This document shows positions 1-64,000 of a DNA stretch of 64,000 bases, in pieces. Source of the stretch: Planotetraspora phitsanulokensis (GTDB lineage: Bacteria > Actinomycetota > Actinomycetes > Streptosporangiales > Streptosporangiaceae). The stretch's first letter is position 1. Every line of letters starts with the position of its first letter. The stretch lies in contig NZ_BOOP01000047.1 in the NCBI RefSeq assembly GCF_016863295.1, positions 1-64,000 of the forward strand, written 5' to 3'. The translations under genes were made by a program, and so were the position numbers. The notes under the pieces were generated by a model. That model was given only the letters and a program-made list of their open reading frames with translations. It made no database searches and was not told the origin of the DNA.

Positions 1-1455
1 GCCGTGCGGGTCAGGCTTGGCCGCGAGCACGCCGTCCTTGACGGACGTTCCGTGAGCGGACCACCGCACGGACTTGGGGTCGACCGTCACCGGCGTCTGG
101 TGGTCGTCGACGCCCTGCGCGAGGAGCGCGCGGTGCAGTCCGGGGAAGACCTTCACGCCGCCGTCGGCCGACGCCGCGCCCGGCGCGGGCTTGACGAGGA
201 GCTGGTGCAGCCTGCCGTCGCCCTTGGAGACGAACACGCCCACGCCGTTCGTGTTGCTGCGCTCACCGCCGTCGGACGGGGTGTTGCGAATGGTCACGTG
301 GTCCTCGCCGAGCGCGCGGGCGACCATCTCGCTCGAGCCGCCGCTGTCGAGGATGACCGCGGTCTGCACGCCCATCGCGACCATGTCACGGGCTACCTTG
401 TTGATCGTGACGCCGCCCTTGCCGGTGCCGCCCGGGCCGTTCCACTGGGCGAGCACGAGTGTGTGCCCGCCGTCCTTGAAGCCGAACGAAGTGCGCGGGG
501 AGATCGCGGTGTTGTCCAGGCCGGCGCGGGGCTGGCCGTTGGAGATGATGACGCCCTCGCCGGTGCCGCCGTGGCCGAGCGCGAACTTCATGGTCTTGGC
601 GACCGGGTCGGCAAGCTCCCAACTCAGCGTCACCGGGTCCCCCGGCTGCAGCGCGCGGATCGCGGTCGCCGCGGCGTCGCGTCCGACCAGATAGAACCCG
701 TCATCCGGGATCGTCCCCGAGCCCGCGGGCCCGTTCGGCGTGACCGACACGACCGAGCCGTTCTCGACCAGCACCTCGGCGAGGTTGCTGTCCACGCCGA
801 TGAACGGGCGGTTGCGGCTGTAGGTGCCCCACGCGGACGTGAACGCGACCATGCCGTCCGCGGGTACCGGGTGGGGTTCGGGGTCCGCCGCGTTGACCGA
901 CAGGACCTTGTGGTCCGTGCCCGCGAAGTTCGCGTTTGCGTTGACCGTGAGGTTCACGAGCTGGGCGATGCCGTCCTTGCTGACGCCGACGTGCGGCTGC
1001 GCCGCGGCGGCTTCCGGGCCGCCGAGGTTGGAGGTCTTGAGCAGTTGCCCGTTCTGGATCTCGGCACCGTGCGCCGCGGTGGAGTTGCCCAGGTCGTAGA
1101 AGTCTCCGTTGACGCCCGCGACCGCGCCGGCCTTGTCGGCGGCCACGCTGAGCGGCCCGCCGGACGCGACCGGTCCGGCGGTCAGCAGGTCCGTGCTGAC
1201 CGCGCTGTTGGACAGGTCCACGGTCAGGAATCGCGCGTTGTACCAGCCGTTCTGGTCGAGCGCCTGCACGTGCTGCAGGTTGATCCCCGGACCGATCTTC
1301 TCGGTCGTGTTGATCAAGGGAAGTCCGCCGGTGACCGGCGCGGGCTGACCCGCGTCCGCGTACGCGGCGGCCGGGAAGACGGCCAGCGCGGTCGCCGCGG
1401 CGAGCGCCACCAGCAGTGGCCTCCCAGCCTGATGGTTCAAGACCTTCGATCTCAT
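1..1455 (-). CDS. Secreted phosphodiester glycosidase-domain (NAGPA) protein, partial
   Basis: This is the first 485 codons of an exported protein; the gene runs off the left edge without a stop. The ATG at 1455 has a GAGG box five bases upstream. Residues 1-35 are a signal peptide ending near AYADAG. The phosphodiester glycosidase (NAGPA, former DUF2233) fold is recognised from VNGDFYDL at 115-122 and DSGGSSEM at 370-377, the conserved loops of the family. Family members hydrolyse sugar phosphodiester bonds or bind surface glycans outside the cell; the substrate cannot be read here. The part after about residue 420 starts a further extracellular region that leaves the window. Confidence is high for the family, low for the substrate. 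Confidence 0.85.
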   Translation of the reverse strand, partial: MRSKVLNHQAGRPLLVALAAATALAVFPAAAYADAGQPAPVTGGLPLINTTEKIGPGINLQHVQALDQNGWYNARFLTVDLSNSAVSTDLLTAGPVASGGPLSVAADKAGAVAGVNGDFYDLGNSTAAHGAEIQNGQLLKTSNLGGPEAAAAQPHVGVSKDGIAQLVNLTVNANANFAGTDHKVLSVNAADPEPHPVPADGMVAFTSAWGTYSRNRPFIGVDSNLAEVLVENGSVVSVTPNGPAGSGTIPDDGFYLVGRDAAATAIRALQPGDPVTLSWELADPVAKTMKFALGHGGTGEGVIISNGQPRAGLDNTAISPRTSFGFKDGGHTLVLAQWNGPGGTGKGGVTINKVARDMVAMGVQTAVILDSGGSSEMVARALGEDHVTIRNTPSDGGERSNTNGVGVFVSKGDGRLHQLLVKPAPGAASADGGVKVFPGLHRALLAQGVDDHQTPVTVDPKSVRWSAHGTSVKDGVLAAKPDPHG

Positions 1456-1513
1456 AGAAACCTCGGCTCAAGAGATGAGCGGAGGCGATGACACCTCCGC
1501 TACACCCAATTGG

Positions 1514-1533
1514 ATCAAGGGCGCATACTTGAT
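1514..1533. promoter_or_regulatory. Inverted repeat upstream of the NAGPA gene
   Basis: ATCAAG and CTTGAT face each other with an 8-base spacer about 60 bases upstream of the start at 1455. It looks like an operator or promoter element, but no neighbouring regulator can be tied to it. Confidence 0.3.
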
Positions 1534-1852
1534 CAAAACGGTCAACTCGTACCCGCGGGTGACGCCACTTCGATCAGGTGGTGAACCCGGACGGAATAGG
1601 CGGTCGCACCCACGGCGGTACGCGGCCATGGGTGCCCGATCGAACCTCGCCCCGTTGCAGGTTCTCAACCTCGCCGTGTCCACTTACGACGGAAGGTGGT
1701 ACGGCTGTGCAGATCCGCGAGATTGCCCCTGATCACGTAATTGAGGAAGCTCAAGCTGCTGGGGCTTTTGAGCGTCCGCCAGTAGGCGGTGAGTTGGGTT
1801 TATCGGATGCGGGAGGCGCTTGCTGTGCTCTCCTCCCGCCTTTGATGACCCA
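1534..1852. other. Gene-less, lower-GC spacer with a terminator-like hairpin
   Basis: No convincing gene is seen. From about 1690 to 1880 the GC content drops clearly below that of the neighbours, which suggests foreign DNA, perhaps the end of a lost mobile element. GCGGGAGG at 1809-1816 pairs with CCTCCCGC at 1832-1839 and is followed by CTTT, a possible plus-strand terminator in front of the ArsR gene. Confidence 0.4.
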
Positions 1853-1878
1853 AATATTCAGCATGTACGCTGAATATT
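1853..1878. promoter_or_regulatory. Predicted ArsR operator
   Basis: AATATTCAGC and GCTGAATATT form a perfect 10-base inverted repeat around a 6-base centre, ending five bases before the first possible start of the ArsR gene. A third half site, ATTCAGC, lies at 1890-1896 inside the start region. AT-rich TTCA/TGAA palindromes overlapping the promoter are typical of ArsR-family autorepression. Confidence 0.65.
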
Positions 1879-1883
1879 GATAC

Positions 1884-2231
1884 GTGAACATTCAGCGAGA
1901 TGGGTGGGAGATGGTCGACGAGTCCGGGCGCCATGAGGATGCGTACGAGGCGGTGTTCAGTGCGCTGGCGCACCCGGCGCGCCGACGGGTGCTGCTCACC
2001 ATCTACTTCAACGGCGGATCGATGGCCGCCGGCGAGATCGCCGCGGTGTTCTCACACGCTTGGCAGACGACCACCCGCCACCTGCAGATCCTCGAGGCCG
2101 CCGGCCTGCTCAGCAGCGCACGCGACGGCCGCATGCGGATATACCACCTCGAACGCAAGCGCCTGGACCTCATACGCGACTGGCTTGCGCACTTCACCAT
2201 CACGCCCGACCCCACGAAGGAGACCCCCTGA
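1884..2231 (+). CDS. ArsR-family winged-helix repressor
   Basis: A 115-residue DNA-binding protein. Residues about 14-105 match the ArsR/SdpR winged helix: FSALAHPARRRVLLTI (helix 1-2), GEIAAVFSHAWQTTTRHLQIL (helix-turn-helix) and the wing DGRMRIYHLE. No metal-binding cysteines are present, so it is not an arsenic or metal sensor of the classical type. The GTG at 1884 has no ribosome binding site and may be leaderless; the in-frame ATG at 1911 is the alternative. It is followed one base later by a VOC protein gene, so the two form an operon, probably autorepressed through the palindrome just upstream. ArsR-VOC pairs are common in actinomycetes; the inducer is unknown. Confidence 0.8.
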   Translation: MNIQRDGWEMVDESGRHEDAYEAVFSALAHPARRRVLLTIYFNGGSMAAGEIAAVFSHAWQTTTRHLQILEAAGLLSSARDGRMRIYHLERKRLDLIRDWLAHFTITPDPTKETP

Positions 2232-2232
2232 C

Positions 2233-2655
2233 ATGGCAGCCGCCACCACACCGGTTAACCGGCCCGACACTCCTCAGCTCTTCCGCCTCAGCGTCGAGGT
2301 CGGCGACCTCGACCGGGCCATCGCCTTCTACAGCGAGCTGTTCGGCATCGAAGGCCACCGGCAGGCGGGAGCCCGCTCCTACTTCGACTGCGGGCCTGTC
2401 ACCCTGTCAGTCATGGACGTCTCGGCCAATGGAGCGCCGCACACCGCGGCAAAGGCCCTGTACTTCACCGTCGAGGACCTCGAAGCCCTCTTCGCCCGCG
2501 CCGAGGTCCTCGGCTGCCTGTCCACGGAACTCGTCCACGACCAGAGCGCCGGGGCCATCGTCGTCCGTCCGTGGGGCGAGCGGTCGTTCTACGCTGATGA
2601 TCCCTGGGGCAACCCGCTGTGCTTCGTCGAGCGCGGCACCGTATACGCGGGCTGA
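2233..2655 (+). CDS. VOC-superfamily protein (glyoxalase/bleomycin-resistance fold)
   Basis: A 140-residue vicinal-oxygen-chelate protein of the usual length. The start ATG lies one base after the stop of the ArsR gene, so translation is probably coupled. The beta-alpha-beta-beta-beta pattern is clear: LSVEVGDLDRAIAFYSELFG near residues 16-35 and ERSFYADDPWGNPLCFVE near 115-132, the second with the typical D-P-x-G-N ending. Such proteins isomerise, bind or detoxify small reactive compounds and antibiotics; the ligand is not evident. Regulation is expected through the upstream ArsR repressor. Confidence 0.75.
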   Translation: MAAATTPVNRPDTPQLFRLSVEVGDLDRAIAFYSELFGIEGHRQAGARSYFDCGPVTLSVMDVSANGAPHTAAKALYFTVEDLEALFARAEVLGCLSTELVHDQSAGAIVVRPWGERSFYADDPWGNPLCFVERGTVYAG

Positions 2656-2725
2656 CTTCCGCGGCCATCTCTTTCGAGCGTCCGCCCATGGGTAGTGACA
2701 CGTCGAGACAGACGGCACGGCGGCC

Positions 2726-2863
2726 ATGAGTTTGATGATCACCCACTTGGTCCTCGCGGTGCTCGCCGCCTATGACCAGATGGTGGGGCTTCAGCCGGCA
2801 GAGCTGGCTGCGGACGGGGTCGTCATCCCCCTTTACGCGGACCCGCCGCAATGCGTCCGTTGA
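2726..2863 (+). pseudogene. IS5-type transposase fragment
   Basis: A 45-codon open frame encodes a peptide with AAYDQMVGLQPAELAADG, which resembles the stretch before the first catalytic Asp of actinobacterial IS5-family transposases (AYDxMIGLxLxEVAVDG). The rest of the transposase is missing, and no inverted repeats could be matched. The flanks (2656-2988) hold nothing else, so this is insertion-sequence debris between the VOC gene and the kinase gene. Confidence 0.5.
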
Positions 2864-2988
2864 CTGAAGGGTGAGTGGAGGCAGGAGTCTCGAAGATGGT
2901 GGGGCTTCGGCGGACGATCAGTGAAGCGAATCGGACGCGACACGGCCAGGGCCGCTACGCGCTTCGCGGTGGACGCGATGAACTGCGG

Positions 2989-5136
2989 CTATTTCCATCC
3001 GGTGCAGTACGTCTTGTCGTTTCGGCTGGAGCAGACGTCCCACTCCACATCCTTCGCGGGGCCGCCGACCGAGAACTCGAAGTCCTTGAACTGCCCGTTC
3101 GAGACTTCGACGTATGGATCGGGCTGCGCGTAGCGCAGCTTCCAGACTCCACCGACATGGACCCTGTAGGCGATCCGCAGCCACGAATGAGACTCGTACT
3201 GCTTGGTGTCCTGCAACCGGCCGCTCGCAGTGCCAGCCGTCCCATTCCAGGAAACGGACCCGCGAGCCCATGCGTAGTTGGTGTTGATGTCCAAAGTCGA
3301 GCCGCCCGAGGGCAGAGGTGGTTGCGTTTGCGCCGGTGATCCTTGTTGCTGCGGCGAGACCGATGCTGCGGGCGAAGAACGCCTGGGCTTGGCCCTCGTC
3401 GAGTCGGGTGATGCGGTCGATGCGGTCGATCCGGTCGATCCGGCCTGCCGTGGCGACGCGGTCGGCTCACGCGAAGGCGGGACTGCGGGCGCGGCACTCG
3501 CGCCGGAAGGCGTCGTGACCGTGCTGGTGGCTACCGTGCTGACCGCGGTGTGACCGTCATCAGATGGCCCGATCATCGCGAACCCGATTCCGACGCCTAC
3601 GCCGGCGAGCACCACCCCCGCCGTGGCCGTGACCACTCTCCTCCTTCTCCGGCCCCGCGATCGGCCCGGAGACGTCGGTTCAGACGTGATGCCCGGCCGG
3701 GGAACGGAGGCCGGTGGCGAAACCCCGCCGTCAGTGGTGGGCCCAGCGGGCACGGGAGCGCCGGGCAGTTGGGACGGTGCGCCTCCCAAGTCTGCTGCGG
3801 CGTCGTGGAGCCGCTGTGCCAGAGTCGCCGCAGTGGGCCGCCCGGCCGGATCCGCGTCGAGGCAGGCGGTGACCAGAGACCACAGCGTGTCGGGCACGTT
3901 TCCTGGGCGTCGTGGCACCTCCGCGTCAGCGGCCGTCTGCGATCCGAGCAGATGAGCCAGCAAGAGGCCCGTCGCACGTACATCGTCGGGTCCACCGGTT
4001 CGTCCGGCTGGTATCCCGGATCCGACGATCGCAGGACGCGCGTGTCCGTCCGCCGTCTCCACCCGCACCCCGGCATCGAGAGGTCCGTGCGCTCTTCCTT
4101 CTACGTGCAGTGCGGCCAGTTGCTCGGCCAGGTCAGCGGCGAACAGAGCGGCCGGCCGAGGTGCAAGCGGGGTGTGCGACCGCAGATAGCCGCGCAGGTA
4201 GAGCCCGGTCACTCCGCGTTCGGTCCCCGGCGACGCCGGGCTGACGACGTCGCCGCCGCGATCCGGCCCATGAGTGGGCGTCGGCTCCGCGGAAGAAGCT
4301 GCGGAGTCATTTGAGGCGTGCCACGGCGATTGAGACCTTGTGGTGAGCCTGGCCAGCAACGCCTGAACCGTAGGACGGGCGTCGGGGTCCTTGGCCAGGC
4401 AGGAAAGCACCAGCTGTCGCAAAGGCTCGGGCACGCCACCGACATCGGGCTCGCTGGTCATGATCCCGTGGATCACCGCCGACGGCGTGGCCCCCGGAAA
4501 GGCGCGTTGGCCGGTGGCGGCGTACACCATGGTGACGGCCCAGCTGAACACATCGGAAGCCGGGCTGGCGGTACGCCCGTCAAACTGTTCGGGCGCCATG
4601 TAGGCGGGGGTGCCCACGATCCCCGAGCGAGTGGTGGCCTGGTCCAGCAGCCGTGCGATGCCGAAGTCGATGACCACCGGCCCCTCCGGGCCCATGATGA
4701 CATTGGCCGGCTTGAAATCGCGGTGCACGATCCCCGCCCGGTGGATCGCTTCCAGTGCGGTCAGAGTGGCGACCGCCAGGCGTTCCAGGCCGCTGCCGGT
4801 TCGTGGCCCGTCGCTTTGTATCAGCTCATGAAGAGAGGGTCCCGGAATGTACTCGCTGACGATGTAGGGACGCTCACGGATCACCCCCATGTCGAGGACC
4901 GTGGCCGTACAGAACGTCGCCACCTGACCGGCGATGTCCATTTCGCGGGCGAACCGCCGGCGCTCGTCGGGGTCGGCGGCCATCCGAGCGTGCAGCACTT
5001 TAATGACGACCTGGGTCCCGGTGGGTGACTCGGCCCGGTACACCGTTCCCTGGCCGCCCTCACCGATGACACGTGCGAGCCGGTAGGCGCCGATCCGCTC
5101 TGGCTGCTCCGGCTCGAGCAGGCGCGAACTGGACAA
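2989..5136 (-). CDS. Membrane Ser/Thr protein kinase with a degenerate second kinase lobe
   Basis: A 715-residue transmembrane Hanks-type kinase. Residues 17-266 are a complete kinase domain: glycine loop GEGGQG at 25-30, catalytic Lys46, HRDFKPAN at 138-145, DFG at 157-159 and APE at 181-183. Residues about 308-450 resemble a kinase C-lobe again (AHGPL in place of HRD, DDVRATGLLLAHLL, CLDADPAGRPTAATLAQRL) but lack Lys, HRD and DFG, so this part is a pseudokinase. A basic stretch RGRRRRR precedes one membrane helix at about 501-523. Residues 530-610 are a Ser/Thr/Pro linker and 612-715 a small extracellular beta-rich sensor with two Cys. The start is a TTG with AAAGGA upstream. No PASTA repeats are present. 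The ligand and substrates are unknown. Confidence 0.88.
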   Translation of the reverse strand: MSSSRLLEPEQPERIGAYRLARVIGEGGQGTVYRAESPTGTQVVIKVLHARMAADPDERRRFAREMDIAGQVATFCTATVLDMGVIRERPYIVSEYIPGPSLHELIQSDGPRTGSGLERLAVATLTALEAIHRAGIVHRDFKPANVIMGPEGPVVIDFGIARLLDQATTRSGIVGTPAYMAPEQFDGRTASPASDVFSWAVTMVYAATGQRAFPGATPSAVIHGIMTSEPDVGGVPEPLRQLVLSCLAKDPDARPTVQALLARLTTRSQSPWHASNDSAASSAEPTPTHGPDRGGDVVSPASPGTERGVTGLYLRGYLRSHTPLAPRPAALFAADLAEQLAALHVEGRAHGPLDAGVRVETADGHARPAIVGSGIPAGRTGGPDDVRATGLLLAHLLGSQTAADAEVPRRPGNVPDTLWSLVTACLDADPAGRPTAATLAQRLHDAAADLGGAPSQLPGAPVPAGPTTDGGVSPPASVPRPGITSEPTSPGRSRGRRRRRVVTATAGVVLAGVGVGIGFAMIGPSDDGHTAVSTVATSTVTTPSGASAAPAVPPSREPTASPRQAGSTGSTASTASPDSTRAKPRRSSPAASVSPQQQGSPAQTQPPLPSGGSTLDINTNYAWARGSVSWNGTAGTASGRLQDTKQYESHSWLRIAYRVHVGGVWKLRYAQPDPYVEVSNGQFKDFEFSVGGPAKDVEWDVCSSRNDKTYCTGWK

Positions 5137-5375
5137 TCGCCGATCCTTTCAAGGCTCTAGCGACAAATCGGCCGCCAGCGGGACCGTCGCCTCCAAGGGG
5201 ACCTGGAGCATCGAGAAGACTATCCATGTCTCGCGGGCGGCGGCACGGTGTTGTGGACCTTGGTCACCGTCTCCGTGGCATCCGGCCACGGAGCCTCGCA
5301 AAAACCCGTTGCCGGACCACGGCGACCACTGCTACTTTTCCGGAGGCCGTGCGAGAGAACGAGGAGGTGGTACCC

Positions 5376-5429
5376 GTGAACGCAATATCGACATGGGTGC
5401 TCCCCTCCGGGGTCACGGTCGGGCGATAG
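5376..5429 (+). CDS. Possible 17-residue leader peptide
   Basis: A GTG start is preceded nine bases earlier by a strong GAGGAGG box and opens a frame of 17 codons ending at TAG, 45 bases before the hydrolase gene. It may be a translated leader or chance. The rest of the 338-base gap between the kinase and hydrolase genes shows only a short hairpin near 5271-5289. Confidence 0.25.
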   Translation: MNAISTWVLPSGVTVGR

Positions 5430-5474
5430 GTCGTCCGGGAGCGCCGTTCACGAGCACTCCCGAAAGGCACGACC

Positions 5475-6209
5475 ATGCGATTCACCTCCGAGCAGCGCCT
5501 CGACGACGGCGTCCTCGAACGCGAATTCACCCTCGGCGAGATCCCCGGCATCCTGTGGACGCCCGTATCCGCATCCGCACCGGTCCCGCTGATCCTGCTC
5601 GGCCACCCCCCGCTCGGACTGCGCAAGATGTACCCCCGGCTGGTGGCGCGGGCCCGGCACTGTGCGGCGGAGGGCTTCGCTGCGGCCACCATCGAACTCC
5701 CTGGGAGCGGTGACCGGCCCCGTTGGGCCGCCGCCGAGCAGGCCCGCGCCGACCTTCGCCGGGCTATGGAGGCCGGCGAGCCGGTCAGCGACGAGATCAT
5801 CGACGCCCTCGTCCTCCCGCTCGTCGACAAGGCGGTCCCGGAATCGCAGGCCGCCCTGGACGCCCTCCTGTCGCTGCCCGAGATCGGCGGCCCGGTCGGG
5901 TACTCGGGGGGAGTGATCTCCATCGGAATCCGGCTTGCGGTGGTCGAGCCGCGCATTGTGGCCGCCGGCTTGTTCGCCGGGAGTTTCGTGCCTCGCACCA
6001 TGTTCGAGGAGGCCCGACAGGTCACCATTCCGCTGCATGTCCTGCTGCAGTGGGATGACGAAGGGAACGACCGACAGGCGGCCCTGGACCTGTTCGACGC
6101 CTTTGGCTCCAAGGAGAAAACGCTGCACGCCAACATGGGTGGGCACACCGGTGTCCCGCAGTTCGCAGGGGAGGACGCGGCCGGGTTCTTCGCCCGGCAT
6201 CTGCGCTAG
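5475..6209 (+). CDS. Alpha/beta hydrolase
   Basis: A 244-residue cytoplasmic hydrolase of the dienelactone-hydrolase-like alpha/beta type. The nucleophile elbow is GYSGGV with Ser144, the acid is probably Asp194 or Asp195 in LQWDDEG, and the base is His224 in MGGHTG; the oxyanion loop HPPLG lies at 44-48. The ATG has GAAAGG nine bases upstream. It stands alone between the divergent kinase gene and the convergent isochorismatase-like gene. Substrate unknown; an ester, lactone or thioester is likely. Confidence 0.8.
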   Translation: MRFTSEQRLDDGVLEREFTLGEIPGILWTPVSASAPVPLILLGHPPLGLRKMYPRLVARARHCAAEGFAAATIELPGSGDRPRWAAAEQARADLRRAMEAGEPVSDEIIDALVLPLVDKAVPESQAALDALLSLPEIGGPVGYSGGVISIGIRLAVVEPRIVAAGLFAGSFVPRTMFEEARQVTIPLHVLLQWDDEGNDRQAALDLFDAFGSKEKTLHANMGGHTGVPQFAGEDAAGFFARHLR

Positions 6210-6228
6210 CCGCCGACCACCCCCGCCG

Positions 6229-6350
6229 TCAGGCCGGCAGCAGACGGTAGGCGATGTCGACCAGGATGCCGCTCATCGAGGACAGGTCCCGGCCCTCCTC
6301 GATGGCGGTGGCCGGCAGATGCACGACCGCCCCGATCGCGGCGGTACCGG
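6229..6350 (-). pseudogene. Carboxy-terminal gene remnant
   Basis: Reading leftwards from about 6350, an open frame with normal actinomycete codon use ends at a TGA at 6229-6231 and encodes GAVVHLPATAIEEGRDL and then DIAYRLLPA. It looks like the last 35-40 residues of a lost protein, possibly a TetR-type regulator. There is no start codon or upstream domain. Family assignment is uncertain. Confidence 0.3.
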
Positions 6351-6407
6351 CCGGTCGGGGCGGCGCTCGGCCACCAGCGCCTGCGGGCTCGGATGGGCGC
6401 TCGAGGC

Positions 6408-7058
6408 TCAGTGGAGCATGCGATCGAGCACTTCCTTGGTCGAGAGCACCGCATGGGCGAGGTAGCGGTAGTTGACGATCGCCGCTTCATAACCGTCGCC
6501 CCACTCCGGATGCCGTGGCCCGGCGGTCGCGTCCCTGACGACGGCCACCTCGAAGCCCTGCTCGAGGAACTCCCGCAGGTGGGATTCGACGCACATGTTC
6601 GCCAGCATGCCGCCGAGCACGATCCTGTCGATACCCCGCTTGCGCAGCTGCAGGACCAAATCGTTGGTCTGCGGCCCGAATACCTTGTGCGGGCTGGCGA
6701 CGATCGTCCTGCCATCCTCGATGTAGGGCTTGAAGCGATCCAGCCAGTCCGCTCCCGAGTCGCGGAAACCGGTCAGATCCAGCGGGCCGCTTCGTGCGAA
6801 GGTGCCGGTCCGGATCTCGTCGGCCTCCAGCGGTCCGTTGAACATCCAGTCGCTGTCGGTCGGATAGAAGTAGTGGGGCGATATGAAGACGTCATAGCCC
6901 CGCTCCTTCGCGGCCTTGAAGATACGCTCCATGTTCTCGACCGTGCCGTTCTCGGTGACACTCGCGCCGACTACCGCCCAGCTTGTTCCGTTCTCGCTCA
7001 GCACGTCGTTCTGCGGGTCGATGAACACCACCGCAGTGTCGGTTCGCTGGAATTCCAT
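6408..7058 (-). CDS. Isochorismatase-family cysteine hydrolase
   Basis: A 216-residue cytoplasmic amidase or isochorismatase-like enzyme. The catalytic triad is visible: Asp14 in VVFIDPQND, Lys125 in SPHKVFG, and Cys156 in MLANMCVES, preceded by the usual cis-peptide segment GGML. The ATG at 7058 follows AAAAGGGG. The family cleaves C-N or vinyl-ether bonds (nicotinamide, N-carbamoylsarcosine, isochorismate). The insert GTFARSGPLDL near residues 85-95 is common in secreted-amide hydrolases of actinomycetes. No pathway partner lies next to it, so the substrate is open. Confidence 0.85.
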   Translation of the reverse strand: MEFQRTDTAVVFIDPQNDVLSENGTSWAVVGASVTENGTVENMERIFKAAKERGYDVFISPHYFYPTDSDWMFNGPLEADEIRTGTFARSGPLDLTGFRDSGADWLDRFKPYIEDGRTIVASPHKVFGPQTNDLVLQLRKRGIDRIVLGGMLANMCVESHLREFLEQGFEVAVVRDATAGPRHPEWGDGYEAAIVNYRYLAHAVLSTKEVLDRMLH

Positions 7059-7580
7059 TGCCCCGGTCCCCTTTTGCCGTCTCCTGACCCGGCCGGCCCA
7101 CGTCCGGCAGGACCGGCCTCTTCTGGACGACTACGTGCGGGCCATACCCATCCTGAACTGCGACAACCTTGGCTGGGCGTTGGGCGAGGATCGGTGGAGT
7201 TTCAGCACATCGCAGTGGGTGGGCGGCGCCCTTGATGGCGGTAGTGGTGATCCTCCTCGGGGCTCTGGCGGCCACCGGCGGCGGGTCCCCTGCGAGGCCC
7301 ATCGGGCGCACTTCAACGATCAGCCGCCACCCGGCGCGCTGCTACCACCGCCGTCCGATCACCTGGCCCGCCGTATCTGCCGGCGCGCAGGGAAGGTCAG
7401 CTCTATAGCCCTGATCGGGAAACCGCGGGCAAAGCGGCGCCCAGGGCCTGTGGGCCCGCTGTTAGCCTCCCGCTGACCCGCCGATCATCGGCCGCTTCGC
7501 GCGGCCGGGGTGACCGGCCGGTTTGTCGTGATCCTGGAAGATCGGGGAGGCCGCGGACCCGCCGCCACCCGCTCTTCCCT
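7059..7580. other. Gene-less stretch
   Basis: About 520 bases between a divergent gene pair. Short open frames on both strands lack ribosome binding sites and family similarity. Promoters for the isochorismatase-like gene and the YVTN lipoprotein gene should lie here, but no motif stands out. Confidence 0.4.
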
Positions 7581-8771
7581 ATGCGCCGGTTGGTGGCCGC
7601 GGGGGTGGGCGTGAGACGGCACGGGAAGACGGCCGCCGGTCTGGTGGTGGTGTTCGGGATGCTCGTGACCCTGGCCGGGTGCTCCTCCGGCACACCGGCG
7701 CCCTCGCCGTCACGTCTGGCGCCGCCGAACCCGGCCGCCGCCGCGTCCGGCATGGCGGTCCCGGCGCGCCCCGCGCCGCGCGACGTGTACGCCAACGACC
7801 GTCCCGGCCTGCTTAGCCCCGTCGTCCAGGGCTTCCGCCCCCTGGTGTACGTGCCGAACAGCGAGAGCGGCACCGTCGACGTCATCGACCCCAGCACGTA
7901 CAAGGTCATCCGGAACTTCGGGGTGGGCAGACTGCCGCAGCACGTGGTGCCCTCGTGGGACCTCAAGACGCTGTGGGTCAACAACAACCAGGGGAACTCG
8001 CTCACCCCGATCGACCCCCGGACCGGCAGACCGGGCAAGCCCGTGCCGGTCGAGGACCCGTACAACCTGTACTTCTCGCCGGACGGCCGCTACGCGCTGG
8101 TCATGGCCGAGCGGAACAACGAGCTCGACCTGCGCGACCCGCACACCATGCGGCTGGTGCGCAGGCTCTCGCTGCCGTGCCGGGGGATCAACCACGGCGA
8201 CTTCACCGCCGACGGCGGGCTCTTTCTCGCGAGCTGCGAGTTCTCCGGCGAGCTGCTCGTCGTGGACTGGAGGGTCCCGGCAGTGCGGCGCGTTATCGAG
8301 CTCGGCCATCACAGCATGCCGCAGGACGTGAAGCTCAGCCCCGACGGCGAGCTCTTCTACGTCGCCGACATGGACCGGGGCGGGGTGTGGCTCGTAGACG
8401 CCGACACCTTCGACGTCATCCGCTTCATGAGAACAGGTCTGGGCGCCCACGGCCTGTACGTCAGCCGGGACTCCCGTCACCTCTACGTCTCCAACCGCGG
8501 GGAGGGCTCGGTCTCGCTGGTGTCGCTCGCCCGGCGGAAGATCGTCGACACCTGGCGGATCCCCGGAGGCGGCTCGCCCGACATGGGAGGTGTGTCGGCC
8601 GACGGCTCAGAACTCTGGCTCTCCGGACGGTACGACAGCGTGGTCTACGTCTTTTCGACCCGCACGGGGAAGGTGCTCCACAAGATCCCCGTAGGCGCCG
8701 GGCCACACGGACTGTGCATCTATCCCCAGCCGGGCCGTTACTCGCTCGGCCACACGGGCGTGTTCCGATGA
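7581..8771 (+). CDS. YVTN-type beta-propeller lipoprotein
   Basis: A 396-residue lipoprotein. Residues 20-34 form a lipoprotein signal with the lipobox LAGC and lipidation at Cys34, followed by a low-complexity Ala/Pro/Ser linker to about residue 65. The rest is a beta-propeller of YVTN/NHL-like blades with recurring motifs (VYVPNSESGTVDVID, LWVNNNQGNSLTPID, LYVSNRGEGSVSLVS, LWLSGRYDSVVYVFS). Such proteins sit on the outer face of the membrane and act as binding scaffolds; no catalytic residues are expected. Its last codons overlap the start of a hydrolase pseudogene by the sequence ATGA. Confidence 0.85.
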   Translation: MRRLVAAGVGVRRHGKTAAGLVVVFGMLVTLAGCSSGTPAPSPSRLAPPNPAAAASGMAVPARPAPRDVYANDRPGLLSPVVQGFRPLVYVPNSESGTVDVIDPSTYKVIRNFGVGRLPQHVVPSWDLKTLWVNNNQGNSLTPIDPRTGRPGKPVPVEDPYNLYFSPDGRYALVMAERNNELDLRDPHTMRLVRRLSLPCRGINHGDFTADGGLFLASCEFSGELLVVDWRVPAVRRVIELGHHSMPQDVKLSPDGELFYVADMDRGGVWLVDADTFDVIRFMRTGLGAHGLYVSRDSRHLYVSNRGEGSVSLVSLARRKIVDTWRIPGGGSPDMGGVSADGSELWLSGRYDSVVYVFSTRTGKVLHKIPVGAGPHGLCIYPQPGRYSLGHTGVFR

Positions 8772-9179
8772 CTGGCTCAGGGGATCCGGCCGCCGCAGAC
8801 GGCTCGGATCGGCGTGATGGCGGGCGGTTCGGCGCACAGAAGATCGTCTATGCTGGCGGCTCGCTCGGCGGCTCGGTAGCGCTGGTCACCGCCGCCGATC
8901 CGGCGACAGGGGCGGCCGGTGTGATCTCCTTGTCCGGCGGCCTGGACGGGCAGGAGCAGACAGTGAAGCGGCTCACCGTACCCGCGCTGTACGTCGTCAC
9001 CGAGGTGGACACCACCGGCGTCACGGATCTCGTCAAGGACCTCCACAAGGCGACGCCGAAGGGCAGGAGCACCTTGGCGGTCTACCCCTGGCGCGCAGCA
9101 TGCAGGCGAGATGTTCCATGATGAACGTTACGTCGACAAGCTTCAGGACAAGCTCGAGACGTTCCTGCAGGATGTCTGA
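8768..9179 (+). pseudogene. Alpha/beta hydrolase pseudogene, truncated and frameshifted
   Basis: The frame from ATG 8768 encodes a nucleophile elbow YAGGSLGGSVAL and ISLSGG, PALYVVTEVD and LVKDLHKATPKG, the C-terminal half of a small alpha/beta hydrolase. The N-terminal half, with the oxyanion loop, is missing. Near 9090-9095 the frame is lost: the natural ending (HAGEMFHDERYVDK, then LETFLQDV and a TGA at 9177-9179) continues in another frame. Both lesions indicate a dead gene. It lies in a debris zone next to a phosphoketolase remnant. Confidence 0.7.
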
Positions 9180-9182
9180 GGT

Positions 9183-9484
9183 CGGAAGAGCGCGGCCGGC
9201 CGAGGTTGGTCACCAGGGCGACCTGATGAAGGTCGTTCCGCGAACGAATGCTGCCGGCCCGGCGGATCCTTTCGGAGTACGGAGCACGACCATCGGCAGG
9301 CGCCTGTCCACCCCGGCCTTGTATGCGGCGATCTCGTCGAAAACCTCGTCCAAGGTGCCGGCCATCAGCCGATGCATGGCCTCCGGTTCGTTCCCTGCAA
9401 CGGGTTGTCCAGGAGGTAGATCTGCCCGACGGACAGGTAGTTCGCGGCTCGCCATTACGCGTCGACGCCCTCGTGTGTGCCCAT
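9183..9484 (-). pseudogene. Phosphoketolase pseudogene with large internal deletion
   Basis: Three pieces of a xylulose-5-phosphate/fructose-6-phosphate phosphoketolase can be read leftwards. From ATG 9484 comes GVDA, a stop, then WRAANYLSVGQIYLLDNPL, the family's highly conserved N-terminus with one Tyr codon changed to TAA. In another frame follows EPEAMHRLMAGTLDEVFDEI and LPMVVLRTPKG, normally some 250 residues further on. A third frame gives NDLHQVAL, the degraded FRSHQVPL motif. The middle of the gene, with its cofactor site, is deleted. It is clearly non-functional. Confidence 0.75.
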
Positions 9485-9607
9485 GACAATCACACTTGTC
9501 CGGAGCGCCCTTGATCAACCAGGGACCTTGGTCCCCATCGGCCGGGCCAAAGAGGATGAGGATCCGCGGGATGGCAACGGGGCCGACGTGGGACCGTCGG
9601 CCCTCGT

Positions 9608-10441
9608 TCACGACCCCGGATGCTCCTCCAGAGCGGCTGCCACGTCCGGCACGGGGATCTCCAGCCTGCGGGTCGGCCGCCGATAGCCGGAGGTCGGGGG
9701 CCGCGAGGGGATCTCCATGGACGGGAGCTGCACCTCCCCGTAGGGGATGGTCGACAGCAGGTGGGAGATCATGTTGATCCTGGCCCGCCGCTTGTCCTCG
9801 CTCTCCACGTCATACCATGGCGCTTCGGGGATGTTGGTGTGGATCAGCATCTCATCCTTGGCCCGCGAGTAATCCTCCCACCGGGTGATCGACTCCAGGT
9901 CCATCTCCGAGAGCTTCCAGCGGCGCATCGGATCGGCCAGTCGGGCCCGGAACCGCCGCTCCTGCTCGGCGTCGCTCACCGAGAACCAGTATTTGCGCAA
10001 CAGGATCCCATCCTCCACGAGCAGCCGCTCGAAGATCGGGCACTGGTGGAGGAACCTGAGGTACTCCTCCTGCGTGCAAAAGCCCATTACCCGCTCGACC
10101 CCAGCGCGGTTGTACCAGCTCCGGTCGAACAGCACGATCTCCCCCGCGGCGGGCAGGTGCTCCACGTAGCGCTGGAAGTACCACTGGCTGCGCTCCCGCT
10201 CCGCGGGCGCCGGCAGCGCGGCGATCCTGGTGACCCGCGGGTTGAGGTACTCGGCGACACGGTTGATCGTGCTGCCCTTGCCGGCCGCGTCCCTACCCTC
10301 GAAGATCACGACGAGCCGCTCGCCTTCGGCGCGTACCCACTCCTGAAGCTTCACCAGCTCCGTCTGAAGGCGGTAAAGCTCCCTCTCGTACAGCTTGCGC
10401 GGTAGCCGCACCATCGAGTTCGCCTCCGTATCCTTGGCCAT
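9608..10441 (-). CDS. ppk2: Polyphosphate kinase 2
   Basis: A 277-residue class I polyphosphate kinase 2, which transfers phosphate between polyphosphate and nucleoside diphosphates in the cytosol. The Walker A loop GRDAAGKGS is at 49-57, the Walker B segment EIVLFDRSWYNR near 101-112, and the lid PMRRWKLSEMD near 175-185; the length fits the single-domain family. The ATG at 10441 has GAGAGGG upstream; ATG 10414 is a possible later start. About 40 C-terminal residues are a Pro/Arg-rich tail. With the neighbouring universal stress protein and phosphoketolase remnant it recalls energy-limitation or hypoxia gene groups of actinomycetes. Confidence 0.92.
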   Translation of the reverse strand: MAKDTEANSMVRLPRKLYERELYRLQTELVKLQEWVRAEGERLVVIFEGRDAAGKGSTINRVAEYLNPRVTRIAALPAPAERERSQWYFQRYVEHLPAAGEIVLFDRSWYNRAGVERVMGFCTQEEYLRFLHQCPIFERLLVEDGILLRKYWFSVSDAEQERRFRARLADPMRRWKLSEMDLESITRWEDYSRAKDEMLIHTNIPEAPWYDVESEDKRRARINMISHLLSTIPYGEVQLPSMEIPSRPPTSGYRRPTRRLEIPVPDVAAALEEHPGS

Positions 10442-10649
10442 GGCGGGTCGCCCACCCTCTCGATTCCCAAGCTGATCAGAGGATCCACGGCCGTGGCCCG
10501 GTGATCGTCAACGGCAGCCGGACATCCCCCACGCCAACGCCGCTCGCGCGGCGCGCGGAATTGTCAATGTCCGCCACAATGCTCCGGCCCAGAAGGCCGC
10601 ACAACGTGAGGCGTCGAAGCCGACGACCACTGGTCGGTCCGATAGGCGC

Positions 10650-11534
10650 TTACAGCTCGCCGACTTCATCGGCCCGGCTGGTGGTCCGTGACCACACCAC
10701 GACGTGGCAATGAGCGTGTTGCAGTACGGCGCGGCTCACCGATCCGAGCACGACCGCGCCGATGGCGCCGTGACCGCGGGACCCGACGACCAGCAGATCC
10801 GCCTTCTGGGAGGCCTCGACCAGGGCGGTGACCGGGTGGGCGCAGACGATGTCCACCGCCACCTTCACCTCGGGGTACTTCAGCTGCCAGGCCGCGAGCT
10901 TGCCGAGCGCGTAATCCTGCTGGGCCTGCCGCACCTCATCGATGTCGTAGACGATTCCGGGAGTGTAGACCTGCACCGGAAGTTGCCAGGCGTAGACCGC
11001 GCGTAGCCCGCAGCCGCGTAGCCGCGCTTCTTCGAAGGCGTAGGTCAGAGCGGCCTCCGATTCGGCCGAGCCGTCGAAGCCAACGGCGATCTCCGCGTGC
11101 TCCACCATCGGGCCGGGCCGTACCACTACGACAGGAGCGGCGACATGTCCGGCCACGTGCATGCTGACCGACCCCAGCAGCATCCCCGTGAAACCGCCCA
11201 GCCCCCGGCTGCCGACCACCAACTCGGAGGCGCGCGTGGCCTGCTTTCGCAGTACCCGGGCCGGGGGTCCCTCGATCATCTCGACGGACACCTCAATGCC
11301 GGGCTGCCGTTCCCGCGCGATCTTCTCAGCCTGCCGGAGAATCTGGTGGCCCGAACGAGTCATGTGGTCTTGCGCGCCGGGGATCGGATAGCAGGGGATG
11401 TCGTACGGCAGGCGGTCCAGGGCGTGGACGACTCGTAGGGGCAGGCCCTTCCGGGCGGCGTCGTCAGCCGCCCATTCCACGGCGGCTGTCGCAGGGGATG
11501 AACCGTCGGTGGCGACGACGATCGGTTCAGTCAT
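10650..11534 (-). CDS. Tandem universal stress protein (UspA family)
   Basis: A 294-residue protein with two Usp domains, at about 1-142 and 148-290. Both keep the ATP-binding signature: GSRGLGGFTGMLLGS in the first and GSRGHGAIGAVVLGS in the second, each after the LVVG strand. The start ATG follows AAGGAG by seven bases. Tandem Usp proteins bind ATP and are induced in dormancy or oxygen limitation in actinomycetes. It is divergent from nothing and followed by ppk2 after about 210 bases, which may be cotranscribed. Confidence 0.9.
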   Translation of the reverse strand: MTEPIVVATDGSSPATAAVEWAADDAARKGLPLRVVHALDRLPYDIPCYPIPGAQDHMTRSGHQILRQAEKIARERQPGIEVSVEMIEGPPARVLRKQATRASELVVGSRGLGGFTGMLLGSVSMHVAGHVAAPVVVVRPGPMVEHAEIAVGFDGSAESEAALTYAFEEARLRGCGLRAVYAWQLPVQVYTPGIVYDIDEVRQAQQDYALGKLAAWQLKYPEVKVAVDIVCAHPVTALVEASQKADLLVVGSRGHGAIGAVVLGSVSRAVLQHAHCHVVVWSRTTSRADEVGEL

Positions 11535-11999
11535 GACTTCTCCTTGTTCCTCTGTCCTTCATCGGACCGCCCTCGAAGGGAAGGTCCCCGGGCGCCTGCT
11601 CGGAGTTCCGAGGGACGTCCCGCCTTCAGCCACTGGGCCTTGCAACCCAGTTCTGCGGGGCGGGATCTCGGCGGGCTCGGCGACCGATCGAGCAGCCCAC
11701 TGCTGAACCAGAACCCGAGTGTGAAGGCGGTGGAAACCGCCCTCCCATCAACGCTAGGAAGGCAAGGCGAAACCCATGGAGGGCCGAAGGTCCCGGCTGG
11801 CGCAACCAAGGACCCTGCGTACACGTCTGTTCTCGCTGGGTGATACGGCGGCGCAGGGGCATCGCCTCGGCAAGAACCGCATGGTCCTCGGAGCCCGCCG
11901 ACGGCAGGGCCTGGCGCCAGGGCAGGGCCTTGAGCCGGGTCAGGAGCGTGGGCTGGTTGCCCTTGACGATGCCGGGCGCGACTCCCGCAGGAGCGGGCG
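11535..11999. other. Gene-less stretch upstream of usp
   Basis: No intact gene is seen in these 465 bases. The usp promoter must lie near the left end. The right end holds an insertion-sequence remnant (11917-11979). Confidence 0.4.
11917..11979 (-). pseudogene. ISAs1-type transposase fragment
   Basis: The frame encodes APGIVKGNQPTLLTRLKALPW, closely resembling the conserved VKGNQPxLxxxLKALPW block of ISAs1-family transposases. No other part of the transposase is recognisable, so this is a small relic at the 3' side of the YcnI gene. Confidence 0.55.
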
Positions 12000-12719
12000 C
12001 TATCGCGTCCGGCGGGACCGCACGGCCATCGTCACTGCGCACGCGAGGGAGATCACCAACGAGGCCACGGACAGCCCGACCGCCCACGGAGCTCCCGCGC
12101 CCGACCCGGTCGCAGACGTGCTACCCGCGGCCAGAGCCGCCCGGGCGGTGCCCGTCGACGGGGATGATGCCGTGTCCCCCTTGGGCACGAGCCGGAGCAC
12201 TGGCGCAGGCCGCTCCGGTTCGTCGGCACCGGAGGTCGGCTCCTGGATCCAGCGCACCACCTCGCCGTCGCTGTAGTGCTGGAGCGTCTTGAACACCAGA
12301 CGGTCGGTCTCGGGCAGCGGTCCGGCACTCACGGAGAACTCGTCGTACTCCCCCGGCTTGATCGCTGACTTCGGATCCGCCGCGGTCCAGGTGATCTTTC
12401 CGATGACCTCGCTGATCTGCGCGCCGTGCACCTCGATCGGCGAGGCCAGCTTGGTCTTCGTGATCTCGTACGACCAGCCGGGATGTGGCTTCACCGAGAC
12501 CGAAGCCAGCGGGGAGTCGGTCGGGAGCTGAACCTCGATCTCGGTGGTGCTCGCGTCGTCGCGCTCGTTGGGGACGCGGAACGTCACGGCGGCGTAGCCG
12601 CCCTGGGTGGCCGTCTCCGGGTTCACCGTCACGTGCGCGAACGCCACCGCCTGCATGACGCCGACCAGGCAGGCCGTCACCCCCACGGTTACGAGGCCTC
12701 GTACGGCGCGGCGCAGCAT
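12000..12719 (-). CDS. YcnI-like copper-associated membrane-anchored protein
   Basis: A 239-residue exported protein. Residues 1-29 are a signal peptide (AVAFA, then HVTVNPE), so the mature protein begins with the His that ligates copper in YcnI. The YcnI domain (DUF1775) covers 30-150 with GGYAAVTFRVPNE and TKLASPIEVHG. After a Ser/Thr/Ala linker one membrane helix at about 205-230 anchors the protein, followed by RSRRTR. The ATG at 12719 follows GGAGAG by seven bases; the frame stays open further upstream to 12947 but without a ribosome site. Partner of the CopC-CopD gene two genes upstream. The 252-base gap before it contains no other gene. Confidence 0.85.
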   Translation of the reverse strand: MLRRAVRGLVTVGVTACLVGVMQAVAFAHVTVNPETATQGGYAAVTFRVPNERDDASTTEIEVQLPTDSPLASVSVKPHPGWSYEITKTKLASPIEVHGAQISEVIGKITWTAADPKSAIKPGEYDEFSVSAGPLPETDRLVFKTLQHYSDGEVVRWIQEPTSGADEPERPAPVLRLVPKGDTASSPSTGTARAALAAGSTSATGSGAGAPWAVGLSVASLVISLACAVTMAVRSRRTR

Positions 12720-12971
12720 ACGCACTCTCCAGGTTGTGTCAGACGATCGGGCGCCGGCCGTCTCGGCCTCAGCGGCCCCGACCGTGCTGGGGCTGACCGG
12801 GTCAGGTGACGTTCCCGCGTATGCCGGGCCCAGGCTCGCCATCCGTAGCGCGGACGCCGTGACGAGCACGGCAGTGCCCGCCAGGGGGGCTCTAGCGCTC
12901 AACGCTCCTCCAGCAGGTAGGACTCTCACCGTTCTTCGAACCCTCAATAGGTGATCTTCATGGACAGTTCG

Positions 12972-13724
12972 CTAACCCAGGCGGTCCAGCGTCGTCGTCA
13001 TCAACGCCTTGACCTTCTCGTCGGAGTCGGCACGCTGGCCCACCGCTTTGATCTGCGCGTAGCCGACGTAGATGATGGCGTTCGCCTTGTGCACCACGAC
13101 GGTGACCAGATCGTCGTAGGTGTCCGGGTTCATCTCCGGGGGCGAGGTGTGCACGAGATGCTGGGCGAACCCCTTCCACCCATCCATCTCGATCGGCCGG
13201 CTGCCGACCTTGTAAGCGCCCACGACGGACGGCGGTCCGCCGAGCACGCTGAACGCCTCCGGACACTTGGCGGACTCGGCCGCGACGGTGTCCATCGTGC
13301 CGTCGGCGAGTGAGGGGCTCTGGAAGACCACCGCGCCCTGGGTGACGACCGGAAGCGACGACGGCCCCACGCGCTGCGGGCCGACGATGAACCGCCCGGT
13401 CGGATTCCCACCCACCGGCTCGACCGCCGGCTGCACGTCGACCTTGACGTCTTCTGAGCGCTGGACGTACGGACAGGTCGGGATGCTGTTCGGGGGTGTG
13501 TAGATGACGTGCGAGGCGTGGTCGGTGTCCTCGAACTCGGTGGCGCCCTTTCCCAGGTCGCTGGGGCTGACGAGGCCGGACCGGATGGAGGTCACGGTGT
13601 AGGGCGGCTTGGTCAGCGGCTGCGGAGCCCCGTTGGAGCAGCCCGCCAGGACGCAGAGGGCGATCACGCCGGCAGCGGTCATGGTCGCTCGGAGCCGGGA
13701 CGCCTTCCTGTCAGCGCCTCGCAT
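12972..13724 (-). CDS. Uncharacterised lipoprotein in the copper operon
   Basis: A 250-residue lipoprotein: CVLAGCSNG places the lipidated Cys near residue 28. The rest is a soluble extracellular domain with paired Cys and several beta strands, resembling PknH-type or DUF3558-like sensor domains of actinomycetes, but the match is weak. The ATG at 13724 lies 16 bases after the stop of the CopC-CopD gene, so they are cotranscribed. A role in envelope copper handling is inferred from position only. Confidence 0.75.
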   Translation of the reverse strand: MRGADRKASRLRATMTAAGVIALCVLAGCSNGAPQPLTKPPYTVTSIRSGLVSPSDLGKGATEFEDTDHASHVIYTPPNSIPTCPYVQRSEDVKVDVQPAVEPVGGNPTGRFIVGPQRVGPSSLPVVTQGAVVFQSPSLADGTMDTVAAESAKCPEAFSVLGGPPSVVGAYKVGSRPIEMDGWKGFAQHLVHTSPPEMNPDTYDDLVTVVVHKANAIIYVGYAQIKAVGQRADSDEKVKALMTTTLDRLG

Positions 13725-13740
13725 GTGTGTTACCAGCCTT

Positions 13741-15540
13741 TCAGTGTGCCGTGAACGGGACACGCACCGGTGTCTCGTCGAAGTCGGAGACTCGGATGTC
13801 CAGCCGCAGGACCCACTCCCCCGGGTAGGGGATGGACATCGAGTTCGCCACGTAGTGGCCGGGTTCGGCCGCGGAGACCTTGACGGGCAGCGCCGGGACG
13901 CTGCGGTCACGCGACTCGAGCGCACCCGAGACCTCGGGCACCGCGACCAGCGAGCCGTTCCGCCCGGTGATGTAGATGTCGGCCACGTTGCTTCCCGGCT
14001 TCGCGGGCTCGATCTTCACCTCGACCGAGCCGCCCCCCAGCCCGGCGGCTGGGCCGGCCGCGTCCGCGACGGCGGCGGAGATGGGGACCGTGGTGTGCAC
14101 CGGCGGCGCGTAGCTGGTGCGGGCCGGGGCGGTGTTGACCAGGACGGCCGTGATCGACACGACGGCGACCCCGAGCACGACCTCACCCGCGACCGAGCGG
14201 CGCAGCCGGCGCACCGCGGTGTAAGGGGCGGCATCGAGGCCGAGGGGGTCGCGACCGCGCCGCCGCACGAACCGCCGCGCTCCTGCGGCAAGACCCACCA
14301 CGGCGAGGACGGCGGCGAGCTTGCCGAGAAGCAGCCGCCCGAAGTCCGTCCCGCCGAGCGCACCCCACGTTCCCACCTGCCGCCAGGCCAGATACACCCC
14401 CGTCACCGCGATCACCGCGAAGCAGATCTGCGCGAGCGTGGAAAACCTCGGGAGCGCGGGTTCCAGGGAGATGGCGCCGGTGGGCTTCCGCCCCCTCCCT
14501 GGGAGGAGCACGCAGGCCGCGAGCGCGATCAGGCCGCCCAGCCACAGAGCCATGGCGAGCAGGTGCAGGCTGGTCGCAGGTACGGCCAGCCAGGTCTGCT
14601 CGCCAGTCTGTGCGTGATCCGCCAGCGTCCAGGTGAACGGCAGGGCGACGGCACAGGCGGCCCCGACGCCGGCCGTCCCAGCGCCAGACGTCCTGGCGCC
14701 GTCCGTCCGGACGTCAGCCAGGGACGAGGAGGGGCGTACAGCGATCCAGAAGGCCACACCAAGAGCGAGCACGATCAACAGCCGCACCGACAGCGCGTGA
14801 CCAAACCGCGTGGACAGCGTGGCGCCGAGCAGCTCAGGGTCGAACACCCCGGTCAGCGACGTGCCCGCGGCGTACGGCCCCTGTACGAGCAGGACCACCA
14901 CGGTGCCCGCGGTCAAGGCGGCGAAGCCGGACCACACGATGCCCCGGCCGCGGCGGTCGTCGCGGCCGGCGGGCCAGAGCACGGCGACGAACAGTCCAGC
15001 ACCAAGGGCGAGGGCCAGACCGAGAAACGCAAGGGCGCGACCGACGGCGTCGACGACGGGAACGGCCGGGCTGACATCCTCCTCCACCGGGGCGGCCAGA
15101 GTGCTCGGGCGGCCGACGCTGAAGCTGAACGCCCCCGACACCACGTGCGAGTCCGCGGACGTGATCCGCCAGGCCAGGACGTAGGTTCCCTCCGCCAAAC
15201 TCGTCGGAAGGCTCACCCGCGCCGTGTTGGCCTTCCCGTCCACGTAACTTGGAGCACCGATCGCCAGCTTCTTCCCTGTCACGTCGAGCAGCTGAATCGA
15301 CCGCTGGTTGAAGCTCACCGCCTCGTTGAAGCGGAGCCGGACCTCGGCCGGGGGCCGGTCCAGCACCTGGCCGTCGACCGGCGAACTCTCCTGCAGGTAG
15401 GCGTGCGCGTACGCGGGACGCGTGGCCGCGACAGAGACGAGGTCCGCGACCAGGCCGCAGGCCACGAGGATCGCGACCACCGCCAGCCGCGCGATCAGCC
15501 GGGCCCGACGATGGCCCGTGTGGTTCACTCCGCGCATCAT
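13741..15540 (-). CDS. CopC-CopD copper-resistance fusion with C-terminal YtkA-like domain
   Basis: A 599-residue fusion for copper binding and transport at the membrane. After a signal peptide the mature protein starts with His46 (AYA, then HAYLQESSP), the N-terminal Cu(II) ligand of CopC; the second CopC motif ADSHVVSGAFSFSVG follows near 135. A block of about eight membrane helices from residue 155 to 480 is CopD. The last 110 residues, beginning VEVKIEPAKPGSN, look like a FixH/YtkA immunoglobulin-like domain. The start is ATG 15540 or 15537 with AAGG upstream; longer open frame upstream has no ribosome site. First gene of the operon with the lipoprotein and probably YcnI. Confidence 0.9.
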   Translation of the reverse strand: MMRGVNHTGHRRARLIARLAVVAILVACGLVADLVSVAATRPAYAHAYLQESSPVDGQVLDRPPAEVRLRFNEAVSFNQRSIQLLDVTGKKLAIGAPSYVDGKANTARVSLPTSLAEGTYVLAWRITSADSHVVSGAFSFSVGRPSTLAAPVEEDVSPAVPVVDAVGRALAFLGLALALGAGLFVAVLWPAGRDDRRGRGIVWSGFAALTAGTVVVLLVQGPYAAGTSLTGVFDPELLGATLSTRFGHALSVRLLIVLALGVAFWIAVRPSSSLADVRTDGARTSGAGTAGVGAACAVALPFTWTLADHAQTGEQTWLAVPATSLHLLAMALWLGGLIALAACVLLPGRGRKPTGAISLEPALPRFSTLAQICFAVIAVTGVYLAWRQVGTWGALGGTDFGRLLLGKLAAVLAVVGLAAGARRFVRRRGRDPLGLDAAPYTAVRRLRRSVAGEVVLGVAVVSITAVLVNTAPARTSYAPPVHTTVPISAAVADAAGPAAGLGGGSVEVKIEPAKPGSNVADIYITGRNGSLVAVPEVSGALESRDRSVPALPVKVSAAEPGHYVANSMSIPYPGEWVLRLDIRVSDFDETPVRVPFTAH

Positions 15541-15701
15541 CCGTGCTGGTCCGCCTTGGAGCAGGTGACGGTGCGGGCGAGTTCCGCGAGATCCGGCCCC
15601 TTCGATACGGCGCTCGGCCTGCTCACGTCCAGGCCATAGGCCGCGACCGAGCGCGTGGCACCTCCGCGTCGCACCGACTACCTCCATGCCCGTCGCCATA
15701 G

Positions 15702-15746
15702 AAAGCCGGCCCGGGCGTAGCGGTCGCCACGCCGGGCCGGCGCTTT
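15702..15746 (-). terminator. Strong hairpin terminator
   Basis: AAAGCCGGCCCGG pairs with CCGGGCCGGCGCTTT across a GC-rich centre, 12 bases after the stop of the LVIVD gene. It separates that gene from the copper operon downstream. Confidence 0.75.
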
Positions 15747-15757
15747 GGTTCAGATGG

Positions 15758-17236
15758 TTACTTGTCGCACGAGTTCCAGCAGATCTTCTTGTCCGGCTTG
15801 CCGGCCAACTTGCCGTCGAACCGGAGCACGTCGACGCCTCGGTTGTAGTCCGCGACGTAGACCAGTCCGTTGTGCCAGTAGGCGGCCGACGCCGAGCCGG
15901 CGGTCACGCCCGTCCCCGACGGCACGCGGAAGTAGCCGACCTGGGTCGGGTTCTTGGGGTCGGACACGTCGAGGAAGCGGGTGCCCTGGCCGTACCACGC
16001 CTGCGCGACGATGTTGCCGTTCACCGTGAACCAGTGCGCGGAGCAGCTACCGGTGGTGGCCGACCCCTCCTTGCCCCACGGAGACCAGTGGCTGATCAGG
16101 TCCAGCCGGAACGGCTTCTCCGGCGTGGACCGCCAGCTCTCGCCGTCGTAGCTGCCCTTCAACGAGGCGATCTTGAACTCGCCCGCCTGTGAGCAGGTCG
16201 TGATGTTCTCGTTGGTGATGTAGAGCAGCTCGCCCTTGTCGAAGGAGCCGAGCTTCTCGGTGTTGTGGTAGGCGTTGTGGTCGAAGAAGTCGAAGAAGGC
16301 GGTACCCGCCGGGTTGGTGGGGACGACAGTGCCGCCCGCGTACGGCACCGGGTCGTACGCCGTCGCGACCCGGTTGCGCTTCTGCACCGGGTCGTAGTGC
16401 CTGCCCTTGGTCCAGTAGCCGCGTACGCCACCCTCGCCGGAGGCCCAGGCCACACCGTTCTTGTCGACGTCGACGCTGTGCACGTAGTCCGTGGTCCCGT
16501 CGACCCGGCCGAGATCGAGTGCCAAGTCGAGGGTGCGCGGGTGCTTGATGTCGCGGATGTCGGTCACCCGGATCGGCACGCCCTTCCAGGACGGGTCCTG
16601 GCCCGGCGTGCCCGTGTTGGCCGGACCGACCGACCACAGGTACGTGCAGTCGTTGATGCAGGTCGCTGTGTGCCCGGCCGCGATCGGCTGGAAGACGACG
16701 GTCTCCGGCTTCCACGGGTTCTTGACGTCGACGATGTAGACGCCGGACTGACCGGTCGAGACGGTGCCGCCGAAGCCGCGCGGGTCCCGGCTGAGGAAGA
16801 CCAGCTTGCGCTTCGGGTCGACGGTCATGTTCTCGCCTTCCCAGAATCTGTCCTGGGTGTCCCCCGGCTGGCGCAGCTCGGCTGCCGTGATCTTCGAGAC
16901 CATGGCCGGGTGCTTGGGGTCCTTCAGCGACCAGACGGCGAGGCCGCCGGTGCCGTTGGCGAACATGAAGTCGTAGCCGTACTTGTCGTAGTGGATGAAG
17001 TTCAGCCCCGAGTAGCCGCTGACGCCCTTGACGTTGTCGAGGAACGTGACGTTGCCTGCGACAGCGGTCGTCGGAACGTTGTGGACGTCGTCGAGGACCG
17101 GACCGCCATGGGCGGAGTTGCTGGACGGACTCGGGTCGGACGGCTCGTCGGCGAGTGCTGAGGCGGCTCCGGACAGCTGCAGTGCCACAGCCGTTGCCAG
17201 AGCGACCGCACCCGCCGCGAGGGATTTCGCTTTCAC
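15758..17236 (-). CDS. Secreted LVIVD-repeat beta-propeller protein
   Basis: A 492-residue exported protein. The GTG at 17236 follows GGGAGGG by four bases, and the first 33 residues (to ASALADEP) are a signal peptide. The body contains LVIVD-type propeller repeats, for example GLAVWSLKDPKHPAMV, GVYIVDVKNPWKPETV and TRFLDVSDPKNPTQVG. Four or more cysteines (CINDC, TTC, GSC, CWNSC) could form disulfides. No catalytic motif is visible. Its genomic place next to the copper operon may be coincidental because a strong terminator lies between them. Function unknown; an extracellular binding role is likely. Confidence 0.85.
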   Translation of the reverse strand: MKAKSLAAGAVALATAVALQLSGAASALADEPSDPSPSSNSAHGGPVLDDVHNVPTTAVAGNVTFLDNVKGVSGYSGLNFIHYDKYGYDFMFANGTGGLAVWSLKDPKHPAMVSKITAAELRQPGDTQDRFWEGENMTVDPKRKLVFLSRDPRGFGGTVSTGQSGVYIVDVKNPWKPETVVFQPIAAGHTATCINDCTYLWSVGPANTGTPGQDPSWKGVPIRVTDIRDIKHPRTLDLALDLGRVDGTTDYVHSVDVDKNGVAWASGEGGVRGYWTKGRHYDPVQKRNRVATAYDPVPYAGGTVVPTNPAGTAFFDFFDHNAYHNTEKLGSFDKGELLYITNENITTCSQAGEFKIASLKGSYDGESWRSTPEKPFRLDLISHWSPWGKEGSATTGSCSAHWFTVNGNIVAQAWYGQGTRFLDVSDPKNPTQVGYFRVPSGTGVTAGSASAAYWHNGLVYVADYNRGVDVLRFDGKLAGKPDKKICWNSCDK

Positions 17237-17547
17237 CAGACCCTCCCTAGGCCGGCAGTGCAGTTGGAAAACCGCGCGGCCGAAGATCACAAGTGACACC
17301 ACTGTAGAGAGCTGCAAGAGCGGCTGTCATGGTGCGAATGTTGAAAATGCCCCCATATGGCTCCGTCATTCGTCGTGATCGCCCGGGCAGGCCCTTACGG
17401 CCGTGGTCGTCCGCGAGCGGCGAGCTGGGGCCTTCCTGCGCTCCTGGATTCAGCGCCGCCGTGGATGCTCGCCGTCGGCGGGGCACTCGCCGCCGTGGTC
17501 ATCCTGAACGAGCGTCGCCCACGCGCTGCGCACCGAGTAGGCGGCGC

Positions 17548-18087
17548 TCAGCCCGCACCGTGGAGCGCGTCGATGCCCTTGCGCCAGGTGGTGTCGAGAT
17601 CGGCGTCGGGTGGGAAGCGTTGGTTCAACTCGAGGATGACCATGCCGTGCGCGAAGGCCCAGATGGCCCGTGCGCGTTCACGGTCACCGCCGGCGGCCTC
17701 GAGGAGCGGCATTGCGGCCGCCTCCTCGACGCCGGAGGCGAGCAGGTCGCGGCGCAGGGGCCGCTCGGTCATCAGTCGATAGAGGTTCGGCTGGCGGCGT
17801 GCGAAGTCGCGGTACGCGGCGGCGAGAGCGGCGATCGGGGTGTCGGATCGACGGACGGCCTGCGCGAACAGTTCGGCCTGCTCCTCGAAGCCGACCGAGA
17901 TCAGCGCCGCTTCCAGTGCCTGCTTGTCGCGGAGGTGCTCGTAGATCGAGGAGGCGCGGATCCCGAGTTGGGCGCCGAGGCGACGCATCGACAGTGCGTC
18001 GGGGCCCTCCTGCTCGAGGAGTTGCCGCGCGGTCTGCACGATCTCCCGGGCTCGTGGGGTGAGCCGGCTCAGCGCGTGAAAAGCCAT
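17548..18087 (-). CDS. TetR-family repressor
   Basis: A 179-residue regulator. The helix-turn-helix (LSMRRLGAQLGIRASSIYEHLRD, split here as LSMRRLGAQLG and IRASSIYEHLRD) is at about 35-58, and the C-terminal ligand domain is of the WHG type (TetR_C_33), with AIWAFAHGMVILELN near 140-154. Divergent from a small membrane protein gene; two identical-type palindromes in the shared 74-base gap make it a local repressor of itself and that gene. The inducer is unknown. The 300 bases on its 3' side (17237-17547) hold no gene. Confidence 0.88.
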   Translation of the reverse strand: MAFHALSRLTPRAREIVQTARQLLEQEGPDALSMRRLGAQLGIRASSIYEHLRDKQALEAALISVGFEEQAELFAQAVRRSDTPIAALAAAYRDFARRQPNLYRLMTERPLRRDLLASGVEEAAAMPLLEAAGGDRERARAIWAFAHGMVILELNQRFPPDADLDTTWRKGIDALHGAG

Positions 18088-18108
18088 CCATCCACCTTCC
18101 CAGAATGT

Positions 18109-18145
18109 CCTAACGGTGTTAGGTTAGCGCCCTAACGCCGTTAGG
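18109..18145. promoter_or_regulatory. Twin TetR operators
   Basis: Two perfect palindromes, CCTAACGGTGTTAGG at 18109-18123 and CCTAACGCCGTTAGG at 18131-18145, share the pattern CCTAAC-N3-GTTAGG. Their centres are 22 bases apart, two helical turns, placing bound dimers on one DNA face between the divergent TetR and membrane-protein genes. Confidence 0.8.
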
Positions 18146-18161
18146 ACGAAAGGTGGCGTCG

Positions 18162-18593
18162 ATGCCCGCTCATGCCCCATCCGTGCACGTCGAGACCAGC
18201 GCCGGCTCCGCGCGGACCCGTGACCTCATCGCGCGGGCCCTGCTCATCCTCGCCGCCGTCGGCGCCCTTGCCGCGGTGGCCGGCGCGGTGGGCGCCGTCG
18301 CGGACGCCGGACCGGCCACGCGGTTTGTCGAGACCTGGCGCATGCTCGGCTTCGGTGTCTTCGCGGGCGTGTTCCTGCTGCTGGGCTACCGCCCTCGGCT
18401 TTACGCCGGGATCTGGGAGCTCGCCATCCTGAACAAGCTCGGCCTGACCGTGGCCGCCCTGTCCTTCGGCAGCGGGACCGACGGCGCCGGCGCGGCACTG
18501 ATCGCCGACGGAGCGGTCACGCTCATCCTGCTGGCCGCGTATGTGCTCAGCCGGGGCTGGACGGCCTGGTCGACCGCAAGGGCCATCGCGTGA
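18162..18593 (+). CDS. Small four-helix membrane protein
   Basis: A 143-residue integral membrane protein with four predicted helices (about 25-48, 60-80, 88-105, 112-130). ATG 18162 is chosen because AAAGG lies eight bases upstream; GTG 18153 is a weaker alternative inside that box. No known domain was recognised with certainty; the size and TetR pairing resemble DoxX-like or DUF4345-like membrane proteins. Expected to be repressed by the divergent TetR protein. Confidence 0.75.
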   Translation: MPAHAPSVHVETSAGSARTRDLIARALLILAAVGALAAVAGAVGAVADAGPATRFVETWRMLGFGVFAGVFLLLGYRPRLYAGIWELAILNKLGLTVAALSFGSGTDGAGAALIADGAVTLILLAAYVLSRGWTAWSTARAIA

Positions 18594-18774
18594 TGCAGAG
18601 GTCCATGACCGCCCGCCGAACACAGCTCCGGACACGCTGACCGCGTCCGCTACCACGCTTCCTGGTCGAGATCATCGCCTGGGTCGTCGCACCACGGCCG
18701 GCGTTCGGGATGAGCCGACCGTGGTCAGGTGTCGCCTCGCCGGCGATGAACGGCCGCGGGTCAGCCGGTTGAAC

Positions 18775-19116
18775 CTACTCGGCCGACGGGTACAGCAGCG
18801 GCCGCACCTCCACGCCGCCCCGCCAGGTCGCCGGGTTCAGCTTCGCGATGGCGACCGCGTGGTCCAGGTCGCGGGCTTCCAGCACGAAGAACCCGCCGAG
18901 AACCTCCTTGGACTCCGTGAACGGCCCGTCGGTGACGAGGTCGCCGCGGATCGACGTGGCGGTCGTGGTGGCCTGCAGCGCCTGCGCCTCGAGGATCTTC
19001 CCTCCGAGTTGCTCCACCTGCTCGCCGTACCTGAGGTGCGCCTCAATCTCCTCCGGCGGGGTGTCCGCGACGTCGCCTGGCGCCGGCATGTAAATCAGGA
19101 CTGCGTACTTCGCCAC
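18775..19116 (-). CDS. DGPF/YCII-domain accessory protein of the ECF42 module
   Basis: A 113-residue protein of the YCII-like family, ferredoxin-like fold. The diagnostic motif DGPFTESKEVLGGFF lies at about 66-80 and PATWRGGVEVRPL near the end. GTG 19116 follows AAAGGAA by nine bases. DGPF proteins occur with ECF42 sigma factors throughout actinomycetes, and their exact role is unsettled. Here the gene follows an MFS transporter gene by 73 bases on the same strand, so it is probably cotranscribed from the sigma-dependent promoter near 20870. Confidence 0.88.
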   Translation of the reverse strand: MAKYAVLIYMPAPGDVADTPPEEIEAHLRYGEQVEQLGGKILEAQALQATTTATSIRGDLVTDGPFTESKEVLGGFFVLEARDLDHAVAIAKLNPATWRGGVEVRPLLYPSAE

Positions 19117-19189
19117 GGGCGTGTTTCCTTTCTGGTGATCAAGCACTGATCCGGGTTGTCTGCTGGATACGGTCGCGGGCGTGGGGTGA

Positions 19190-20773
19190 CTAGGAGCGGA
19201 ACTCCAGGTCGACCGCCACCGCCGGCTCGACCGCCGCCGGCCGAGTGCGCTGCCGGAACATCGTCACCGCGATGATCGCCATCGCCAGGAACGCCCCCGC
19301 GCCGATTATGCCCACGGTGTTCAGGCCGCTGGTGAACGCCTCCCGCGCGGCGGCGAACAGGTCGCCGCCGACCGCTGCGGGCAGCCGGCCGGCCTCCTCG
19401 GCTGCGGCGCTGATGCTCTGCAGCGCGGTGTGCAGCGAGGCGGCCGGCACGTCCGGGGGAACGTCGTGGGGAAGCTCGCTGCGGTAAACCAACGTGCCCA
19501 GGCTGCCCAGCGTCGCCACGCCGAGCGCCACCCCGAACTCACCACCGGTCTGCATGATCGACGCAGCGGATCCGGCCTTCTCCAGCGGAGCCGCGCCGAC
19601 GACCAGGTCCGTCATCAGCGGCATCGGCACGGACACCCCACCGGACGTGCACACCAGCCCGGTCACCAGCAGCCCCAGCCCACCCACGGCGTCCACCTGG
19701 GTGATCAGCAGGAACCCGACCGCGGTCAGCATCAGGCCGAACGCGATGACGTATTCGCGCCGGAAACGGCGGGCGATGTGCGGCGCCAGCATCGAGCCGA
19801 TCACCATTGTCACGTTCTGCGGTAGCAGCCACAGGCCGGCCTGCAACGGTGACAACCCCTGCACGACCTGAAGGTAGAGCGCGGACAGGAGCGTGGAGCC
19901 GGCCATCATGATGCCCATCAGCAGCATGATGCCCTGCGCCGCGGTGAACGCCCGCTTGCCGAACAGCCGCATGTCCAGCAGCGGCTCGTCGAGCCGGCGC
20001 TGCCGGCGGACGAACGCCCAGCCGACAAGCAGCCCGAACACCACGCACACCACCGGCACCGAATGCCAGCCGGTGCGGGCCGTCTCCTTCAGCCCGTAGA
20101 TGACCGGCAGCACGGCAGCCAGCGACAGCACCACGCTGACCAGGTCCAGCCGGCCGCCACCCTGGTCGCGGTATTCCGGCAGGACCAGCGGCGCGGCGAT
20201 CAGCAGGGCGACCATGACCGGCACGCCCAGCAAGAACACCGAGCCCCACCAGAAGTTGTCCAGCAGGACGCCACCGATCAGCGGGCCGACCGTCATGCCG
20301 CCCATGAAGCAGCTGTACCACACTCCGATCGCGGCGCCGCGCTGCCGCGGATTCTTGAACATGTTGCTCAGCAGCGAGAGCGTCGAGGGTGTCAGGGTCG
20401 CCGCCGCGATACCGAGCAGGGCACGCGAGGCGATGAGCATGTAGACGTTCACCGAGTACGCGGCCAGGACCGACGCGACGCTGAACCCGGCGGCACCGAT
20501 CAGCAGCAGCCGCCGACGGCCGACCCTGTCGCCCAAGGTACCCATGGTGACCAAAAAGCCTGCGCTCATGAACGAGTAGATGTCCATGATCCACAACTGC
20601 TGGGTGCTGTTGGCGTTCAGGTCGGCGCTCAGCTGCGGTAGCGCGAGGTACAGCACGCTGACGTCGAGTGACATCAGCAGGGTGGGCATGGCGACCACGA
20701 TCAGCCCCAGCCACTCCCGCCGGCCGGCCCGCTCCTCGGTTCCGGCTTCGGTCATATTCATTCCAAACTCCAT
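19190..20773 (-). CDS. MFS drug exporter, 14-helix DHA2 (EmrB/QacA) type
   Basis: A 527-residue proton-driven efflux pump of the inner membrane. The N-terminal helix motif LMSLDVSVLYLALPQL (family signature D1), the loop motif GTLGDRVGRRRLLLIG (motif A) and GPLIGGVLLDNFWW (motif C) are all present, with 14 predicted helices. ATG 20773 has GGAG six bases upstream; an upstream TTG is less likely. It sits between the ECF42 sigma gene and its DGPF partner, and the ECF42-type promoter 72 bases upstream suggests it is the module's output. Substrate unknown. Confidence 0.9.
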   Translation of the reverse strand: MEFGMNMTEAGTEERAGRREWLGLIVVAMPTLLMSLDVSVLYLALPQLSADLNANSTQQLWIMDIYSFMSAGFLVTMGTLGDRVGRRRLLLIGAAGFSVASVLAAYSVNVYMLIASRALLGIAAATLTPSTLSLLSNMFKNPRQRGAAIGVWYSCFMGGMTVGPLIGGVLLDNFWWGSVFLLGVPVMVALLIAAPLVLPEYRDQGGGRLDLVSVVLSLAAVLPVIYGLKETARTGWHSVPVVCVVFGLLVGWAFVRRQRRLDEPLLDMRLFGKRAFTAAQGIMLLMGIMMAGSTLLSALYLQVVQGLSPLQAGLWLLPQNVTMVIGSMLAPHIARRFRREYVIAFGLMLTAVGFLLITQVDAVGGLGLLVTGLVCTSGGVSVPMPLMTDLVVGAAPLEKAGSAASIMQTGGEFGVALGVATLGSLGTLVYRSELPHDVPPDVPAASLHTALQSISAAAEEAGRLPAAVGGDLFAAAREAFTSGLNTVGIIGAGAFLAMAIIAVTMFRQRTRPAAVEPAVAVDLEFRS

Positions 20774-20844
20774 GTCCTGCTCCAACGGTCGGCCGGGAGT
20801 GCCGGCCGGCCGTGTCCGGGTCGGAAACGTGTTCCTGCAGGTAC

Positions 20845-20871
20845 GACGAGCGGGCTGTCACGAATTCGACA
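20845..20871 (-). promoter_or_regulatory. Predicted ECF42-dependent promoter of the MFS-DGPF unit
   Basis: On the minus strand TGTCGA (20871-20866) is followed after exactly 17 bases by CGTC (20848-20845). This matches the ECF42 promoter described in Streptomyces venezuelae (TGTCGA at -35, CGA/TC at -10). The same pair with the same spacing precedes the sigma gene. Confidence 0.7.
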
Positions 20872-21078
20872 GCTCGAGCGGTCTGGTTCGTGCGGAGGTT
20901 CGGCACCCAATCGCGCAGCCCGGACGTCGGAGGTTCGGCTGGCACAACGGATCACTGGGCGGCCGGCCGCAGCGTCTTCCGCTCCCCCGTTGCCGCCGAA
21001 CTCGATGGGCGAGCCGGGACGCCCTCTGCCGGGCCGACCGTCCGCCCCTGCCCGGGACGGGTCGCCGGTCGGTGTGGC

Positions 21079-22353
21079 TCAGCCGGTCGCGAGCTCCTCG
21101 ATCCGCGCGGCCAGGAAGTCGCGCTCGGCGCCGTTGTCGGCCAGCCGCAGCGCGGCCTGGTAGGCCCCGATGGCCTCGTCCGTGCGGCGCAACCTTCGTA
21201 GCAGGTCGGCCCGGATGGCCGGCAGGTAGTGGTACGAGGCCAGGCGCGGGTCCTGGTTCAGCGGCTCGAGCGCGTCGAGGGCGGCCTGCGGCCCGTCGAC
21301 CATCGCCAGGGCGACCGCGCGATTCAGCGCGACCACTGGGGACGGCCAGACCACCAGCAGCGCGTCGTACAGCATCAGCACCTTGGGCCAGTCCGTGTCG
21401 GCGTAGCTGGCGGCCGCGGCGTGCTGCGCGGCGATGGCGGCCTGCAGAGCGAACCGGCCTGGGCTGCCGGTACGCATGGCCTCGGCGACCAGGAGGCGGC
21501 CCTCGGCGATCGCGGCCCCATCCCAAGCCGAGCGGTCCTGCTCTTCCAGCAGCAACAGCCGCCCGCCCGGATCGGTTCGGGTGGCCCGGCGCGCGTCGGT
21601 CAACAGCAGCATCGCCAGCAGGCCACGGACCTCAGGCTTGTCGGGCAACAGCGCGTCCAGCATCCGGGCCAGGTCCATGGCCCGCTCGACCAGATCGTGG
21701 CGGACCAACTGGAGCCCGGTCGGCGCGGTGTGCCCGGTGGTGTACAGCAGGTGGATGACGGTCAGCACCGCGTCGAGCCGCTCGGGCAGCTCGCCGGCCT
21801 CGGGTACCCGGTAGGGGATGCGCGCCGCGAGGATCTTCTTCTTGGCGCGGGTGACCCGGGCGGCCATGGTGGGCTCGGAGACCAGGAACGCACGGGCGAT
21901 CTCGGCGGTGGCCACGCCGCAGACCAGCCGGAGGGTCAACGCGATCTGGGCCTCGCGGGCCAGCGCCGGGTGGCAGCAGGTGAAGATCAGGCGGAGGCGG
22001 TCGTCGGCGACCGCCTCGAGGGCAGGGTCGTCCATCTCGATCTCATCGGGTTCCACGAGGAGCGGCAGCTTCGACTGGAGCGTCTGCTCGCGCCGCAGAG
22101 CGTCGATGGCCTTGTTCTTGGCCGTCGTGGTCAACCAGGCACCAGGGTTCGCCGGGATGCCGTCGCGGACCCAGTTGTGCATCGCTTTGACGTACGCGTC
22201 CTGCACGCACTCCTCAGCGAGGTCGAGGTCGCGGGCCACACGCGCCGTGGCGGCCAGCACGAAAGCCCATTCACGGCGGTGCGCGTCGGCGACGGCCCGC
22301 GCGACAGCGTCGCCGGCCGCGGTGGGCTCGACGTTCGCCATATGCGCTGCCAT
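21079..22353 (-). CDS. ECF42-type RNA polymerase sigma factor
   Basis: A 424-residue ECF sigma factor with a long C-terminal extension, the mark of the ECF42 group. Region 2 lies at about 15-85 (ECVQDAYVKAMHNW, TTTAKNKAIDALRRE), region 4 at 120-180 (LRLVCGVATAEIARAFLVSEPTMAARVTRAKKKI read in two parts), and residues 190-424 form a TPR-like helical domain (ERLDAVLTVIHLLYTTGH, SPVVALNRAVALAMVDG, YHYLPAIRADLLRRL). The ATG at 22353 has AGAGGAA eight bases upstream. No anti-sigma gene is present; the C-terminal domain and the DGPF protein are thought to control activity. An ECF42-type promoter lies 41 bases upstream, indicating autoregulation. Confidence 0.92.
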   Translation of the reverse strand: MAAHMANVEPTAAGDAVARAVADAHRREWAFVLAATARVARDLDLAEECVQDAYVKAMHNWVRDGIPANPGAWLTTTAKNKAIDALRREQTLQSKLPLLVEPDEIEMDDPALEAVADDRLRLIFTCCHPALAREAQIALTLRLVCGVATAEIARAFLVSEPTMAARVTRAKKKILAARIPYRVPEAGELPERLDAVLTVIHLLYTTGHTAPTGLQLVRHDLVERAMDLARMLDALLPDKPEVRGLLAMLLLTDARRATRTDPGGRLLLLEEQDRSAWDGAAIAEGRLLVAEAMRTGSPGRFALQAAIAAQHAAAASYADTDWPKVLMLYDALLVVWPSPVVALNRAVALAMVDGPQAALDALEPLNQDPRLASYHYLPAIRADLLRRLRRTDEAIGAYQAALRLADNGAERDFLAARIEELATG

Positions 22354-22393
22354 CGGCCGTTCCTCTCTCGCGCGGATCGGCCCCTACACCGAC

Positions 22394-22420
22394 GACGAAC
22401 GCGTCACCGCGCGTTCGACA
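22394..22420 (-). promoter_or_regulatory. Predicted autoregulatory ECF42 promoter
   Basis: TGTCGA (22420-22415) and CGTC (22397-22394) on the minus strand are separated by exactly 17 bases, the same architecture as upstream of the MFS gene. The sigma gene starts at 22353. Confidence 0.7.
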
Positions 22421-22570
22421 ACCGCTCCGGCCCGGATCCTACTGCTGCCTCCCGCCGTCCAACCACGATGGGTGAACACCTGAAGATGCAGTTCAGAGGC
22501 TGCTAGCCGGATCGTCTTGTCGCGTCGGACACTGCGGCACAGGGCTGCACCATTGCGACCGATGGTACGA

Positions 22571-22581
22571 AGGTAATACCA
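22571..22581. promoter_or_regulatory. GntR operator-like site 1
   Basis: AGGTAATACCA, a GGT-N3-ACC palindrome, lies in the promoter region of the ferredoxin remnant and bicupin gene. The 12 bases GGTAATACCATT recur exactly at 48454-48465. Confidence 0.6.
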
Positions 22582-22639
22582 TTCACCTACCTGGGGTCGG
22601 AGCCCTGTGAGGGGAGTACATGGACACGCAGCCACGGCA

Positions 22640-23013
22640 CGCGTTCGAGGTCGCCGCCCCGATCATCGGCGCCGCCCCCATGAAAGTGCTGCACACACGG
22701 AGGCGACAGGAAGCCCCACCCCTGCCCGCTGGAGTGCATCGAGCGCGGCGCATGCCACCCGGCCTGCCCGATCGACGCGATCGTCGGTGACAGGAACCGG
22801 CGAGATGCCCGACAAGGCGCGGGAGCACAGACAGGACAACGCGCCCTTCTTCACGACCGCCTGCCCGGCCATCTCACTCCACCGGGGAGCCCCGGCGGAG
22901 CCACGAAGGTGGGACGGGTAGGCGTGGACACGGAGCTGACGATCCGGCTGGCCGAATCGAAGCAACCGTGGCCCGGGCACCGGTGGCGCACCGGCGCCCG
23001 AGCAGGACGATGA
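22640..23013 (+). pseudogene. 7Fe/8Fe-type ferredoxin pseudogene
   Basis: Three frames carry successive parts of an FdxA-like ferredoxin: PLECIERGACHPACPIDAIV with one cluster Cys changed to Arg, then EMPDKAREHRQDNAPFFTT, then GSPGGATKVGRVGVDTELT running to a TGA at 23011-23013. At least two frameshifts and a lost N-terminus show that it is dead. It would have been the first gene of the aromatic island, upstream of the bicupin gene. Confidence 0.7.
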
Positions 23014-23031
23014 CCGAGAATCGGAGGACCA

Positions 23032-24030
23032 ATGGGCAAGAGCGGACGCGTGTTCGTGCGTGGACTCACCTCGCAGACGTACGGCCTCGGTGAGTTCCGG
23101 CGCCGCCAACTGGCGGTGGACCGGGTGCGTGACGACAGCGTCGTCGTCGACGACGCGAAGGTCGGGCACTCGGGCGACAGCGCGAAGAGCCGGACCTGGT
23201 GGCGGATCGGTCCTGGCGACGAGGACTTCCTCACGCAGACCATCCAGGTCCACTTCGTGGAGCTGCCCCCCGAGTCGTCGAATCACGGCCACGGCCACCA
23301 GAACGAGGCCGCCTTCTACATCCTGGAGGGCAAGGGCTACGAGATCCACGACGACCAGCGCTACGAGTGGAACAAGGACGACCTGGTCTTCGTGCACACC
23401 GACTCGGTGCACCGGCACTTCAACCCGTACCAGGAGCGGGCCGTCGCCCTCGTGGTGAAGGCGAAGTGCACGTGGATGTTCATGGGGCTCATCCAGCAGG
23501 GCCGGTCGGGACCGGTTGAAGAGGAGGAGCGGTTCGGACCCCGTGAGGACTGGTCCCGGATCTGGACGCCTGGAGTCCTCGACCGCAAGAAGGTGATCTC
23601 CCCCGCGGACACGACCTGGCAGGACACCCCGCTGGGGCGGGTCCGCGTCATGTCCTCACCTGAGCGCACGGACGCCCGCATCTTCAGCGTGGACGCCTTC
23701 GAACTCGACATCCCCGCGGGTGGTCACAGCGGCAAGTACTGGAAGATGGCCGACGAGGTCTACTACGTCCTCGAGGGCGGCGGGTACGCGCTCCAGTGGG
23801 AGGTCGAGGCGGAGATCGCGGAGAAGTACTACGCGAGGATCGCCCTGGAGCCAAAGCGCTACGACATCCGGCAGGGCGACACCCTCTATGTCCCGCAGAA
23901 CCACGTCTGCCAGATCTTCGCGGCGGACGGGACCCCGATGCGGCTGTTCAACGCGCAGAACCGCGTCTTCAAGCACCTCGGCTACGACACGGTCCACTAC
24001 TTCGAGCCCGCCTCGAACGCGACGTCGTGA
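23032..24030 (+). CDS. Bicupin protein, putative dioxygenase
   Basis: A 332-residue cytoplasmic protein with two cupin barrels. The first has the metal motif HGHGHQNEAAFYILEGKG (His85, 87, 89, Glu92) and SVHRHF (His127, 129). The second has AGGHSGKYWKMADEVYYVLEGG, split as AGGHSGKYW and MADEVYYVLEGG (His232, Glu242), and His291 in QNHVCQ. Both barrels keep enough ligands to bind metal, unlike many bicupins. ATG 23032 follows GGAGG. The layout resembles gentisate-type and other ring-cleaving bicupins, but overall similarity is too low to name a substrate. In this island, which lacks a LigAB enzyme, it is a candidate ring-cleavage or related oxygenase. Confidence 0.8.
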   Translation: MGKSGRVFVRGLTSQTYGLGEFRRRQLAVDRVRDDSVVVDDAKVGHSGDSAKSRTWWRIGPGDEDFLTQTIQVHFVELPPESSNHGHGHQNEAAFYILEGKGYEIHDDQRYEWNKDDLVFVHTDSVHRHFNPYQERAVALVVKAKCTWMFMGLIQQGRSGPVEEEERFGPREDWSRIWTPGVLDRKKVISPADTTWQDTPLGRVRVMSSPERTDARIFSVDAFELDIPAGGHSGKYWKMADEVYYVLEGGGYALQWEVEAEIAEKYYARIALEPKRYDIRQGDTLYVPQNHVCQIFAADGTPMRLFNAQNRVFKHLGYDTVHYFEPASNATS

Positions 24031-24138
24031 GCACGCGGACGACGACCGGAGTCACCCGCTGCGGTGCCGGAAGAGCCGGCGCGGCAGGTTCATCGAGAAC
24101 GGGTGGCAGAACCACCGTGACGTCGTCCATATGAAGAG

Positions 24139-24167
24139 CGCCTCGCTCCAGCACTCGGAGCGAGGCG
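24139..24167 (+). terminator. Hairpin terminator after the bicupin gene
   Basis: CGCCTCGCTCC and GGAGCGAGGCG form a perfect 11-base stem with a 7-base loop about 110 bases after the stop. There is no T-run, as is common for actinomycete terminators. Confidence 0.7.
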
Positions 24168-25240
24168 GTCACGTCGGCTGAATTGGCTGCCACCGGCAGA
24201 TGGAGTGGTCCTCCCCACGTTCCGCCGTGACTGCCTGCCAGCCCAGGCCAAGCGCATGCAGCGGCTCACGAAGAGCGCACAGCCTCGTCGACAGGGTTGC
24301 CCAAGACGGCGGACAGTTCCCGGACGCTGAGAACTTTCCCCGCCTTCCATGGCAACGTGGGGATGTGGCACGACGTACTCCTCATCTCGCATACGAAGAG
24401 CAAGTACCCGGTGCTGTGCGGTGACGGCACGACCCGGGTCGAGGTCGCCCGCACCGTACGCGTCACGCGTGCAAGCCGGTGTGAGAAGACGCCCGTGCAG
24501 TACGGCGACACCGTGAAGACGACCTTCGACCACATGGCCGGCTGGTTGACGGATCACTATGTGAGCTGAGGCTGATCGTGTTATCGGCCCGGCATCTGTT
24601 CTGCGACGGCGACGCGTTGTGCGTGGAGGCGTAAGAGCTTCAGATAACCTGCGCCGACCGGCCCGGAGAGGCGGCCACGTTCGCGCGCAAGCCGGCGAAC
24701 ACCACCATCAACGTGGAATGGCTGCCTGTCGACATGCGTGGAAGAAAGCCTGTTCCCGATATGCGCGACAAGATCGACGAGGCGCGCACGACGCTCGACG
24801 ATCAAGTTGCCGGATAGTACGACCGTGCTCGGCTGACTCTCGACACACGGGGTTTGGTCCGTGATCTGACCGGTTCTCGTCGTCGATCACGCCCTGCGCG
24901 GTCGTGCTTCCGGTGGTCCGGCCCTCGCTGGGATCGTCGTCACGTGGCTCGCCGCCGCCCGGTGTGCGGTCAATGCGCTGACGTCCGCCGCCGTGATCCT
25001 TACATCGGCAGTGCTGGTCACGTGCTCTGATCCGCGTCGCGCCGCTGCCAGGCGCCCCCACCAGGTCGTTCGCCGGGGGCCGCTGCTCACGTGCCTCACT
25101 TTGGGCGCTGCCGACATCCGATCCCCGAAACCCCGCTCGGCCTGATCACTCGTAAGCATGCCTCACGGCTTCCCCGAACTCCACGATCCGATGATCCGCG
25201 CCCAGCACGAAGTCGACGGGGACGTCGGTCGCCTTCGGTG
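24168..25240. other. Decayed, gene-less stretch in the aromatic island
   Basis: About 1.07 kb without an intact gene. A 91-codon open frame at 24297-24569 has no recognised family. An ACT-domain relic is at 24635-24817. Near 25146-25240 a minus-strand frame ends with DFVLGADHRIVEFGEAVRH, resembling the C-terminus of an alpha/beta hydrolase. Several genes seem to have been lost here. Confidence 0.45.
24635..24817 (+). pseudogene. ACT-domain fragment
   Basis: About 60 codons encode LQITCADRPGEAATFARK, TINVEWLPVD and KIDEARTTLDDQV before a TAG, a pattern of actinobacterial ACT-domain proteins. A TAA lies directly upstream in frame and there is no start codon, so it is a remnant. Confidence 0.4.
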
Positions 25241-25246
25241 GTTTAA

Positions 25247-25257
25247 TGGTATTACCT
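25247..25257. promoter_or_regulatory. GntR operator-like site 2
   Basis: TGGTATTACCT, GGT-N3-ACC core, lies 118 bases upstream of the ferredoxin reductase start. It is the reverse complement of sites 1 and 8 in the core. Confidence 0.6.
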
Positions 25258-25374
25258 AACCGCGGGAGAGGATTCCATGTCACGTATGGACCAGCGGTGT
25301 CGCCCTTGGCGGGCTCAGGATGCGGGGCCATCTCCACGGAGGCGGCCGTTCCGACCCCACTTCCGGGGGGCCCG

Positions 25375-26658
25375 ATGAGCAACGGGACACTGATCGTCGG
25401 CGGCAGCCAGGCCGGCCTGCAAGTGGCCGTGTCCCTGCGGCAGCTCGGCGACACCTCACCGATCATCTTGGTCGGCGAGGAGGATCATCAGCCGTACCAG
25501 CGGCCGCCCCTTTCCAAGGAGTTCCTCGCCGGCGAGGCGGCGCTCGACTCGCTGGCCTTCCGCACGCCCGACTTCTACGCCGACTCCGGAATCGACCTCG
25601 TATGCGGTGAGCGGGTGAGCGAGGTGAGCCTGTCCACGTCGGGCCCGCCGGGCTCAGGAGTCGCTATGACCGCGAGCGGGCGCGAACTGCCCTTCAATCG
25701 GCTGGCGTTGACCGTGGGAGCGGGCGCCAGGCGGCTTCCCCTGCCCGGCGCCGACCTCGGCGGGATCTGCTACCTGCGCGAGTACAACGACGCCGCCGAC
25801 CTGCGGACGCAGCTCTCGACCGCCACGAACGTCGTCGTCGTCGGCGGCGGATTCATCGGCCTGGAGGTGGCCTCGGCGGCCCGCAGCCTCGGACGATCCG
25901 TCACGGTGGTCGAGGCCGCGGAACGGCTGATGGCCCGGTCCGTGGGAACCGTGATCTCCGAGTTCTATCGTCAGGCGCACCTTCGCCGCGGCATCGACGT
26001 CCGGCTCTCGTCCGCGGTGTCCGGCTTCCAGGGGGAACACGGCAGGGTCACCGGCGTCACGTTGTCCGACGGCGCGCGCCTGCCGGCCGATCTGGTCCTG
26101 GTCGCAGTCGGCGTTCTCCCCCGCACGGAGCTCGCCGAACAACTGGGACTCATGTGCGACCAGGGTATCGTCGTCGATGCCCACGCCCGTACCAGCGACC
26201 CTTCCGTCGTCGCCGCCGGCGACTGCACCGTGCAGCCGCACCCGATCACCGGCCAGGGACGGGTACGGCTCGAGTCGGTTCAGAACGCCGTGGCTCAGGC
26301 CCAAGTGGCAGCCGCGACGCTGCTCGGCCGGCTTGACACCGTGATGTCGGTGCCGTGGTTCTGGTCCTACCAGGGTGACCTCAGGTTGCAGATCGCCGGC
26401 CTCGCCGCCGGCTACGACACCCAGGTCGTACGCGGTGACCCGGCTGACGAGCATTTCTCCGTCCTGTACTACCGGCATGACCGGCTGCTGGCCGTTGACG
26501 CCGTCAACCGCCCGGCCGACTACATGACGGTACGCAAGGCCCTCGGCCAGGGAGCGAGCATCGCTCCGGACCGCGCCGCCGATCCCGACATTCCCCTGAG
26601 GTCCCTCGTCGGCGGTCCGGCCCCGGCGGCGCCGGCCGTTCAGCGGGCGGAGGCGTGA
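25375..26658 (+). CDS. FAD-dependent ferredoxin reductase
   Basis: A 427-residue flavoprotein of the rubredoxin/putidaredoxin-reductase type, which passes electrons from NAD(P)H to a 2Fe-2S ferredoxin. The FAD Rossmann motif VGGSQAG is at 8-14, the NAD(P)H motif VVVVGGGFIGLEVA at 153-166, and the second FAD motif VVAAGDC near 285. The C-terminal dimer domain begins at PWFWSYQGDLRLQIAG. ATG 25375 follows GGGGGG. Together with the ferredoxin at 26762 and the oxygenase at 27203 it makes a three-component Rieske system. It has its own predicted GntR operator. Confidence 0.9.
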   Translation: MSNGTLIVGGSQAGLQVAVSLRQLGDTSPIILVGEEDHQPYQRPPLSKEFLAGEAALDSLAFRTPDFYADSGIDLVCGERVSEVSLSTSGPPGSGVAMTASGRELPFNRLALTVGAGARRLPLPGADLGGICYLREYNDAADLRTQLSTATNVVVVGGGFIGLEVASAARSLGRSVTVVEAAERLMARSVGTVISEFYRQAHLRRGIDVRLSSAVSGFQGEHGRVTGVTLSDGARLPADLVLVAVGVLPRTELAEQLGLMCDQGIVVDAHARTSDPSVVAAGDCTVQPHPITGQGRVRLESVQNAVAQAQVAAATLLGRLDTVMSVPWFWSYQGDLRLQIAGLAAGYDTQVVRGDPADEHFSVLYYRHDRLLAVDAVNRPADYMTVRKALGQGASIAPDRAADPDIPLRSLVGGPAPAAPAVQRAEA

Positions 26659-26704
26659 GCGGGTGGGGCAAGCCGCTTGTAGCAGATGACCGACTCTGGT
26701 CTAA

Positions 26705-26715
26705 TGGACATACCA
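26705..26715. promoter_or_regulatory. GntR operator-like site 3
   Basis: TGGACATACCA differs from TGGT-N3-ACCA at one position. It lies 47 bases upstream of the ferredoxin gene, the first gene of the long catabolic operon. Confidence 0.55.
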
Positions 26716-26761
26716 TAGTAACTTCATCGGTGCGCGTCCGGCAGAACGACCGTGAGAGGAC

Positions 26762-27094
26762 ATGGGCACCTTGTCCAAAGTGATCTACATCGACAGCGCC
26801 GGTCGCGAGTACGCCGTGGATGCGACGGTCGGTGACACGGTCATGGCGACCGCGGTCAAGAACGGCGTCCCCGGGATCGTCGCGGAGTGCGGCGGGAACT
26901 GTTCGTGCGCCACCTGCCACGTGTGGGTGAGCGACGAGTTCGCACCTGTTGTGGGGCCTCCCAATGACATGGAGGAGGACCTGCTCGACATGGGGGTCTC
27001 GGAGCGTCGCGGCACCAGTCGCCTCTCATGCCAGATACGCATCACAGCGGCCCTCGACGGTCTGAGGGTGGAGATCCCTCCGGAGCAGCCATGA
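26762..27094 (+). CDS. 2Fe-2S ferredoxin
   Basis: A 110-residue ferredoxin of the putidaredoxin/rhodocoxin class. The cluster ligands are Cys43, Cys49 and Cys52 in ECGGNCSCATCHVW and Cys90 in RLSCQI; an additional Cys47 is present. ATG 26762 follows GAGAGGA closely. It should carry electrons from the reductase encoded just upstream to the Rieske oxygenase encoded next. It is the first gene of the operon that reaches at least to 35581. Confidence 0.92.
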   Translation: MGTLSKVIYIDSAGREYAVDATVGDTVMATAVKNGVPGIVAECGGNCSCATCHVWVSDEFAPVVGPPNDMEEDLLDMGVSERRGTSRLSCQIRITAALDGLRVEIPPEQP

Positions 27095-27202
27095 CACCCG
27101 GACACGGACACACCGTCGGCCGCCCGGTGGGAGCGCGGACCAGCATCGCGGATCCGATACCGCCAGTCCGGCATCGATCCATCACATGAAGGGGAAACGG
27201 CC

Positions 27203-28489
27203 GTGCTAAGGCAGGACATCAACGAGCTTTTGACGCAGACCGGTCCCGGGACGCCGATGGGCGACTTGTTCCGGCAGTACTGGATTCCCGCGCTGCTCGC
27301 CGAGGAACTCCCGGAGAACGACTCACCGCCGGTGCGCGTGAAGCTCCTGTCCGAACGCTTGATCGCCTTCCGCGACAGCGAAGGGCGATATGGCCTTATC
27401 GACGAATTCTGCGCGCACCGCGGCGCTTCGCTGTGGTTCGGTCGCAATGAGGGGTCCGGACTGCGCTGCCCGTACCACGGCTGGAAATACGACGTCACCG
27501 GCCAGTGCATCGAGGTGCCGTCGGAGGCGGACAACAGCAGCTTCTGTGAGAACGTGAAGCTGCGCGCGTACCCGCTGGTCAAGGTCGGCGACGTCCTGTG
27601 GACCCACATGGGCGACCCGGCCAAGCGGCCGGACCTGCCGGAGTTCGAGTTCGCGCACGTTCCGCCGGAGCAGACCTACACCTCCAAACGGTGGCAGCAG
27701 TGCAACTGGCTGCAGGCGTTCGAGGGCGGCATCGACTCCAGCCACGTGACGTTCCTGCACTCCGGCGGCCTGAAGTCCGACCCGTTGTTCAAGGGCGCCA
27801 AGGGCAACGAGTACAACATGAAGGACACCAAGCCGTTCTTCGAGGTCGCCGACAGCGAGGGCGGGCTCTTCGTCGGCGCCCGTCGCAACGCCGAGGAGGG
27901 CAGCTACTACTGGCGGATCACGCCGTACGTGATGCCGGCCTTCACGATGGTGCCGCCACGCGGTGACCACCCGCTGCACGGCCATTTCTGGGTGCCGATC
28001 GACGACGAGAACTGCTGGACGTACTCCTTCGACTACCACCCGGGCCGTCCGCTGACGGCCGCGGAACGCCAGGCCATGATCGACGGCCACGGAGTGCACA
28101 GCAAGAACATCCCGGGGACCTACCGGCCCATGGCCAACATGGACAACGACTACCTGATCGACCGCGAGGCGCAGAAGCGTGGGGAGACCTACTCCGGCGT
28201 GGCGGGCATCGCCATGCAGGACGCCTCCCTGCAGGAGAGCATGGGGCCGATCGTGGACCGTACGAAGGAGCGGCTGGTCCCGGCCGACAGCGGGATCATC
28301 AAGGCCCGTCAGAAACTGCGCAAGGCGGCGATCGCGCTGCGGGACGAAGGCGTGACGCCTCCCGGGGTGGACACGGCGCACCACCGGGTGCGCTCGGCGG
28401 CGGTTGTGCTGCCGCAGGCCGAGTCGTTCCTGGACTCCTGCCGCGACGCGATCAAGGCCACGCCCGGCGTCCCGCACTCGTCGGTCTGA
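27203..28489 (+). CDS. Rieske non-heme iron oxygenase, phthalate 4,5-dioxygenase type
   Basis: A 428-residue oxygenase subunit. The Rieske cluster ligands are Cys70/His72 (FCAHRGASL) and Cys89/His92 (CPYHGWKYD). The mononuclear iron site is GIDSSHVTFLHS with Asp178, His181 and His186. The order of motifs and the C-terminal segment match the single-subunit, alpha-only group that includes phthalate 4,5-dioxygenase and aromatic O-demethylases, so hydroxylation or demethylation of a carboxylated aromatic is expected. GTG 27203 follows AAGGGG. Electron donors are encoded directly upstream. The exact substrate is unknown. Confidence 0.9.
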   Translation: MLRQDINELLTQTGPGTPMGDLFRQYWIPALLAEELPENDSPPVRVKLLSERLIAFRDSEGRYGLIDEFCAHRGASLWFGRNEGSGLRCPYHGWKYDVTGQCIEVPSEADNSSFCENVKLRAYPLVKVGDVLWTHMGDPAKRPDLPEFEFAHVPPEQTYTSKRWQQCNWLQAFEGGIDSSHVTFLHSGGLKSDPLFKGAKGNEYNMKDTKPFFEVADSEGGLFVGARRNAEEGSYYWRITPYVMPAFTMVPPRGDHPLHGHFWVPIDDENCWTYSFDYHPGRPLTAAERQAMIDGHGVHSKNIPGTYRPMANMDNDYLIDREAQKRGETYSGVAGIAMQDASLQESMGPIVDRTKERLVPADSGIIKARQKLRKAAIALRDEGVTPPGVDTAHHRVRSAAVVLPQAESFLDSCRDAIKATPGVPHSSV

Positions 28490-28490
28490 G

Positions 28491-28994
28491 ATGTCGTCGC
28501 TGCCGATGTATGCGAGCGAAAGCGCCAAGGCGGCCTCCGCGAGCGAGTCGCGCTACCGAATCACCGTGCCGATCGCACCCGCGAGGAACGCCCGCGTCAT
28601 CGCGCTGGACACGAGAGCCGCGTCGGTCGCCCGACGCATCTCCGACGGCCCCTGGGCCAACGCCCGGTTCTACACATGCGAGGCCGCACCCGACCGCGGG
28701 CCGGCGGACGAGTTCCTGCTGTACAGACTCGACGGAGTGCCGGCCGCGCTGGACGACATGCTGAGGGACACCGACGTGGTGGTGATCATGGCGACCGATG
28801 ACTCGGGAGGGACTCGGGCGGCCGCCATCGGCAGCGCCTGCAGCGCGCGCGCCATCACCACGGCGGGGGTGGTGCTCGGCGACGGCTTCGAGGCCGACGA
28901 CGCTGTCGCCGCGCTCCGGCCGCATGCCCGGGTCCTGCTGCTGTCGGCGGATGAAAGCGATGCCTTTGAACTGCTCAGAGCTCTGAGGGTCTAG
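28491..28994 (+). CDS. Uncharacterised protein of the catabolic operon
   Basis: A 167-residue protein starting one base after the oxygenase stop, so coupled translation is likely. No family was recognised. The N-terminal 45 residues are polar; the rest alternates beta strands and helices: DTDVVVIMATDDSGG, AITTAGVVLGDGF and ARVLLLSADESDAFELLRAL, suggesting a small alpha/beta sandwich, perhaps nucleotide-binding-like. No signal peptide or membrane helix. Its place between the oxygenase and an aldolase-type gene suggests a subunit or helper, but no function can be claimed. Confidence 0.65.
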   Translation: MSSLPMYASESAKAASASESRYRITVPIAPARNARVIALDTRAASVARRISDGPWANARFYTCEAAPDRGPADEFLLYRLDGVPAALDDMLRDTDVVVIMATDDSGGTRAAAIGSACSARAITTAGVVLGDGFEADDAVAALRPHARVLLLSADESDAFELLRALRV

Positions 28995-29069
28995 CTCGTG
29001 TCCGACACTCCCTAGCGGGCCGGCAGCCGGACCAGGCCACACGATTTGACGGAGGAAGGCGACGGCGAG

Positions 29070-29903
29070 ATGCCGGAGAAGATCACCCTGCGTACCCTGC
29101 AGCGGATGAAGGACGACGGCCGCAAGATCGTCGGTGTCGTGGCCTGGGACTACCAGATCGCCCGCATCGTCGACCGGGCCGGCGTGGACATCGTCTCGGT
29201 GGGCGACACGGTCGGCGTGAACCTGTGGGGGCACTCCAACCCCTTCGAGGTCACGATGGACCAGATGATCCTGGTGACGCAGGCGGTCCGCCGGGGGGTG
29301 AGCAGGGCCCTGCTCAGCGCCGACTTCCCGTTCGGCCCCCTGCAGGAGGGCACGGACAGCGCCGTGCGGGCGGCCATCCGGTTCGTCAAGGAGGCCGGCG
29401 TCGACATGGTCAAGCTGGACGGGGCCTCGGACTTCCTCGACTCCGTCACGGCGATCACTCGTGCGGGCATTCCGGTGTTCGCGCAGTTCGGGATCACCCC
29501 GCAGACCGCGCTGCGCTACGGGGTCGAATACAACGCGATCCCGTCGAGCCACGACCAGGTGCCGGTGGCGATGAAGGACGCTCTGGTCGCCGAGGCCAAG
29601 CGACTGGAGGAGGCGGGCGCCGTACTGCTCAACTTCACCAACTCCGGACCGATCGTCGGAGCCGCCGTCGCCGAGGCCGTCTCCATTCCGGTCGTCGGAG
29701 GATTCGGCGGCGGCCCGTGGCTCGACGGCCGGATGCGCATGGCGCACGCCGCCATCGGCTATGCCGCGTCGGCCATCGACAACCCTCCTGACACCTACGC
29801 GAACGTCGCACGGACAACCCTCGACGCGATCACGGCCTATGCCGAGGACGTGCGCTCCGCACGTCAGGTCGCCGGAGGCATCCCCGTGCCGCCCGCCCCC
29901 TGA
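29070..29903 (+). CDS. Ketopantoate hydroxymethyltransferase-like (PanB-family) protein
   Basis: A 277-residue TIM-barrel protein of the PanB/PEP-mutase superfamily. Family motifs are clear: AWDYQIARIVDRAGVDIVSVGD, read as AWDYQIARI and GVDIVSVGDTVG, LLSADFPFG, and AGIPVFAQFGITPQ. The metal Asp residues are kept, but the third ligand motif reads VKLDG instead of VKLEG, and the segment of the catalytic Glu (usually LLEC) reads LLNFTNSGP. It is therefore unlikely to make ketopantoate and may do another aldol, retro-aldol or C-C lyase step on a pathway intermediate. ATG 29070 with GAAGG upstream is preferred over TTG 29046. Confidence 0.82.
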   Translation: MPEKITLRTLQRMKDDGRKIVGVVAWDYQIARIVDRAGVDIVSVGDTVGVNLWGHSNPFEVTMDQMILVTQAVRRGVSRALLSADFPFGPLQEGTDSAVRAAIRFVKEAGVDMVKLDGASDFLDSVTAITRAGIPVFAQFGITPQTALRYGVEYNAIPSSHDQVPVAMKDALVAEAKRLEEAGAVLLNFTNSGPIVGAAVAEAVSIPVVGGFGGGPWLDGRMRMAHAAIGYAASAIDNPPDTYANVARTTLDAITAYAEDVRSARQVAGGIPVPPAP

Positions 29904-29979
29904 CCCTGTCCACTCTCACCCGGCACTGCCCGCGTCACGAACCGAGGCGCCCGGCAGGCGACCACGAGGAGCACCGTCC

Positions 29980-30828
29980 ATGCCCACCGCCGTTGTCGAC
30001 GGGATCACCACCCGCTACGAGGTGGCCGGCTCCGGCCCGCCGCTGCTGATGTTCTCTCCCGGCGGTTTCGACTCCAGCCTGGAGAGTTGGCGGACGGTGG
30101 GGATCTACCGGCGCCTGCGGCTGCTCGATCACCTCAGCGAGAAGTACACCTGCATCGCCTTCGACCGGCGGGAGTCGGGCCGGTCCGGCGGCCGGCTGCA
30201 ACGGATCTCGTGGGCCGACTACGTGGCGCAGGGTGTGGGACTACTCGATCATCTGGGCATCGCGCAGGCGCATCTGATCGGCGGCTGCGTCGGCTGCTCC
30301 AGCGTCGCGGCCGTCGGGGTGGCACATCGGGAGCGCGTCCTGAGCATGGTGCTGTACTCGCCGGCGGGCGGGGTGAAATACCGCATGAAGCAGCACGCCC
30401 GGTTCGGCCGGCACCTGGCCTATGCGGGCGCCCACGGCCTGGAACAGGTGGCGGGGCTCGCGAAGATCTCGGACCTGGGTTTCTCCGCGGAGCCCCGGCT
30501 GGGCCCCTGGGCGAGCGTGCTCCGCGGCGATCCGGAGTTCGCCGACATGTACGTGCGTACGGACCCGGACCGCTATCAGGTGCTGGTCAGCGGCATGGCC
30601 CGGCTGCTGTTCGACCGCGACACGGTTCCCGGACCGGAACCGGAGGACCTTCTGCGGCTCGACATCCCCGCGCTCGTGATCCCCGGGCAGGACGACTCAC
30701 ACGCGCCGTCGGCCGCCCGTTACCTCCAGGAGTGCCTCCCACGCGCGGAGTACTGGGACGTCCCGGTGGCCGAGCAGACGGAGGAGACGGCTCCCGCCCG
30801 GATACTGCGGTTCCTGGACGGCGCGTAG
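29980..30828 (+). CDS. Alpha/beta hydrolase with cysteine nucleophile
   Basis: A 282-residue hydrolase. The fold is clear from FSPGGFDSS (oxyanion loop, 25-33), FDRRESGRSGG and the elbow LIGGCVGCSS, where Cys103 stands at the nucleophile position in place of Ser. The acid and His are probably in PGQDDSHAPSA. Cys nucleophiles are known from dienelactone hydrolases, which open lactones in aromatic catabolism, so a lactone or C-C bond hydrolase is a fair guess. ATG 29980 follows GAGGAG. It lies inside the catabolic operon, 76 bases after the PanB-like gene. Confidence 0.82.
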   Translation: MPTAVVDGITTRYEVAGSGPPLLMFSPGGFDSSLESWRTVGIYRRLRLLDHLSEKYTCIAFDRRESGRSGGRLQRISWADYVAQGVGLLDHLGIAQAHLIGGCVGCSSVAAVGVAHRERVLSMVLYSPAGGVKYRMKQHARFGRHLAYAGAHGLEQVAGLAKISDLGFSAEPRLGPWASVLRGDPEFADMYVRTDPDRYQVLVSGMARLLFDRDTVPGPEPEDLLRLDIPALVIPGQDDSHAPSAARYLQECLPRAEYWDVPVAEQTEETAPARILRFLDGA

Positions 30829-30948
30829 GGCGCCGGACGCTCGGCGCCCTACGCGAGGCGGCACCGGCGGGCGGGCTCCGGAGCCAGAGAAAAGGTCATA
30901 GGTCAGCAAGCTGGGTGCGTTGGACGGGCCCAAAAATGAGGAGACGGC

Positions 30949-32067
30949 ATGGCAGAGCAGGTGCTGGCAGCGGTCAGGACCGGGCCCGGCACAACCGAAC
31001 TACGCGAGTTCTCGATGCCGGACATCCCCGACGACGGCGCCCTGCTCAAGGTCGAGGTCGCCGGGATCTGCGGCACTGACGTGAAGATGTACGCCAAGCC
31101 ACCGTTCGCGGATCCGGTGATCATGGGCCACGAGAACGTCGGCGTCATCGTGAAGGCGGGACGCACGTTCGCCGAGCGCAAGGGCCTGAAGGAAGGCGAC
31201 CGCGTTTTCGTCGAGCACTACGTCGGCTGTTTCCGCTGCGATTGGTGCCACCAGGGCGAGTACCGTCACTGCGAGGCGACCGACTGGCGTACCAACCCCG
31301 ACGCCCGCCGCTACGGCTATACCTCCGCGAACAACCCCTACCACCTGTGGGGCGGCTTCTCGCAATACCTCTACCTGCCCTGGAACTCGGTGACGCACCG
31401 CGTTCCAGACGGTGTCTCCGCCGAACTCGCGGGACTGGTGACGCCGCTTTCGAACGGCATCGAGTGGGCGCTGGTCACCGCGGGCGTCGGCTACGCCTCA
31501 ACAGTCCTCATCCAGGGCCCCGGGCAGCAGGGACTGTCCCAGGTCGTCGCCTGCAAGCAGGCCGGCGCCTCCCGCATCATCGTCACCGGGACGACGAGGG
31601 ACACCGCGCGGCTCGCTCTGGCGAAGGAGTTGGGAGCAGACGACGTCATCGACGTCACGCGGGAGGACGCCCTCCAGCGCGTACTGGAGATCACCGGCGG
31701 CAGGGGGGTCGACGTCGTGCTGGACTGCACGGCCGGCGCCGGTACCGCGCCCATCCTGCTCGGCATCGACGCGCTCAAACGCCGCGAGGGCACGATGGTG
31801 GTCCAGGGCGAGCTCGCCGCCTTCCCCGACTTCCCGCTCAAGAAGGTCACAGAGAAGTCCATCAGCATCAAGAGCGCCCGCGGCCACAGTTACCGTTCCT
31901 GTGAGCTCGCCCTCGAACAGCTCGCCTCCGGACGCTTCCCGCTGGAAAAGCTCAGCACCCACAGCTTCGGCCTGAAGGACGTCGACCGCGCCATCCGGAC
32001 CGTCGGCGGCGAGGGTGCCACGGACGTCGTCCATGTCTCCCTGCTGCCCTGGGCGGAGGAAGCGTGA
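30949..32067 (+). CDS. Zinc-dependent alcohol dehydrogenase
   Basis: A 372-residue medium-chain dehydrogenase. Catalytic zinc ligands are Cys41 (GICGTD) and His61/Glu62 (GHEN); structural zinc is held by Cys94, 97, 100 and 108 (VGCFRCDWCHQGEYRHC). The NAD(P)-binding loop is GPGQQG at 190-195. It should oxidise an alcohol or dihydrodiol intermediate, for instance the cis-diol made by the Rieske oxygenase, although such diols are usually handled by other families. Its last bases overlap the next gene by four (ATGA type). A second, broken copy of a related dehydrogenase tail is present near 50.6-50.8 kb. Confidence 0.9.
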   Translation: MAEQVLAAVRTGPGTTELREFSMPDIPDDGALLKVEVAGICGTDVKMYAKPPFADPVIMGHENVGVIVKAGRTFAERKGLKEGDRVFVEHYVGCFRCDWCHQGEYRHCEATDWRTNPDARRYGYTSANNPYHLWGGFSQYLYLPWNSVTHRVPDGVSAELAGLVTPLSNGIEWALVTAGVGYASTVLIQGPGQQGLSQVVACKQAGASRIIVTGTTRDTARLALAKELGADDVIDVTREDALQRVLEITGGRGVDVVLDCTAGAGTAPILLGIDALKRREGTMVVQGELAAFPDFPLKKVTEKSISIKSARGHSYRSCELALEQLASGRFPLEKLSTHSFGLKDVDRAIRTVGGEGATDVVHVSLLPWAEEA

Positions 32068-32753
32068 GCATCGTCGTCCGCAACCCGCGCCGTACGGACA
32101 AGTCGACGGTCGATGCCCTCGGCGGGTTCGGCGTATCCACCATCCACGAGGCACAGGGACGCACCGGGTTGCTCGCGCCCGCCCTGCGCCCCATCTACTC
32201 CGGCGCGCACATCGCGGGCACTGCGGTCACGGTGAGCGTGCCGCCGGCGGACAACTGGATGATCCACGTGGCGGTGGAGCAGTGCCAGGACGGTGACGTC
32301 CTCGTCGTCGCGCCCACCTCCCCCTCGGAGGCCGGCTACTTCGGCGAGCTGCTCGCCACGTCGCTCGCCGCACGCGGCGTACGGGGGCTGATCATCGACG
32401 CCGGCTGCCGCGACGTCGCCGAACTGCAGCGGATGGGGTTCCCCGTGTGGGCGCGGCACATCTGCGCGTTCGGCACGGTGAAGGAGACCCTGGGCGACGT
32501 CAACGTCGGCGTGGCCTGCGCCGGCCAGTGGATCGAGCCGGGAGACGTGGTCGTCGCGGACGACGACGGGGTCGTGGTCGTCCAGCGTCGCCGGGCAGCA
32601 CAGGTGCTGGAGGCGTCGCAGGCGCGGGAAGAGCGGGAGGCGGTGCTCCGCGAGCGCTACGCCCGCGGGGAACTCGGCCTCGACGTCAATTCCATGCGCG
32701 AACGGCTGGCGCAAAAGGGGCTGACCTACGTCGACCAGGGGCCGGACGAGTGA
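32064..32753 (+). CDS. ligK: 4-carboxy-4-hydroxy-2-oxoadipate aldolase (RraA-like)
   Basis: A 229-residue class II aldolase of the LigK/ProA/HMG-aldolase family. The active-site elements are GELLATSLAARGVRG (94-108) and DAGCRD with the Arg116-Asp117 pair that binds metal and activates water; the sequence after 180 is the helical tail typical of CHA aldolases. It splits 4-carboxy-4-hydroxy-2-oxoadipate (CHA) to pyruvate and oxaloacetate, the last step of the protocatechuate 4,5-cleavage and gallate pathways, in the cytosol. Its start overlaps the dehydrogenase stop, and LigJ, which makes its substrate, is encoded next. Confidence 0.9.
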   Translation: MSIVVRNPRRTDKSTVDALGGFGVSTIHEAQGRTGLLAPALRPIYSGAHIAGTAVTVSVPPADNWMIHVAVEQCQDGDVLVVAPTSPSEAGYFGELLATSLAARGVRGLIIDAGCRDVAELQRMGFPVWARHICAFGTVKETLGDVNVGVACAGQWIEPGDVVVADDDGVVVVQRRRAAQVLEASQAREEREAVLRERYARGELGLDVNSMRERLAQKGLTYVDQGPDE

Positions 32754-32790
32754 ACCGGCCGCCGGGCTCTCACAGAAAGCACACGCACCG

Positions 32791-33813
32791 ATGATCATCG
32801 ATTGCCATGGGCACTACACCACGGCGCCGCGGCAACACCAGGCGTTCCGCGACGCGCAGCTCGCCCGGCTCGCCGACGCCTCCCTGCCCGCGCCGGCCCC
32901 GGCCGAGATCAGCGACGACGAGATCCGCGAGAGCGTCGAGAACAACCAGCTGAAGCTGATGCGCGAGCGCGGCGCCGATCTGACGCTCTTCTCGCCGAAG
33001 GCCTCAGGGATGGAGCACCACGTACCCGACCCGGAGACCGCACGCGTATGGGCGCGGGTGAGCAACGACCTCGTCCACCGGGTGGTCGGCCTGTTCCCGC
33101 ACTACTTCGCCGGCGTGTGCCAGCTGCCCCAGACACCCGGCGGCACGCTCGACGACGCGGCGGCCGAACTCCGCAGGTGCGTGGAGAACCTCGGCTTCGT
33201 CGGGTGCAACCTCAACCCGGACCCGTCCGGCGGGTACTGGACCTCGCCGCCGCTGACCGACGAGTACTGGTTCCCCCTGTACGAGGCGATGGTGGAGCTC
33301 GACGTCCCGGCGATGATCCACGTCTCGACGTCCTGCAACCCGAGCTTCCACACCCTCGGCGCGCACTACCTCAACGCCGACACCTCGGTGTTCATGCAAC
33401 TCGTCCAGGCAGACCTGTTCGACCGCTTCCCCACCCTGCGGTTCGTCATCCCGCACGGCGGCGGAGCTGTGCCCTACCACTGGGGCCGCTACCGGGGCCT
33501 GGCCGTACGGATGGGTCGTCCGGACCCGTCGGAACACGTCATGAAGAACGTCTTCTTCGATACGTGCGTGTACCACCAGGCCGGCATCGACCTTCTGCAC
33601 CGCGTCGTCCCCGCGGACAACATCCTGTTCGCGTCGGAGATGCTGGGTGCCGTCCGCGGCGTCGACCCCGAGACCGGGATCGCCTGGGACGACACCAAGC
33701 GTTACGTCGACCGGGCCGACCTCACCGACGAGCAGCGGCACAAGGTCTACGAGGCGAACACCCTGCGCGTCTATCCCCGACTGCACGCGCGACTGACCGC
33801 GGAAGGCAGGTAG
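32791..33813 (+). CDS. ligJ: 4-oxalomesaconate hydratase
   Basis: A 340-residue amidohydrolase-superfamily protein closely matching LigJ. Metal ligands and landmarks: His6 and His8 (IIDCHGHYTT), His177 (MIHVSTSCN), His222 (IPHGGGAVPYHWGR), and Glu283 in ASEMLGAVRG, the family's catalytic acid/base. The signature NLNPDPSGGYWTSPPLTDEYW, read as NLNPDPSGG and WTSPPLTDEYW, is characteristic. It hydrates 4-oxalomesaconate to CHA, the substrate of LigK, whose gene ends 37 bases upstream. This pair fixes the lower pathway of the island. Confidence 0.94.
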   Translation: MIIDCHGHYTTAPRQHQAFRDAQLARLADASLPAPAPAEISDDEIRESVENNQLKLMRERGADLTLFSPKASGMEHHVPDPETARVWARVSNDLVHRVVGLFPHYFAGVCQLPQTPGGTLDDAAAELRRCVENLGFVGCNLNPDPSGGYWTSPPLTDEYWFPLYEAMVELDVPAMIHVSTSCNPSFHTLGAHYLNADTSVFMQLVQADLFDRFPTLRFVIPHGGGAVPYHWGRYRGLAVRMGRPDPSEHVMKNVFFDTCVYHQAGIDLLHRVVPADNILFASEMLGAVRGVDPETGIAWDDTKRYVDRADLTDEQRHKVYEANTLRVYPRLHARLTAEGR

Positions 33814-33816
33814 ACC

Positions 33817-34809
33817 ATGTCCCGGCTGCATCTCACTTTCGCCTGCGGCGACTACGACCGCACACGGGCCCTCGCCGAGGAGACGATCCGCCCCGACGGG
33901 ATCGACCTGACCTATCTGCGGCTGCCCGTCGAGGAGACGTTCTTCCGCATGATGCGTCACCACGAGTTCGAGGTGGCGGAGCTGTCGCTGTCCTCCTACG
34001 TCGTCTCGCTGTCTGCTGAGAACCCGCCGTTCGTGGCCCTGCCGGTCTTCACCTCCCGGATGTTCCGGCACGGGTCGCTGTACTGCCACGCCGACGCCGG
34101 CATCTCCGCGCCGGAGGATCTGCGGGGGAAGATCGTCGGCACGCCGGAGTACCAGCTCACCGCCTGCGTGTGGATGCGCGGCATCCTCGGCGACCGGCAC
34201 GGCGTCCCCTTCGACTCGGTCACCTACGTCACGGGAGGACAGGAGACGGCCGGCCGCATCGAGAAGGCGAGCCTCCGCCTGCCGGAGTCGGTGCGGATCA
34301 GCCGCATCCCCGACGACAGGACACTCTCCGCGATGCTGGCCGAGGGTGAGATCGACGCCCTGTGCACTCCGCGCGTGCCGAGCCCGTTCGCCGCCGGCGA
34401 CCCCCGGGTGCGGCGGGTGTTCACCGACGTCGTCGGCAGCGAGAAGGAGTACTACGCGGCGACGGGCATCTTCCCGATCATGCACGTGGTCGTGATCCGG
34501 CGCGATGTGTACGACCGCCATCCCTGGGTCGCCCAGTCGCTCTACAAGGCCCTGCTGGCGGCCAAGGAGGAGGCGTACGCCAACCTCTACGACACCTCGG
34601 CGCTGCGGTTCATGCTTCCCTGGCTGACCCCGCAACTGGAGGAGGCACGAGCCTTCCTGGGCAGGGACTACTGGTCCTACGGGCTCGAAGGCAACCACGA
34701 GACACTGGCCACCTTCCTTCGCTACCACCACGAGCAGGGGCTGTCGGGGCGGCTGTGGAAGCCCGAGGAACTGTTCGCTCCCGAGTCGACGGAGTCGGCG
34801 GTCATCTGA
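33817..34809 (+). CDS. 4,5-dihydroxyphthalate decarboxylase-type protein
   Basis: A 330-residue cytoplasmic protein of the phthalate-decarboxylase (Pht5) family, which has a periplasmic-binding-protein fold but no signal peptide. Motifs are TFACGDYDRTRALAEETI, IDLTYLRLPVEETFFRMMRH, split here from EFEVAELSLSSYVVSL, and GTPEYQLTACVWMRGIL. Family members decarboxylate 4,5-dihydroxyphthalate to protocatechuate or related hydroxylated diacids. It starts three bases after ligJ, so it is in the same operon. A second, more divergent member is encoded at 39661. A carboxylated aromatic substrate for the island fits well. Confidence 0.85.
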   Translation: MSRLHLTFACGDYDRTRALAEETIRPDGIDLTYLRLPVEETFFRMMRHHEFEVAELSLSSYVVSLSAENPPFVALPVFTSRMFRHGSLYCHADAGISAPEDLRGKIVGTPEYQLTACVWMRGILGDRHGVPFDSVTYVTGGQETAGRIEKASLRLPESVRISRIPDDRTLSAMLAEGEIDALCTPRVPSPFAAGDPRVRRVFTDVVGSEKEYYAATGIFPIMHVVVIRRDVYDRHPWVAQSLYKALLAAKEEAYANLYDTSALRFMLPWLTPQLEEARAFLGRDYWSYGLEGNHETLATFLRYHHEQGLSGRLWKPEELFAPESTESAVI

Positions 34810-34840
34810 TGACGCGCCGGCTCAGGATGCGTAAGGCACG

Positions 34841-35581
34841 ATGAGACTGGTCCTGCTTCGCCACGGCGAGAGCGAGTGGAACTCCAAGAACCTGTTCACC
34901 GGGTGGGTCGACGTCGACCTGACGCCGTTGGGTGAGGTGCAGGCACGGCAGGGCGGTCGACTGCTGCGCGAGGCCGGGTTGCTGCCGACCGTGGTGCACA
35001 CCTCCCTGCTCACGCGGGCGGTGCGCACCGGGAATCTCGCGCTGGAGGCCGCCGGCCGGGTCTGGATCCCGGTCGGCCGGCACTGGCGGCTCAACGAGCG
35101 GCACTACGGCGCGCTGCAGGGCAAGGAGAAAAGGGAGATCCTCCAAAAGTACGGCGAGGAGCGGTTCCGGCTCTGGCGCCGGTCGTACGACGTGCCACCG
35201 CCGCCGGTCGACCCCGACGACGAGTGGCAGGTGGCGAGCGACCCGCGCTACGCCGCGGTGCCCCGTGACCTCATGCCGCAGGCCGAGTCACTCGCCGACG
35301 TCATCGCCCGTCTGCTGCCCTACTGGTACGACGTCATCGCACCCGACCTGCGCGCCGGGCATACGGTGCTGGTCGTGGCGCACAGCAACTCGCTGCGGGC
35401 ACTCGTCGCGCACCTCGACCGCCTGGACCGTGAGGAGGTCATGGCGCTGAACATCCCGACGGGCATTCCCCTGCGCTATGACCTCGACGAGGATCTGAAT
35501 CCGGTCCAGCGCGGCGGCCGCTACCTCGACCCGGAAGCGGCCGCCGCGGGCGCCCAGGCGGTGGCGGACCAGGGGCGTTAG
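34841..35581 (+). CDS. Phosphoglycerate mutase homologue (histidine phosphatase superfamily)
   Basis: A 246-residue member of the 2,3-bisphosphoglycerate-dependent mutase family. The catalytic His8 lies in [10 protein letters not shown], and [26 protein letters not shown] and [12 protein letters not shown] are typical of true mutases. The second histidine motif reads [12 protein letters not shown], with Ser in place of the usual Gly of HGNS. Being last in an aromatic catabolic operon it is probably not the housekeeping enzyme; it may help glycolytic or gluconeogenic flux from pyruvate and oxaloacetate or act as a phosphatase. The start ATG lies 31 bases after the decarboxylase stop. Confidence 0.85.
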
Positions 35582-35626
35582 GGGGCGGCGGGATCACCTC
35601 GTTGACACCGATCATTGTTGGACTTA

Positions 35627-35637
35627 TGGTCATACCA
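35627..35637. promoter_or_regulatory. GntR operator-like site 4
   Basis: TGGTCATACCA matches TGGT-N3-ACCA fully. It lies 84 bases upstream of the second bicupin gene. Confidence 0.7.
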
Positions 35638-35720
35638 AATAACCTATCCGGACCGTGACTTTGCCGGCCGAGCACTTGGCACGGGGAACCCACGTCCGGC
35701 CATGAGGAAAGGGCTGCTGA

Positions 35721-36836
35721 ATGGCCAGGGACGCGCTCGTCAAAGACGAATTGGCGGCGAAGTTCGTCACCGAGAAGGAGTCGCCCTACACCCGTTGGGT
35801 CGCCGCCGAGGGGCTGGACATCATCGCCGCCCACTACGTCCCGGATCTGCGCACGGTGGAGCTCAAGCCCTGGGCACGGCGAGGCGGGCGCGGTGTGTTC
35901 ATCAACCACGAGGCCACCCGCACGTCGAACGACTGCTATGTCTGCGAGATCCCGGCGGGCGGCATGCTGGCGCCGCAGCGGCAACTCTTCGAGGAGATGA
36001 TCCTCGTCCTCGATGGGCAGGGTTCGACGAAGGTCTGGAACGACGCCGGCGCCGAGGTCACCTTCGAGTGGCAGGCCGGCTCGCTGTTCGCCATCCCGCT
36101 CAACGCCCATCACCAGCACTTCAACGGGTCCGGGCAGAAGGCCGCACGTTTCGTCTCCTCGACCAACCTGCCTCCGGTCCTCAACCTCTATGACGACGTC
36201 GATTTCGTCTTCAACACCCCCAAGGACTTCCCGAACCGCTTCGCCGGCGAGCCCGACTACTTCTCCCCCAAGGGTGAGCAGAAGGGACTGCTGTTGGACA
36301 CGAACTTCGTCGCCGACGCGGTCAACCTGCCGCTGGTCGAGGCGAAGGAACGCGGCGCGGGCGGCGGGCACATCCGCTTCGCGATGGCCAAGGGCTCGAT
36401 GAACAGCCACATCTCGCAGTTCCCCGTGGGGACGTACAAGAAGGGGCACCGCCACGGTCCGGGCGCTCACGTCATCATCCTGTCGGGTACGGGATACAGC
36501 CTGATGTGGCCCGAAGGAGAGGAGCCGCGGCGCTACGAGTGGGGCCCCGGCTCACTGATCGTCCCGCCGAACATGTGGTTCCACCAGCACTTCAACGTCG
36601 GCCTGGAGCCCGCCCGCTACCTCGCCTTCAAGCACGAGGTGGTGTCGGTCCGCAACGCGCAGGGCGTGCCGAAGGCGTGGATCAGCCAGCGCATCGGCGG
36701 CGACCAGATCGACTACGCCGACGAGTCGCCGTACGTCCGTGAGACCTTCCGCGAGGCCCTGGCCAAGTACGGCATCGAGCCGCAGATGGACAAGGTGTAC
36801 ACGGCCGAACTCGAGACACTGCCGCCGAAGCCGTAG
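35721..36836 (+). CDS. Bicupin protein with a partly degenerate N-terminal barrel
   Basis: A 371-residue cytoplasmic protein with two cupin domains. The C-terminal barrel keeps a metal site: His243, His245, His250 in KKGHRHGPGAHVIILSGTG and His288/His290 in MWFHQHFN. In the N-terminal barrel the first histidines are replaced (GGMLAPQRQLFEEMILVLDG has Gln where His is expected), though Glu91/92 and a His cluster AHHQHF remain. ATG 35721 follows GGAAAGGG. Only distantly related to the 23032 bicupin. It forms an operon with the EutA-like gene 46 bases downstream. An oxygenase or isomerase role on a ring or ring-fission product is inferred from context only. Confidence 0.8.
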   Translation: MARDALVKDELAAKFVTEKESPYTRWVAAEGLDIIAAHYVPDLRTVELKPWARRGGRGVFINHEATRTSNDCYVCEIPAGGMLAPQRQLFEEMILVLDGQGSTKVWNDAGAEVTFEWQAGSLFAIPLNAHHQHFNGSGQKAARFVSSTNLPPVLNLYDDVDFVFNTPKDFPNRFAGEPDYFSPKGEQKGLLLDTNFVADAVNLPLVEAKERGAGGGHIRFAMAKGSMNSHISQFPVGTYKKGHRHGPGAHVIILSGTGYSLMWPEGEEPRRYEWGPGSLIVPPNMWFHQHFNVGLEPARYLAFKHEVVSVRNAQGVPKAWISQRIGGDQIDYADESPYVRETFREALAKYGIEPQMDKVYTAELETLPPKP

Positions 36837-36882
36837 CCCCGGACCGCGAGGCCTGGTTCCGACGCACGTGAGGAGTACGACC

Positions 36883-38520
36883 GTGAGGCACACCGGTACG
36901 CACGACCACATCCGTGGTGACGGCCGTGGCGGCCACCACCACGGCGACGTGCCCACGGTCTACTCGGCGTACGTCCCGGACCACGACCACGCGCACGACG
37001 ACGAGGCGCTGAGCCCGATCGAGGACAACCCCATCTGGCAGCAGGACAACGTCACGCTGCACAGTGTGGGCATCGACATCGGATCGTCCGGCACGCAGGT
37101 CCTGTTCTCCCGACTGCACCTTCGGCGGATCGGCGAGGACCTGACGACCCGTTACATCGTGGTCCGCCGGCAGACGCTGTACCGCTCCCCCGTCTCGCTC
37201 ACCCCGTACGCGAGCGGCGAGCACATCGACGCCGAGGCTCTGGGGTCGATCATCGACCAGGCCTACGACGGGGCGGACGTCCGCCCGTCCGACGTCGACA
37301 CCGGCGTCGTGATCCTGACCGGCGAGGCGCTGCGCCGTCGCAACGCCGAGGCCATCGCGAGCGTCCTGGCCGAGCGCGGGGGCGAGCTGGTCAACGCGAC
37401 CGCGGGCCACAACATGGAGGCGATGCTCGCCGCCTATGGCTCGGGCGCGGCGAAGGTGTCGCACGACACCGGGCTGCGCATCCTGAACATCGACATCGGA
37501 GGCGGGACGACGAAGCTCGCGGTGCTGGACGGCGGCCGGGTCGCGACGACGGCCGCGGTCCACATCGGTGGCCGGCTCCTGGTCGTCGATAATCAGGACC
37601 GCATCGTCCGCCTCGACCCGGCCGGACGTCGTCACGCCGCGCGTGCCGGCTACGCCTGGGAACTCGGCGACGTCGCCCGGCCGGAGGAGCTGCAGAAGGT
37701 GGCGGAGACGATGGCGGACGCGATCGTCGCGGCACTCAGCGCTGATCCGCTCCCCGAGGACGTCGCAGGGCTCTACCTCACCGAGCGGCCGGCGGAGGCC
37801 GGGCCGATCGACGGGGTGATGTTCTCGGGCGGGGTGGCGGAGTACGTCTACGACCGGGAGAGCGGCACCTTCGGCGACCTCGGCCGGCCGCTCGGCCGGG
37901 CGTTGCGCCGGCGGGTCGACTCCGGGGCGCTGCCGTTCCCGCTCCTGCCACCGGGCGAATGCATTCGCGCCACCGCCCTGGGCGCGTCGGAGTACAGCGT
38001 GCAGCTCAGCGGGAACACCGGCTACATCACCGACCCCGACGCGCTGCTCCCCCGCCGCAACCTGCAGGTGATACGGCCGCACTACGAGCTCGGGGAGACG
38101 GTCGACGCGGCGGCGATCGCGGCGGCGATCCGGCGACACCTCGTCGCCCTCGACGTCGGCCAGACCGGCGCCGACGTCGCCCTCGCCATGTCCTGGAACG
38201 GCCTGCCGAGCTACGACCGGCTCATATCCTTCGCACGCGGCCTACGTGATGGCCTCGCGGACCGGATCACGCAGGGCCGGCCGGTGTACGTCATGCTCGA
38301 CGGCGACGTGGCCATGACGCTCGGCAGACTGCTGCGGGAGGAGCTCGCGGTCACCGGCGAGCTCCTGGTCATCGACGGTCTCAACCTACGCGATTTCGAC
38401 TACATCGACATCGGCCGGATACGGTTCCCGTCGAACACCGTACCGGTCACGATAAAGTCGCTGCTCTTCCAGCAGGACCCCCGGCACGACCGGCCGACGT
38501 GTGACGGCGACCCACTCTGA
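36883..38520 (+). CDS. EutA-like ASKHA ATPase with His-rich N-terminus
   Basis: A 545-residue protein resembling the ethanolamine ammonia-lyase reactivase EutA (about 470 residues). The actin-like phosphate motifs are VGIDIGSSGTQVLFSRL (63-79) and LNIDIGGGTTKLAVLDGG (201-218); VMFSGGVAEYVY and ECIRATALGASEYSVQLSG are EutA landmarks. The extra first 40 residues hold nine His (HHHGD at 18-22, DHDHAHDD at 33-40), a likely metal-binding tail. GTG 36883 follows AGGAG by eight bases. EutA reactivates a cobalamin enzyme, yet no EutB, EutC or other cobalamin enzyme is in the window. It may service a remote B12 enzyme or be recruited for an activation step here. Confidence 0.82.
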   Translation: MRHTGTHDHIRGDGRGGHHHGDVPTVYSAYVPDHDHAHDDEALSPIEDNPIWQQDNVTLHSVGIDIGSSGTQVLFSRLHLRRIGEDLTTRYIVVRRQTLYRSPVSLTPYASGEHIDAEALGSIIDQAYDGADVRPSDVDTGVVILTGEALRRRNAEAIASVLAERGGELVNATAGHNMEAMLAAYGSGAAKVSHDTGLRILNIDIGGGTTKLAVLDGGRVATTAAVHIGGRLLVVDNQDRIVRLDPAGRRHAARAGYAWELGDVARPEELQKVAETMADAIVAALSADPLPEDVAGLYLTERPAEAGPIDGVMFSGGVAEYVYDRESGTFGDLGRPLGRALRRRVDSGALPFPLLPPGECIRATALGASEYSVQLSGNTGYITDPDALLPRRNLQVIRPHYELGETVDAAAIAAAIRRHLVALDVGQTGADVALAMSWNGLPSYDRLISFARGLRDGLADRITQGRPVYVMLDGDVAMTLGRLLREELAVTGELLVIDGLNLRDFDYIDIGRIRFPSNTVPVTIKSLLFQQDPRHDRPTCDGDPL

Positions 38521-38590
38521 ACGCTCGCGGATCGACATTCGGGCGACGGCTTGGCGAAGTGCGCCGACGTGGCCGGCGCGACCTCGATCG

Positions 38591-39373
38591 CTACTCCTCG
38601 CCGTCCAGATTCTCCAGACGCGGGTCCTGGTAGTCCGCCAGACGGTCGGCGGTACGTTGCAGGTGGCGGGTCATGATGCCGCGTGCTCGCTCGAGATCCC
38701 GCTGCTCGATCGCCTCGACCAGCTCGAAGTGTTCGTGCGCTCCCCGGGGACCCATCAACGGCGCGGCGACATGTGCCTGTTGCAGTGACATGAGCATGGG
38801 GCCGTGGAAGGTCTGCACCAGCATCTCGATTGCCGGATTGTGCGCTGCGGACGCGACCCGCACGTGGAACGCCGCCGACATCGCCATGGTGTAAGAGCCG
38901 CTCTCCAGCGCGTTCAGGCCCTGTTCGACGAGGACCCGAAGGTCCGCGATGTCCTCTTCGGTGGCGCGCTCCACCACCAGCGGCAGGATGCCGAGCTCGA
39001 AGACCATACGGGCCTCGGTGACGTCGCCGGCCGTCATCGAAGCCAAGGTCATGAGTTCAGCCAGCCCCTTCCCGACGCGTTCGCTGGACGGCTGGACGAC
39101 GAAGGCGCCTCCCCGAGCCCCGACGCGGATCTCCACCAGCCCACTGGCCTCGAGCACCCGGAGAGCCTCGCGGACCGTCACTCTGCTGACGCCGAACTGC
39201 TCACACAGACTGCGCTCGCTGGGCAGCCGGTCGCCGGGGACGAGCTTGCCCTCTCTTATCAGGAGCCGCACCTGCTCCACGATGACCTCGGAGATGCGGT
39301 CGACGCTCACCGGGCTGAACAGGCCCTTCGTCCCTCCGAGGCCCGCCGTCCCATCCGATGGGCCCATTGCCAT
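38591..39373 (-). CDS. GntR-family regulator, FadR subfamily (regulator 1)
   Basis: A 260-residue transcription factor. The winged helix is at about 25-95 (RLPSERSLCEQFGVSRVTVREALRVL, read as PSERSLCEQFGVS and RVTVREALRVL), followed by GARGGAFV and an all-helical FCD ligand domain with the conserved EARMVFELGI and AFHVRVASAAHN segments. ATG 39373 is chosen because GGAGGG lies nine bases upstream; earlier ATGs lack a site. A perfect TGGT-N3-ACCA palindrome is 57 bases upstream, as expected for autoregulation. Very similar to the regulator at 51073. The inducer is probably a pathway acid. Confidence 0.9.
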   Translation of the reverse strand: MAMGPSDGTAGLGGTKGLFSPVSVDRISEVIVEQVRLLIREGKLVPGDRLPSERSLCEQFGVSRVTVREALRVLEASGLVEIRVGARGGAFVVQPSSERVGKGLAELMTLASMTAGDVTEARMVFELGILPLVVERATEEDIADLRVLVEQGLNALESGSYTMAMSAAFHVRVASAAHNPAIEMLVQTFHGPMLMSLQQAHVAAPLMGPRGAHEHFELVEAIEQRDLERARGIMTRHLQRTADRLADYQDPRLENLDGEE

Positions 39374-39429
39374 ACCGGCGTCCCTCCACGATCTTGGCGG
39401 ATCCCCCGCGCTCTTCATGTTACCAGGAA

Positions 39430-39440
39430 TGGTCTGACCA
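39430..39440. promoter_or_regulatory. GntR operator-like site 5
   Basis: TGGTCTGACCA, a full match to TGGT-N3-ACCA and close to the E. coli FadR half-site pattern, lies between the divergent regulator 1 gene and the gene at 39661. Confidence 0.75.
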
Positions 39441-39548
39441 ATACGCTCAGCAACCACCGCCGCCTACCAAGTCGCAACGCCTGGTCGCCCCGATGCGGCG
39501 CCAGACCGGGCCCCGCACACCACTAGCGGCGCACCAACATTGGGCAAA

Positions 39549-39559
39549 TGGTCTGATTA
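39549..39559. promoter_or_regulatory. Degenerate GntR operator-like site 6
   Basis: TGGTCTGATTA keeps the left half of site 5 but not the right half. It lies 102 bases upstream of the decarboxylase-like gene at 39661. It may be a weak or auxiliary site. Confidence 0.35.
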
Positions 39560-39660
39560 TTTGCTAGTATCCCACACGGAGCTGGTCGGAATCACCGCAG
39601 CATCGGCGCGCAAGCTCCGGATGCAGCCGTGTCGGCGGATGTCCGTGAACGGGAGAGAAC

Positions 39661-40608
39661 ATGCCGAGCATGCCGCTACGGACGGTGGCCCGAACCCAGG
39701 GGAACAACCGCGCTCTCAAGAATGGCACGGTCACCCCGAAGCGATTCGACCTCGCCTTCGAGGAGGTCCCGGTTCTCGTCGACGCCTTCCGCCGGATGGT
39801 TCGGGGGCTCGAATTCGACGTCTGCGAGATGGCGATGACGACCTACCTCTGCGCCAAAGCGCACAGCAAGCCGTTCACGGCACTGCCGATCTTCCTGGTG
39901 CGCGGATTCCATCACGGCGCCATCGTGCGCGCCCCGGAGGCCGGCATTCGAGATCCGAAGGATCTCGAAGGTCGAAAGGTCGGCGTCAATCGCGGATACA
40001 CCGTGACGACCGGCGTGTGGGCGCGCGGCGTCTTGCAGGACGAGTACGGTGTCGACCTCAGCAAGGTGACCTGGGTGCCCTCCGGAGACGAACACGTCGC
40101 CGAGTACCGTCCCCCGGGCAACGTCAAGCCGCTACAGCCGGGAGAGAGCCTCGCCGACCTGGTGGCCACCGGCGAACTCGCTGCCGCGGTCGGCGTCGAT
40201 TCCAGCCCTCCTGACCTCCTGCCGCTGATACCCGACGCGACGGAGGCCGGCTTCGCCGCGCTTCGCCGCCGCGGTCATTACCCCATCAACCACTTGGTGG
40301 TCGTACGGGACGACCTGCTCGCGGCGCACCCCGGATTGGCCACGGACGTGTTCGAAGCCTTCGTCGAGGCCAAGAACCTGTACGTCGACCGGCTACGTCG
40401 CGACGCGATCGAGGAACCGACACCGACGGATCTCATGTACCGGCGCGTCATGGAGATCACCGGCGCGGACCCGCTGCCCTACGGCATAGCGCCGAACCGT
40501 GCCGTCATCGACGAGCTCATCGAGCATGCGACAAGCCAACGCATCCTCGATACGCGGCCCGCCGTGGAGTCGCTGTTCGCGGAGAGCACCGTGAATCTGA
40601 CCGGTTGA
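39661..40608 (+). CDS. Second 4,5-dihydroxyphthalate decarboxylase-like protein
   Basis: A 315-residue cytoplasmic protein with the same binding-protein-like fold as the product of 33817, but divergent. Shared landmarks are LEFDVCEMAMTTYLCAK, FTALPIFLVRGFHHGAIV, DLEGRKVGVNRGYTVTTG and YPINHLVVVRDDLLAAHPG. No signal peptide is present, so it is not an ABC binding protein. The most likely role is decarboxylation of another dicarboxylated aromatic or of a related acid. It is divergent from regulator 1 and followed after 62 bases by the RpiB-like gene. Confidence 0.78.
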   Translation: MPSMPLRTVARTQGNNRALKNGTVTPKRFDLAFEEVPVLVDAFRRMVRGLEFDVCEMAMTTYLCAKAHSKPFTALPIFLVRGFHHGAIVRAPEAGIRDPKDLEGRKVGVNRGYTVTTGVWARGVLQDEYGVDLSKVTWVPSGDEHVAEYRPPGNVKPLQPGESLADLVATGELAAAVGVDSSPPDLLPLIPDATEAGFAALRRRGHYPINHLVVVRDDLLAAHPGLATDVFEAFVEAKNLYVDRLRRDAIEEPTPTDLMYRRVMEITGADPLPYGIAPNRAVIDELIEHATSQRILDTRPAVESLFAESTVNLTG

Positions 40609-40670
40609 GCACTCCGAATCTTGTGGCGATGTACGCAATCCGACCAGGCAACAGTTAGTGAGGCGGGCGC

Positions 40671-41126
40671 ATGCGGATAGCCATCGCGGCGGATCACCAT
40701 GGTCTTGCGTTGAAGGCGAGGCTGATCACCCGGCTCACCGCGCAAGGTCACGAGGTCGACGACCGCGGCGCACACGCCGACGGGGAGACGGTGGACTATC
40801 CGCCGCTCTGCGCGGACGTCTGCGGCCGGGTCGTCGACGGTCACGCCGACCGCGCGATCGTGGTGGGAGGCAGCGGGATGGGCGAACTGATCGCCTGCAA
40901 CAAGATCCGCGGCATCCGCGCCGGGCTGTGTCACGACCTGTTCACCACTGAGATCTCCCGCGCCCACAACGACGCCAATGTGATCGTCATCGGCGCCAAG
41001 GTCCTCGGCCCGGAACTGGCCGACGAGATTGTCGATCTGTGGTTGAACACCCGGTTCAAGGGCGGCCCGCACCAGCAGCGGTTGGACCAGATCGCCATGC
41101 TCGAGCGTGGCGAGTCGCTGACCTGA
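40671..41126 (+). CDS. RpiB/LacA-family isomerase homologue without the catalytic Cys
   Basis: A 151-residue Rossmann-like protein of the RpiB family. AADHHGLALK near the start and SRAHNDANVIVIGA near residue 98 keep the conserved His residues. The segment that carries the catalytic Cys in ribose-5-phosphate isomerase B (usually CGTG or CGSG) reads VVGGSGMGELIACNK, so the Cys is Gly here. Ring opening and isomerisation of ribose 5-phosphate by the known mechanism is therefore doubtful. In this operon a tautomerase or isomerase role on a keto acid is possible but unproven. The MFS gene downstream is convergent, five bases away. Confidence 0.8.
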   Translation: MRIAIAADHHGLALKARLITRLTAQGHEVDDRGAHADGETVDYPPLCADVCGRVVDGHADRAIVVGGSGMGELIACNKIRGIRAGLCHDLFTTEISRAHNDANVIVIGAKVLGPELADEIVDLWLNTRFKGGPHQQRLDQIAMLERGESLT

Positions 41127-41130
41127 CGGG

Positions 41131-42414
41131 TCATGCCCCTGGCACGGGACGCCGCTCCTCTTCGGGATCTTCGTCGTCCTCCCCGACCCCCTCGTCATCG
41201 GCCTCCACTATTCCGGTGTAGGACCGCACCACGCCGCCCCGCAGCCATGACCACCCGGCGACGACCATCGGCCCCAGCCCCCCGATGGTGAGTGCTCCCA
41301 CGGGTCCGATCACGCCGGCCACCGCCCCGACGACGACGTCTCCGATCGCCGGACCGCCCCGCGAGGACATCTGGTAGAAGGCGGTGACTCGGCCGCGGAT
41401 CTCGTCGGGTGTGTCGATCTGGACCGCGGCATGCCGGATCGTGGTCGACATGGCGTCGAAGGCGCCGAGGAGCAGGGCGGCGAGCACGGCTAGGACGAAG
41501 ACCGGCGAGTGCGCCAGGAGGATGGCGGAAATGCCGTAGAGGGCCGTGGAGACCAGCAGGACCCGGCCCTGCCGTTGGCTGCGCTGCACGGTACGGAAGA
41601 CCGCGTACGTCGCGATCAGCGCACCGGCGGACGGGGCGCCGGACAGCACTCCGTATCCGGTCGCGCCGACGTGCAGCACATCCAGTGCGAGCGCCGGCAG
41701 CAGGACGCGATAGGCGCTGAACACGGTCGCCGACAAGTCGAGCAACATGAGGTTGTAGACGAGCGGCCGGTGGGCGATGTACTTGGCGCCCTCGGCGATC
41801 GACCCGAGTATCGAACGGCGTTCCCCGGACGACTCCAGCTTGGAGATCCGGAGCGTGGCGAGCACTCCGACCAGCACCGCGTAGGACACCGCGTCGACGA
41901 CGTACATCAGTCCGGGCCCGGCCAGGCTGATGAGCACGCCGGACAGAAGCGGGCCCACCAGGACGGCGAGCTCCCGCGACGGGTTGAGCAGCGCGACCGC
42001 CTGCCCGATCTGGCTCCTGGGCACCAGAGCGGGGATCAGCGCCTGCCGGGCCGGCTGGTCGAAAGTCGCCGCGGCGGTGGTGAGCACCACGGAGAGCACG
42101 ACGTGCCATGCCTCGGCCTGGCCGGCCAGCGTCAGCCAGGAGAGCACCACGGCGACGAGCAACGCGACGCCCTGCGCGGCCTGGAGCAGACGACGCCGGT
42201 CCAGGCGGTCAGCGAGTGCTCCGCCCAGCGGGCTGAGGAGAAGCAGCGCGACCGCCTGCGCGGCGCCGACCAGCCCGGTGTAGGCGACCGAGTGGGTGAG
42301 CTCGTAGACCTGGTAGAAATTCGCCGCCACAGTGCCGCGGGTGCCGATCTGGGACAGAACGACCCCTGCCCAATACAGCGTGAAGTCGCGGTTGCGCAGG
42401 ATCGCGGGTGTCAC
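41131..42414 (-). CDS. MFS exporter, EntS/DHA3-like
   Basis: A 427-residue 12-helix major-facilitator transporter of the EntS-like group. The N-terminal RNRDFTLYWAGVVLSQIGT, the loop GGALADRLDRRRLL (motif A) and the segment FDQPARQALIPALVP are typical. The C-terminus is an acidic tail (EADDEGVGEDDEDPEEE) after the last helix. GTG 42414 is the start. It lies downstream of the ABC-transporter operon on the same strand, separated by a 194-base gap with a hairpin. Efflux of a toxic aromatic or intermediate is plausible. Confidence 0.85.
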   Translation of the reverse strand: MTPAILRNRDFTLYWAGVVLSQIGTRGTVAANFYQVYELTHSVAYTGLVGAAQAVALLLLSPLGGALADRLDRRRLLQAAQGVALLVAVVLSWLTLAGQAEAWHVVLSVVLTTAAATFDQPARQALIPALVPRSQIGQAVALLNPSRELAVLVGPLLSGVLISLAGPGLMYVVDAVSYAVLVGVLATLRISKLESSGERRSILGSIAEGAKYIAHRPLVYNLMLLDLSATVFSAYRVLLPALALDVLHVGATGYGVLSGAPSAGALIATYAVFRTVQRSQRQGRVLLVSTALYGISAILLAHSPVFVLAVLAALLLGAFDAMSTTIRHAAVQIDTPDEIRGRVTAFYQMSSRGGPAIGDVVVGAVAGVIGPVGALTIGGLGPMVVAGWSWLRGGVVRSYTGIVEADDEGVGEDDEDPEEERRPVPGA

Positions 42415-42468
42415 GCGGTGTCTCCGTGTTCATGGCGATCCTGCGGATCGCGGTTCGGTCGCTGAGAT

Positions 42469-42530
42469 CCTGTGTCTTCCCTCGTCACTCCGGTCGCTAC
42501 GCTCCCTGCGTTCCTCAGTCCAGACACAGG
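42469..42530 (-). terminator. Stem with 9-base-period loop, possible terminator of the ABC operon
   Basis: CCTGTGTCT at 42469-42477 pairs with AGACACAGG at 42522-42530. The 44-base loop has a loose nine-base rhythm (GTCACTCCG, GTCGCTACG, CTCCCTGCG, TTCCTCAG). It lies about 80 bases beyond the stop of the ATPase gene and before the MFS gene. A terminator is the simplest reading; a dispersed repeat is the alternative. Confidence 0.4.
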
Positions 42531-42608
42531 CGCTCCCTCACGGGAGCCGCTTGGGCGCCGAAGGCCCAGAACACTGCCGAGCCCGGCGATTCATGGTCGG
42601 ATGTGCGG

Positions 42609-43757
42609 TCAGTCGACGGGCACGAGCACGAGCTTGGCGGGATCCATCCGCAGATAGACCGTGGTCCCGGGTTCGATCGAGGTCGAGGGGTTTCCGCGTG
42701 TCCTGAGCTCGTGCTTGCCCAGTCCCACCACGTGGTCGAGGCTGTCTCCGAGGTAGGCACGGGTCAGGACCGTGCCCTTCCACTCGTTGGGCACCTCGCC
42801 CGCCCGGGATGTGGTGCTGACCTCCACCGCTTCCGGCCTCACGGACACGATCACGTCGGTGCCGATGGGAAGGGCCGCGGCCGAGTCCAGTACGAGCTGC
42901 CCGTCGGCCGTGTCGACGGTGTATCGATCACCGTCCTTGGCCACCACGTTGCCGGACAGGAAGTTCGACGTACCGATGAACTCGGCGACGAACCGGCAGT
43001 TGGGGTTCTCGTATATCTCGCGGGGGCGGCCGAGCTGTACGACGTTGCCGTCCCGCATGACCGCGATCGAGTTGCTGAGGGCCAGGGCCTCGACCTGGTC
43101 ATGCGTGACGTACACCGAGGTGATGCCGAGCTCGCGCTGCACCCTCTTGAGCTCGTAACGCAGTGACTCCCGCAGTTTCGCGTCGAGGTTGGACAGCGGC
43201 TCGTCGAGCAGCAGGAGCGGAGGTTCGATCACAAGTGCGCGGGCGAGGGCGAGCCGCTGCTGCTGACCACCGGAAAGTTTGGTCGCCTGGCGGTCGGCCA
43301 GGGCGGCGAGCTCCATGGTGTCGAGCACACGCATCACCCGCTCGGAGATCTCCTTACGGCTCACGCGGTCGCCGCGCTTTTTCACCTGCAGGGGGAAGGC
43401 GACGTTGTCGAAAACCGACATGTGCGGCCAGATGGCGTAGGACTGGAAGACCATGCCCAGTCCCCGCTCGTTCGCGGGGATGTTCACCGACTTCTTCCCC
43501 TCACTTGAGGAGAAGAGGACGCGGCCACCGACTTCGATGGTCCCCGAGTCAGGGCGTTCCAGCCCGGCGATCGAGCGTAACGTCGTCGTCTTGCCGCAGC
43601 CCGAGGGACCGAGCAAGGTGAACAGCTGACCGTTCTCGACGGTGAAGTTGACGTCGTTGACCGCGAACACCCGGGCCTCCCGTGGCGCGGACGCGCGCGA
43701 GCTGCGCCGGCGGCGCTCCCCGTCGAAGGTCTTGACGAGGTTGTTGATGCGGAGCAC
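42609..43757 (-). CDS. ABC transporter ATPase, FbpC/PotA type
   Basis: A 382-residue importer ATPase. Walker A GPSGCGKTT is at 50-58, the signature LSGGQQQRLALARAL near 155-169, Walker B LLLLDEPLSNLD near 175-186, and the H-loop YVTHDQVEALAL near 207-218; residues 260-382 are the TOBE regulatory domain. A basic insert (GERRRRSSRASAPREARV) at about 13-30 interrupts the first strands, longer than usual. GTG 43757 follows AGGAGG. It energises the permease encoded 26 bases upstream. Confidence 0.92.
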   Translation of the reverse strand: MLRINNLVKTFDGERRRRSSRASAPREARVFAVNDVNFTVENGQLFTLLGPSGCGKTTTLRSIAGLERPDSGTIEVGGRVLFSSSEGKKSVNIPANERGLGMVFQSYAIWPHMSVFDNVAFPLQVKKRGDRVSRKEISERVMRVLDTMELAALADRQATKLSGGQQQRLALARALVIEPPLLLLDEPLSNLDAKLRESLRYELKRVQRELGITSVYVTHDQVEALALSNSIAVMRDGNVVQLGRPREIYENPNCRFVAEFIGTSNFLSGNVVAKDGDRYTVDTADGQLVLDSAAALPIGTDVIVSVRPEAVEVSTTSRAGEVPNEWKGTVLTRAYLGDSLDHVVGLGKHELRTRGNPSTSIEPGTTVYLRMDPAKLVLVPVD

Positions 43758-43783
43758 CTGTCCTCCTGATAAAGGCCGGTTGT

Positions 43784-45511
43784 TCAGTCCTGCCGGAGCC
43801 CGACCTTGGCGCCGAGCTTGTAGGCGATGATGACGAGCACGGCGAGGGTGAGGACCATGACGACACCGAGTGCCGCCAGCACCGTGAACTGGCCGTTCTC
43901 GTACTGCTCGAAGATGAGAATGGAAAGCACCTCGTTGCCTGGGCTGTAGAGCAGGATCGAGCTCGACAGTTCGCGGAACGAGACCACGAGGATGTAGATC
44001 CACCCGGCCAGGAGGCCGGGCGACAGGAGCGGCAGGAGCACCCTGCGGAACGTCTGCCACCAGCTCGCCCCGCTCACCTGCGCCGACTCCTCCAGTTCAG
44101 CGGAGATCTGGTGCATCGACGTGACCGCGTAGCGCATGCCGTACGGCATGTAGCGCGTGCAGTAGGCGATCAGCAGGATGAAGATCGTGCCGTAGATGGG
44201 GACAGGGCTGCGCAGGTAGACGAACGAGAGCGCGAGCCCCAGCACCAGACCGGGGATCACGAGCGGGACGAACGAGAAGTGGTCCACGAGTTGCCGCCCG
44301 GGAATCCGCGAGCGCACGACTATCCAGGCGCCGACTGCCATCAGGACCATGACGAGCGTTGCCGACCCCAGGCCGAGCACGAGGGAATTCCTCAGCGCCG
44401 TCGTCGCGTCGGAGATGTGGAACAGCTCGCGATAGTTGTCCAGGGACATCGACGCGAAGGCCTCGGTGGAGGGCGCCTGGTAGAACTTGAGCAGCGAGGT
44501 GTAGAGCAGCACGAGCAGCGGCCCGACGACGGTGAGGAAGAAGTACAGCACGATGGCGCCGCCCATGACCGGCCGCCACTTGCCCAACTCCATCGGACGA
44601 GGGCGGAACCCCTTGCCGGTCACCGTCTGGTAGGTCTTGCCCGACCTCCCGACGAGGTTGGAGATCGCGACGCCGATCACCGCCAACACCAGAAGGCCTA
44701 CCGCCAGTGCTCCCGCGGCGGCGAGGTCCGGCGGGTAGGAGCGCAGAACGAAGTAGATGCGGCTGGTGAAGACGTAGATGCCGTTCTGCAGGCCGAGCAG
44801 GGCCGGCACCTCGAAGCTCTCCAGGCTGCGTACGACCATGACGAGCACGGCGGCGACGATCGCGGGGCGCGTCAGCGGGACGGTGATTCGGCGGAAGACC
44901 TGCCACCTGCTGGCCCCGCTCATCAGCGCAGACTCCTCGAGCGAGGGGTCCATCGACCGGAAGGCGGCGACCATGAGGAGGAACACGATGGGCGAAAGGT
45001 GCAGGCCCTCGACCCAGACCATCCCCCACACGGTGAAGACGTCGAGGAACCCCGGGCCGAAGATCGGTTCGATCACCTTGTTGAGCAGGCCGATGTCCGG
45101 GCTCGCCAGGAAGATCCACGCGATGGTGTACAGGATCCCCGGGATGATCAATGGAATGATCGAGGCGGCGAAGAACAGCCCCTTGAACGGGACGTCCGTC
45201 CGGACGTTGAGGTAGGCGAGCGCGGTGCCGACGCACAGCGACAGCACGGCCGCTCCGACCGCGAACCACAGCGAGTTCCCGATCATGCCGCCGACGCGCG
45301 GGTCACCATAGGCACGGGCGAAGCCGCCGAGGGTGAAGCCGTTGGCGTCGAAGAAGGTGCCCCAGATCAGGTAGTACAGGGGTACGAGCGCGAGATAGCC
45401 GATCACGCCGGCGACCACGAGGATGATGATTATCTTGGGGGTCCCCAACCGGCGCAGCCATCCGAGCGCGGCTCCCTTGCGGGCAGGTACGGCGGGAGAT
45501 GCCGCGGTCAT
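43784..45511 (-). CDS. ABC transporter permease, fused FbpB-type (two modules)
   Basis: A 575-residue inner-membrane permease with two binding-protein-dependent transport modules in one chain, about 12 helices. Each module keeps an EAA loop for the ATPase: EESALMSGASRWQVFRRI and EESAQVSGASWWQTFRRV. ATG 45511 follows GAGGTGAGGG. The fused arrangement is typical of Fe3+-, 2-aminoethylphosphonate- and some aromatic-acid importers. With the two binding proteins encoded upstream it probably imports the island's substrate, although iron cannot be excluded. Confidence 0.92.
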   Translation of the reverse strand: MTAASPAVPARKGAALGWLRRLGTPKIIIILVVAGVIGYLALVPLYYLIWGTFFDANGFTLGGFARAYGDPRVGGMIGNSLWFAVGAAVLSLCVGTALAYLNVRTDVPFKGLFFAASIIPLIIPGILYTIAWIFLASPDIGLLNKVIEPIFGPGFLDVFTVWGMVWVEGLHLSPIVFLLMVAAFRSMDPSLEESALMSGASRWQVFRRITVPLTRPAIVAAVLVMVVRSLESFEVPALLGLQNGIYVFTSRIYFVLRSYPPDLAAAGALAVGLLVLAVIGVAISNLVGRSGKTYQTVTGKGFRPRPMELGKWRPVMGGAIVLYFFLTVVGPLLVLLYTSLLKFYQAPSTEAFASMSLDNYRELFHISDATTALRNSLVLGLGSATLVMVLMAVGAWIVVRSRIPGRQLVDHFSFVPLVIPGLVLGLALSFVYLRSPVPIYGTIFILLIAYCTRYMPYGMRYAVTSMHQISAELEESAQVSGASWWQTFRRVLLPLLSPGLLAGWIYILVVSFRELSSSILLYSPGNEVLSILIFEQYENGQFTVLAALGVVMVLTLAVLVIIAYKLGAKVGLRQD

Positions 45512-45596
45512 GCCCTCACCTCTTTCTGAACCAGTCCTGCGGTGATCGCGGGCGCGGCGGCACCGCCGATACCGATGCCGCCGCGCGCTTGGTGAC

Positions 45597-46742
45597 TCAA
45601 TTTCCTTCGACCTGCTCACCGTTGGAGATGACCTGGTCGTATCGCTTGTTCCACTCGTCGCCGTTCTTCGTCAGCTCCTGGACGTCGATCGGGATGATCT
45701 CCACATCCTTGAGGGGATCGTCTCCCTCGACGATGGCGGGGGTGAGCCCCTCCTTCACGAGGACCGCCTGGCCCTCCTGAAGCAGCCAGTCCGTGAACAG
45801 CATCGCCGCGGCGGGATGCTTGGCCGTCTTCATCAGCCCGATGCCGTTGGGGCGGGCGATGACCGGTTCGACGTAGGGCAGGTAGTCGACGGGCGCGCCC
45901 TTGGCCTTGGCCTGTTCGACGATGTAGGAGTAGTTGGAGGCGGCGACTGAGAACTGGCCGGCGGACAACAACTGGCCCTGCACGGTGTGGCCCTTGACGA
46001 CCTTCGCGCCCGTGGCCATGTCGCTGAAGAGCTTGTTGATCTCGTCGTCGGTCTTACCCTGCTTCTTCCAGTACCCGTAGAGGGTCAGGTACCAGTCGGA
46101 GTCGCTGAGCTCCATGGACAGCTTGCCGTCCCACTTGGGGTCGGCGAGGTCCTCCCAGGTCTTCGGCGCCTGGTCCGGAGTGACAAGCTTGGTGTTCCAG
46201 CTCGGCGCGAACAGGTTGAACCGCGTCGCCGTCCATCCCTCCTGCCGACCCGCGTCCGGGACCATGCGGCGCCGCTCACCGTCGTACGTTGCGAGAACGC
46301 CCTCGGTGTTCAGGTCGAACAGTTCGGTCGCGTTGGTCTCCACCACGTCGTTGCCCTGGTAGTGGGCCTTCTGCTCCTGCACGACGCGCTGGAGCACCGT
46401 CTCCGACCCGGCGCGGTAGAGGTTCACCGTAACGTTGTACTGGTCTTCGAAGGCATTGATGACCACGTCGGCCACATCGCTCGTCATGGACGTGTAGAGG
46501 TCGAGCGCGCCTTCCTTCTCGGCGAGCGGGACGAGCTTGTCGCGCCGCTGCTGACCGGTCATGCCGTTGACCTCGGCGTAGAGCTTCTCTGCCGCGGTGG
46601 GCCCGCCGGCGGTCGTGGCCTGTGGTGCGGTGGCCGTGGGCGAGCCTCCGCAGCCTGCGAGCAGGAGCACGAGTGCGGATCCTGAGACTACCGCGCGCTT
46701 CGCGGGCATACGGCGGCCCGACAGGGGGGGTGCGGTGTTCAC
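45597..46742 (-). CDS. ABC extracellular solute-binding lipoprotein A
   Basis: A 381-residue binding lipoprotein of the Fe3+/polyamine-type (class D-like) group. The lipobox LLAGC gives lipidated Cys31. Landmarks are KEGALDLYTSMTSDVADVV, TRFNLFAPSWNTKLV, PKTWEDLADPKWDGKLSME and HPAAAMLFTDWLLQEGQ. GTG 46742 follows AGGAGG and overlaps the stop of the preceding gene by four bases. About half its residues match the next-door paralogue, so the pair arose by duplication. It captures the substrate for the permease encoded 86 bases downstream. Confidence 0.88.
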   Translation of the reverse strand: MNTAPPLSGRRMPAKRAVVSGSALVLLLAGCGGSPTATAPQATTAGGPTAAEKLYAEVNGMTGQQRRDKLVPLAEKEGALDLYTSMTSDVADVVINAFEDQYNVTVNLYRAGSETVLQRVVQEQKAHYQGNDVVETNATELFDLNTEGVLATYDGERRRMVPDAGRQEGWTATRFNLFAPSWNTKLVTPDQAPKTWEDLADPKWDGKLSMELSDSDWYLTLYGYWKKQGKTDDEINKLFSDMATGAKVVKGHTVQGQLLSAGQFSVAASNYSYIVEQAKAKGAPVDYLPYVEPVIARPNGIGLMKTAKHPAAAMLFTDWLLQEGQAVLVKEGLTPAIVEGDDPLKDVEIIPIDVQELTKNGDEWNKRYDQVISNGEQVEGN

Positions 46743-47860
46743 TTGACCTCCTGGCCTGACTGGACGACTTCTTCGTAGAGCGCGTCCCACTTCTTGGGAT
46801 CGTCGAGCATTTCCTTCTCGGGCACGGAAATCGAGGTGAGTCCGGCCAGTGGATCGTTCGCCGTGGGGATCGAGCCGACCCGGAAGGACTCGTGGAGGAT
46901 CTTCTGGCCCTCGGAGAGCTCGTAGTCGACGAACAGCATCGCCGCTGCCGGGTGGACCGCCGTCTTCATCAGGGCCACGCCGTTGGGGCGTATCACGATG
47001 GGCTGGATCGGAGTTCCCGAGGCCGGATGCCAGCTCACCGGGGCGCCCTGGTCGGCGGCCTTGTCTATCGTGTGGCTGTAGGAGGAGGCGGTCAGCGCGA
47101 ACTGTCCCGCAGAGAGCAGCTCACCCTGCGCCGTGTGCCCCTTGGCGATCTTCGCGTTGGCGGCGACCCGCTTGAACAGGTCGCGGACCTCCGCGTCGGT
47201 CTTGCCCTGGTCGAGGTAGTACTTGTACATGGCGGCGAACCAGTCGACGTCGCCGACCTCCAGTGAGATGCGTCCCTTCCACTTCGGGTCGGCGAGCTCC
47301 TCGAACGACTTCGGCTCCTCGCCGGGCTTCACCTTGGTGGTGTTCCAGCCGATCACGAACACGTTGAACCGGGTGGCGGTCCAGCCGTCGGCCTGGCCCT
47401 CCTTGCGTACGGCGTCGCGCAGCGCGCCTTCGTACGGGTAGAGCATCTTCTGGTCGTTCATGATGTTGAGCTCGCCGGCGTTCGTCTCGACGAGATCGTT
47501 GCCGTCGTAGTTCGCCTGCTGCTCTTGAATCACGCGCTGAAGGACCGACTCGGAGTTACCCCGATAGACCTGCACGTCGATTGGGTACGCCTTCTCGAAC
47601 CCGTCGATGACCTTGTCCAGGTCGGTGTTCGAGGTGTAGATCGAAAGGGTGCCCTCCTTCTTCGCGAGATCGAGGAGGGTCTTGGTCCGTTCGTCACTGG
47701 TGAGCCCGTTGATGCGGTCGTAAACCTGCTGAGCTTTCGTGCTGGAATTGTTGGCTCCGTTGGCCGCAGGGCCTCCAGCGGTCGGCGAGGCGCCACAGGC
47801 CCCAAGGAAGAGGACGACGGCGGCCGCAGCCACCGATCCGAGGATTCTCTGGTGTTGCAT
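46739..47860 (-). CDS. ABC extracellular solute-binding lipoprotein B
   Basis: A 373-residue paralogue of binding protein A. The lipobox FLGAC gives Cys22. Shared motifs are KEGTLSIYTSNTDLDKVI, VLQRVIQEQQANYDGNDLVE, WTATRFNVFVIGWNTTKV and HPAAAMLFVDYELSEGQ. ATG 47860 follows GGGAGAG. It is the second gene of the importer operon, 83 bases after a small unknown gene. Two binding proteins for one permease suggest two related ligands or a duplication in progress. Confidence 0.88.
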   Translation of the reverse strand: MQHQRILGSVAAAAVVLFLGACGASPTAGGPAANGANNSSTKAQQVYDRINGLTSDERTKTLLDLAKKEGTLSIYTSNTDLDKVIDGFEKAYPIDVQVYRGNSESVLQRVIQEQQANYDGNDLVETNAGELNIMNDQKMLYPYEGALRDAVRKEGQADGWTATRFNVFVIGWNTTKVKPGEEPKSFEELADPKWKGRISLEVGDVDWFAAMYKYYLDQGKTDAEVRDLFKRVAANAKIAKGHTAQGELLSAGQFALTASSYSHTIDKAADQGAPVSWHPASGTPIQPIVIRPNGVALMKTAVHPAAAMLFVDYELSEGQKILHESFRVGSIPTANDPLAGLTSISVPEKEMLDDPKKWDALYEEVVQSGQEVK

Positions 47861-47943
47861 TGATGCTCTCCCGCGAGCTCGGCGAGTCGGTGTGAGCCCC
47901 GACCCGGCGGATGCACGTTTCTCCCCCCCGCGAGAAATACTGT

Positions 47944-48177
47944 TTAAATCACGCCCATGCCGGACTGGGTCAGGTTGAAGCGCTGGTGCCACGGCCGGCG
48001 CGGGGGCGCGATGTCACGCCAGGGGCGTTCCGGCAGATCCATCCTCCGCAGGTCGCACGGGAGCGCGAGTCCCTTGAGCGGAGCATTCTCCCCGTTGAAC
48101 TCGTCACGAGCGGCGATCTCCGACAGGTCCCGGTTCCGCTCGTTGGCCGGCACTCCGGGCAGATCGTCATCGCGCAT
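47944..48177 (-). CDS. Small unknown protein heading the importer operon
   Basis: A 77-residue soluble protein without a recognised domain. The coding call rests on an excellent AAGGAGGG box seven bases before ATG 48177, on its position 49 bases downstream of a GGT-N3-ACC palindrome and on the following operon. It is rich in Arg, Asp and Pro, with NERNRDLSEIAARDEF and PWHQRFNLTQSG as notable stretches. There is no signal peptide or membrane helix. A regulatory or enzyme-helper role is open. Confidence 0.65.
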   Translation of the reverse strand: MRDDDLPGVPANERNRDLSEIAARDEFNGENAPLKGLALPCDLRRMDLPERPWRDIAPPRRPWHQRFNLTQSGMGVI

Positions 48178-48225
48178 TTTGCCCTCCTTTGGCGAGTGAC
48201 CCGAGTAGACACCTCAGCGGACTAA

Positions 48226-48236
48226 AGGTCTAACCC
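48226..48236. promoter_or_regulatory. GntR operator-like site 7
   Basis: AGGTCTAACCC has the GGT-N3-ACC core. It lies 49 bases upstream of the small gene that heads the importer operon. Confidence 0.5.
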
Positions 48237-48452
48237 TTGGGCCATACTTTTACCGGACCGTTACATGGCGGACAAGTCCTGAATCTGGCCTCTTGATAGA
48301 CGCCCGTCCGCTCCCCCACACCAAGATCGAACAGGGCCTCGTCGGCCGTACGGCGATCTATCGGCCGGCGCACGCCAGGACGTGGCGAGGGCGGCCTGTC
48401 TGGCGACGGGAGTCGGAAGAAGTGGCCCCAGACCCCTTCCTTGAAGGGGAAA

Positions 48453-48463
48453 AGGTAATACCA
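48453..48463. promoter_or_regulatory. GntR operator-like site 8
   Basis: AGGTAATACCA, identical to site 1 including the following T, lies 29 bases upstream of the MFS start at 48492. Confidence 0.6.
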
Positions 48464-48491
48464 TTAGCCTCATTCGGGGAGGAGGCTCTCG

Positions 48492-49745
48492 GTGGGCTCA
48501 GCAGGTGACACGTTCCTCGTCCGATCCCGCACAGCCCATCGGCGTGTGTTCCGCTCACTCACCGTGCCCAACTACCGACGTTTCTTCGCCGGTCACGCGG
48601 TGAGCGTGATCGGAACCTGGATGCAGCGGGTTGCGCAGGACTGGCTGGTGCTCGAACTGACAGACTCCCCCGTCGCACTCGGGATCTCGACCGCGCTGCA
48701 GTTCCTGCCCACCCTCTTGTTCGGCCTGTGGGGAGGCGTCCTCGTCGACCGGCTCGACCGGCGCCGCACGATCATGGCGACGCAGGCGGCCAGCGCCGTC
48801 CTCGCGGCCGCCCTCGCGGTCCTCGTGCTGAGCGACCTGGTGCAGCTCTGGATGGTCTACGCGCTCACCCTCGGGCTCGGTTTCGTCACCGTGCTCGACA
48901 CGCCCGCGCGACAGGCCTTCATCACCGAGATGGTCAGTCCGGAGAACTACGTGAACGCGCAGGCCCTGAACTCGACGGTGCACAATGCCGGCCGCCTCGT
49001 CGGCCCTGCTGTCGCCGGGGTCCTGATCGCGACCGTCGACGTCGGTGCGGCATTCGCGGTCAACGCGCTGTCGTTCGCGGCGGTCCTGCTCGGGCTCGCG
49101 CGCATGAACCCCAAGGAACTGCACCGGGTTCCGGCCCTTCCCCGAGCGAAGGGTCAGGCCAGGCAGGGCCTGCGATATGTCTGGGAGCACCCGGAGTTAC
49201 GCGCGTGCCTGTTCCTCGTCGCCGTGGTGGCGCTGCTCGGGCAGAACTTCCGCGTCGTGTTCCCCCTGCTCGCCCGCGAGACCTTCGGCGGAGGCCCCGA
49301 GGTCTACGGCTGGCTCACGTCCGCTCTCGGAGTCGGCGCAGTGCTCGGTGCCCTCGCGAGCGCCGCGCGCGTGGACGCCACCGCGTGGTCTCTGCTGCTG
49401 TGGACGTTCGCCTTCGCCGGCGTGAACGTCGCCGCCGCGGCCGCTCCCGCACTCGCCCTGGCGATGGCGGCGATCGTCGCTCTCGGTATCGCGAACATCT
49501 GCTTCAACACGCTCGCCCGCACGCTGTTGCAGATCAGGACGGATCCCACCTTGCAGGGACGGGTGATCGCCCTGCACAGCCTGGTCTTTCTCGGAAGCAC
49601 TCCCCTGGGAGCCCCGATCACGGGGTGGGTGTGCGAGCAGTGGGGACCTCGTGCCGGGCTCCTGCTGGCCGGGATCTCGGCGGGGCTGGCAGGCCTCGCG
49701 GTGTTGCCGTGGTTGCGGAAGGTGCGCGCCCGGCGCGAGGAGTGA
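48492..49745 (+). CDS. MFS exporter, EntS/DHA3-like
   Basis: A 417-residue 12-helix transporter related to the one at 41131. NYRRFFAGHAVSVIGTWMQR, WGGVLVDRLDRRRTIM (motif A) and VLDTPARQAFITEMV are diagnostic. GTG 48492 follows GAGGAGG. It is the only gene of its unit and carries a GntR-type palindrome close to the start. Export of pathway intermediates or uptake-linked counterflow is possible; substrate unknown. Confidence 0.87.
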   Translation: MGSAGDTFLVRSRTAHRRVFRSLTVPNYRRFFAGHAVSVIGTWMQRVAQDWLVLELTDSPVALGISTALQFLPTLLFGLWGGVLVDRLDRRRTIMATQAASAVLAAALAVLVLSDLVQLWMVYALTLGLGFVTVLDTPARQAFITEMVSPENYVNAQALNSTVHNAGRLVGPAVAGVLIATVDVGAAFAVNALSFAAVLLGLARMNPKELHRVPALPRAKGQARQGLRYVWEHPELRACLFLVAVVALLGQNFRVVFPLLARETFGGGPEVYGWLTSALGVGAVLGALASAARVDATAWSLLLWTFAFAGVNVAAAAAPALALAMAAIVALGIANICFNTLARTLLQIRTDPTLQGRVIALHSLVFLGSTPLGAPITGWVCEQWGPRAGLLLAGISAGLAGLAVLPWLRKVRARREE

Positions 49746-49905
49746 CCGGTCAGTCGAGCCCGGCCAGACGCGGCCGGGCCCAAGGAACGCGTGATGGACA
49801 GGTCAGTCGATCGCGAGCCCGGTCAGACGCGGACGGCGCAGGGCGCGCGTGACGGACAGGTCAGTCGAGCGCCAGCCCGGCCAGCCGCAGCCTGGCGACA
49901 TGGTG
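49746..49905 (-). repeat. Three successive copies of an aldolase gene 3' end
   Basis: Three segments of about 55 bases each begin with GGTCAGTCGA (near 49748, 49800 and 49859 on the plus strand). Read leftwards they encode RLRLAGLALD, RRPRLTGLAID and ARPRLAGLD, each followed by TGA. The first is the true end of the aldolase gene; the other two are diverged copies of that end lying directly behind it. Confidence 0.65.
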
Positions 49906-50607
49906 ACGCCAGATGTTCACGTCGTTGAACGACGAGCCAAGGTCGGGAAGCTCCGCGATGTCCTCTGCGGAGAGGTCCGCGGCCCGGTCACCGAGCCGTG
50001 CCCGCTCGACGCTGACGCGGGCCAGTACGTCCAGGCTCAACGCCCGCGAGACGGCCTGCTCCACCGCGTGCTCACCCGACCCGAGCGTGGTGATCCCGTG
50101 CCCCCGCATGACGCACACGGCTGACCCTCCCATGGCATCGGCCAACTCCCGTCCCAGTTCCGGGCGCCGGACGAGGACGGCCCTGGGGTAGACGGGGACG
50201 CCGTCCAGGGCCATCCGTGCCGCGGGGATGTTGTAGGCGCCGAAGACCGGCCGCAACGGGATCTCCTCAACGCCCGCGACCAGGATCGACGGGGGGTGGC
50301 AATGGAGTACGACATCGACGTCGGGGCGGGCGCGCAACACCTCAGCGTGGATGGGCAACTCGTTCGGGACCGCCCAGGGGCCGAGATCGCCGCCCTCGCC
50401 CCCGAAGTCGACCAGTCGCACGTCGTCGTCGAGGGTGAACAGCAGTCCCTCTTCCTGTGGGCCACGGCAGCGCACCAGCATCGTGTCGGGTCCGACACGC
50501 ACGCTCACGTGACCCAGGATGTCCTCCGCGAGCCCGGCGTTCGCCAGGATTCGGCAGGCCAGCGCGATCTTGCGACGCAGAGGGGTGAGGTCGTCAGGGA
50601 GCGTCAT
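49861..50607 (-). CDS. Class II aldolase/adducin-family protein
   Basis: A 248-residue zinc-dependent aldolase-fold protein. VVLHCHPPSILV gives the HxH zinc pair (about 113-115) and CVMRGHGITTLG the third His near 175; the N-terminal ILGHVSVRVGP is conserved. The family includes L-fuculose-phosphate aldolase and decarboxylases of hydroxylated aromatic acids, and the lack of sugar-phosphate context here favours a decarboxylase or aldolase of the island. ATG 50607 has GGAG seven bases upstream. It follows a chimeric remnant whose end it overlaps. Confidence 0.85.
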   Translation of the reverse strand: MTLPDDLTPLRRKIALACRILANAGLAEDILGHVSVRVGPDTMLVRCRGPQEEGLLFTLDDDVRLVDFGGEGGDLGPWAVPNELPIHAEVLRARPDVDVVLHCHPPSILVAGVEEIPLRPVFGAYNIPAARMALDGVPVYPRAVLVRRPELGRELADAMGGSAVCVMRGHGITTLGSGEHAVEQAVSRALSLDVLARVSVERARLGDRAADLSAEDIAELPDLGSSFNDVNIWRHHVARLRLAGLALD

Positions 50608-50962
50608 GGTGCTTCTCCGTTGGGCGGATGCCGACATGGGTGGCTCTCGGATCCGTCCTGTCGCCGGTGACGCGCAACGCGTCGTGCGCCGTTTGTAGGA
50701 GGAACCGGTGCGTGCTCAACCGCTCGAGCGGGTGGCGCTCGGCTTGGATGATCTCGACGGCCGACTCGACACCATGATGATCGATGCGATGGCGGTCCTC
50801 GCGGCGGGATGTGGCGGACTCGTGGGCGACGAACACCCAACCGCGCCCGAAGATCCGCGGATCTCGATGTCGGCTGGGCTCGTATATTTGAGGTCCCAAC
50901 TCAGATGTGTACTTCGTCTCCTTTGCCAGTTCGGAAAAGGAAACCTCGGGTGCTGTGCCCAT
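50594..50962 (-). pseudogene. Chimeric ORF: Rieske oxygenase N-terminus joined to dehydrogenase C-terminus
   Basis: The 122-codon frame starts at ATG 50962 with IYEPSRHRDPRIFGRGWVFV and AHES, the N-terminus of a ring-hydroxylating oxygenase alpha subunit just before its Rieske domain. After about residue 52 it changes to AVEIIQAERHPLERLSTHRF and DPRATHVGI, the last 60 residues of a zinc alcohol dehydrogenase like that at 30949. Neither half can work. It looks like the scar of a deletion of several kilobases that joined two genes in frame. Confidence 0.75.
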
Positions 50963-50993
50963 ATGTGCATTCCCCTGGGAAGCTTAGGGCTAT

Positions 50994-51004
50994 TGGTATG
51001 ACCA
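50994..51004. promoter_or_regulatory. GntR operator-like site 9
   Basis: TGGTATGACCA matches TGGT-N3-ACCA fully. It lies between the divergent regulator 2 gene (69 bases away) and the chimeric remnant plus aldolase unit. Confidence 0.75.
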
Positions 51005-51072
51005 TACTGTCGGTCAGGCCGTAGAGTGTCAACAAGGCACAATCAGATCACCCGATGCTGGAGGATGGACGC

Positions 51073-51840
51073 ATGACCGTCGAACAGCGCAAGACCAAGT
51101 CGGGCAGAGCGGGTTCGGCAGCAGGGGTGGGCCTGTTCAGCCCGGTCAGCGCGGTGCGTGTTTCCCAGGTCATCGTCGATCAGATCCGCCTGCTCATCCA
51201 GCAGGGCCGCCTCAAGACCGACGACAGGCTTCCGAGCGAACGGGATCTGTGTGAACAGTTCGGCGTGAGCCGTGTCACGGTCCGGGAGGCGCTGCGGGTC
51301 CTGGAGTCCAGCGGCCTGATCGAGATCCGGGTCGGGGCGCGCGGCGGAGCGTTCGTGTCCACGCCTTCGAGCGCGCGTGTGGGTGAGGGGTTGGCTACCC
51401 TGCTCAAGCTCAGTCCGCTCACGGCGGCGGAGGTGACGGAGGCCCGCATGGTCTTCGAGCTCGGGATTGTCCCCATCGTGGTCGACCGCGCGACCCCCGA
51501 GGACATCGCCGCGCTCAAGGAGATTTGCGACAGGCAGCAGGACGCCCTGAAGGACGAGTCCTACTCGATGACGTTGTCCGCCGAGTTCCATGTGCGGGTC
51601 GCGGCATGCACGCACAATGCGGCGATCGAGATGCTGGTCAAAAGCTTCCACGGACCACTGCTGATGTCACTCGAAGAGGCGAAGGTCGCCGCACCCGTGA
51701 TGGGCCTCCTCGGCAGCACCGAACATCGTGAGTTCGTCGACGCCATCGAGCGCCGCGACGTCGACCAGGCCGCGGCGATCATGCGGGCCCATCTCCAGCG
51801 CACCGCTGACCGGGTCGCCCCGAACACTCCGGCGTGCTGA
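51073..51840 (+). CDS. GntR-family regulator, FadR subfamily (regulator 2)
   Basis: A 255-residue paralogue of regulator 1, alike along its whole length. The helix-turn-helix reads PSERDLCEQFGVS and RVTVREALRVLE, then GARGGAFVSTP; the FCD domain carries EARMVFELGI and EFHVRVAACTHN. ATG 51073 follows GGAGG by nine bases. A full TGGT-N3-ACCA palindrome is 69 bases upstream. It marks the right end of the aromatic island. The recognition helix is the same as in regulator 1, so both probably bind the same sites. Confidence 0.9.
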   Translation: MTVEQRKTKSGRAGSAAGVGLFSPVSAVRVSQVIVDQIRLLIQQGRLKTDDRLPSERDLCEQFGVSRVTVREALRVLESSGLIEIRVGARGGAFVSTPSSARVGEGLATLLKLSPLTAAEVTEARMVFELGIVPIVVDRATPEDIAALKEICDRQQDALKDESYSMTLSAEFHVRVAACTHNAAIEMLVKSFHGPLLMSLEEAKVAAPVMGLLGSTEHREFVDAIERRDVDQAAAIMRAHLQRTADRVAPNTPAC

Positions 51841-52014
51841 CGGCCGGTGTCGGCGGGAGCGCAGATGGTGCTTTCATCCGATTTGCTCCAGGACTGGCGT
51901 TCCGCAATCATCGGTCGGGTGTCTGCCACCCGGCCCAGCCACTGTCGCCCGGCGAGTCGACAGCGCTGGAGCGGCCCGGATCATTGGCGTCGATAATCGG
52001 CTACTGGACGTGAT

Positions 52015-52575
52015 GTGACGATGGACGGCATCGTACGACTGGTCCCCATTCGTACCTTTCTGACGGCCCTCGCCGTCGCCGGCCTCGTCGCGGTGAGTGG
52101 GTGTTCGAGCGGGCCCGCCGGAGACTCGGCGGTGACCCAGACTGCGGTGGCCAGCCCGACGCAGAGGGCCACCTCGGGCCCGGCGCCGATGACCGCGAAG
52201 CAGGCGGCCGTTCGCTATCTGGCCATCGTCAAGCCTTACAACGTCGCGCTCGAGAGCCTGGAACAGGCGGTCAACGGCGGCCAGCCGATCGCGACCCTGC
52301 GAACGTCGGCGGCCAAGGTCGCCGCGGCGAACAAGACCCAGATCAGCCGGCTTGCGAATACGAAGTGGCCCGCTGCTGTGCGCACGCCCATCAAGGAGCT
52401 GCGGGCCGAATCGCTCAAGGCACAGCCGTACTGGCTCGAGGCCGCGAAGGCGCAGACCCAGGACGCGCTGATTCAGCAGGTGCTGAAAGCCGCACGGCAC
52501 AACGGGGCGGACGCGGGAAACACGATCCGCCGCCTGCTCGACCTGGGGAAGTACGACGAGAGTGACTATTCCTGA
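52015..52575 (+). CDS. Small lipoprotein of unknown function
   Basis: A 186-residue lipoprotein. VAVSGCSSG gives a lipidated Cys near residue 30 after a hydrophobic signal. The mature part is helical, Ala/Gln/Lys-rich (YLAIVKPYNVALESLEQAV, KTQISRLANTKWPAAV), like a small helical bundle of surface lipoproteins common in actinomycetes. Start is GTG 52015 or ATG 52021. No partner gene is evident. Confidence 0.75.
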   Translation: MTMDGIVRLVPIRTFLTALAVAGLVAVSGCSSGPAGDSAVTQTAVASPTQRATSGPAPMTAKQAAVRYLAIVKPYNVALESLEQAVNGGQPIATLRTSAAKVAAANKTQISRLANTKWPAAVRTPIKELRAESLKAQPYWLEAAKAQTQDALIQQVLKAARHNGADAGNTIRRLLDLGKYDESDYS

Positions 52576-52782
52576 ACGCGCGTGCCGACGCTCTGATCGC
52601 GGCAGGACGTGCGCGACGAAAGCGTGATCACGCGTTCCGCCGATACGGCCCAAAAACGGGCTCTTCGAAGTTGGGCGGGGTTCAGGTACTCGCGGATCTT
52701 TCGGGTGGTGTTCGGACTGGATCACCAATGCGGGGACCAGCCGCGCCGATCGCCACGTCGCCGCCCGCGGCCGCAGGGCAAG

Positions 52783-53190
52783 TCACCGTGCTGATCGGGC
52801 GCGGAGAAGACGGGCGATCACATTCCACGCCGCCAGCGTCAAGCACCCGGACGCGAGGTAGACCAGGCACACGAACGGTACAAAAAACCCACCCAACAGC
52901 CCTGGAAGCCCCGATTCGGACAGCGCGTAGGCGTGCTGGTCGTCCCACCGTCCGGCGGGGGTGCATGTCACCCCCGTGGCCTGAGCCCCTTTGCGAGGGT
53001 AATCCAGCGTCCTCACCACCATGCTGTGCTGGGCGCAGACTTGTTCGGCGGCCTGCCGGTCGCCGGCCTCGACTCCTGACATCAGCGGCCACACCGCAAA
53101 CAGCGGGAGCAGTACAACGACCACGTTCCGTACGAAGAGGAAACCGACTTTCTGCCGCGGCTGGTGCACGGGGCCGGATGCACCATTCAT
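52783..53190 (-). CDS. Small membrane protein with two helices
   Basis: A 135-residue protein with a helix at about 18-38 and another near 98-125, enclosing an external loop with Cys52 and Cys75 that may be linked. The loop reads QVCAQHSMVVRTLDYP and GVTCTPAGRWDD. No family was recognised. It stands alone. The 200 bases on its left hold no gene. Confidence 0.6.
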   Translation of the reverse strand: MNGASGPVHQPRQKVGFLFVRNVVVVLLPLFAVWPLMSGVEAGDRQAAEQVCAQHSMVVRTLDYPRKGAQATGVTCTPAGRWDDQHAYALSESGLPGLLGGFFVPFVCLVYLASGCLTLAAWNVIARLLRARSAR

Positions 53191-53339
53191 GAATGCCAGC
53201 GTAGCCTCATGGGGAAACCTACTCGATCATGGGCACGCTATCCGCGTCGCAGACCGGTTCAGGGTGAACACCCAGTGCTCGGCGGAAGCGGTCCGGACCG
53301 AGAGGGTGCCCAGACCCGGCAGGAAGCCGGCACCGAGGT

Positions 53340-54077
53340 TCAGCTCTGCGCGGTGGGACGGACGACGACCTCGTTCACATCCACCTCGGCCGGCTGTTCG
53401 ATCGCGAACGCGATAGCGCGGGCGATCGCCTCGGGCGGCACCGCGAACTTGTCCCGGGACTCGATGAGCTGGGCTCGCACGTCCGCGTTCTGGACGGACT
53501 CCACGAAGTTCGTCCGGACGAAGCCCGGCGAGACAATCGTTACGCGCAGCGTGCCGCCGGCCTCCTTCCGCAAGCCCTCGGAGATGGCGCGCACGGCATA
53601 CTTCGTGCCGGAGTAGACCGCCTGGTTCGGCACCGTGGTGTACGCGGCCGTGGAGGCGATGTTCACGAAATGCCCGAAAGCCTGCTCGCGGAATACCGGT
53701 AGCGCCGCCGCGATGCCGTACAAGACGCCCTTGATGTTGACGTCGATCATCAGCTCCCACTCCGCCACGCGCAGGTCGTCCAAAGGCGCGATCGGTCCCA
53801 CTCCGGCGTTGCTGACCAGGACGTCGAGCTTGCCGTACCGTTCGCGCGCCAGCATGACCAGGGCGGCCAGGTCCTCGCGGTGCGTCACGTCCGCCTGGAC
53901 GAAGACGGCTTGGCCGCCGGCGTCCGCGATGCGGGCCGCCACAGCCTGGATGCCATCGGCGCGGTGGTCCCCGAGCACGACTTTCGCGCCGCGCTCAGCG
54001 AGCATCAGTGCGGTCGCCGCGCCGATGCCGCCGCCCGCTCCCGTGATGGCGACGACCTTGTCTTCGATTCCCGACAT
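53340..54077 (-). CDS. Short-chain dehydrogenase/reductase
   Basis: A 245-residue classical SDR. The cofactor loop is TGAGGGIGAA at 12-21, the NAG motif is VSNAGVG near 88, and the catalytic Ser and Tyr-x3-Lys are in NIASTAAY and YSGTKYAV. An acidic GDHRADG after strand 2 favours NAD. ATG 54077 follows GAAGGGAA. It lies 127 bases after another SDR gene on the same strand and is probably controlled by the TetR repressor divergent from that gene. Substrate unknown. Confidence 0.88.
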   Translation of the reverse strand: MSGIEDKVVAITGAGGGIGAATALMLAERGAKVVLGDHRADGIQAVAARIADAGGQAVFVQADVTHREDLAALVMLARERYGKLDVLVSNAGVGPIAPLDDLRVAEWELMIDVNIKGVLYGIAAALPVFREQAFGHFVNIASTAAYTTVPNQAVYSGTKYAVRAISEGLRKEAGGTLRVTIVSPGFVRTNFVESVQNADVRAQLIESRDKFAVPPEAIARAIAFAIEQPAEVDVNEVVVRPTAQS

Positions 54078-54204
54078 GGAGTTTCTTCCCTTCACTTCGC
54101 TTTGGCCGGACACGACCTCACCGGCCGGCAGGCGCTTGATGGCCTGCTTCGCCGATGGGACGGGTCCGCACTGGGTGGTGCGCCGATCGACCTGGCGCTG
54201 GTTG

Positions 54205-54966
54205 TCACACCTGCGCCATGCCGCCGTCGGCGAACAGTTCCACGCCGGTGATGAAGCTGGAGGCGTCGCTGCAGAGGAACACCGCAGCCTTGCCCATCTC
54301 GCGTGGGTCGGCGATCCGTCCGGTGGGATTGCCTTCGCCCATGGTCTTGATCGTGGCATCGACCTGGTCGGCTCCCTGTGCCATCGTCAGCGCATTGCGC
54401 AGGGAGGCGGTGTCGACCGCTCCGGGGCTGAGGATGTTCATCCGGATGCCCGATCCCTTGACGTCCTGGATCCAGGCCCGGATGAAGTTGCGCACCGCGG
54501 CCTTGGCGCCGCCGTACATGCTCATCCCACGCGGCGGCTGGATGGATGCCGTCGACCCGATGATGACGACCGTTCCGCCGGGTGGCAGCAGCGGCAGCGC
54601 GGGCTGCACGGTGAACAGGACGCCCTTGGCGTTGACGTTGAAGGTCCAGTCGAACTCCTCCTCGGTGATCGCGGCGAGTGGAGCGTGCGCACCGATACCG
54701 GCGTTGGCGACGACCGCGTCGAGCCGCCCGTACCGCTCCTTCACCTTCCCGTAGGCGGCCTCCATGTCGGCGAGTCTCGTGACGTCCGCGACGATTCCTG
54801 AGCAGTTCGGCCCGATCGCCGCGACCGCTTCGTCCAGGTGCTTCTGCTGCAGGTCAGTGATGACCACGTGAGCGCCGTTGGCCACGAACTCCTGGGCGAT
54901 GCCCAGGCCGACCCCCGATGCGCCGCCCGTGATGAGGGCGACCTTGCCTTCGAGCGAGAGATTCAA
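54205..54966 (-). CDS. Short-chain dehydrogenase/reductase
   Basis: A 253-residue SDR. ITGGASGVGLGIA is the cofactor loop, VANAGIG the NAG motif, and STASIQPPRGMSMYGGAKAA carries Ser, Tyr and Lys of the active site; the C-terminus ITGVELFADGGMAQV is standard. TTG 54966 is preferred because AGGAG lies six bases upstream; an ATG at 54996 lacks a site. First gene of a two-SDR unit, divergent from the TetR gene at 55261, with double operator between them. Confidence 0.88.
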   Translation of the reverse strand: MNLSLEGKVALITGGASGVGLGIAQEFVANGAHVVITDLQQKHLDEAVAAIGPNCSGIVADVTRLADMEAAYGKVKERYGRLDAVVANAGIGAHAPLAAITEEEFDWTFNVNAKGVLFTVQPALPLLPPGGTVVIIGSTASIQPPRGMSMYGGAKAAVRNFIRAWIQDVKGSGIRMNILSPGAVDTASLRNALTMAQGADQVDATIKTMGEGNPTGRIADPREMGKAAVFLCSDASSFITGVELFADGGMAQV

Positions 54967-55180
54967 TTCTTCTCCTGTGATGTGTCGATTCCCCACTCGG
55001 TTCTTGGTGGGTGGGGACCGTCATGGGATGTAAAGCCGGAACCACGACGACAGGGCCGGGGATGGCGTCCCTTACTCCCGGAACCGGTAGCGGCGGCCGC
55101 CTGAGGTGGCCGAGAGGCGCGAGGTTGAAGGCGCCGTTCCGGTTGCGCGCAGTGGATGCGGGCGGCGGGTGCCCTACAGT

Positions 55181-55231
55181 TAAGTGGAGGCGTCGCCGCT
55201 TCTCCGACTATAAGTGGAGGCGTCGCCGCTT
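55181..55231. promoter_or_regulatory. Double TetR operator with 30-base period
   Basis: Two identical copies of an imperfect palindrome beginning AAGTGGAG and ending CGCCGCTT lie at 55181-55201 and 55211-55231, exactly 30 bases apart. They sit between the SDR genes and the TetR gene, close to the latter's start. Confidence 0.75.
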
Positions 55232-55260
55232 AGCAAACCGGGCACGACAGGAGACCGCCG

Positions 55261-55836
55261 ATGGCCAGAGAGACAGGGCGCCCCCTGCGGGCCGACGCGC
55301 AGCGCAATCGGGACAAGATTCTCTCCGCCGCGGTGCGCGTGTTCACCGAACAGGGACTGGACGCGCACCTGGAGCGCATCGCCAAAGAGGCCGGCGTCGG
55401 CAGCGGCACTCTGTACCGGAACTTCCCGACCCGGGAGATCCTCATCGAGGCCGCCTACCGCAACGAGCTGGCAAAGTTGTGTGACGCCGCCCCCGATCTT
55501 CTGGACACGATGCCACCGCGGGAGGCCATGCGTGCCTGGATGGGCCGCTTCATCGACTACGCGACCGCCAAACTCGGCATGGCCGAGGCCCTGCGGGCCC
55601 TTGTCGACACAGGCGTCAACCCATACGCCCAGAGCCACGAGATGATGCTGGCCGCTCTGGCCGCCCTTCTGGATGCCGGGGTCAAAGCCGGCACCATCCG
55701 CTCGGACGTCAGCGCGACCGACATGTTCGCCGCCCTCACCGGCATCGCACTCGCCTCCGGAAAACCCGAACAGCGAGAGCAGGCCGAACGCCTCCTCGAC
55801 CTCACCCTGGACGGACTGAGCACCGCCCGGCACTGA
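55261..55836 (+). CDS. TetR-family repressor
   Basis: A 191-residue regulator. The helix-turn-helix LERIAKEAGVGSGTLYRNFP is at about 38-57, after the usual ILSAAVRVFTEQG helix. The C-terminal part is a TetR ligand domain of the SbtR-like type (LDLTLDGL at the end). ATG 55261 follows AGGAGA. It is divergent from two SDR genes, and the 30-base-period double palindrome directly upstream is its likely operator, so it should repress both directions until an SDR substrate or product is present. Confidence 0.88.
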   Translation: MARETGRPLRADAQRNRDKILSAAVRVFTEQGLDAHLERIAKEAGVGSGTLYRNFPTREILIEAAYRNELAKLCDAAPDLLDTMPPREAMRAWMGRFIDYATAKLGMAEALRALVDTGVNPYAQSHEMMLAALAALLDAGVKAGTIRSDVSATDMFAALTGIALASGKPEQREQAERLLDLTLDGLSTARH

Positions 55837-55942
55837 CACGGCAGCAGCGCCCAAAACACCTTGGCTCCCTGACAAGCCGGCGCAAGGCCCGGCGTGCCGC
55901 GCGATCTGCCGTGATGACAGCGAGGTCAGCACTCGTACATGC

Positions 55943-56085
55943 GGATACCGTTCGCAGAACGGGGATCAGATCGGGGCGCCGGGCCTGGTGCTGAACGCAC
56001 TCGTGCTGTTCAACACCCGCTACTTGGACGCCGCCGTCACCCAGCTCCGCGCCGAGGACATTCGCCCAATCTGTGGTCCCACTGA
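55943..56085 (+). pseudogene. Tn3-family transposase fragment
   Basis: The frame encodes GYRSQNGDQIGAPGLVLNAL and VLFNTRYLDAAVTQLRAED, matching the C-terminal YREGxEDQLGALGLVLNAVVLWNTRY region of Tn3 transposases (shown in parts). The catalytic region and the rest of the transposon are missing. Confidence 0.65.
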
Positions 56086-56308
56086 TCATGAGGCATCCCA
56101 GCTCGAGAGCTGCGTCGTGCCTCAGATCAAGTGGCAACTGACAGTGGAAACGCAGGGTTTGTCTGTGGTCGCCGGGCGGCGATGAGGCATCCGGTCCTGC
56201 TGGCGTGGCCGTAGGAGGCGAAGTCTCTCTAAGAGCGCCAGTGCCGGCCTCGGTGGACATGGCCCGAAACGTCGGCTTAATAATTTCCTTCGTCAAGTAT
56301 TGATTATA

Positions 56309-56345
56309 GGGGTGAACGAGCCCTACGCTCAGCGGCACTCACCGG
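56309..56345. mobile_element. Possible Tn3-type terminal inverted repeat
   Basis: GGGGTGAACGAGCCC followed by TACGCTCAGCGGCACTCAC shares GGGG, ACGCTCAG and ACTCAC with ends of Tn3-family elements. It lies 225 bases after the transposase fragment, as the right end would. The other end was not found. Confidence 0.4.
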
Positions 56346-56705
56346 CTTGCCCGCCAGACTTTGAGGACCCCGATGCCCGCTGTCGCCCTCCGTGCCGTTT
56401 CCCCCGGCCACCGCGCGCGATCACTAACCCCCCTCGCTTCATCGCGTGATACGTCGTCTACGCAGAGAGGCTTTCTGGGCGAGTTCCGCCAGGCGCCAGG
56501 CGACCTCCCTTGATCAGGTCGGGCTCACGGATGTCGACCGTGGACGCCGGAGTGGCGTCGGCCGCGCGTTCCGCCTCCACTTCCAACCGCGCGGCGGCGA
56601 CGGTGGCGGCACCCGCAGCTTGACCAGGCGAAATGATCAAAGTTGGCGGCATTGGGCCGGTGGTTTGCATCGGCAGCGTAGACGTGAATCGTCAGGAGCC
56701 CATTC

Positions 56706-56830
56706 ATGCGCGACGGCAGTGACGCCGTTCTGACCTTGCGAGCAGCCGGGTCTTCACTGGTTGCCGATGCGGCCGGCCGGATGCCGCGAGCACTCCACTG
56801 GGGAGCTCATCTTGGGCCGGTCGATGAGCC
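56706..56830 (+). pseudogene. GH36 alpha-galactosidase N-terminal fragment
   Basis: The frame from ATG 56706 encodes LTLRAAGSSLVADAAGRMPR and ALHWGAHLGPVDE, resembling the N-terminal LLRAAGVSLVL and LPRVLHWGADLGP of GH36 alpha-galactosidases. After that the similarity stops and frames break. It lies 245 bases upstream of an intact GH27 gene. Confidence 0.5.
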
Positions 56831-57074
56831 TCTCGCCGGCGCGCGGCGGGCCAGTGCGACCCCCGCGATCTCGCCCTCGCGCACGTCGACGGCGCTGAGC
56901 TACCCGGCTCGGTGCTCGCCGTCGCAGGCATTCCACTGCCCACCCTCGACTCGCAGCAGGCGACGCACCTCGACATCACGAGGCTGCCACCGCTGATCGC
57001 TGCACCGGACGGCCCACCGCCGCTGGTCCACGGGCATCGTGCCCCGGACCACACGAAGAGGAGAAAGATCTCGC

Positions 57075-59600
57075 ATGAAACGACACACGAGGGCGCGTCC
57101 AGCGCTCACGGTGATGAGCGTCGCGGCGATGGCCGTCGGGCTCACGCTCGGCGCGGTCATGCCGGCGGCCGCAACCCAATCCGACCCGGCCGCCACCGCC
57201 CTGACGGCGTCCGCGACCGCACCACCGAGCACAAACCCCACTCCCTCGCCAACGCCGTCGTCCGACACGGTGCCGACACCGACGCCCAGGAAGCCACTCG
57301 CTTCCACCGCCGACCCGTGGGCGACGCGGCCGTACATGGGGTGGAGCAGCTACAGCATGCAGGTCTACTCCGGCAACGGGAAGTGGATCACCGGCGACCA
57401 ACTCATCAAGCAGTCCGACGCGATGCACGCCAAGCTGCAGAAGTACGGCTATGACTACATCAACGTCGATGCGGGATGGAACGACGGGGTTGACGCCAAC
57501 GGGCGGCCCAAGCCCAGCGCCACGCTCTATCCGCAAGGCCTGCAGAAGGTCATCGACCACATCCACGCGAACGGCCAGAAGTTCGGGGTCTACATGATCC
57601 CGGGCATCTCCCCCGACGTTTACAACGCCAACCTGCCGATCGCCGGAGCCCCAGGGTGCACGACGCACGACGTCGCCGCGCAACCGCTCCGCCCCTCCGA
57701 CTACTGGAAGATCGGCTACAGGATCGACTTCTCGAACCCGTGCTCACAGAAGTACATCGACTCGATCGTCGACCTGCTTGCGCAGTGGGGTGTCGACTTC
57801 GTCAAGTTCGACAGCGTCACCCCCGGATCCGGGGTGAGCGACCTCTCGCTTGACGCCCGAGACGATGTCGCCGCGTGGTCGAAAGCGCTCAAGGCGCACA
57901 AGATCTGGTTCGAACTCTCGTGGGCGCTCGACCCGAACTACGCGGACTACTGGCGATCCATGGCCAACGGCTGGCGGATCCAGTGGGACGTCGAGTGCTA
58001 CTGCGCCCATGACGCACTCACCAACTGGGACAACATCGCCCGGCTTTTCCCGACCGAGGCGACATGGTGGCGCAACGGCGGAAACGGCGGTTGGAACGAC
58101 CTCGACTCGCTTGACGTCGGCAACGGCACGATGGACGGTCTGACCCGCGACGAACGGCAGACCGCGATGACCCTGTGGGCGACCTCCGCCGCGCCGCTGT
58201 ACACCGGCAACGACCTGACGGACCTCGACTCCTACGGGCTCAGTCTCCTCACCAACCCGGAGGTCATCGCCGTCGACCAAGCAGGTACGCCGGCGCGCCC
58301 GGTCTCCACCGCGACTCAGCAACAGGTCTGGTACGCGCTCAACTCCGACGGCAGCTACACCGTCGCGCTGTTCAACCTCGGCCGGACTGAAAAGGACATC
58401 ACCGCGAACTGGACCGATATCGGTCTGACCGGCACCGCCACTGTGCGCGACCTGTGGGCGCGCAAGAACCTCGGTCGTTTCCGCACCGGGTTCACCGCCT
58501 CGGATGTCCCCATCCACGGCGTACGGCTCCTCAAGGTGACACCGCAGTCCGGCGCAGAAGTCGCTGTCAACGACGACGCGCTGCGCGTCGGCTATGCGGG
58601 TGAGTGGACCCGCAACGGTGGAAACGAGGTCGCCGCAACCTCACAACCACTCAACGTCAACGTCACCGACACCGGAACCGCGGCGCCGCCGTCGGCATCT
58701 GGCCCGACTCGGACCATCACACTCAACGACACCGCCCCCGGCATCGTCTACACGGGATCATGGTCGCAAAGCACCGGACGGGGTCTGGGCGACTACGGCG
58801 ACGACGTCCACTACACCGAACACGACGGCGACTCGTTCCAGTACAGCTTCGTGGGCACGGGTGTCTCCTACATCACCGAAATGGACTCCTCGCAGGGGAA
58901 CGTCGATGTCTACATCGACGAGCAGTTCGTGAAGACCGTGAACACCGGGCGCGATTCAGGACAGCCGCGCCTCGCGCAACAGACGGTGTTCAGCGTGGAC
59001 GACCTTCCCAACGGAAGCCACACGCTCAAAGTCGTCAAGAAGTCCGGGTCATTTATGCTGCTTGATCGCATCGACGTGATCCAGCCGAGTCTCATCGACC
59101 CGTCGGCGGTGTCGTTCGACAAGAAGGCCCCCGCGGACGTGCAGGTGAAGCTCCTGCGCGACGGCAGTGAGTTCGCCGGGGTTTCGCTCAATGGCACAGC
59201 ACTCAAGGAGGGGACCGACTACACCCTGTCGGGGTCGACGGTGACCCTGCGGGCCGGCTATCTTGCCACGCTGCCGGTCGGTGCGGCGAAACTGGACTTC
59301 GCGTTCCGCGGAGACCACCTCGACGACGTCCACGCCACGAACCACAACGGCGACTCGGTCTCGTACACGTTCACGGGCACAGGAGTCGACTGGGTCACCG
59401 CCACCACGCCTGATCAGGGTCTCGTCGACATCTACATCGACGGCGAACTCGTCAAGCGCGTCGACACGCACGGCGACGTCCGCGCGACGCAGCAGAAGGT
59501 GTTCAGTGCCTCAGGGCTCGCAAAGACGCAGCACACCTTCATGGCGGTGAAGGCATCGGGCGACGTGATGCGCACCGACGTCATCCGTTACACCACCTGA
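57075..59600 (+). CDS. Secreted GH27 alpha-galactosidase-type glycosidase with accessory modules
   Basis: An 841-residue exported enzyme. Residues 1-34 are a signal peptide; 50-75 a Pro/Thr/Ser linker. The GH27 barrel spans about 82-450: YMGWSSYSM, YDYINVDAGWND, the nucleophile Asp246 in VDFVKFDSV, and RIQWDVE and WNDLDSLDVGNG for the acid/base and substrate pocket; residues 400-510 form the C-terminal beta domain. Two related beta modules (about 560-670 and 751-841, both with HNGDS or HDGDSF and TGVxxxT) flank an X2/Ig-like domain (SLNGTALKEGTDYTLSGSTV). ATG 57075 follows AGGAGAAAG. It acts outside the cell on galactosides, arabinosides or similar. Confidence 0.9.
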   Translation: MKRHTRARPALTVMSVAAMAVGLTLGAVMPAAATQSDPAATALTASATAPPSTNPTPSPTPSSDTVPTPTPRKPLASTADPWATRPYMGWSSYSMQVYSGNGKWITGDQLIKQSDAMHAKLQKYGYDYINVDAGWNDGVDANGRPKPSATLYPQGLQKVIDHIHANGQKFGVYMIPGISPDVYNANLPIAGAPGCTTHDVAAQPLRPSDYWKIGYRIDFSNPCSQKYIDSIVDLLAQWGVDFVKFDSVTPGSGVSDLSLDARDDVAAWSKALKAHKIWFELSWALDPNYADYWRSMANGWRIQWDVECYCAHDALTNWDNIARLFPTEATWWRNGGNGGWNDLDSLDVGNGTMDGLTRDERQTAMTLWATSAAPLYTGNDLTDLDSYGLSLLTNPEVIAVDQAGTPARPVSTATQQQVWYALNSDGSYTVALFNLGRTEKDITANWTDIGLTGTATVRDLWARKNLGRFRTGFTASDVPIHGVRLLKVTPQSGAEVAVNDDALRVGYAGEWTRNGGNEVAATSQPLNVNVTDTGTAAPPSASGPTRTITLNDTAPGIVYTGSWSQSTGRGLGDYGDDVHYTEHDGDSFQYSFVGTGVSYITEMDSSQGNVDVYIDEQFVKTVNTGRDSGQPRLAQQTVFSVDDLPNGSHTLKVVKKSGSFMLLDRIDVIQPSLIDPSAVSFDKKAPADVQVKLLRDGSEFAGVSLNGTALKEGTDYTLSGSTVTLRAGYLATLPVGAAKLDFAFRGDHLDDVHATNHNGDSVSYTFTGTGVDWVTATTPDQGLVDIYIDGELVKRVDTHGDVRATQQKVFSASGLAKTQHTFMAVKASGDVMRTDVIRYTT

Positions 59601-59608
59601 TGACCCGG

Positions 59609-59644
59609 GGAGGGCTGGAGCGTCACCCGACGCCCCGGCCCTCC
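59609..59644. terminator. Bidirectional terminator between convergent genes
   Basis: GGAGGGCTGGAGCGTC and GACGCCCCGGCCCTCC pair over 16 positions with one G-T pair and one mismatch around the loop ACCC. It follows the GH27 stop by 8 bases and also faces the end of the GH2 gene. Confidence 0.75.
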
Positions 59645-59712
59645 GTCGTGCTCCCCCGTGGCCCGGCCGATGCGAGTGGTCGCTTCCGGCCGGGCCGTCG
59701 CCTGGGAGGACC

Positions 59713-62325
59713 TCAGGAGACAGGGACGGAGGAGGTGGGGATGTTGTAGCCGCGTAACCGCAGGTAGGGGGCTTGTCCGCCGAGGTCGGCCGTCTGGTAG
59801 GCGGCGGTGACGGTGGTCGACTCCCCCGGCCAGAGGGAGACGTAGTTGTCGGTGTAGGTGACCGGCACGACCTCGGTGCCGCCGTTGCCCGTGGTGATCT
59901 CGGGGCGGACGAAGAAGGCGAGGTTGGTCGCGCTCGTGTTCGTGAGAGTGATCGTGACTGTTTCCTGGCCGCCCGAGGTGGCCCTGGACGCGGTGGCGTT
60001 CAGGTTGGGATTACTGGGCAGGCTGTTCAGCCCGGTGAGGTTGGCGGAGTTCTTGGGCGTGGTCCGGTACCAGTTGCTCTTGTTCCCGAGGGTGTCGGCC
60101 GTCGTGGAGTACCAGTACAGGTTGTTGCTGACCGTCGCCCCGCTCGCGTCCTTGACCTGGAGGCGGATGAAGTAGGTGCTGGACAGGCCGGTGACGGTGG
60201 GAATGGTCAGAACCTGGGTAGAGGAGTTGGCCGCGGCGGTGACGGGCACCGACGTGGTGTACTTCTGGGCCAGGTCCGGGATGTTGTACAGGGTCGCCGT
60301 CGCGGTCAGGCCGCTGCGGGCCGTGAGGGTGGAGTTGACCACGAACACCTTCTTGGTGGCGTAGTCGTAGGCGATGTGCACCGGCTCGTTGGCCTTCTTG
60401 CTGCCGAAGTAGCCGCCGCCGGGTTTGAAGTAGTAGTCGTACAGATTCCAGTGCACCGACGGCCAGGCGCTGTTGAGCATCCAGAAGATGGTGCCGAAGG
60501 ACTGGGTGTACTCATGGGAGTTCCATGCCTCGAAGAACGCCCTGGTGTTCTCGTAGTTCTGCAGTTCCGCCTTGCGTGAGTAGTCGGCCGCGCCGGTGGC
60601 CGTGCCGTACCGGCTGTTGAGCCCGGCGGTGAACGGGGCGGTGTTGTCGAAGACGCTGCCGGCCTTGCCCGCGTGGTAGTTCCAGGCCGTGCCGAGCGGC
60701 CACTGGTCGGCGGGGGCCAGGAAACGCTGCACGCTCTCCAGCGGCGGCGGCGACTCGGTGCCCTCCTCGCCCGTGGTGCCGAAGGCGCTGCCCGCCTTGG
60801 TGGTGTCCCACCACAGGACAGGCGGCTCCCACACGTACGGACCGTCCATCTTCATCCCGGCGTTCGCGTTGGACCAGGTGGCGACGTTGTCCAGGGTCGG
60901 GTTCTGCCAGTGCAGGGCGGTTGCGACGTTCTTGTAGGCGGTCAGGTGCGCGGCGGTCGGCGGCTGGTCGCTGCCGTAGGTCCACAGGAAGGTGCTGGCG
61001 TGGGCGCGGGTGGCGCGCATCTGGGTGTCGAGGGAGGCGAGGGCGACCTGGGCCTGCTCGGCCGACCACCCGCTGTCGTTCTCCCAGGCGCTGCAGCACA
61101 CGAAGCCGGGCATCACCATGATGCCGGCCTTGTCGGCCATGTCGTAGAGTTCCTCGTTGCCGAGGGTGCCCTCCAGGCGGATGGTGTTGAGGCCCATGTC
61201 CTTGACGTACTTGATGTGCGCGGCGTTGGTCTTGGTGTCCCAGCGCTGCAGCATGTCCCACATGTAGCCGCCGCCGCGGAACATGATGTTCTGGCCGTTG
61301 ACCTTGTAACCGGCGAACGACGTGCCGTTGACGGTGGTCCGGTAGTCGGTGAACTGTCGGATGCCGAAGTCGATCCCCTTGGTGTCGGAGGTCGCCCCGC
61401 CCGCGGTCGCCGAGACGCTGAGCTGGTAGAGCTCCGGCGACCCGAACTGGTAGGGCCACCACAGGACGGGATTGGTGACGTGGACCGGCGCGAAGGCGAC
61501 CTCTCGGCGCTCGTTCGCGTTCAATGTGACGGTCTGGCTGAGCGGGATGCTCGGCTGGCCGGCCTTGCTGATGGTGGCGTTGACCGTGGTGGTGACCGGC
61601 GCCGCTGTGGCGTTGACCGCGTCGACGTAGACGGTCAAGTCCGCGGCGTTGGTGGCGGGCAGCGGCAGGACGGTCTTGACGTAGGGGTCGCGCAGAGCGA
61701 CGGGTCCAGTGGTGTCCACCAGCGTCTTCCCCCACAGCCCGGCGTTCATGTCGGGGGCTTCGGGATTCCAGTCGACGGTGCAGAACGACAGGTCCTTGCA
61801 GTCATGTGCCGGGGGCGTGACGCGAATGGCCAGGGCGTTGACCGCGCCGGGGTGGATCGCGCCGGTCACGTTGTACTCGTGGCCGACCATCGTGCCCACG
61901 GCGTTGGCGTCGAGCTGGGTGCCGTTCAACCAGATCTGCGCGCGGTAGCTGATGCCCTTGAAGCGCAACCAGTAGACCTGCCCCGGGGAGGTGGCCGCGG
62001 CGGTGAACTCGCCCCTGAACCACCAGTCCTGCCCTGTCAGGTCGGGGACGTTCTTGAGGTTCTGACCGAAGAAGATGTTCTGGTAGACGTTGTCCGCCAC
62101 CAGCCCGGCCAGCACCGTGGACGGCAGTGAGACAGGGTTCCAGCCCGAGGTGGAGTAGCCGATCTGTGAGATGGCCGCGCCGGTGTCGGACAGTCCGGTG
62201 GCCGAGCGCAGTGCCCAGCCGGAGGTCAGCTCGGTGGAGGTGACGGTGGCCGCGCGGGCGTCGACGACGCCGATGGCCAGTACCAGGGTGAGGGTGGAGA
62301 CGAGGATCGCGAGGAGTCGACGCAT
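59713..62325 (-). CDS. csxA: Secreted GH2 exo-beta-D-glucosaminidase-type enzyme
   Basis: An 870-residue exported glycosidase of the chitosan-degrading GH2 group. Residues 1-25 are a signal peptide (VDARA). The order is sugar-binding domain (WWFRGEFTA, WLNGTQLDANAVG), Ig-like domains, the catalytic barrel with YGSDQPPT (acid/base Asp, as in CsxA) and TTGEEGTESPPP (nucleophile Glu), and C-terminal beta domains. It should remove glucosamine from the non-reducing end of chitosan oligomers. ATG 62325 overlaps the stop of the GH20 gene as ATGA, so translation is coupled. The symbol is by analogy; beta-mannosidase activity is the alternative. Confidence 0.82.
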   Translation of the reverse strand: MRRLLAILVSTLTLVLAIGVVDARAATVTSTELTSGWALRSATGLSDTGAAISQIGYSTSGWNPVSLPSTVLAGLVADNVYQNIFFGQNLKNVPDLTGQDWWFRGEFTAAATSPGQVYWLRFKGISYRAQIWLNGTQLDANAVGTMVGHEYNVTGAIHPGAVNALAIRVTPPAHDCKDLSFCTVDWNPEAPDMNAGLWGKTLVDTTGPVALRDPYVKTVLPLPATNAADLTVYVDAVNATAAPVTTTVNATISKAGQPSIPLSQTVTLNANERREVAFAPVHVTNPVLWWPYQFGSPELYQLSVSATAGGATSDTKGIDFGIRQFTDYRTTVNGTSFAGYKVNGQNIMFRGGGYMWDMLQRWDTKTNAAHIKYVKDMGLNTIRLEGTLGNEELYDMADKAGIMVMPGFVCCSAWENDSGWSAEQAQVALASLDTQMRATRAHASTFLWTYGSDQPPTAAHLTAYKNVATALHWQNPTLDNVATWSNANAGMKMDGPYVWEPPVLWWDTTKAGSAFGTTGEEGTESPPPLESVQRFLAPADQWPLGTAWNYHAGKAGSVFDNTAPFTAGLNSRYGTATGAADYSRKAELQNYENTRAFFEAWNSHEYTQSFGTIFWMLNSAWPSVHWNLYDYYFKPGGGYFGSKKANEPVHIAYDYATKKVFVVNSTLTARSGLTATATLYNIPDLAQKYTTSVPVTAAANSSTQVLTIPTVTGLSSTYFIRLQVKDASGATVSNNLYWYSTTADTLGNKSNWYRTTPKNSANLTGLNSLPSNPNLNATASRATSGGQETVTITLTNTSATNLAFFVRPEITTGNGGTEVVPVTYTDNYVSLWPGESTTVTAAYQTADLGGQAPYLRLRGYNIPTSSVPVS

Positions 62326-63887
62326 CAGGAACCGCCCGGCCAGGAGATCTGCGTGGAGTGGTAGTAGTTGACGCCCATGACGTGCCAGCGCGGGCCCTGG
62401 GCGCCGAGCCGCTGCTTGAAGGCCGTCCAGTCGTGGGTCGCCTGCGGCGACCAGCCCAGCTCCGCCACCGCCGGGAGCCTGGGGAAGGCCATGTAGTCGA
62501 TGTCGGCGCTCGTGGCGAGGGTCTCGGTCCACAGCGGCGCCTCGACGCCGAGCACGGAGGAGGCGGCCACGCCCCTGAGGTAGGCGCCGGGGTCCCAGTC
62601 GTAGGCGGTCTTGACGTCGATGTAGCCGGCCCAGTTCTGCCCGAGGGTCGTGCGTGAGTTGTATTTCATGTCGATATAGGTCCGGCTGGCCGGCGACATG
62701 ATGAGCCGCGTACCGCGCTGGGCGGCCGTGGCCACCGCGGAGTCGCGGGTGGTGGTTCCCCAGTACTGCGCGACCGTCGACGGCAACGGTGTGGCGTTCA
62801 CGATGTCGTGCCAGCCGGTGACGGTCTTGCCGTGCGCCGCGACGATCTGCTGGACCCGGTTGACGAACGCCGCGTAGTCGGCGGGCGCGGTGGAGGCGGC
62901 CTCGTCGCCGCCGATGTGCAGGTAGGGGCCCGGTGTGAGGGCCGCGAGCTCCCCGAAGACCTGGTCGATGAAGGTGTAGGTGAGCTCCTTGGAGGTGCAC
63001 AGCGAGCTGAAGCCGACGTCGGTGCCGGTGTAGAGCGGCGGGGCGACGCCGTTGCAGTTGAGTGCCGGGTAGGACGCCAGCGCCGCGTTGGTGTGACCCG
63101 GCATGTCGATCTCAGGGACGACCGTGACGAAGCGGGCGGCGGCGTAGGCCACGATCTGCTGGTAGTCGGCCTGCGTGTAGTAACCGCCGGGTCCGCCGCC
63201 TACGGCGGTGCTGCCGCCGTACGTCGCCAGATTCGGCCAGGAACCGATCGCGATGCGCCAGCCCTGGTCGTCGGAAAGGTGCAGGTGCAGGTAGTTGATC
63301 TTGTAGAGGGCGAGCTGGTCGATGTAGCGCTCGACCGCGGCCACCGGAAAGAAGTGCCGGGCCACGTCCAGCATGGCGCCGCGATAGCCGAACCTCGGGT
63401 AGTCCACGATGTGGCCGCCGGGCACCGGCCACGGGCCCGGCTGGACCGTCGCGCTGTCGGCCGCGACGGGCAGAAGCTGGTGCAGGGTCTGCACCCCGTT
63501 GGAGAGGCCCGCCGGCTGGTTGGCCCGGATGACGATCGACGTGCCGGTGACGTCAAGCTGGTAACCCTCGGGTCCGACCGTGGCGGGGGCGCCGGACAGC
63601 AGGAGGGAGATGCCGCCGGTGCCGGGCGCGGGGGCGACGGGGATCGGATAACCGGTGGAACGGCGCAGAAGTGCGGCGAGCCGGTCGCCGATGCCGGCCG
63701 CGGCGGGGTCGGTGTAGACAGCGGTCGAGGTGGTGATGGCGTAGCTCACCCCGGGGGTCGCGGTCGTGGTGACGGGTACCGGGACGACCGAACCGAACGC
63801 GACCGCTGTGGCCGCCACCGCGGGAGGCGCGGCCAGAGAGACGAGGAGAGGGACGAGGAGGATCGCGAGGACACGACGGACGTTCAA
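62325..63887 (-). CDS. Secreted GH20 beta-N-acetylhexosaminidase
   Basis: A 520-residue exported enzyme that removes N-acetylglucosamine from chitin oligomers. Residues 1-27 are a signal peptide (APPAVAATA), about 30-160 the GH20b domain, then the barrel: RGAMLDVARHFFP, YLHLHLSDDQGWRI, PEIDMPGHTNA and HIGGDEAAS with the catalytic Asp-Glu pair at about 328-329; VEAPLWTET and FPRLPAVAELGWSP close the site. The start is TTG 63887, or TTG 63890, after GGAGG. It leads a two-gene operon with the GH2 enzyme, fitting combined chitin/chitosan oligomer breakdown. Confidence 0.93.
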   Translation of the reverse strand: MNVRRVLAILLVPLLVSLAAPPAVAATAVAFGSVVPVPVTTTATPGVSYAITTSTAVYTDPAAAGIGDRLAALLRRSTGYPIPVAPAPGTGGISLLLSGAPATVGPEGYQLDVTGTSIVIRANQPAGLSNGVQTLHQLLPVAADSATVQPGPWPVPGGHIVDYPRFGYRGAMLDVARHFFPVAAVERYIDQLALYKINYLHLHLSDDQGWRIAIGSWPNLATYGGSTAVGGGPGGYYTQADYQQIVAYAAARFVTVVPEIDMPGHTNAALASYPALNCNGVAPPLYTGTDVGFSSLCTSKELTYTFIDQVFGELAALTPGPYLHIGGDEAASTAPADYAAFVNRVQQIVAAHGKTVTGWHDIVNATPLPSTVAQYWGTTTRDSAVATAAQRGTRLIMSPASRTYIDMKYNSRTTLGQNWAGYIDVKTAYDWDPGAYLRGVAASSVLGVEAPLWTETLATSADIDYMAFPRLPAVAELGWSPQATHDWTAFKQRLGAQGPRWHVMGVNYYHSTQISWPGGS

Positions 63888-63977
63888 CAAACGCCTCCGC
63901 AGGGGTCCGATGCTGCGTGGTCACTGCTGTCCCCCGTGAGCTCTCGGCCCCACGATAAGCGGGCGGGATTCGTTCGT

Positions 63978-63993
63978 AAAGGTCTCTACCAAT
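63978..63993. promoter_or_regulatory. DasR-like (dre-like) palindrome upstream of the GH20-GH2 operon
   Basis: AAAGGTCTCTACCAAT has the GGT-N4-ACC core of the DasR element (ACTGGTCTAGACCACT type), agreeing at about 11 of 16 positions. It lies about 90 bases before the GH20 start. DasR controls chitin and N-acetylglucosamine genes in streptomycetes, so the place fits, but the match is partial. Confidence 0.4.
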
Positions 63994-64000
63994 AATCGCT

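Follow-up and report, generated by a model that had tools for sequence, protein, structure and literature searches.

A conserved bacterial gene module for the predicted catabolism of an aromatic polycarboxylic acid, with LigJ and LigK and without a close LigB

The window analyzed here, a 64,000-nucleotide stretch of the actinomycete Planotetraspora phitsanulokensis (contig NZ_BOOP01000047.1), carries an island of catabolic genes that includes a Rieske oxygenase system, relatives of dihydroxyphthalate decarboxylases, LigJ, LigK, two bicupins and an ABC transporter (Table 1). Window ORFs were scanned against Pfam (30 ORFs, 31 with one later scan) and NCBIfam (20 ORFs). LigK scores 358.5 bits against NF006731 (cut-off 179) and 332.5 bits against TIGR02798 (cut-off 304.5) and matches PDB 3noj at E 4e-83, while LigJ aligns over its full length with the 4-oxalomesaconate hydratase PDB 6dxq (E 3e-146). 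An earlier note on this DNA had called both enzymes clear and had pointed out the two bicupins, and on these points it stands; it had overlooked the two dihydroxyphthalate decarboxylase relatives, PhtC and the small gene behind the Rieske gene, and had missed what the Zn-dehydrogenase and alpha/beta hydrolase probably do.

Table 1. Genes of the island and its flank, with positions in the window.
Feature	Position	Strand	Evidence or remark
Bicupin 1, outlying member	23032..24030	+	Pfam Cupin_2 + Cupin_1
Ferredoxin reductase, AndAa/HcaD type	25246..26658	+	Pfam; below NCBIfam cut-offs
2Fe-2S ferredoxin	26762..27094	+	Pfam
Rieske oxygenase	27203..28489	+	Nearest solved relative isophthalate dioxygenase 9ina/9ioy
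Small protein, 167 aa	28491..28994	+	No Pfam family; directly 3' of Rieske gene
PanB-like TIM barrel	29046..29903	+	Pfam, NCBIfam, alignment
Alpha/beta hydrolase, Cys nucleophile (GGCxG), candidate lactonase	29980..30828	+	Start inferred
Zn-dependent dehydrogenase, probable cis-dihydrodiol dehydrogenase of Rieske oxygenase	30949..32067	+	
LigK, 4-carboxy-4-hydroxy-2-oxoadipate aldolase	32064..32753	+	NF006731, TIGR02798, PDB 3noj
LigJ, 4-oxalomesaconate hydratase	32791..33813	+	PDB 6dxq
4,5-Dihydroxyphthalate decarboxylase relative	33817..34809	+	PDB 9jp7, E 5e-93
Phosphoglycerate mutase (dPGM)	34841..35581	+	Found in several actinomycete operon versions
Bicupin 2	35721..36836	+	Pfam Cupin_2 + Cupin_1; intact three-His site
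EutA-like ASKHA ATPase, usual bicupin 2 neighbour	36949..38520	+	Start codon inferred
GntR/FCD regulator	38591..39457	-	Pfam
Second dihydroxyphthalate-decarboxylase-like protein	39661..40608	+	PDB 9jp7, E 1.5e-33
RpiB-like isomerase	40671..41126	+	Adjoins 39661 decarboxylase-like gene in several actinomycetes
ABC transporter: ATPase, permease, two substrate-binding proteins	42609..47992	-	
PhtC-type 3,4-dihydroxyphthalate decarboxylase	49861..50637	-	315.7 bits, cut-off 200
GntR/FCD regulator	51055..51840	+	Pfam

The absence of LigAB from the island, also claimed earlier, was confirmed: the Pfam LigA and LigB families match none of the 30 window ORFs, and three LigB proteins searched against the whole window by tblastn returned nothing at E<=1. 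Similarly, the LigC-type GFO/IDH/MocA families have no Pfam match among these 30 ORFs, and the single Amidohydro_2 match is LigJ itself. Genome-wide, PF02900 matches one gene, a distant LigB-family member on another contig (C41), whose product reaches 125 bits against the NF009901 cut-off of 290 and E 2.8e-17 to the PDB LigB; with scores this weak, we leave it out of the LigAB-type protocatechuate dioxygenases. The question raised earlier of a LigAB elsewhere in the genome is thus answered with none counted but a distant relative present. A LigA-like ORF was seen by eye 3' of this gene; the LigA profile PF07746 gave no match genome-wide, and its equal silence in all control genomes makes that result uninformative.

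The substrate is predicted from the Rieske oxygenase. Isophthalate dioxygenase relies on two essential carboxylate anchors, R234 and H257 (PMC12445078), and their equivalents, located by counting along the alignment with residues as named in that study, are kept in the window protein and in all 31 orthologues with letters at these positions. The hydrophobic F249 of isophthalate dioxygenase is not kept; its equivalent is Arg at residue 253 of the window protein and Arg in 31/31 orthologues (>60% identity, letter present), Phe in the two Rhodococcus/Arthrobacter Rieske proteins examined, and Tyr in a 58% identical Rieske protein (L038), the last of which counts against the substrate reading. Since both anchors are kept and an Arg is added, a benzene tricarboxylate such as trimellitate is the predicted substrate. 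The small protein encoded behind the Rieske gene has relatives at 23/80 bicupin-2 loci (best 80 of 573).

The proteins at 33817 and 39661 are both homologous to a solved 4,5-dihydroxyphthalate decarboxylase and, together with PhtC, point to protocatechuate, not gallate. The Cys nucleophile of the alpha/beta hydrolase is conserved. As the Zn-dehydrogenase clusters with LigJ, it was at first favoured as a LigC analogue, a reading weakened by its adjacency to Rieske genes elsewhere: in Rhodococcus and Arthrobacter plasmid operons a Zn-dehydrogenase of 31-35% identity lies directly 3' of the Rieske gene, and relatives of 42-48% identity adjoin Rieske genes in several genomes. It is therefore probably a cis-dihydrodiol dehydrogenase serving the Rieske step. 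The PanB-like protein keeps the metal Asp residues, but the positions that we take to be catalytic in PanB are altered throughout, and a reading as true PanB was rejected on that ground; in two loci (L083, L067) an HpcH/HpaI aldolase replaces its gene.

To judge from sequence comparison, the island is a conserved module common to many unrelated bacteria. By tblastn gene counts, at least three of eight catabolic module genes are present at 23/80 bicupin-2 loci (best 80 of 573). From the 80 loci 48 genomes were drawn, and because they were selected for bicupin 2 its presence in all of them is uninformative; the Rieske gene occurs in 48/48, LigJ in 44/48 and the dehydrogenase (>=63% identity) in 40/48, while a close LigB (E<1e-70) occurs in 18 and is missing in 30. 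The 28 genomes with LigJ and without a close LigB all have the dehydrogenase. A close LigB is nevertheless found in 12 of the 40 dehydrogenase genomes (Fisher p 0.04, lineages uncorrected), so that exclusion between the two is partial, and in some LigB genomes (e.g., G423, G433, G434, G440) no more than a few kb separate LigJ from LigB, which means that the classical operon contributes to the LigJ count. In Pseudomonas agarici a single contig holds, within ~23 kb, the dehydrogenase, LigK, LigJ, PanB-like protein, hydrolase, bicupin 2, EutA-like ATPase, both decarboxylases and the Rieske oxygenase, and the sole LigB-family protein of this organism is of the DOPA-dioxygenase type. Six further genomes (G400, G405, G406, G399, G414, G416, beside P. 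agarici, G417) each show one LigB-family protein, closest to that type. Conservation of the set, like the identity of LigJ and LigK, the enzyme families and the lack of a close LigB, is read directly from the sequences.

The two bicupins fare differently as candidates for ring cleavage. The metal motif of bicupin 1 (H87, H89, H127, N-terminal cupin) is kept in 21/25 alignment rows, the remaining four not covering the site, but the protein is present in just 3 of 19 LigJ-containing loci of at least 15 kb; it is therefore not a core module member, and was rejected as the missing ring-cleavage enzyme. Bicupin 2 has the fold and the three-His metal site of gentisate/salicylate-type bicupin dioxygenases, with an intact triad (H243, H245, H288) plus H290 in its C-terminal cupin; in salicylate dioxygenase the metal His triad lies in the N-terminal cupin. 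Its identity to salicylate and gentisate 1,2-dioxygenases is 10-16%, and, unlike them, it usually sits near a EutA-like ATPase. Structure comparison, which had been suggested earlier, gives divided rankings: Foldseek places oxalate decarboxylase first whereas VIA places salicylate dioxygenase first, and fold alone is therefore not decisive. The earlier idea that a bicupin replaces LigAB is retained as a candidate role for bicupin 2, a module member in a genome missing a close LigB, and dropped for bicupin 1.

The EutA-like ATPase reaches 301 bits, below the NCBIfam EutA cut-off of 598. EutB (ethanolamine ammonia-lyase) is absent from its own genome and present in 6/49 genomes, including P. agarici. 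Nickel genes were found at 8 of 80 bicupin-2 loci (best 80 of 573) and at 0/40 control segments (p 0.05, with controls from a few hand-picked genomes and case loci of varying length); all eight are in Pseudomonadota, five of them Burkholderiales, and nickel-gene probes had no match in the window. A link between bicupin 2 and nickel genes in some Proteobacteria is suggestive only.

We consider it fairly likely that the island is a shared, LigAB-free module for breaking down an aromatic polycarboxylic acid, a claim that leaves the ring-opening enzyme aside; its end products would probably be pyruvate and oxaloacetate, formed without the usual ring-opening enzyme. In the scheme that we propose, whose substrate, step order and hydrolase role we infer, uptake of the polycarboxylate would be followed by conversion of a benzene tricarboxylate, predicted to be trimellitate, to a dihydroxyphthalate by the Rieske oxygenase and Zn-dehydrogenase, and the three decarboxylases would yield protocatechuate. 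LigAB-independent opening of the ring at the 4,5 position would come next, after which the Cys-hydrolase would convert the lactone so formed to 4-oxalomesaconate, and LigJ and LigK would complete the route to pyruvate and oxaloacetate. With the Zn-dehydrogenase given to the Rieske step, the scheme has no assigned LigC-like enzyme, and none for lactol to lactone; the PanB-like, RpiB-like and phosphoglycerate mutase genes have no place in it.

Within the module, bicupin 2 and its EutA-like partner are the best candidate for ring opening, at somewhat less than an even chance. Nearly as likely, since two clusters of almost the same gene content lack bicupin 2 and 18 genomes combine it with a close LigB, is an earlier or parallel role: the pair may work ahead of the Rieske oxygenase or alongside it, for instance on an imported precursor or metal complex, while an unlinked enzyme opens the ring. 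One of these clusters (G074) has the Rieske, PanB-like, hydrolase, DHPDC2, dehydrogenase, LigK and LigJ genes and no bicupin-2 match at E<=1e-10, but a class III gene lies ~70 kb off in a phthalate-like cluster; in the other, on a plasmid of Rhizobium WYJ-E13, no bicupin-2/EutA match accompanies the Rieske, hydrolase, RraA, dehydrogenase, LigJ and DHPDC2-like genes, a result that covers the plasmid. The ABC permease found with bicupin 2 in 30/50 loci of at least 15 kb is also consistent with an early role, whereas the seven module genomes with a DOPA-dioxygenase-type protein alone have no unlinked class III enzyme at hand.

Those seven genomes likewise speak against ring opening by the LigB-like/LigA-like pair on C41 in its own genome; the pair exists and is weakly similar to LigB, but its LigB-like member falls far under every listed family cut-off and it sits on another contig than the module, making this quite unlikely. 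We regard as very improbable the earlier proposal that 4-oxalomesaconate arises straight from a gallate-type trihydroxybenzoate through cleavage by a bicupin, so that LigC and LigI functions would be needless. It accords with LigJ and LigK beside a missing close LigB and with the gentisate/salicylate dioxygenase-like fold, but it would leave the dihydroxyphthalate decarboxylases, PhtC included, and the conserved Cys-hydrolase idle, no hydroxylase toward a trihydroxybenzoate was recognised among the scanned ORFs, and the Rieske pocket is of the polycarboxylate type. As for bicupin 2 as ring opener, a more specific version, rather unlikely as a whole, would make it a nickel-dependent protocatechuate-type ring-cleaving enzyme with the EutA-type ATPase as cupin reactivase, replacing LigAB/LigI together with the Cys-lactonase in a trimellitate pathway of Actinomycetota, Pseudomonadota and other phyla.

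The module shares LigJ, LigK and the pyruvate and oxaloacetate end with the protocatechuate 4,5-cleavage pathway (LigABCIJK; PmdABCD; Arthrobacter pcm), but its genome lacks a close LigB, and the scanned island ORFs include a Cys alpha/beta hydrolase and no LigC or LigI. Its Rieske oxygenase is closest to that of the Comamonas testosteroni isophthalate pathway (IPDO), with both carboxylate-binding residues kept and Arg in place of F249; the module differs further in its Zn-dehydrogenase and dihydroxyphthalate decarboxylase relatives. With the phthalate 4,5- and 3,4-dioxygenase pathways it shares relatives of both dihydroxyphthalate decarboxylases, but its Rieske oxygenase is nearer to the isophthalate than to the phthalate enzyme and the decarboxylase paralogues lie in one island. 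The same step logic is found in riboflavin/lumichrome catabolism, where the Lum enzymes comprise a dioxygenase forming a pyrone, a pyrone hydrolase, a hydratase and an aldolase (PMC12746152). The P450 and xanthine-oxidase genes of the Lum cluster were not seen among the scanned island ORFs and the substrate differs (PMC12746152), so that riboflavin degradation was rejected as the island's function.

Among the top literature matches listed, no trimellitate gene set was found, nor, among the matches listed, a description of cupin, EutA-like ATPase and nickel genes together. Aromatic polycarboxylates occur in plasticisers and are formed from humic matter and black carbon. Taken together, the module has a substrate predicted from active-site residues, would offer a LigAB-free entry to 4-oxalomesaconate, and joins a cupin to a EutA-like ATPase and, among some lineages, to nickel genes.

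The observation of the earlier note is right, and the LigK- and LigJ-bearing island is a real and widely shared pathway. LigK and LigJ are certain by matches to curated families and solved structures, and two bicupins are present; the gene set described in that note lies within 23032-51840. The reported lack of a LigAB-type dioxygenase and of LigC in the island held as well: LigB, LigA and LigC-type domains are found in none of the 30 window ORFs scanned with Pfam, and tblastn with three LigB proteins as queries detected no LigB in the whole window. In the organism's own genome (9.17 Mb, 95 contigs), contig C41 holds the one LigB-family gene, which is only weakly LigB-like and scores far below the family cut-offs. 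By eye, this distant LigB-like gene is followed by a LigA-like ORF, and the pair (L002 8331-9553, reverse strand) adjoins a citryl-CoA-lyase-like ORF.

GTDB genomes scanned with an alignment of bicupin 2 yielded at least 573 relatives, the best 80 of which were used as loci; their hosts include Planotetraspora (nearest to the window protein among these 80, at 97% identity), Streptomyces, Actinomadura, Mycobacterium, Limnohabitans, Pseudomonas agarici, Cohnella and Halalkalibacterium. Among the 50 loci of at least 15 kb (tblastn E ≤ 1e-6, any identity), 47 contain the EutA-like gene, 30 an ABC permease, 29 the Rieske gene and 19 LigJ. The hydrolase accompanies LigJ in 18 of these 19 LigJ loci, the Rieske oxygenase, dehydrogenase and second decarboxylase in 17 each, and LigK, the first decarboxylase and the PanB-like gene in 15 each. 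At least three of eight catabolic genes occur in 23 of all 80 loci. No published description of the module appeared among the leading literature matches on cupin, EutA, nickel, dihydroxyphthalate and 4-oxalomesaconate, or on trimellitate and trimellitic acid.

Genes of the island that had been overlooked (see table) are the 167 aa protein behind the Rieske gene, the two relatives of 4,5-dihydroxyphthalate decarboxylase and PhtC. The decarboxylase relatives favour protocatechuate over gallate as an intermediate; the proposal that a bicupin cuts a gallate-type ring directly to 4-oxalomesaconate is therefore unlikely. In plasmid records, dihydroxyphthalate-decarboxylase-like proteins (L141 24439-25308, L142 23281-24141) are labelled phosphate ABC transporter substrate-binding proteins.

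Features of the island in the window
Feature	Position	Match or remark
Bicupin 1	23032-24030	
Rieske oxygenase	27203-28489	
167 aa protein without family	directly after Rieske gene	relatives in 23 of the 80 bicupin-2 loci
PanB-like protein	29046-29903	
Hydrolase	29980-30828	
Dehydrogenase	30949-32067	
LigK	32064-32753	
LigJ	32791-33813	
4,5-dihydroxyphthalate decarboxylase relative (first decarboxylase)	33817-34809	9jp7 (solved enzyme), E 5e-93; no Pfam family
Phosphoglycerate mutase	34841-35581	accompanies operon in several actinomycetes
Bicupin 2	35721-36836	
EutA-like ATPase	36949-38520	
Decarboxylase paralogue (second decarboxylase)	39661-40608	9jp7, 1.5e-33
RpiB-like	40671-41126	accompanies operon in several actinomycetes
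PhtC, 3,4-dihydroxyphthalate decarboxylase	49861-50637	above family cut-off

The nearest solved relative of the window Rieske oxygenase is isophthalate dioxygenase (9ina/9ioy, entries named in PMC12445078). In that study, replacing R234 or H257 abolished activity, and F249 was exchanged for His so that an ortho carboxylate could be bound (PMC12445078). Counted along the alignment, each of these residues fell on the correct letter; the window protein keeps the equivalents of R234 and H257 but has Arg at that of F249. All 31 orthologues that exceed 60% identity and have a letter at this site share the Arg (one row lacks the site, and two rows below 60%, L038 with Tyr and L097 with Arg, lie outside the count); Phe occupies it in those Rhodococcus and Arthrobacter relatives that were examined (57-58%). 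One of the latter adjoins genes whose layout resembles that of terephthalate genes. On Rhodococcus and Arthrobacter plasmids, L143 (12001-15987) and L144 (10001-14004) are four-gene Rieske operons of isophthalate-operon appearance, with Phe at the 249 equivalent. From these residues we infer that the Rieske substrate would carry a third acid group. Trimellitate would fit best, since an isophthalate-dioxygenase-like attack followed by decarboxylation would yield 4,5-dihydroxyphthalate, on which the next enzyme family acts.

The Rhodococcus and Arthrobacter operons are ordered Rieske, Zn-dehydrogenase, 168-175 aa protein and reductase, by analogy with which the module dehydrogenase is probably a dihydrodiol dehydrogenase; its use at the Rieske step would leave no island gene assigned to lactol oxidation. 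In four Proteobacteria a CobW-type metallochaperone gene adjoins this dehydrogenase (L124 6660-7739, L127 6563-7627, L052 14478-15500, L068 5014-6072). Of the 33 hydrolase rows that have a letter at the nucleophile, 32 retain Cys, and all 35 rows retain Asp and His; these residues would fit a lactonase, for example for 2-pyrone-4,6-dicarboxylate. In the PanB-like protein the metal Asp residues are conserved but the catalytic residues of PanB are not, and an HpcH/HpaI aldolase takes the gene's operon slot in two loci.

Whole-genome counts were made in 48 genomes taken from the 80 bicupin-2 loci, which, having been picked for bicupin 2, are unable to test the need for it. The Rieske gene is present in all 48 and in the own genome (51-52% identity in G418, G419 and G435), LigJ in 44 (four matches incomplete), the dehydrogenase at ≥63% identity in 40 (six more at 42-48%) and the PanB-like gene at ≥59% in 33, including one fragment; EutB occurs in six of 49 genomes, including P. 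agarici. LigB was detected at E < 1e-70 in 18 genomes, with three more weak matches (1e-26 to 1e-30), and the two of the 18 that were family-checked (G415 and G398) score above the cut-off for class III beta subunits. Where LigJ sits within a few kb of LigB, as it does in some of the LigB genomes, it belongs to the classical operon. All 28 genomes having LigJ without close LigB carry the dehydrogenase, and close LigB occurs in 6/8 genomes without the dehydrogenase versus 12/40 with it (p 0.04, lineages counted as independent). In P. agarici, an Acidocella MAG, Rhizobiales dw_265 and Streptomyces F-5122 the LigB family is represented by a single protein, nearest to 4,5-DOPA dioxygenase though below the cut-off of that model; eight more Streptomyces-group and Actinomadura matches are 72-88% identical to a 4,5-DOPA dioxygenase-type protein.

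Several findings speak against bicupin 2 as the ring-cleaving enzyme. The dehydrogenase occurs at ≥74% in five of 396 evenly sampled genomes of the phylum, four of which have bicupin 2 at ≥79%. Bicupin 2 is missing from the fifth, G074, which carries the Rieske, PanB-like, hydrolase, second decarboxylase, dehydrogenase, LigK and LigJ genes, with P450 and aldehyde dehydrogenase genes adjoining; an unassigned class III gene of G074 lies in a phthalate-like cluster ~70 kb from the module genes. Similarly, a plasmid of Rhizobium WYJ-E13 encodes the Rieske, hydrolase, RraA, dehydrogenase and LigJ, and no bicupin-2 or EutA match was found on this plasmid. Together with the co-occurrence of bicupin 2 and close LigB in 18/48 genomes, these cases suggest that bicupin 2 may act upstream. 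In the G074 phthalate-like cluster (L137 6009-11395), the unassigned class III dioxygenase is accompanied by a Rieske-like ORF, a GFO/IDH dehydrogenase and a PhtC relative (48%). On a Phyllobacterium zundukense plasmid (L142 6911-11293), NikR, a nickel/cobalt transporter, EutA and a cupin with 34% identity to bicupin 2 are contiguous and adjoin the Rieske genes.

The island is best read as a pathway that would convert a polycarboxylate by way of protocatechuate into 4-oxalomesaconate without LigAB.
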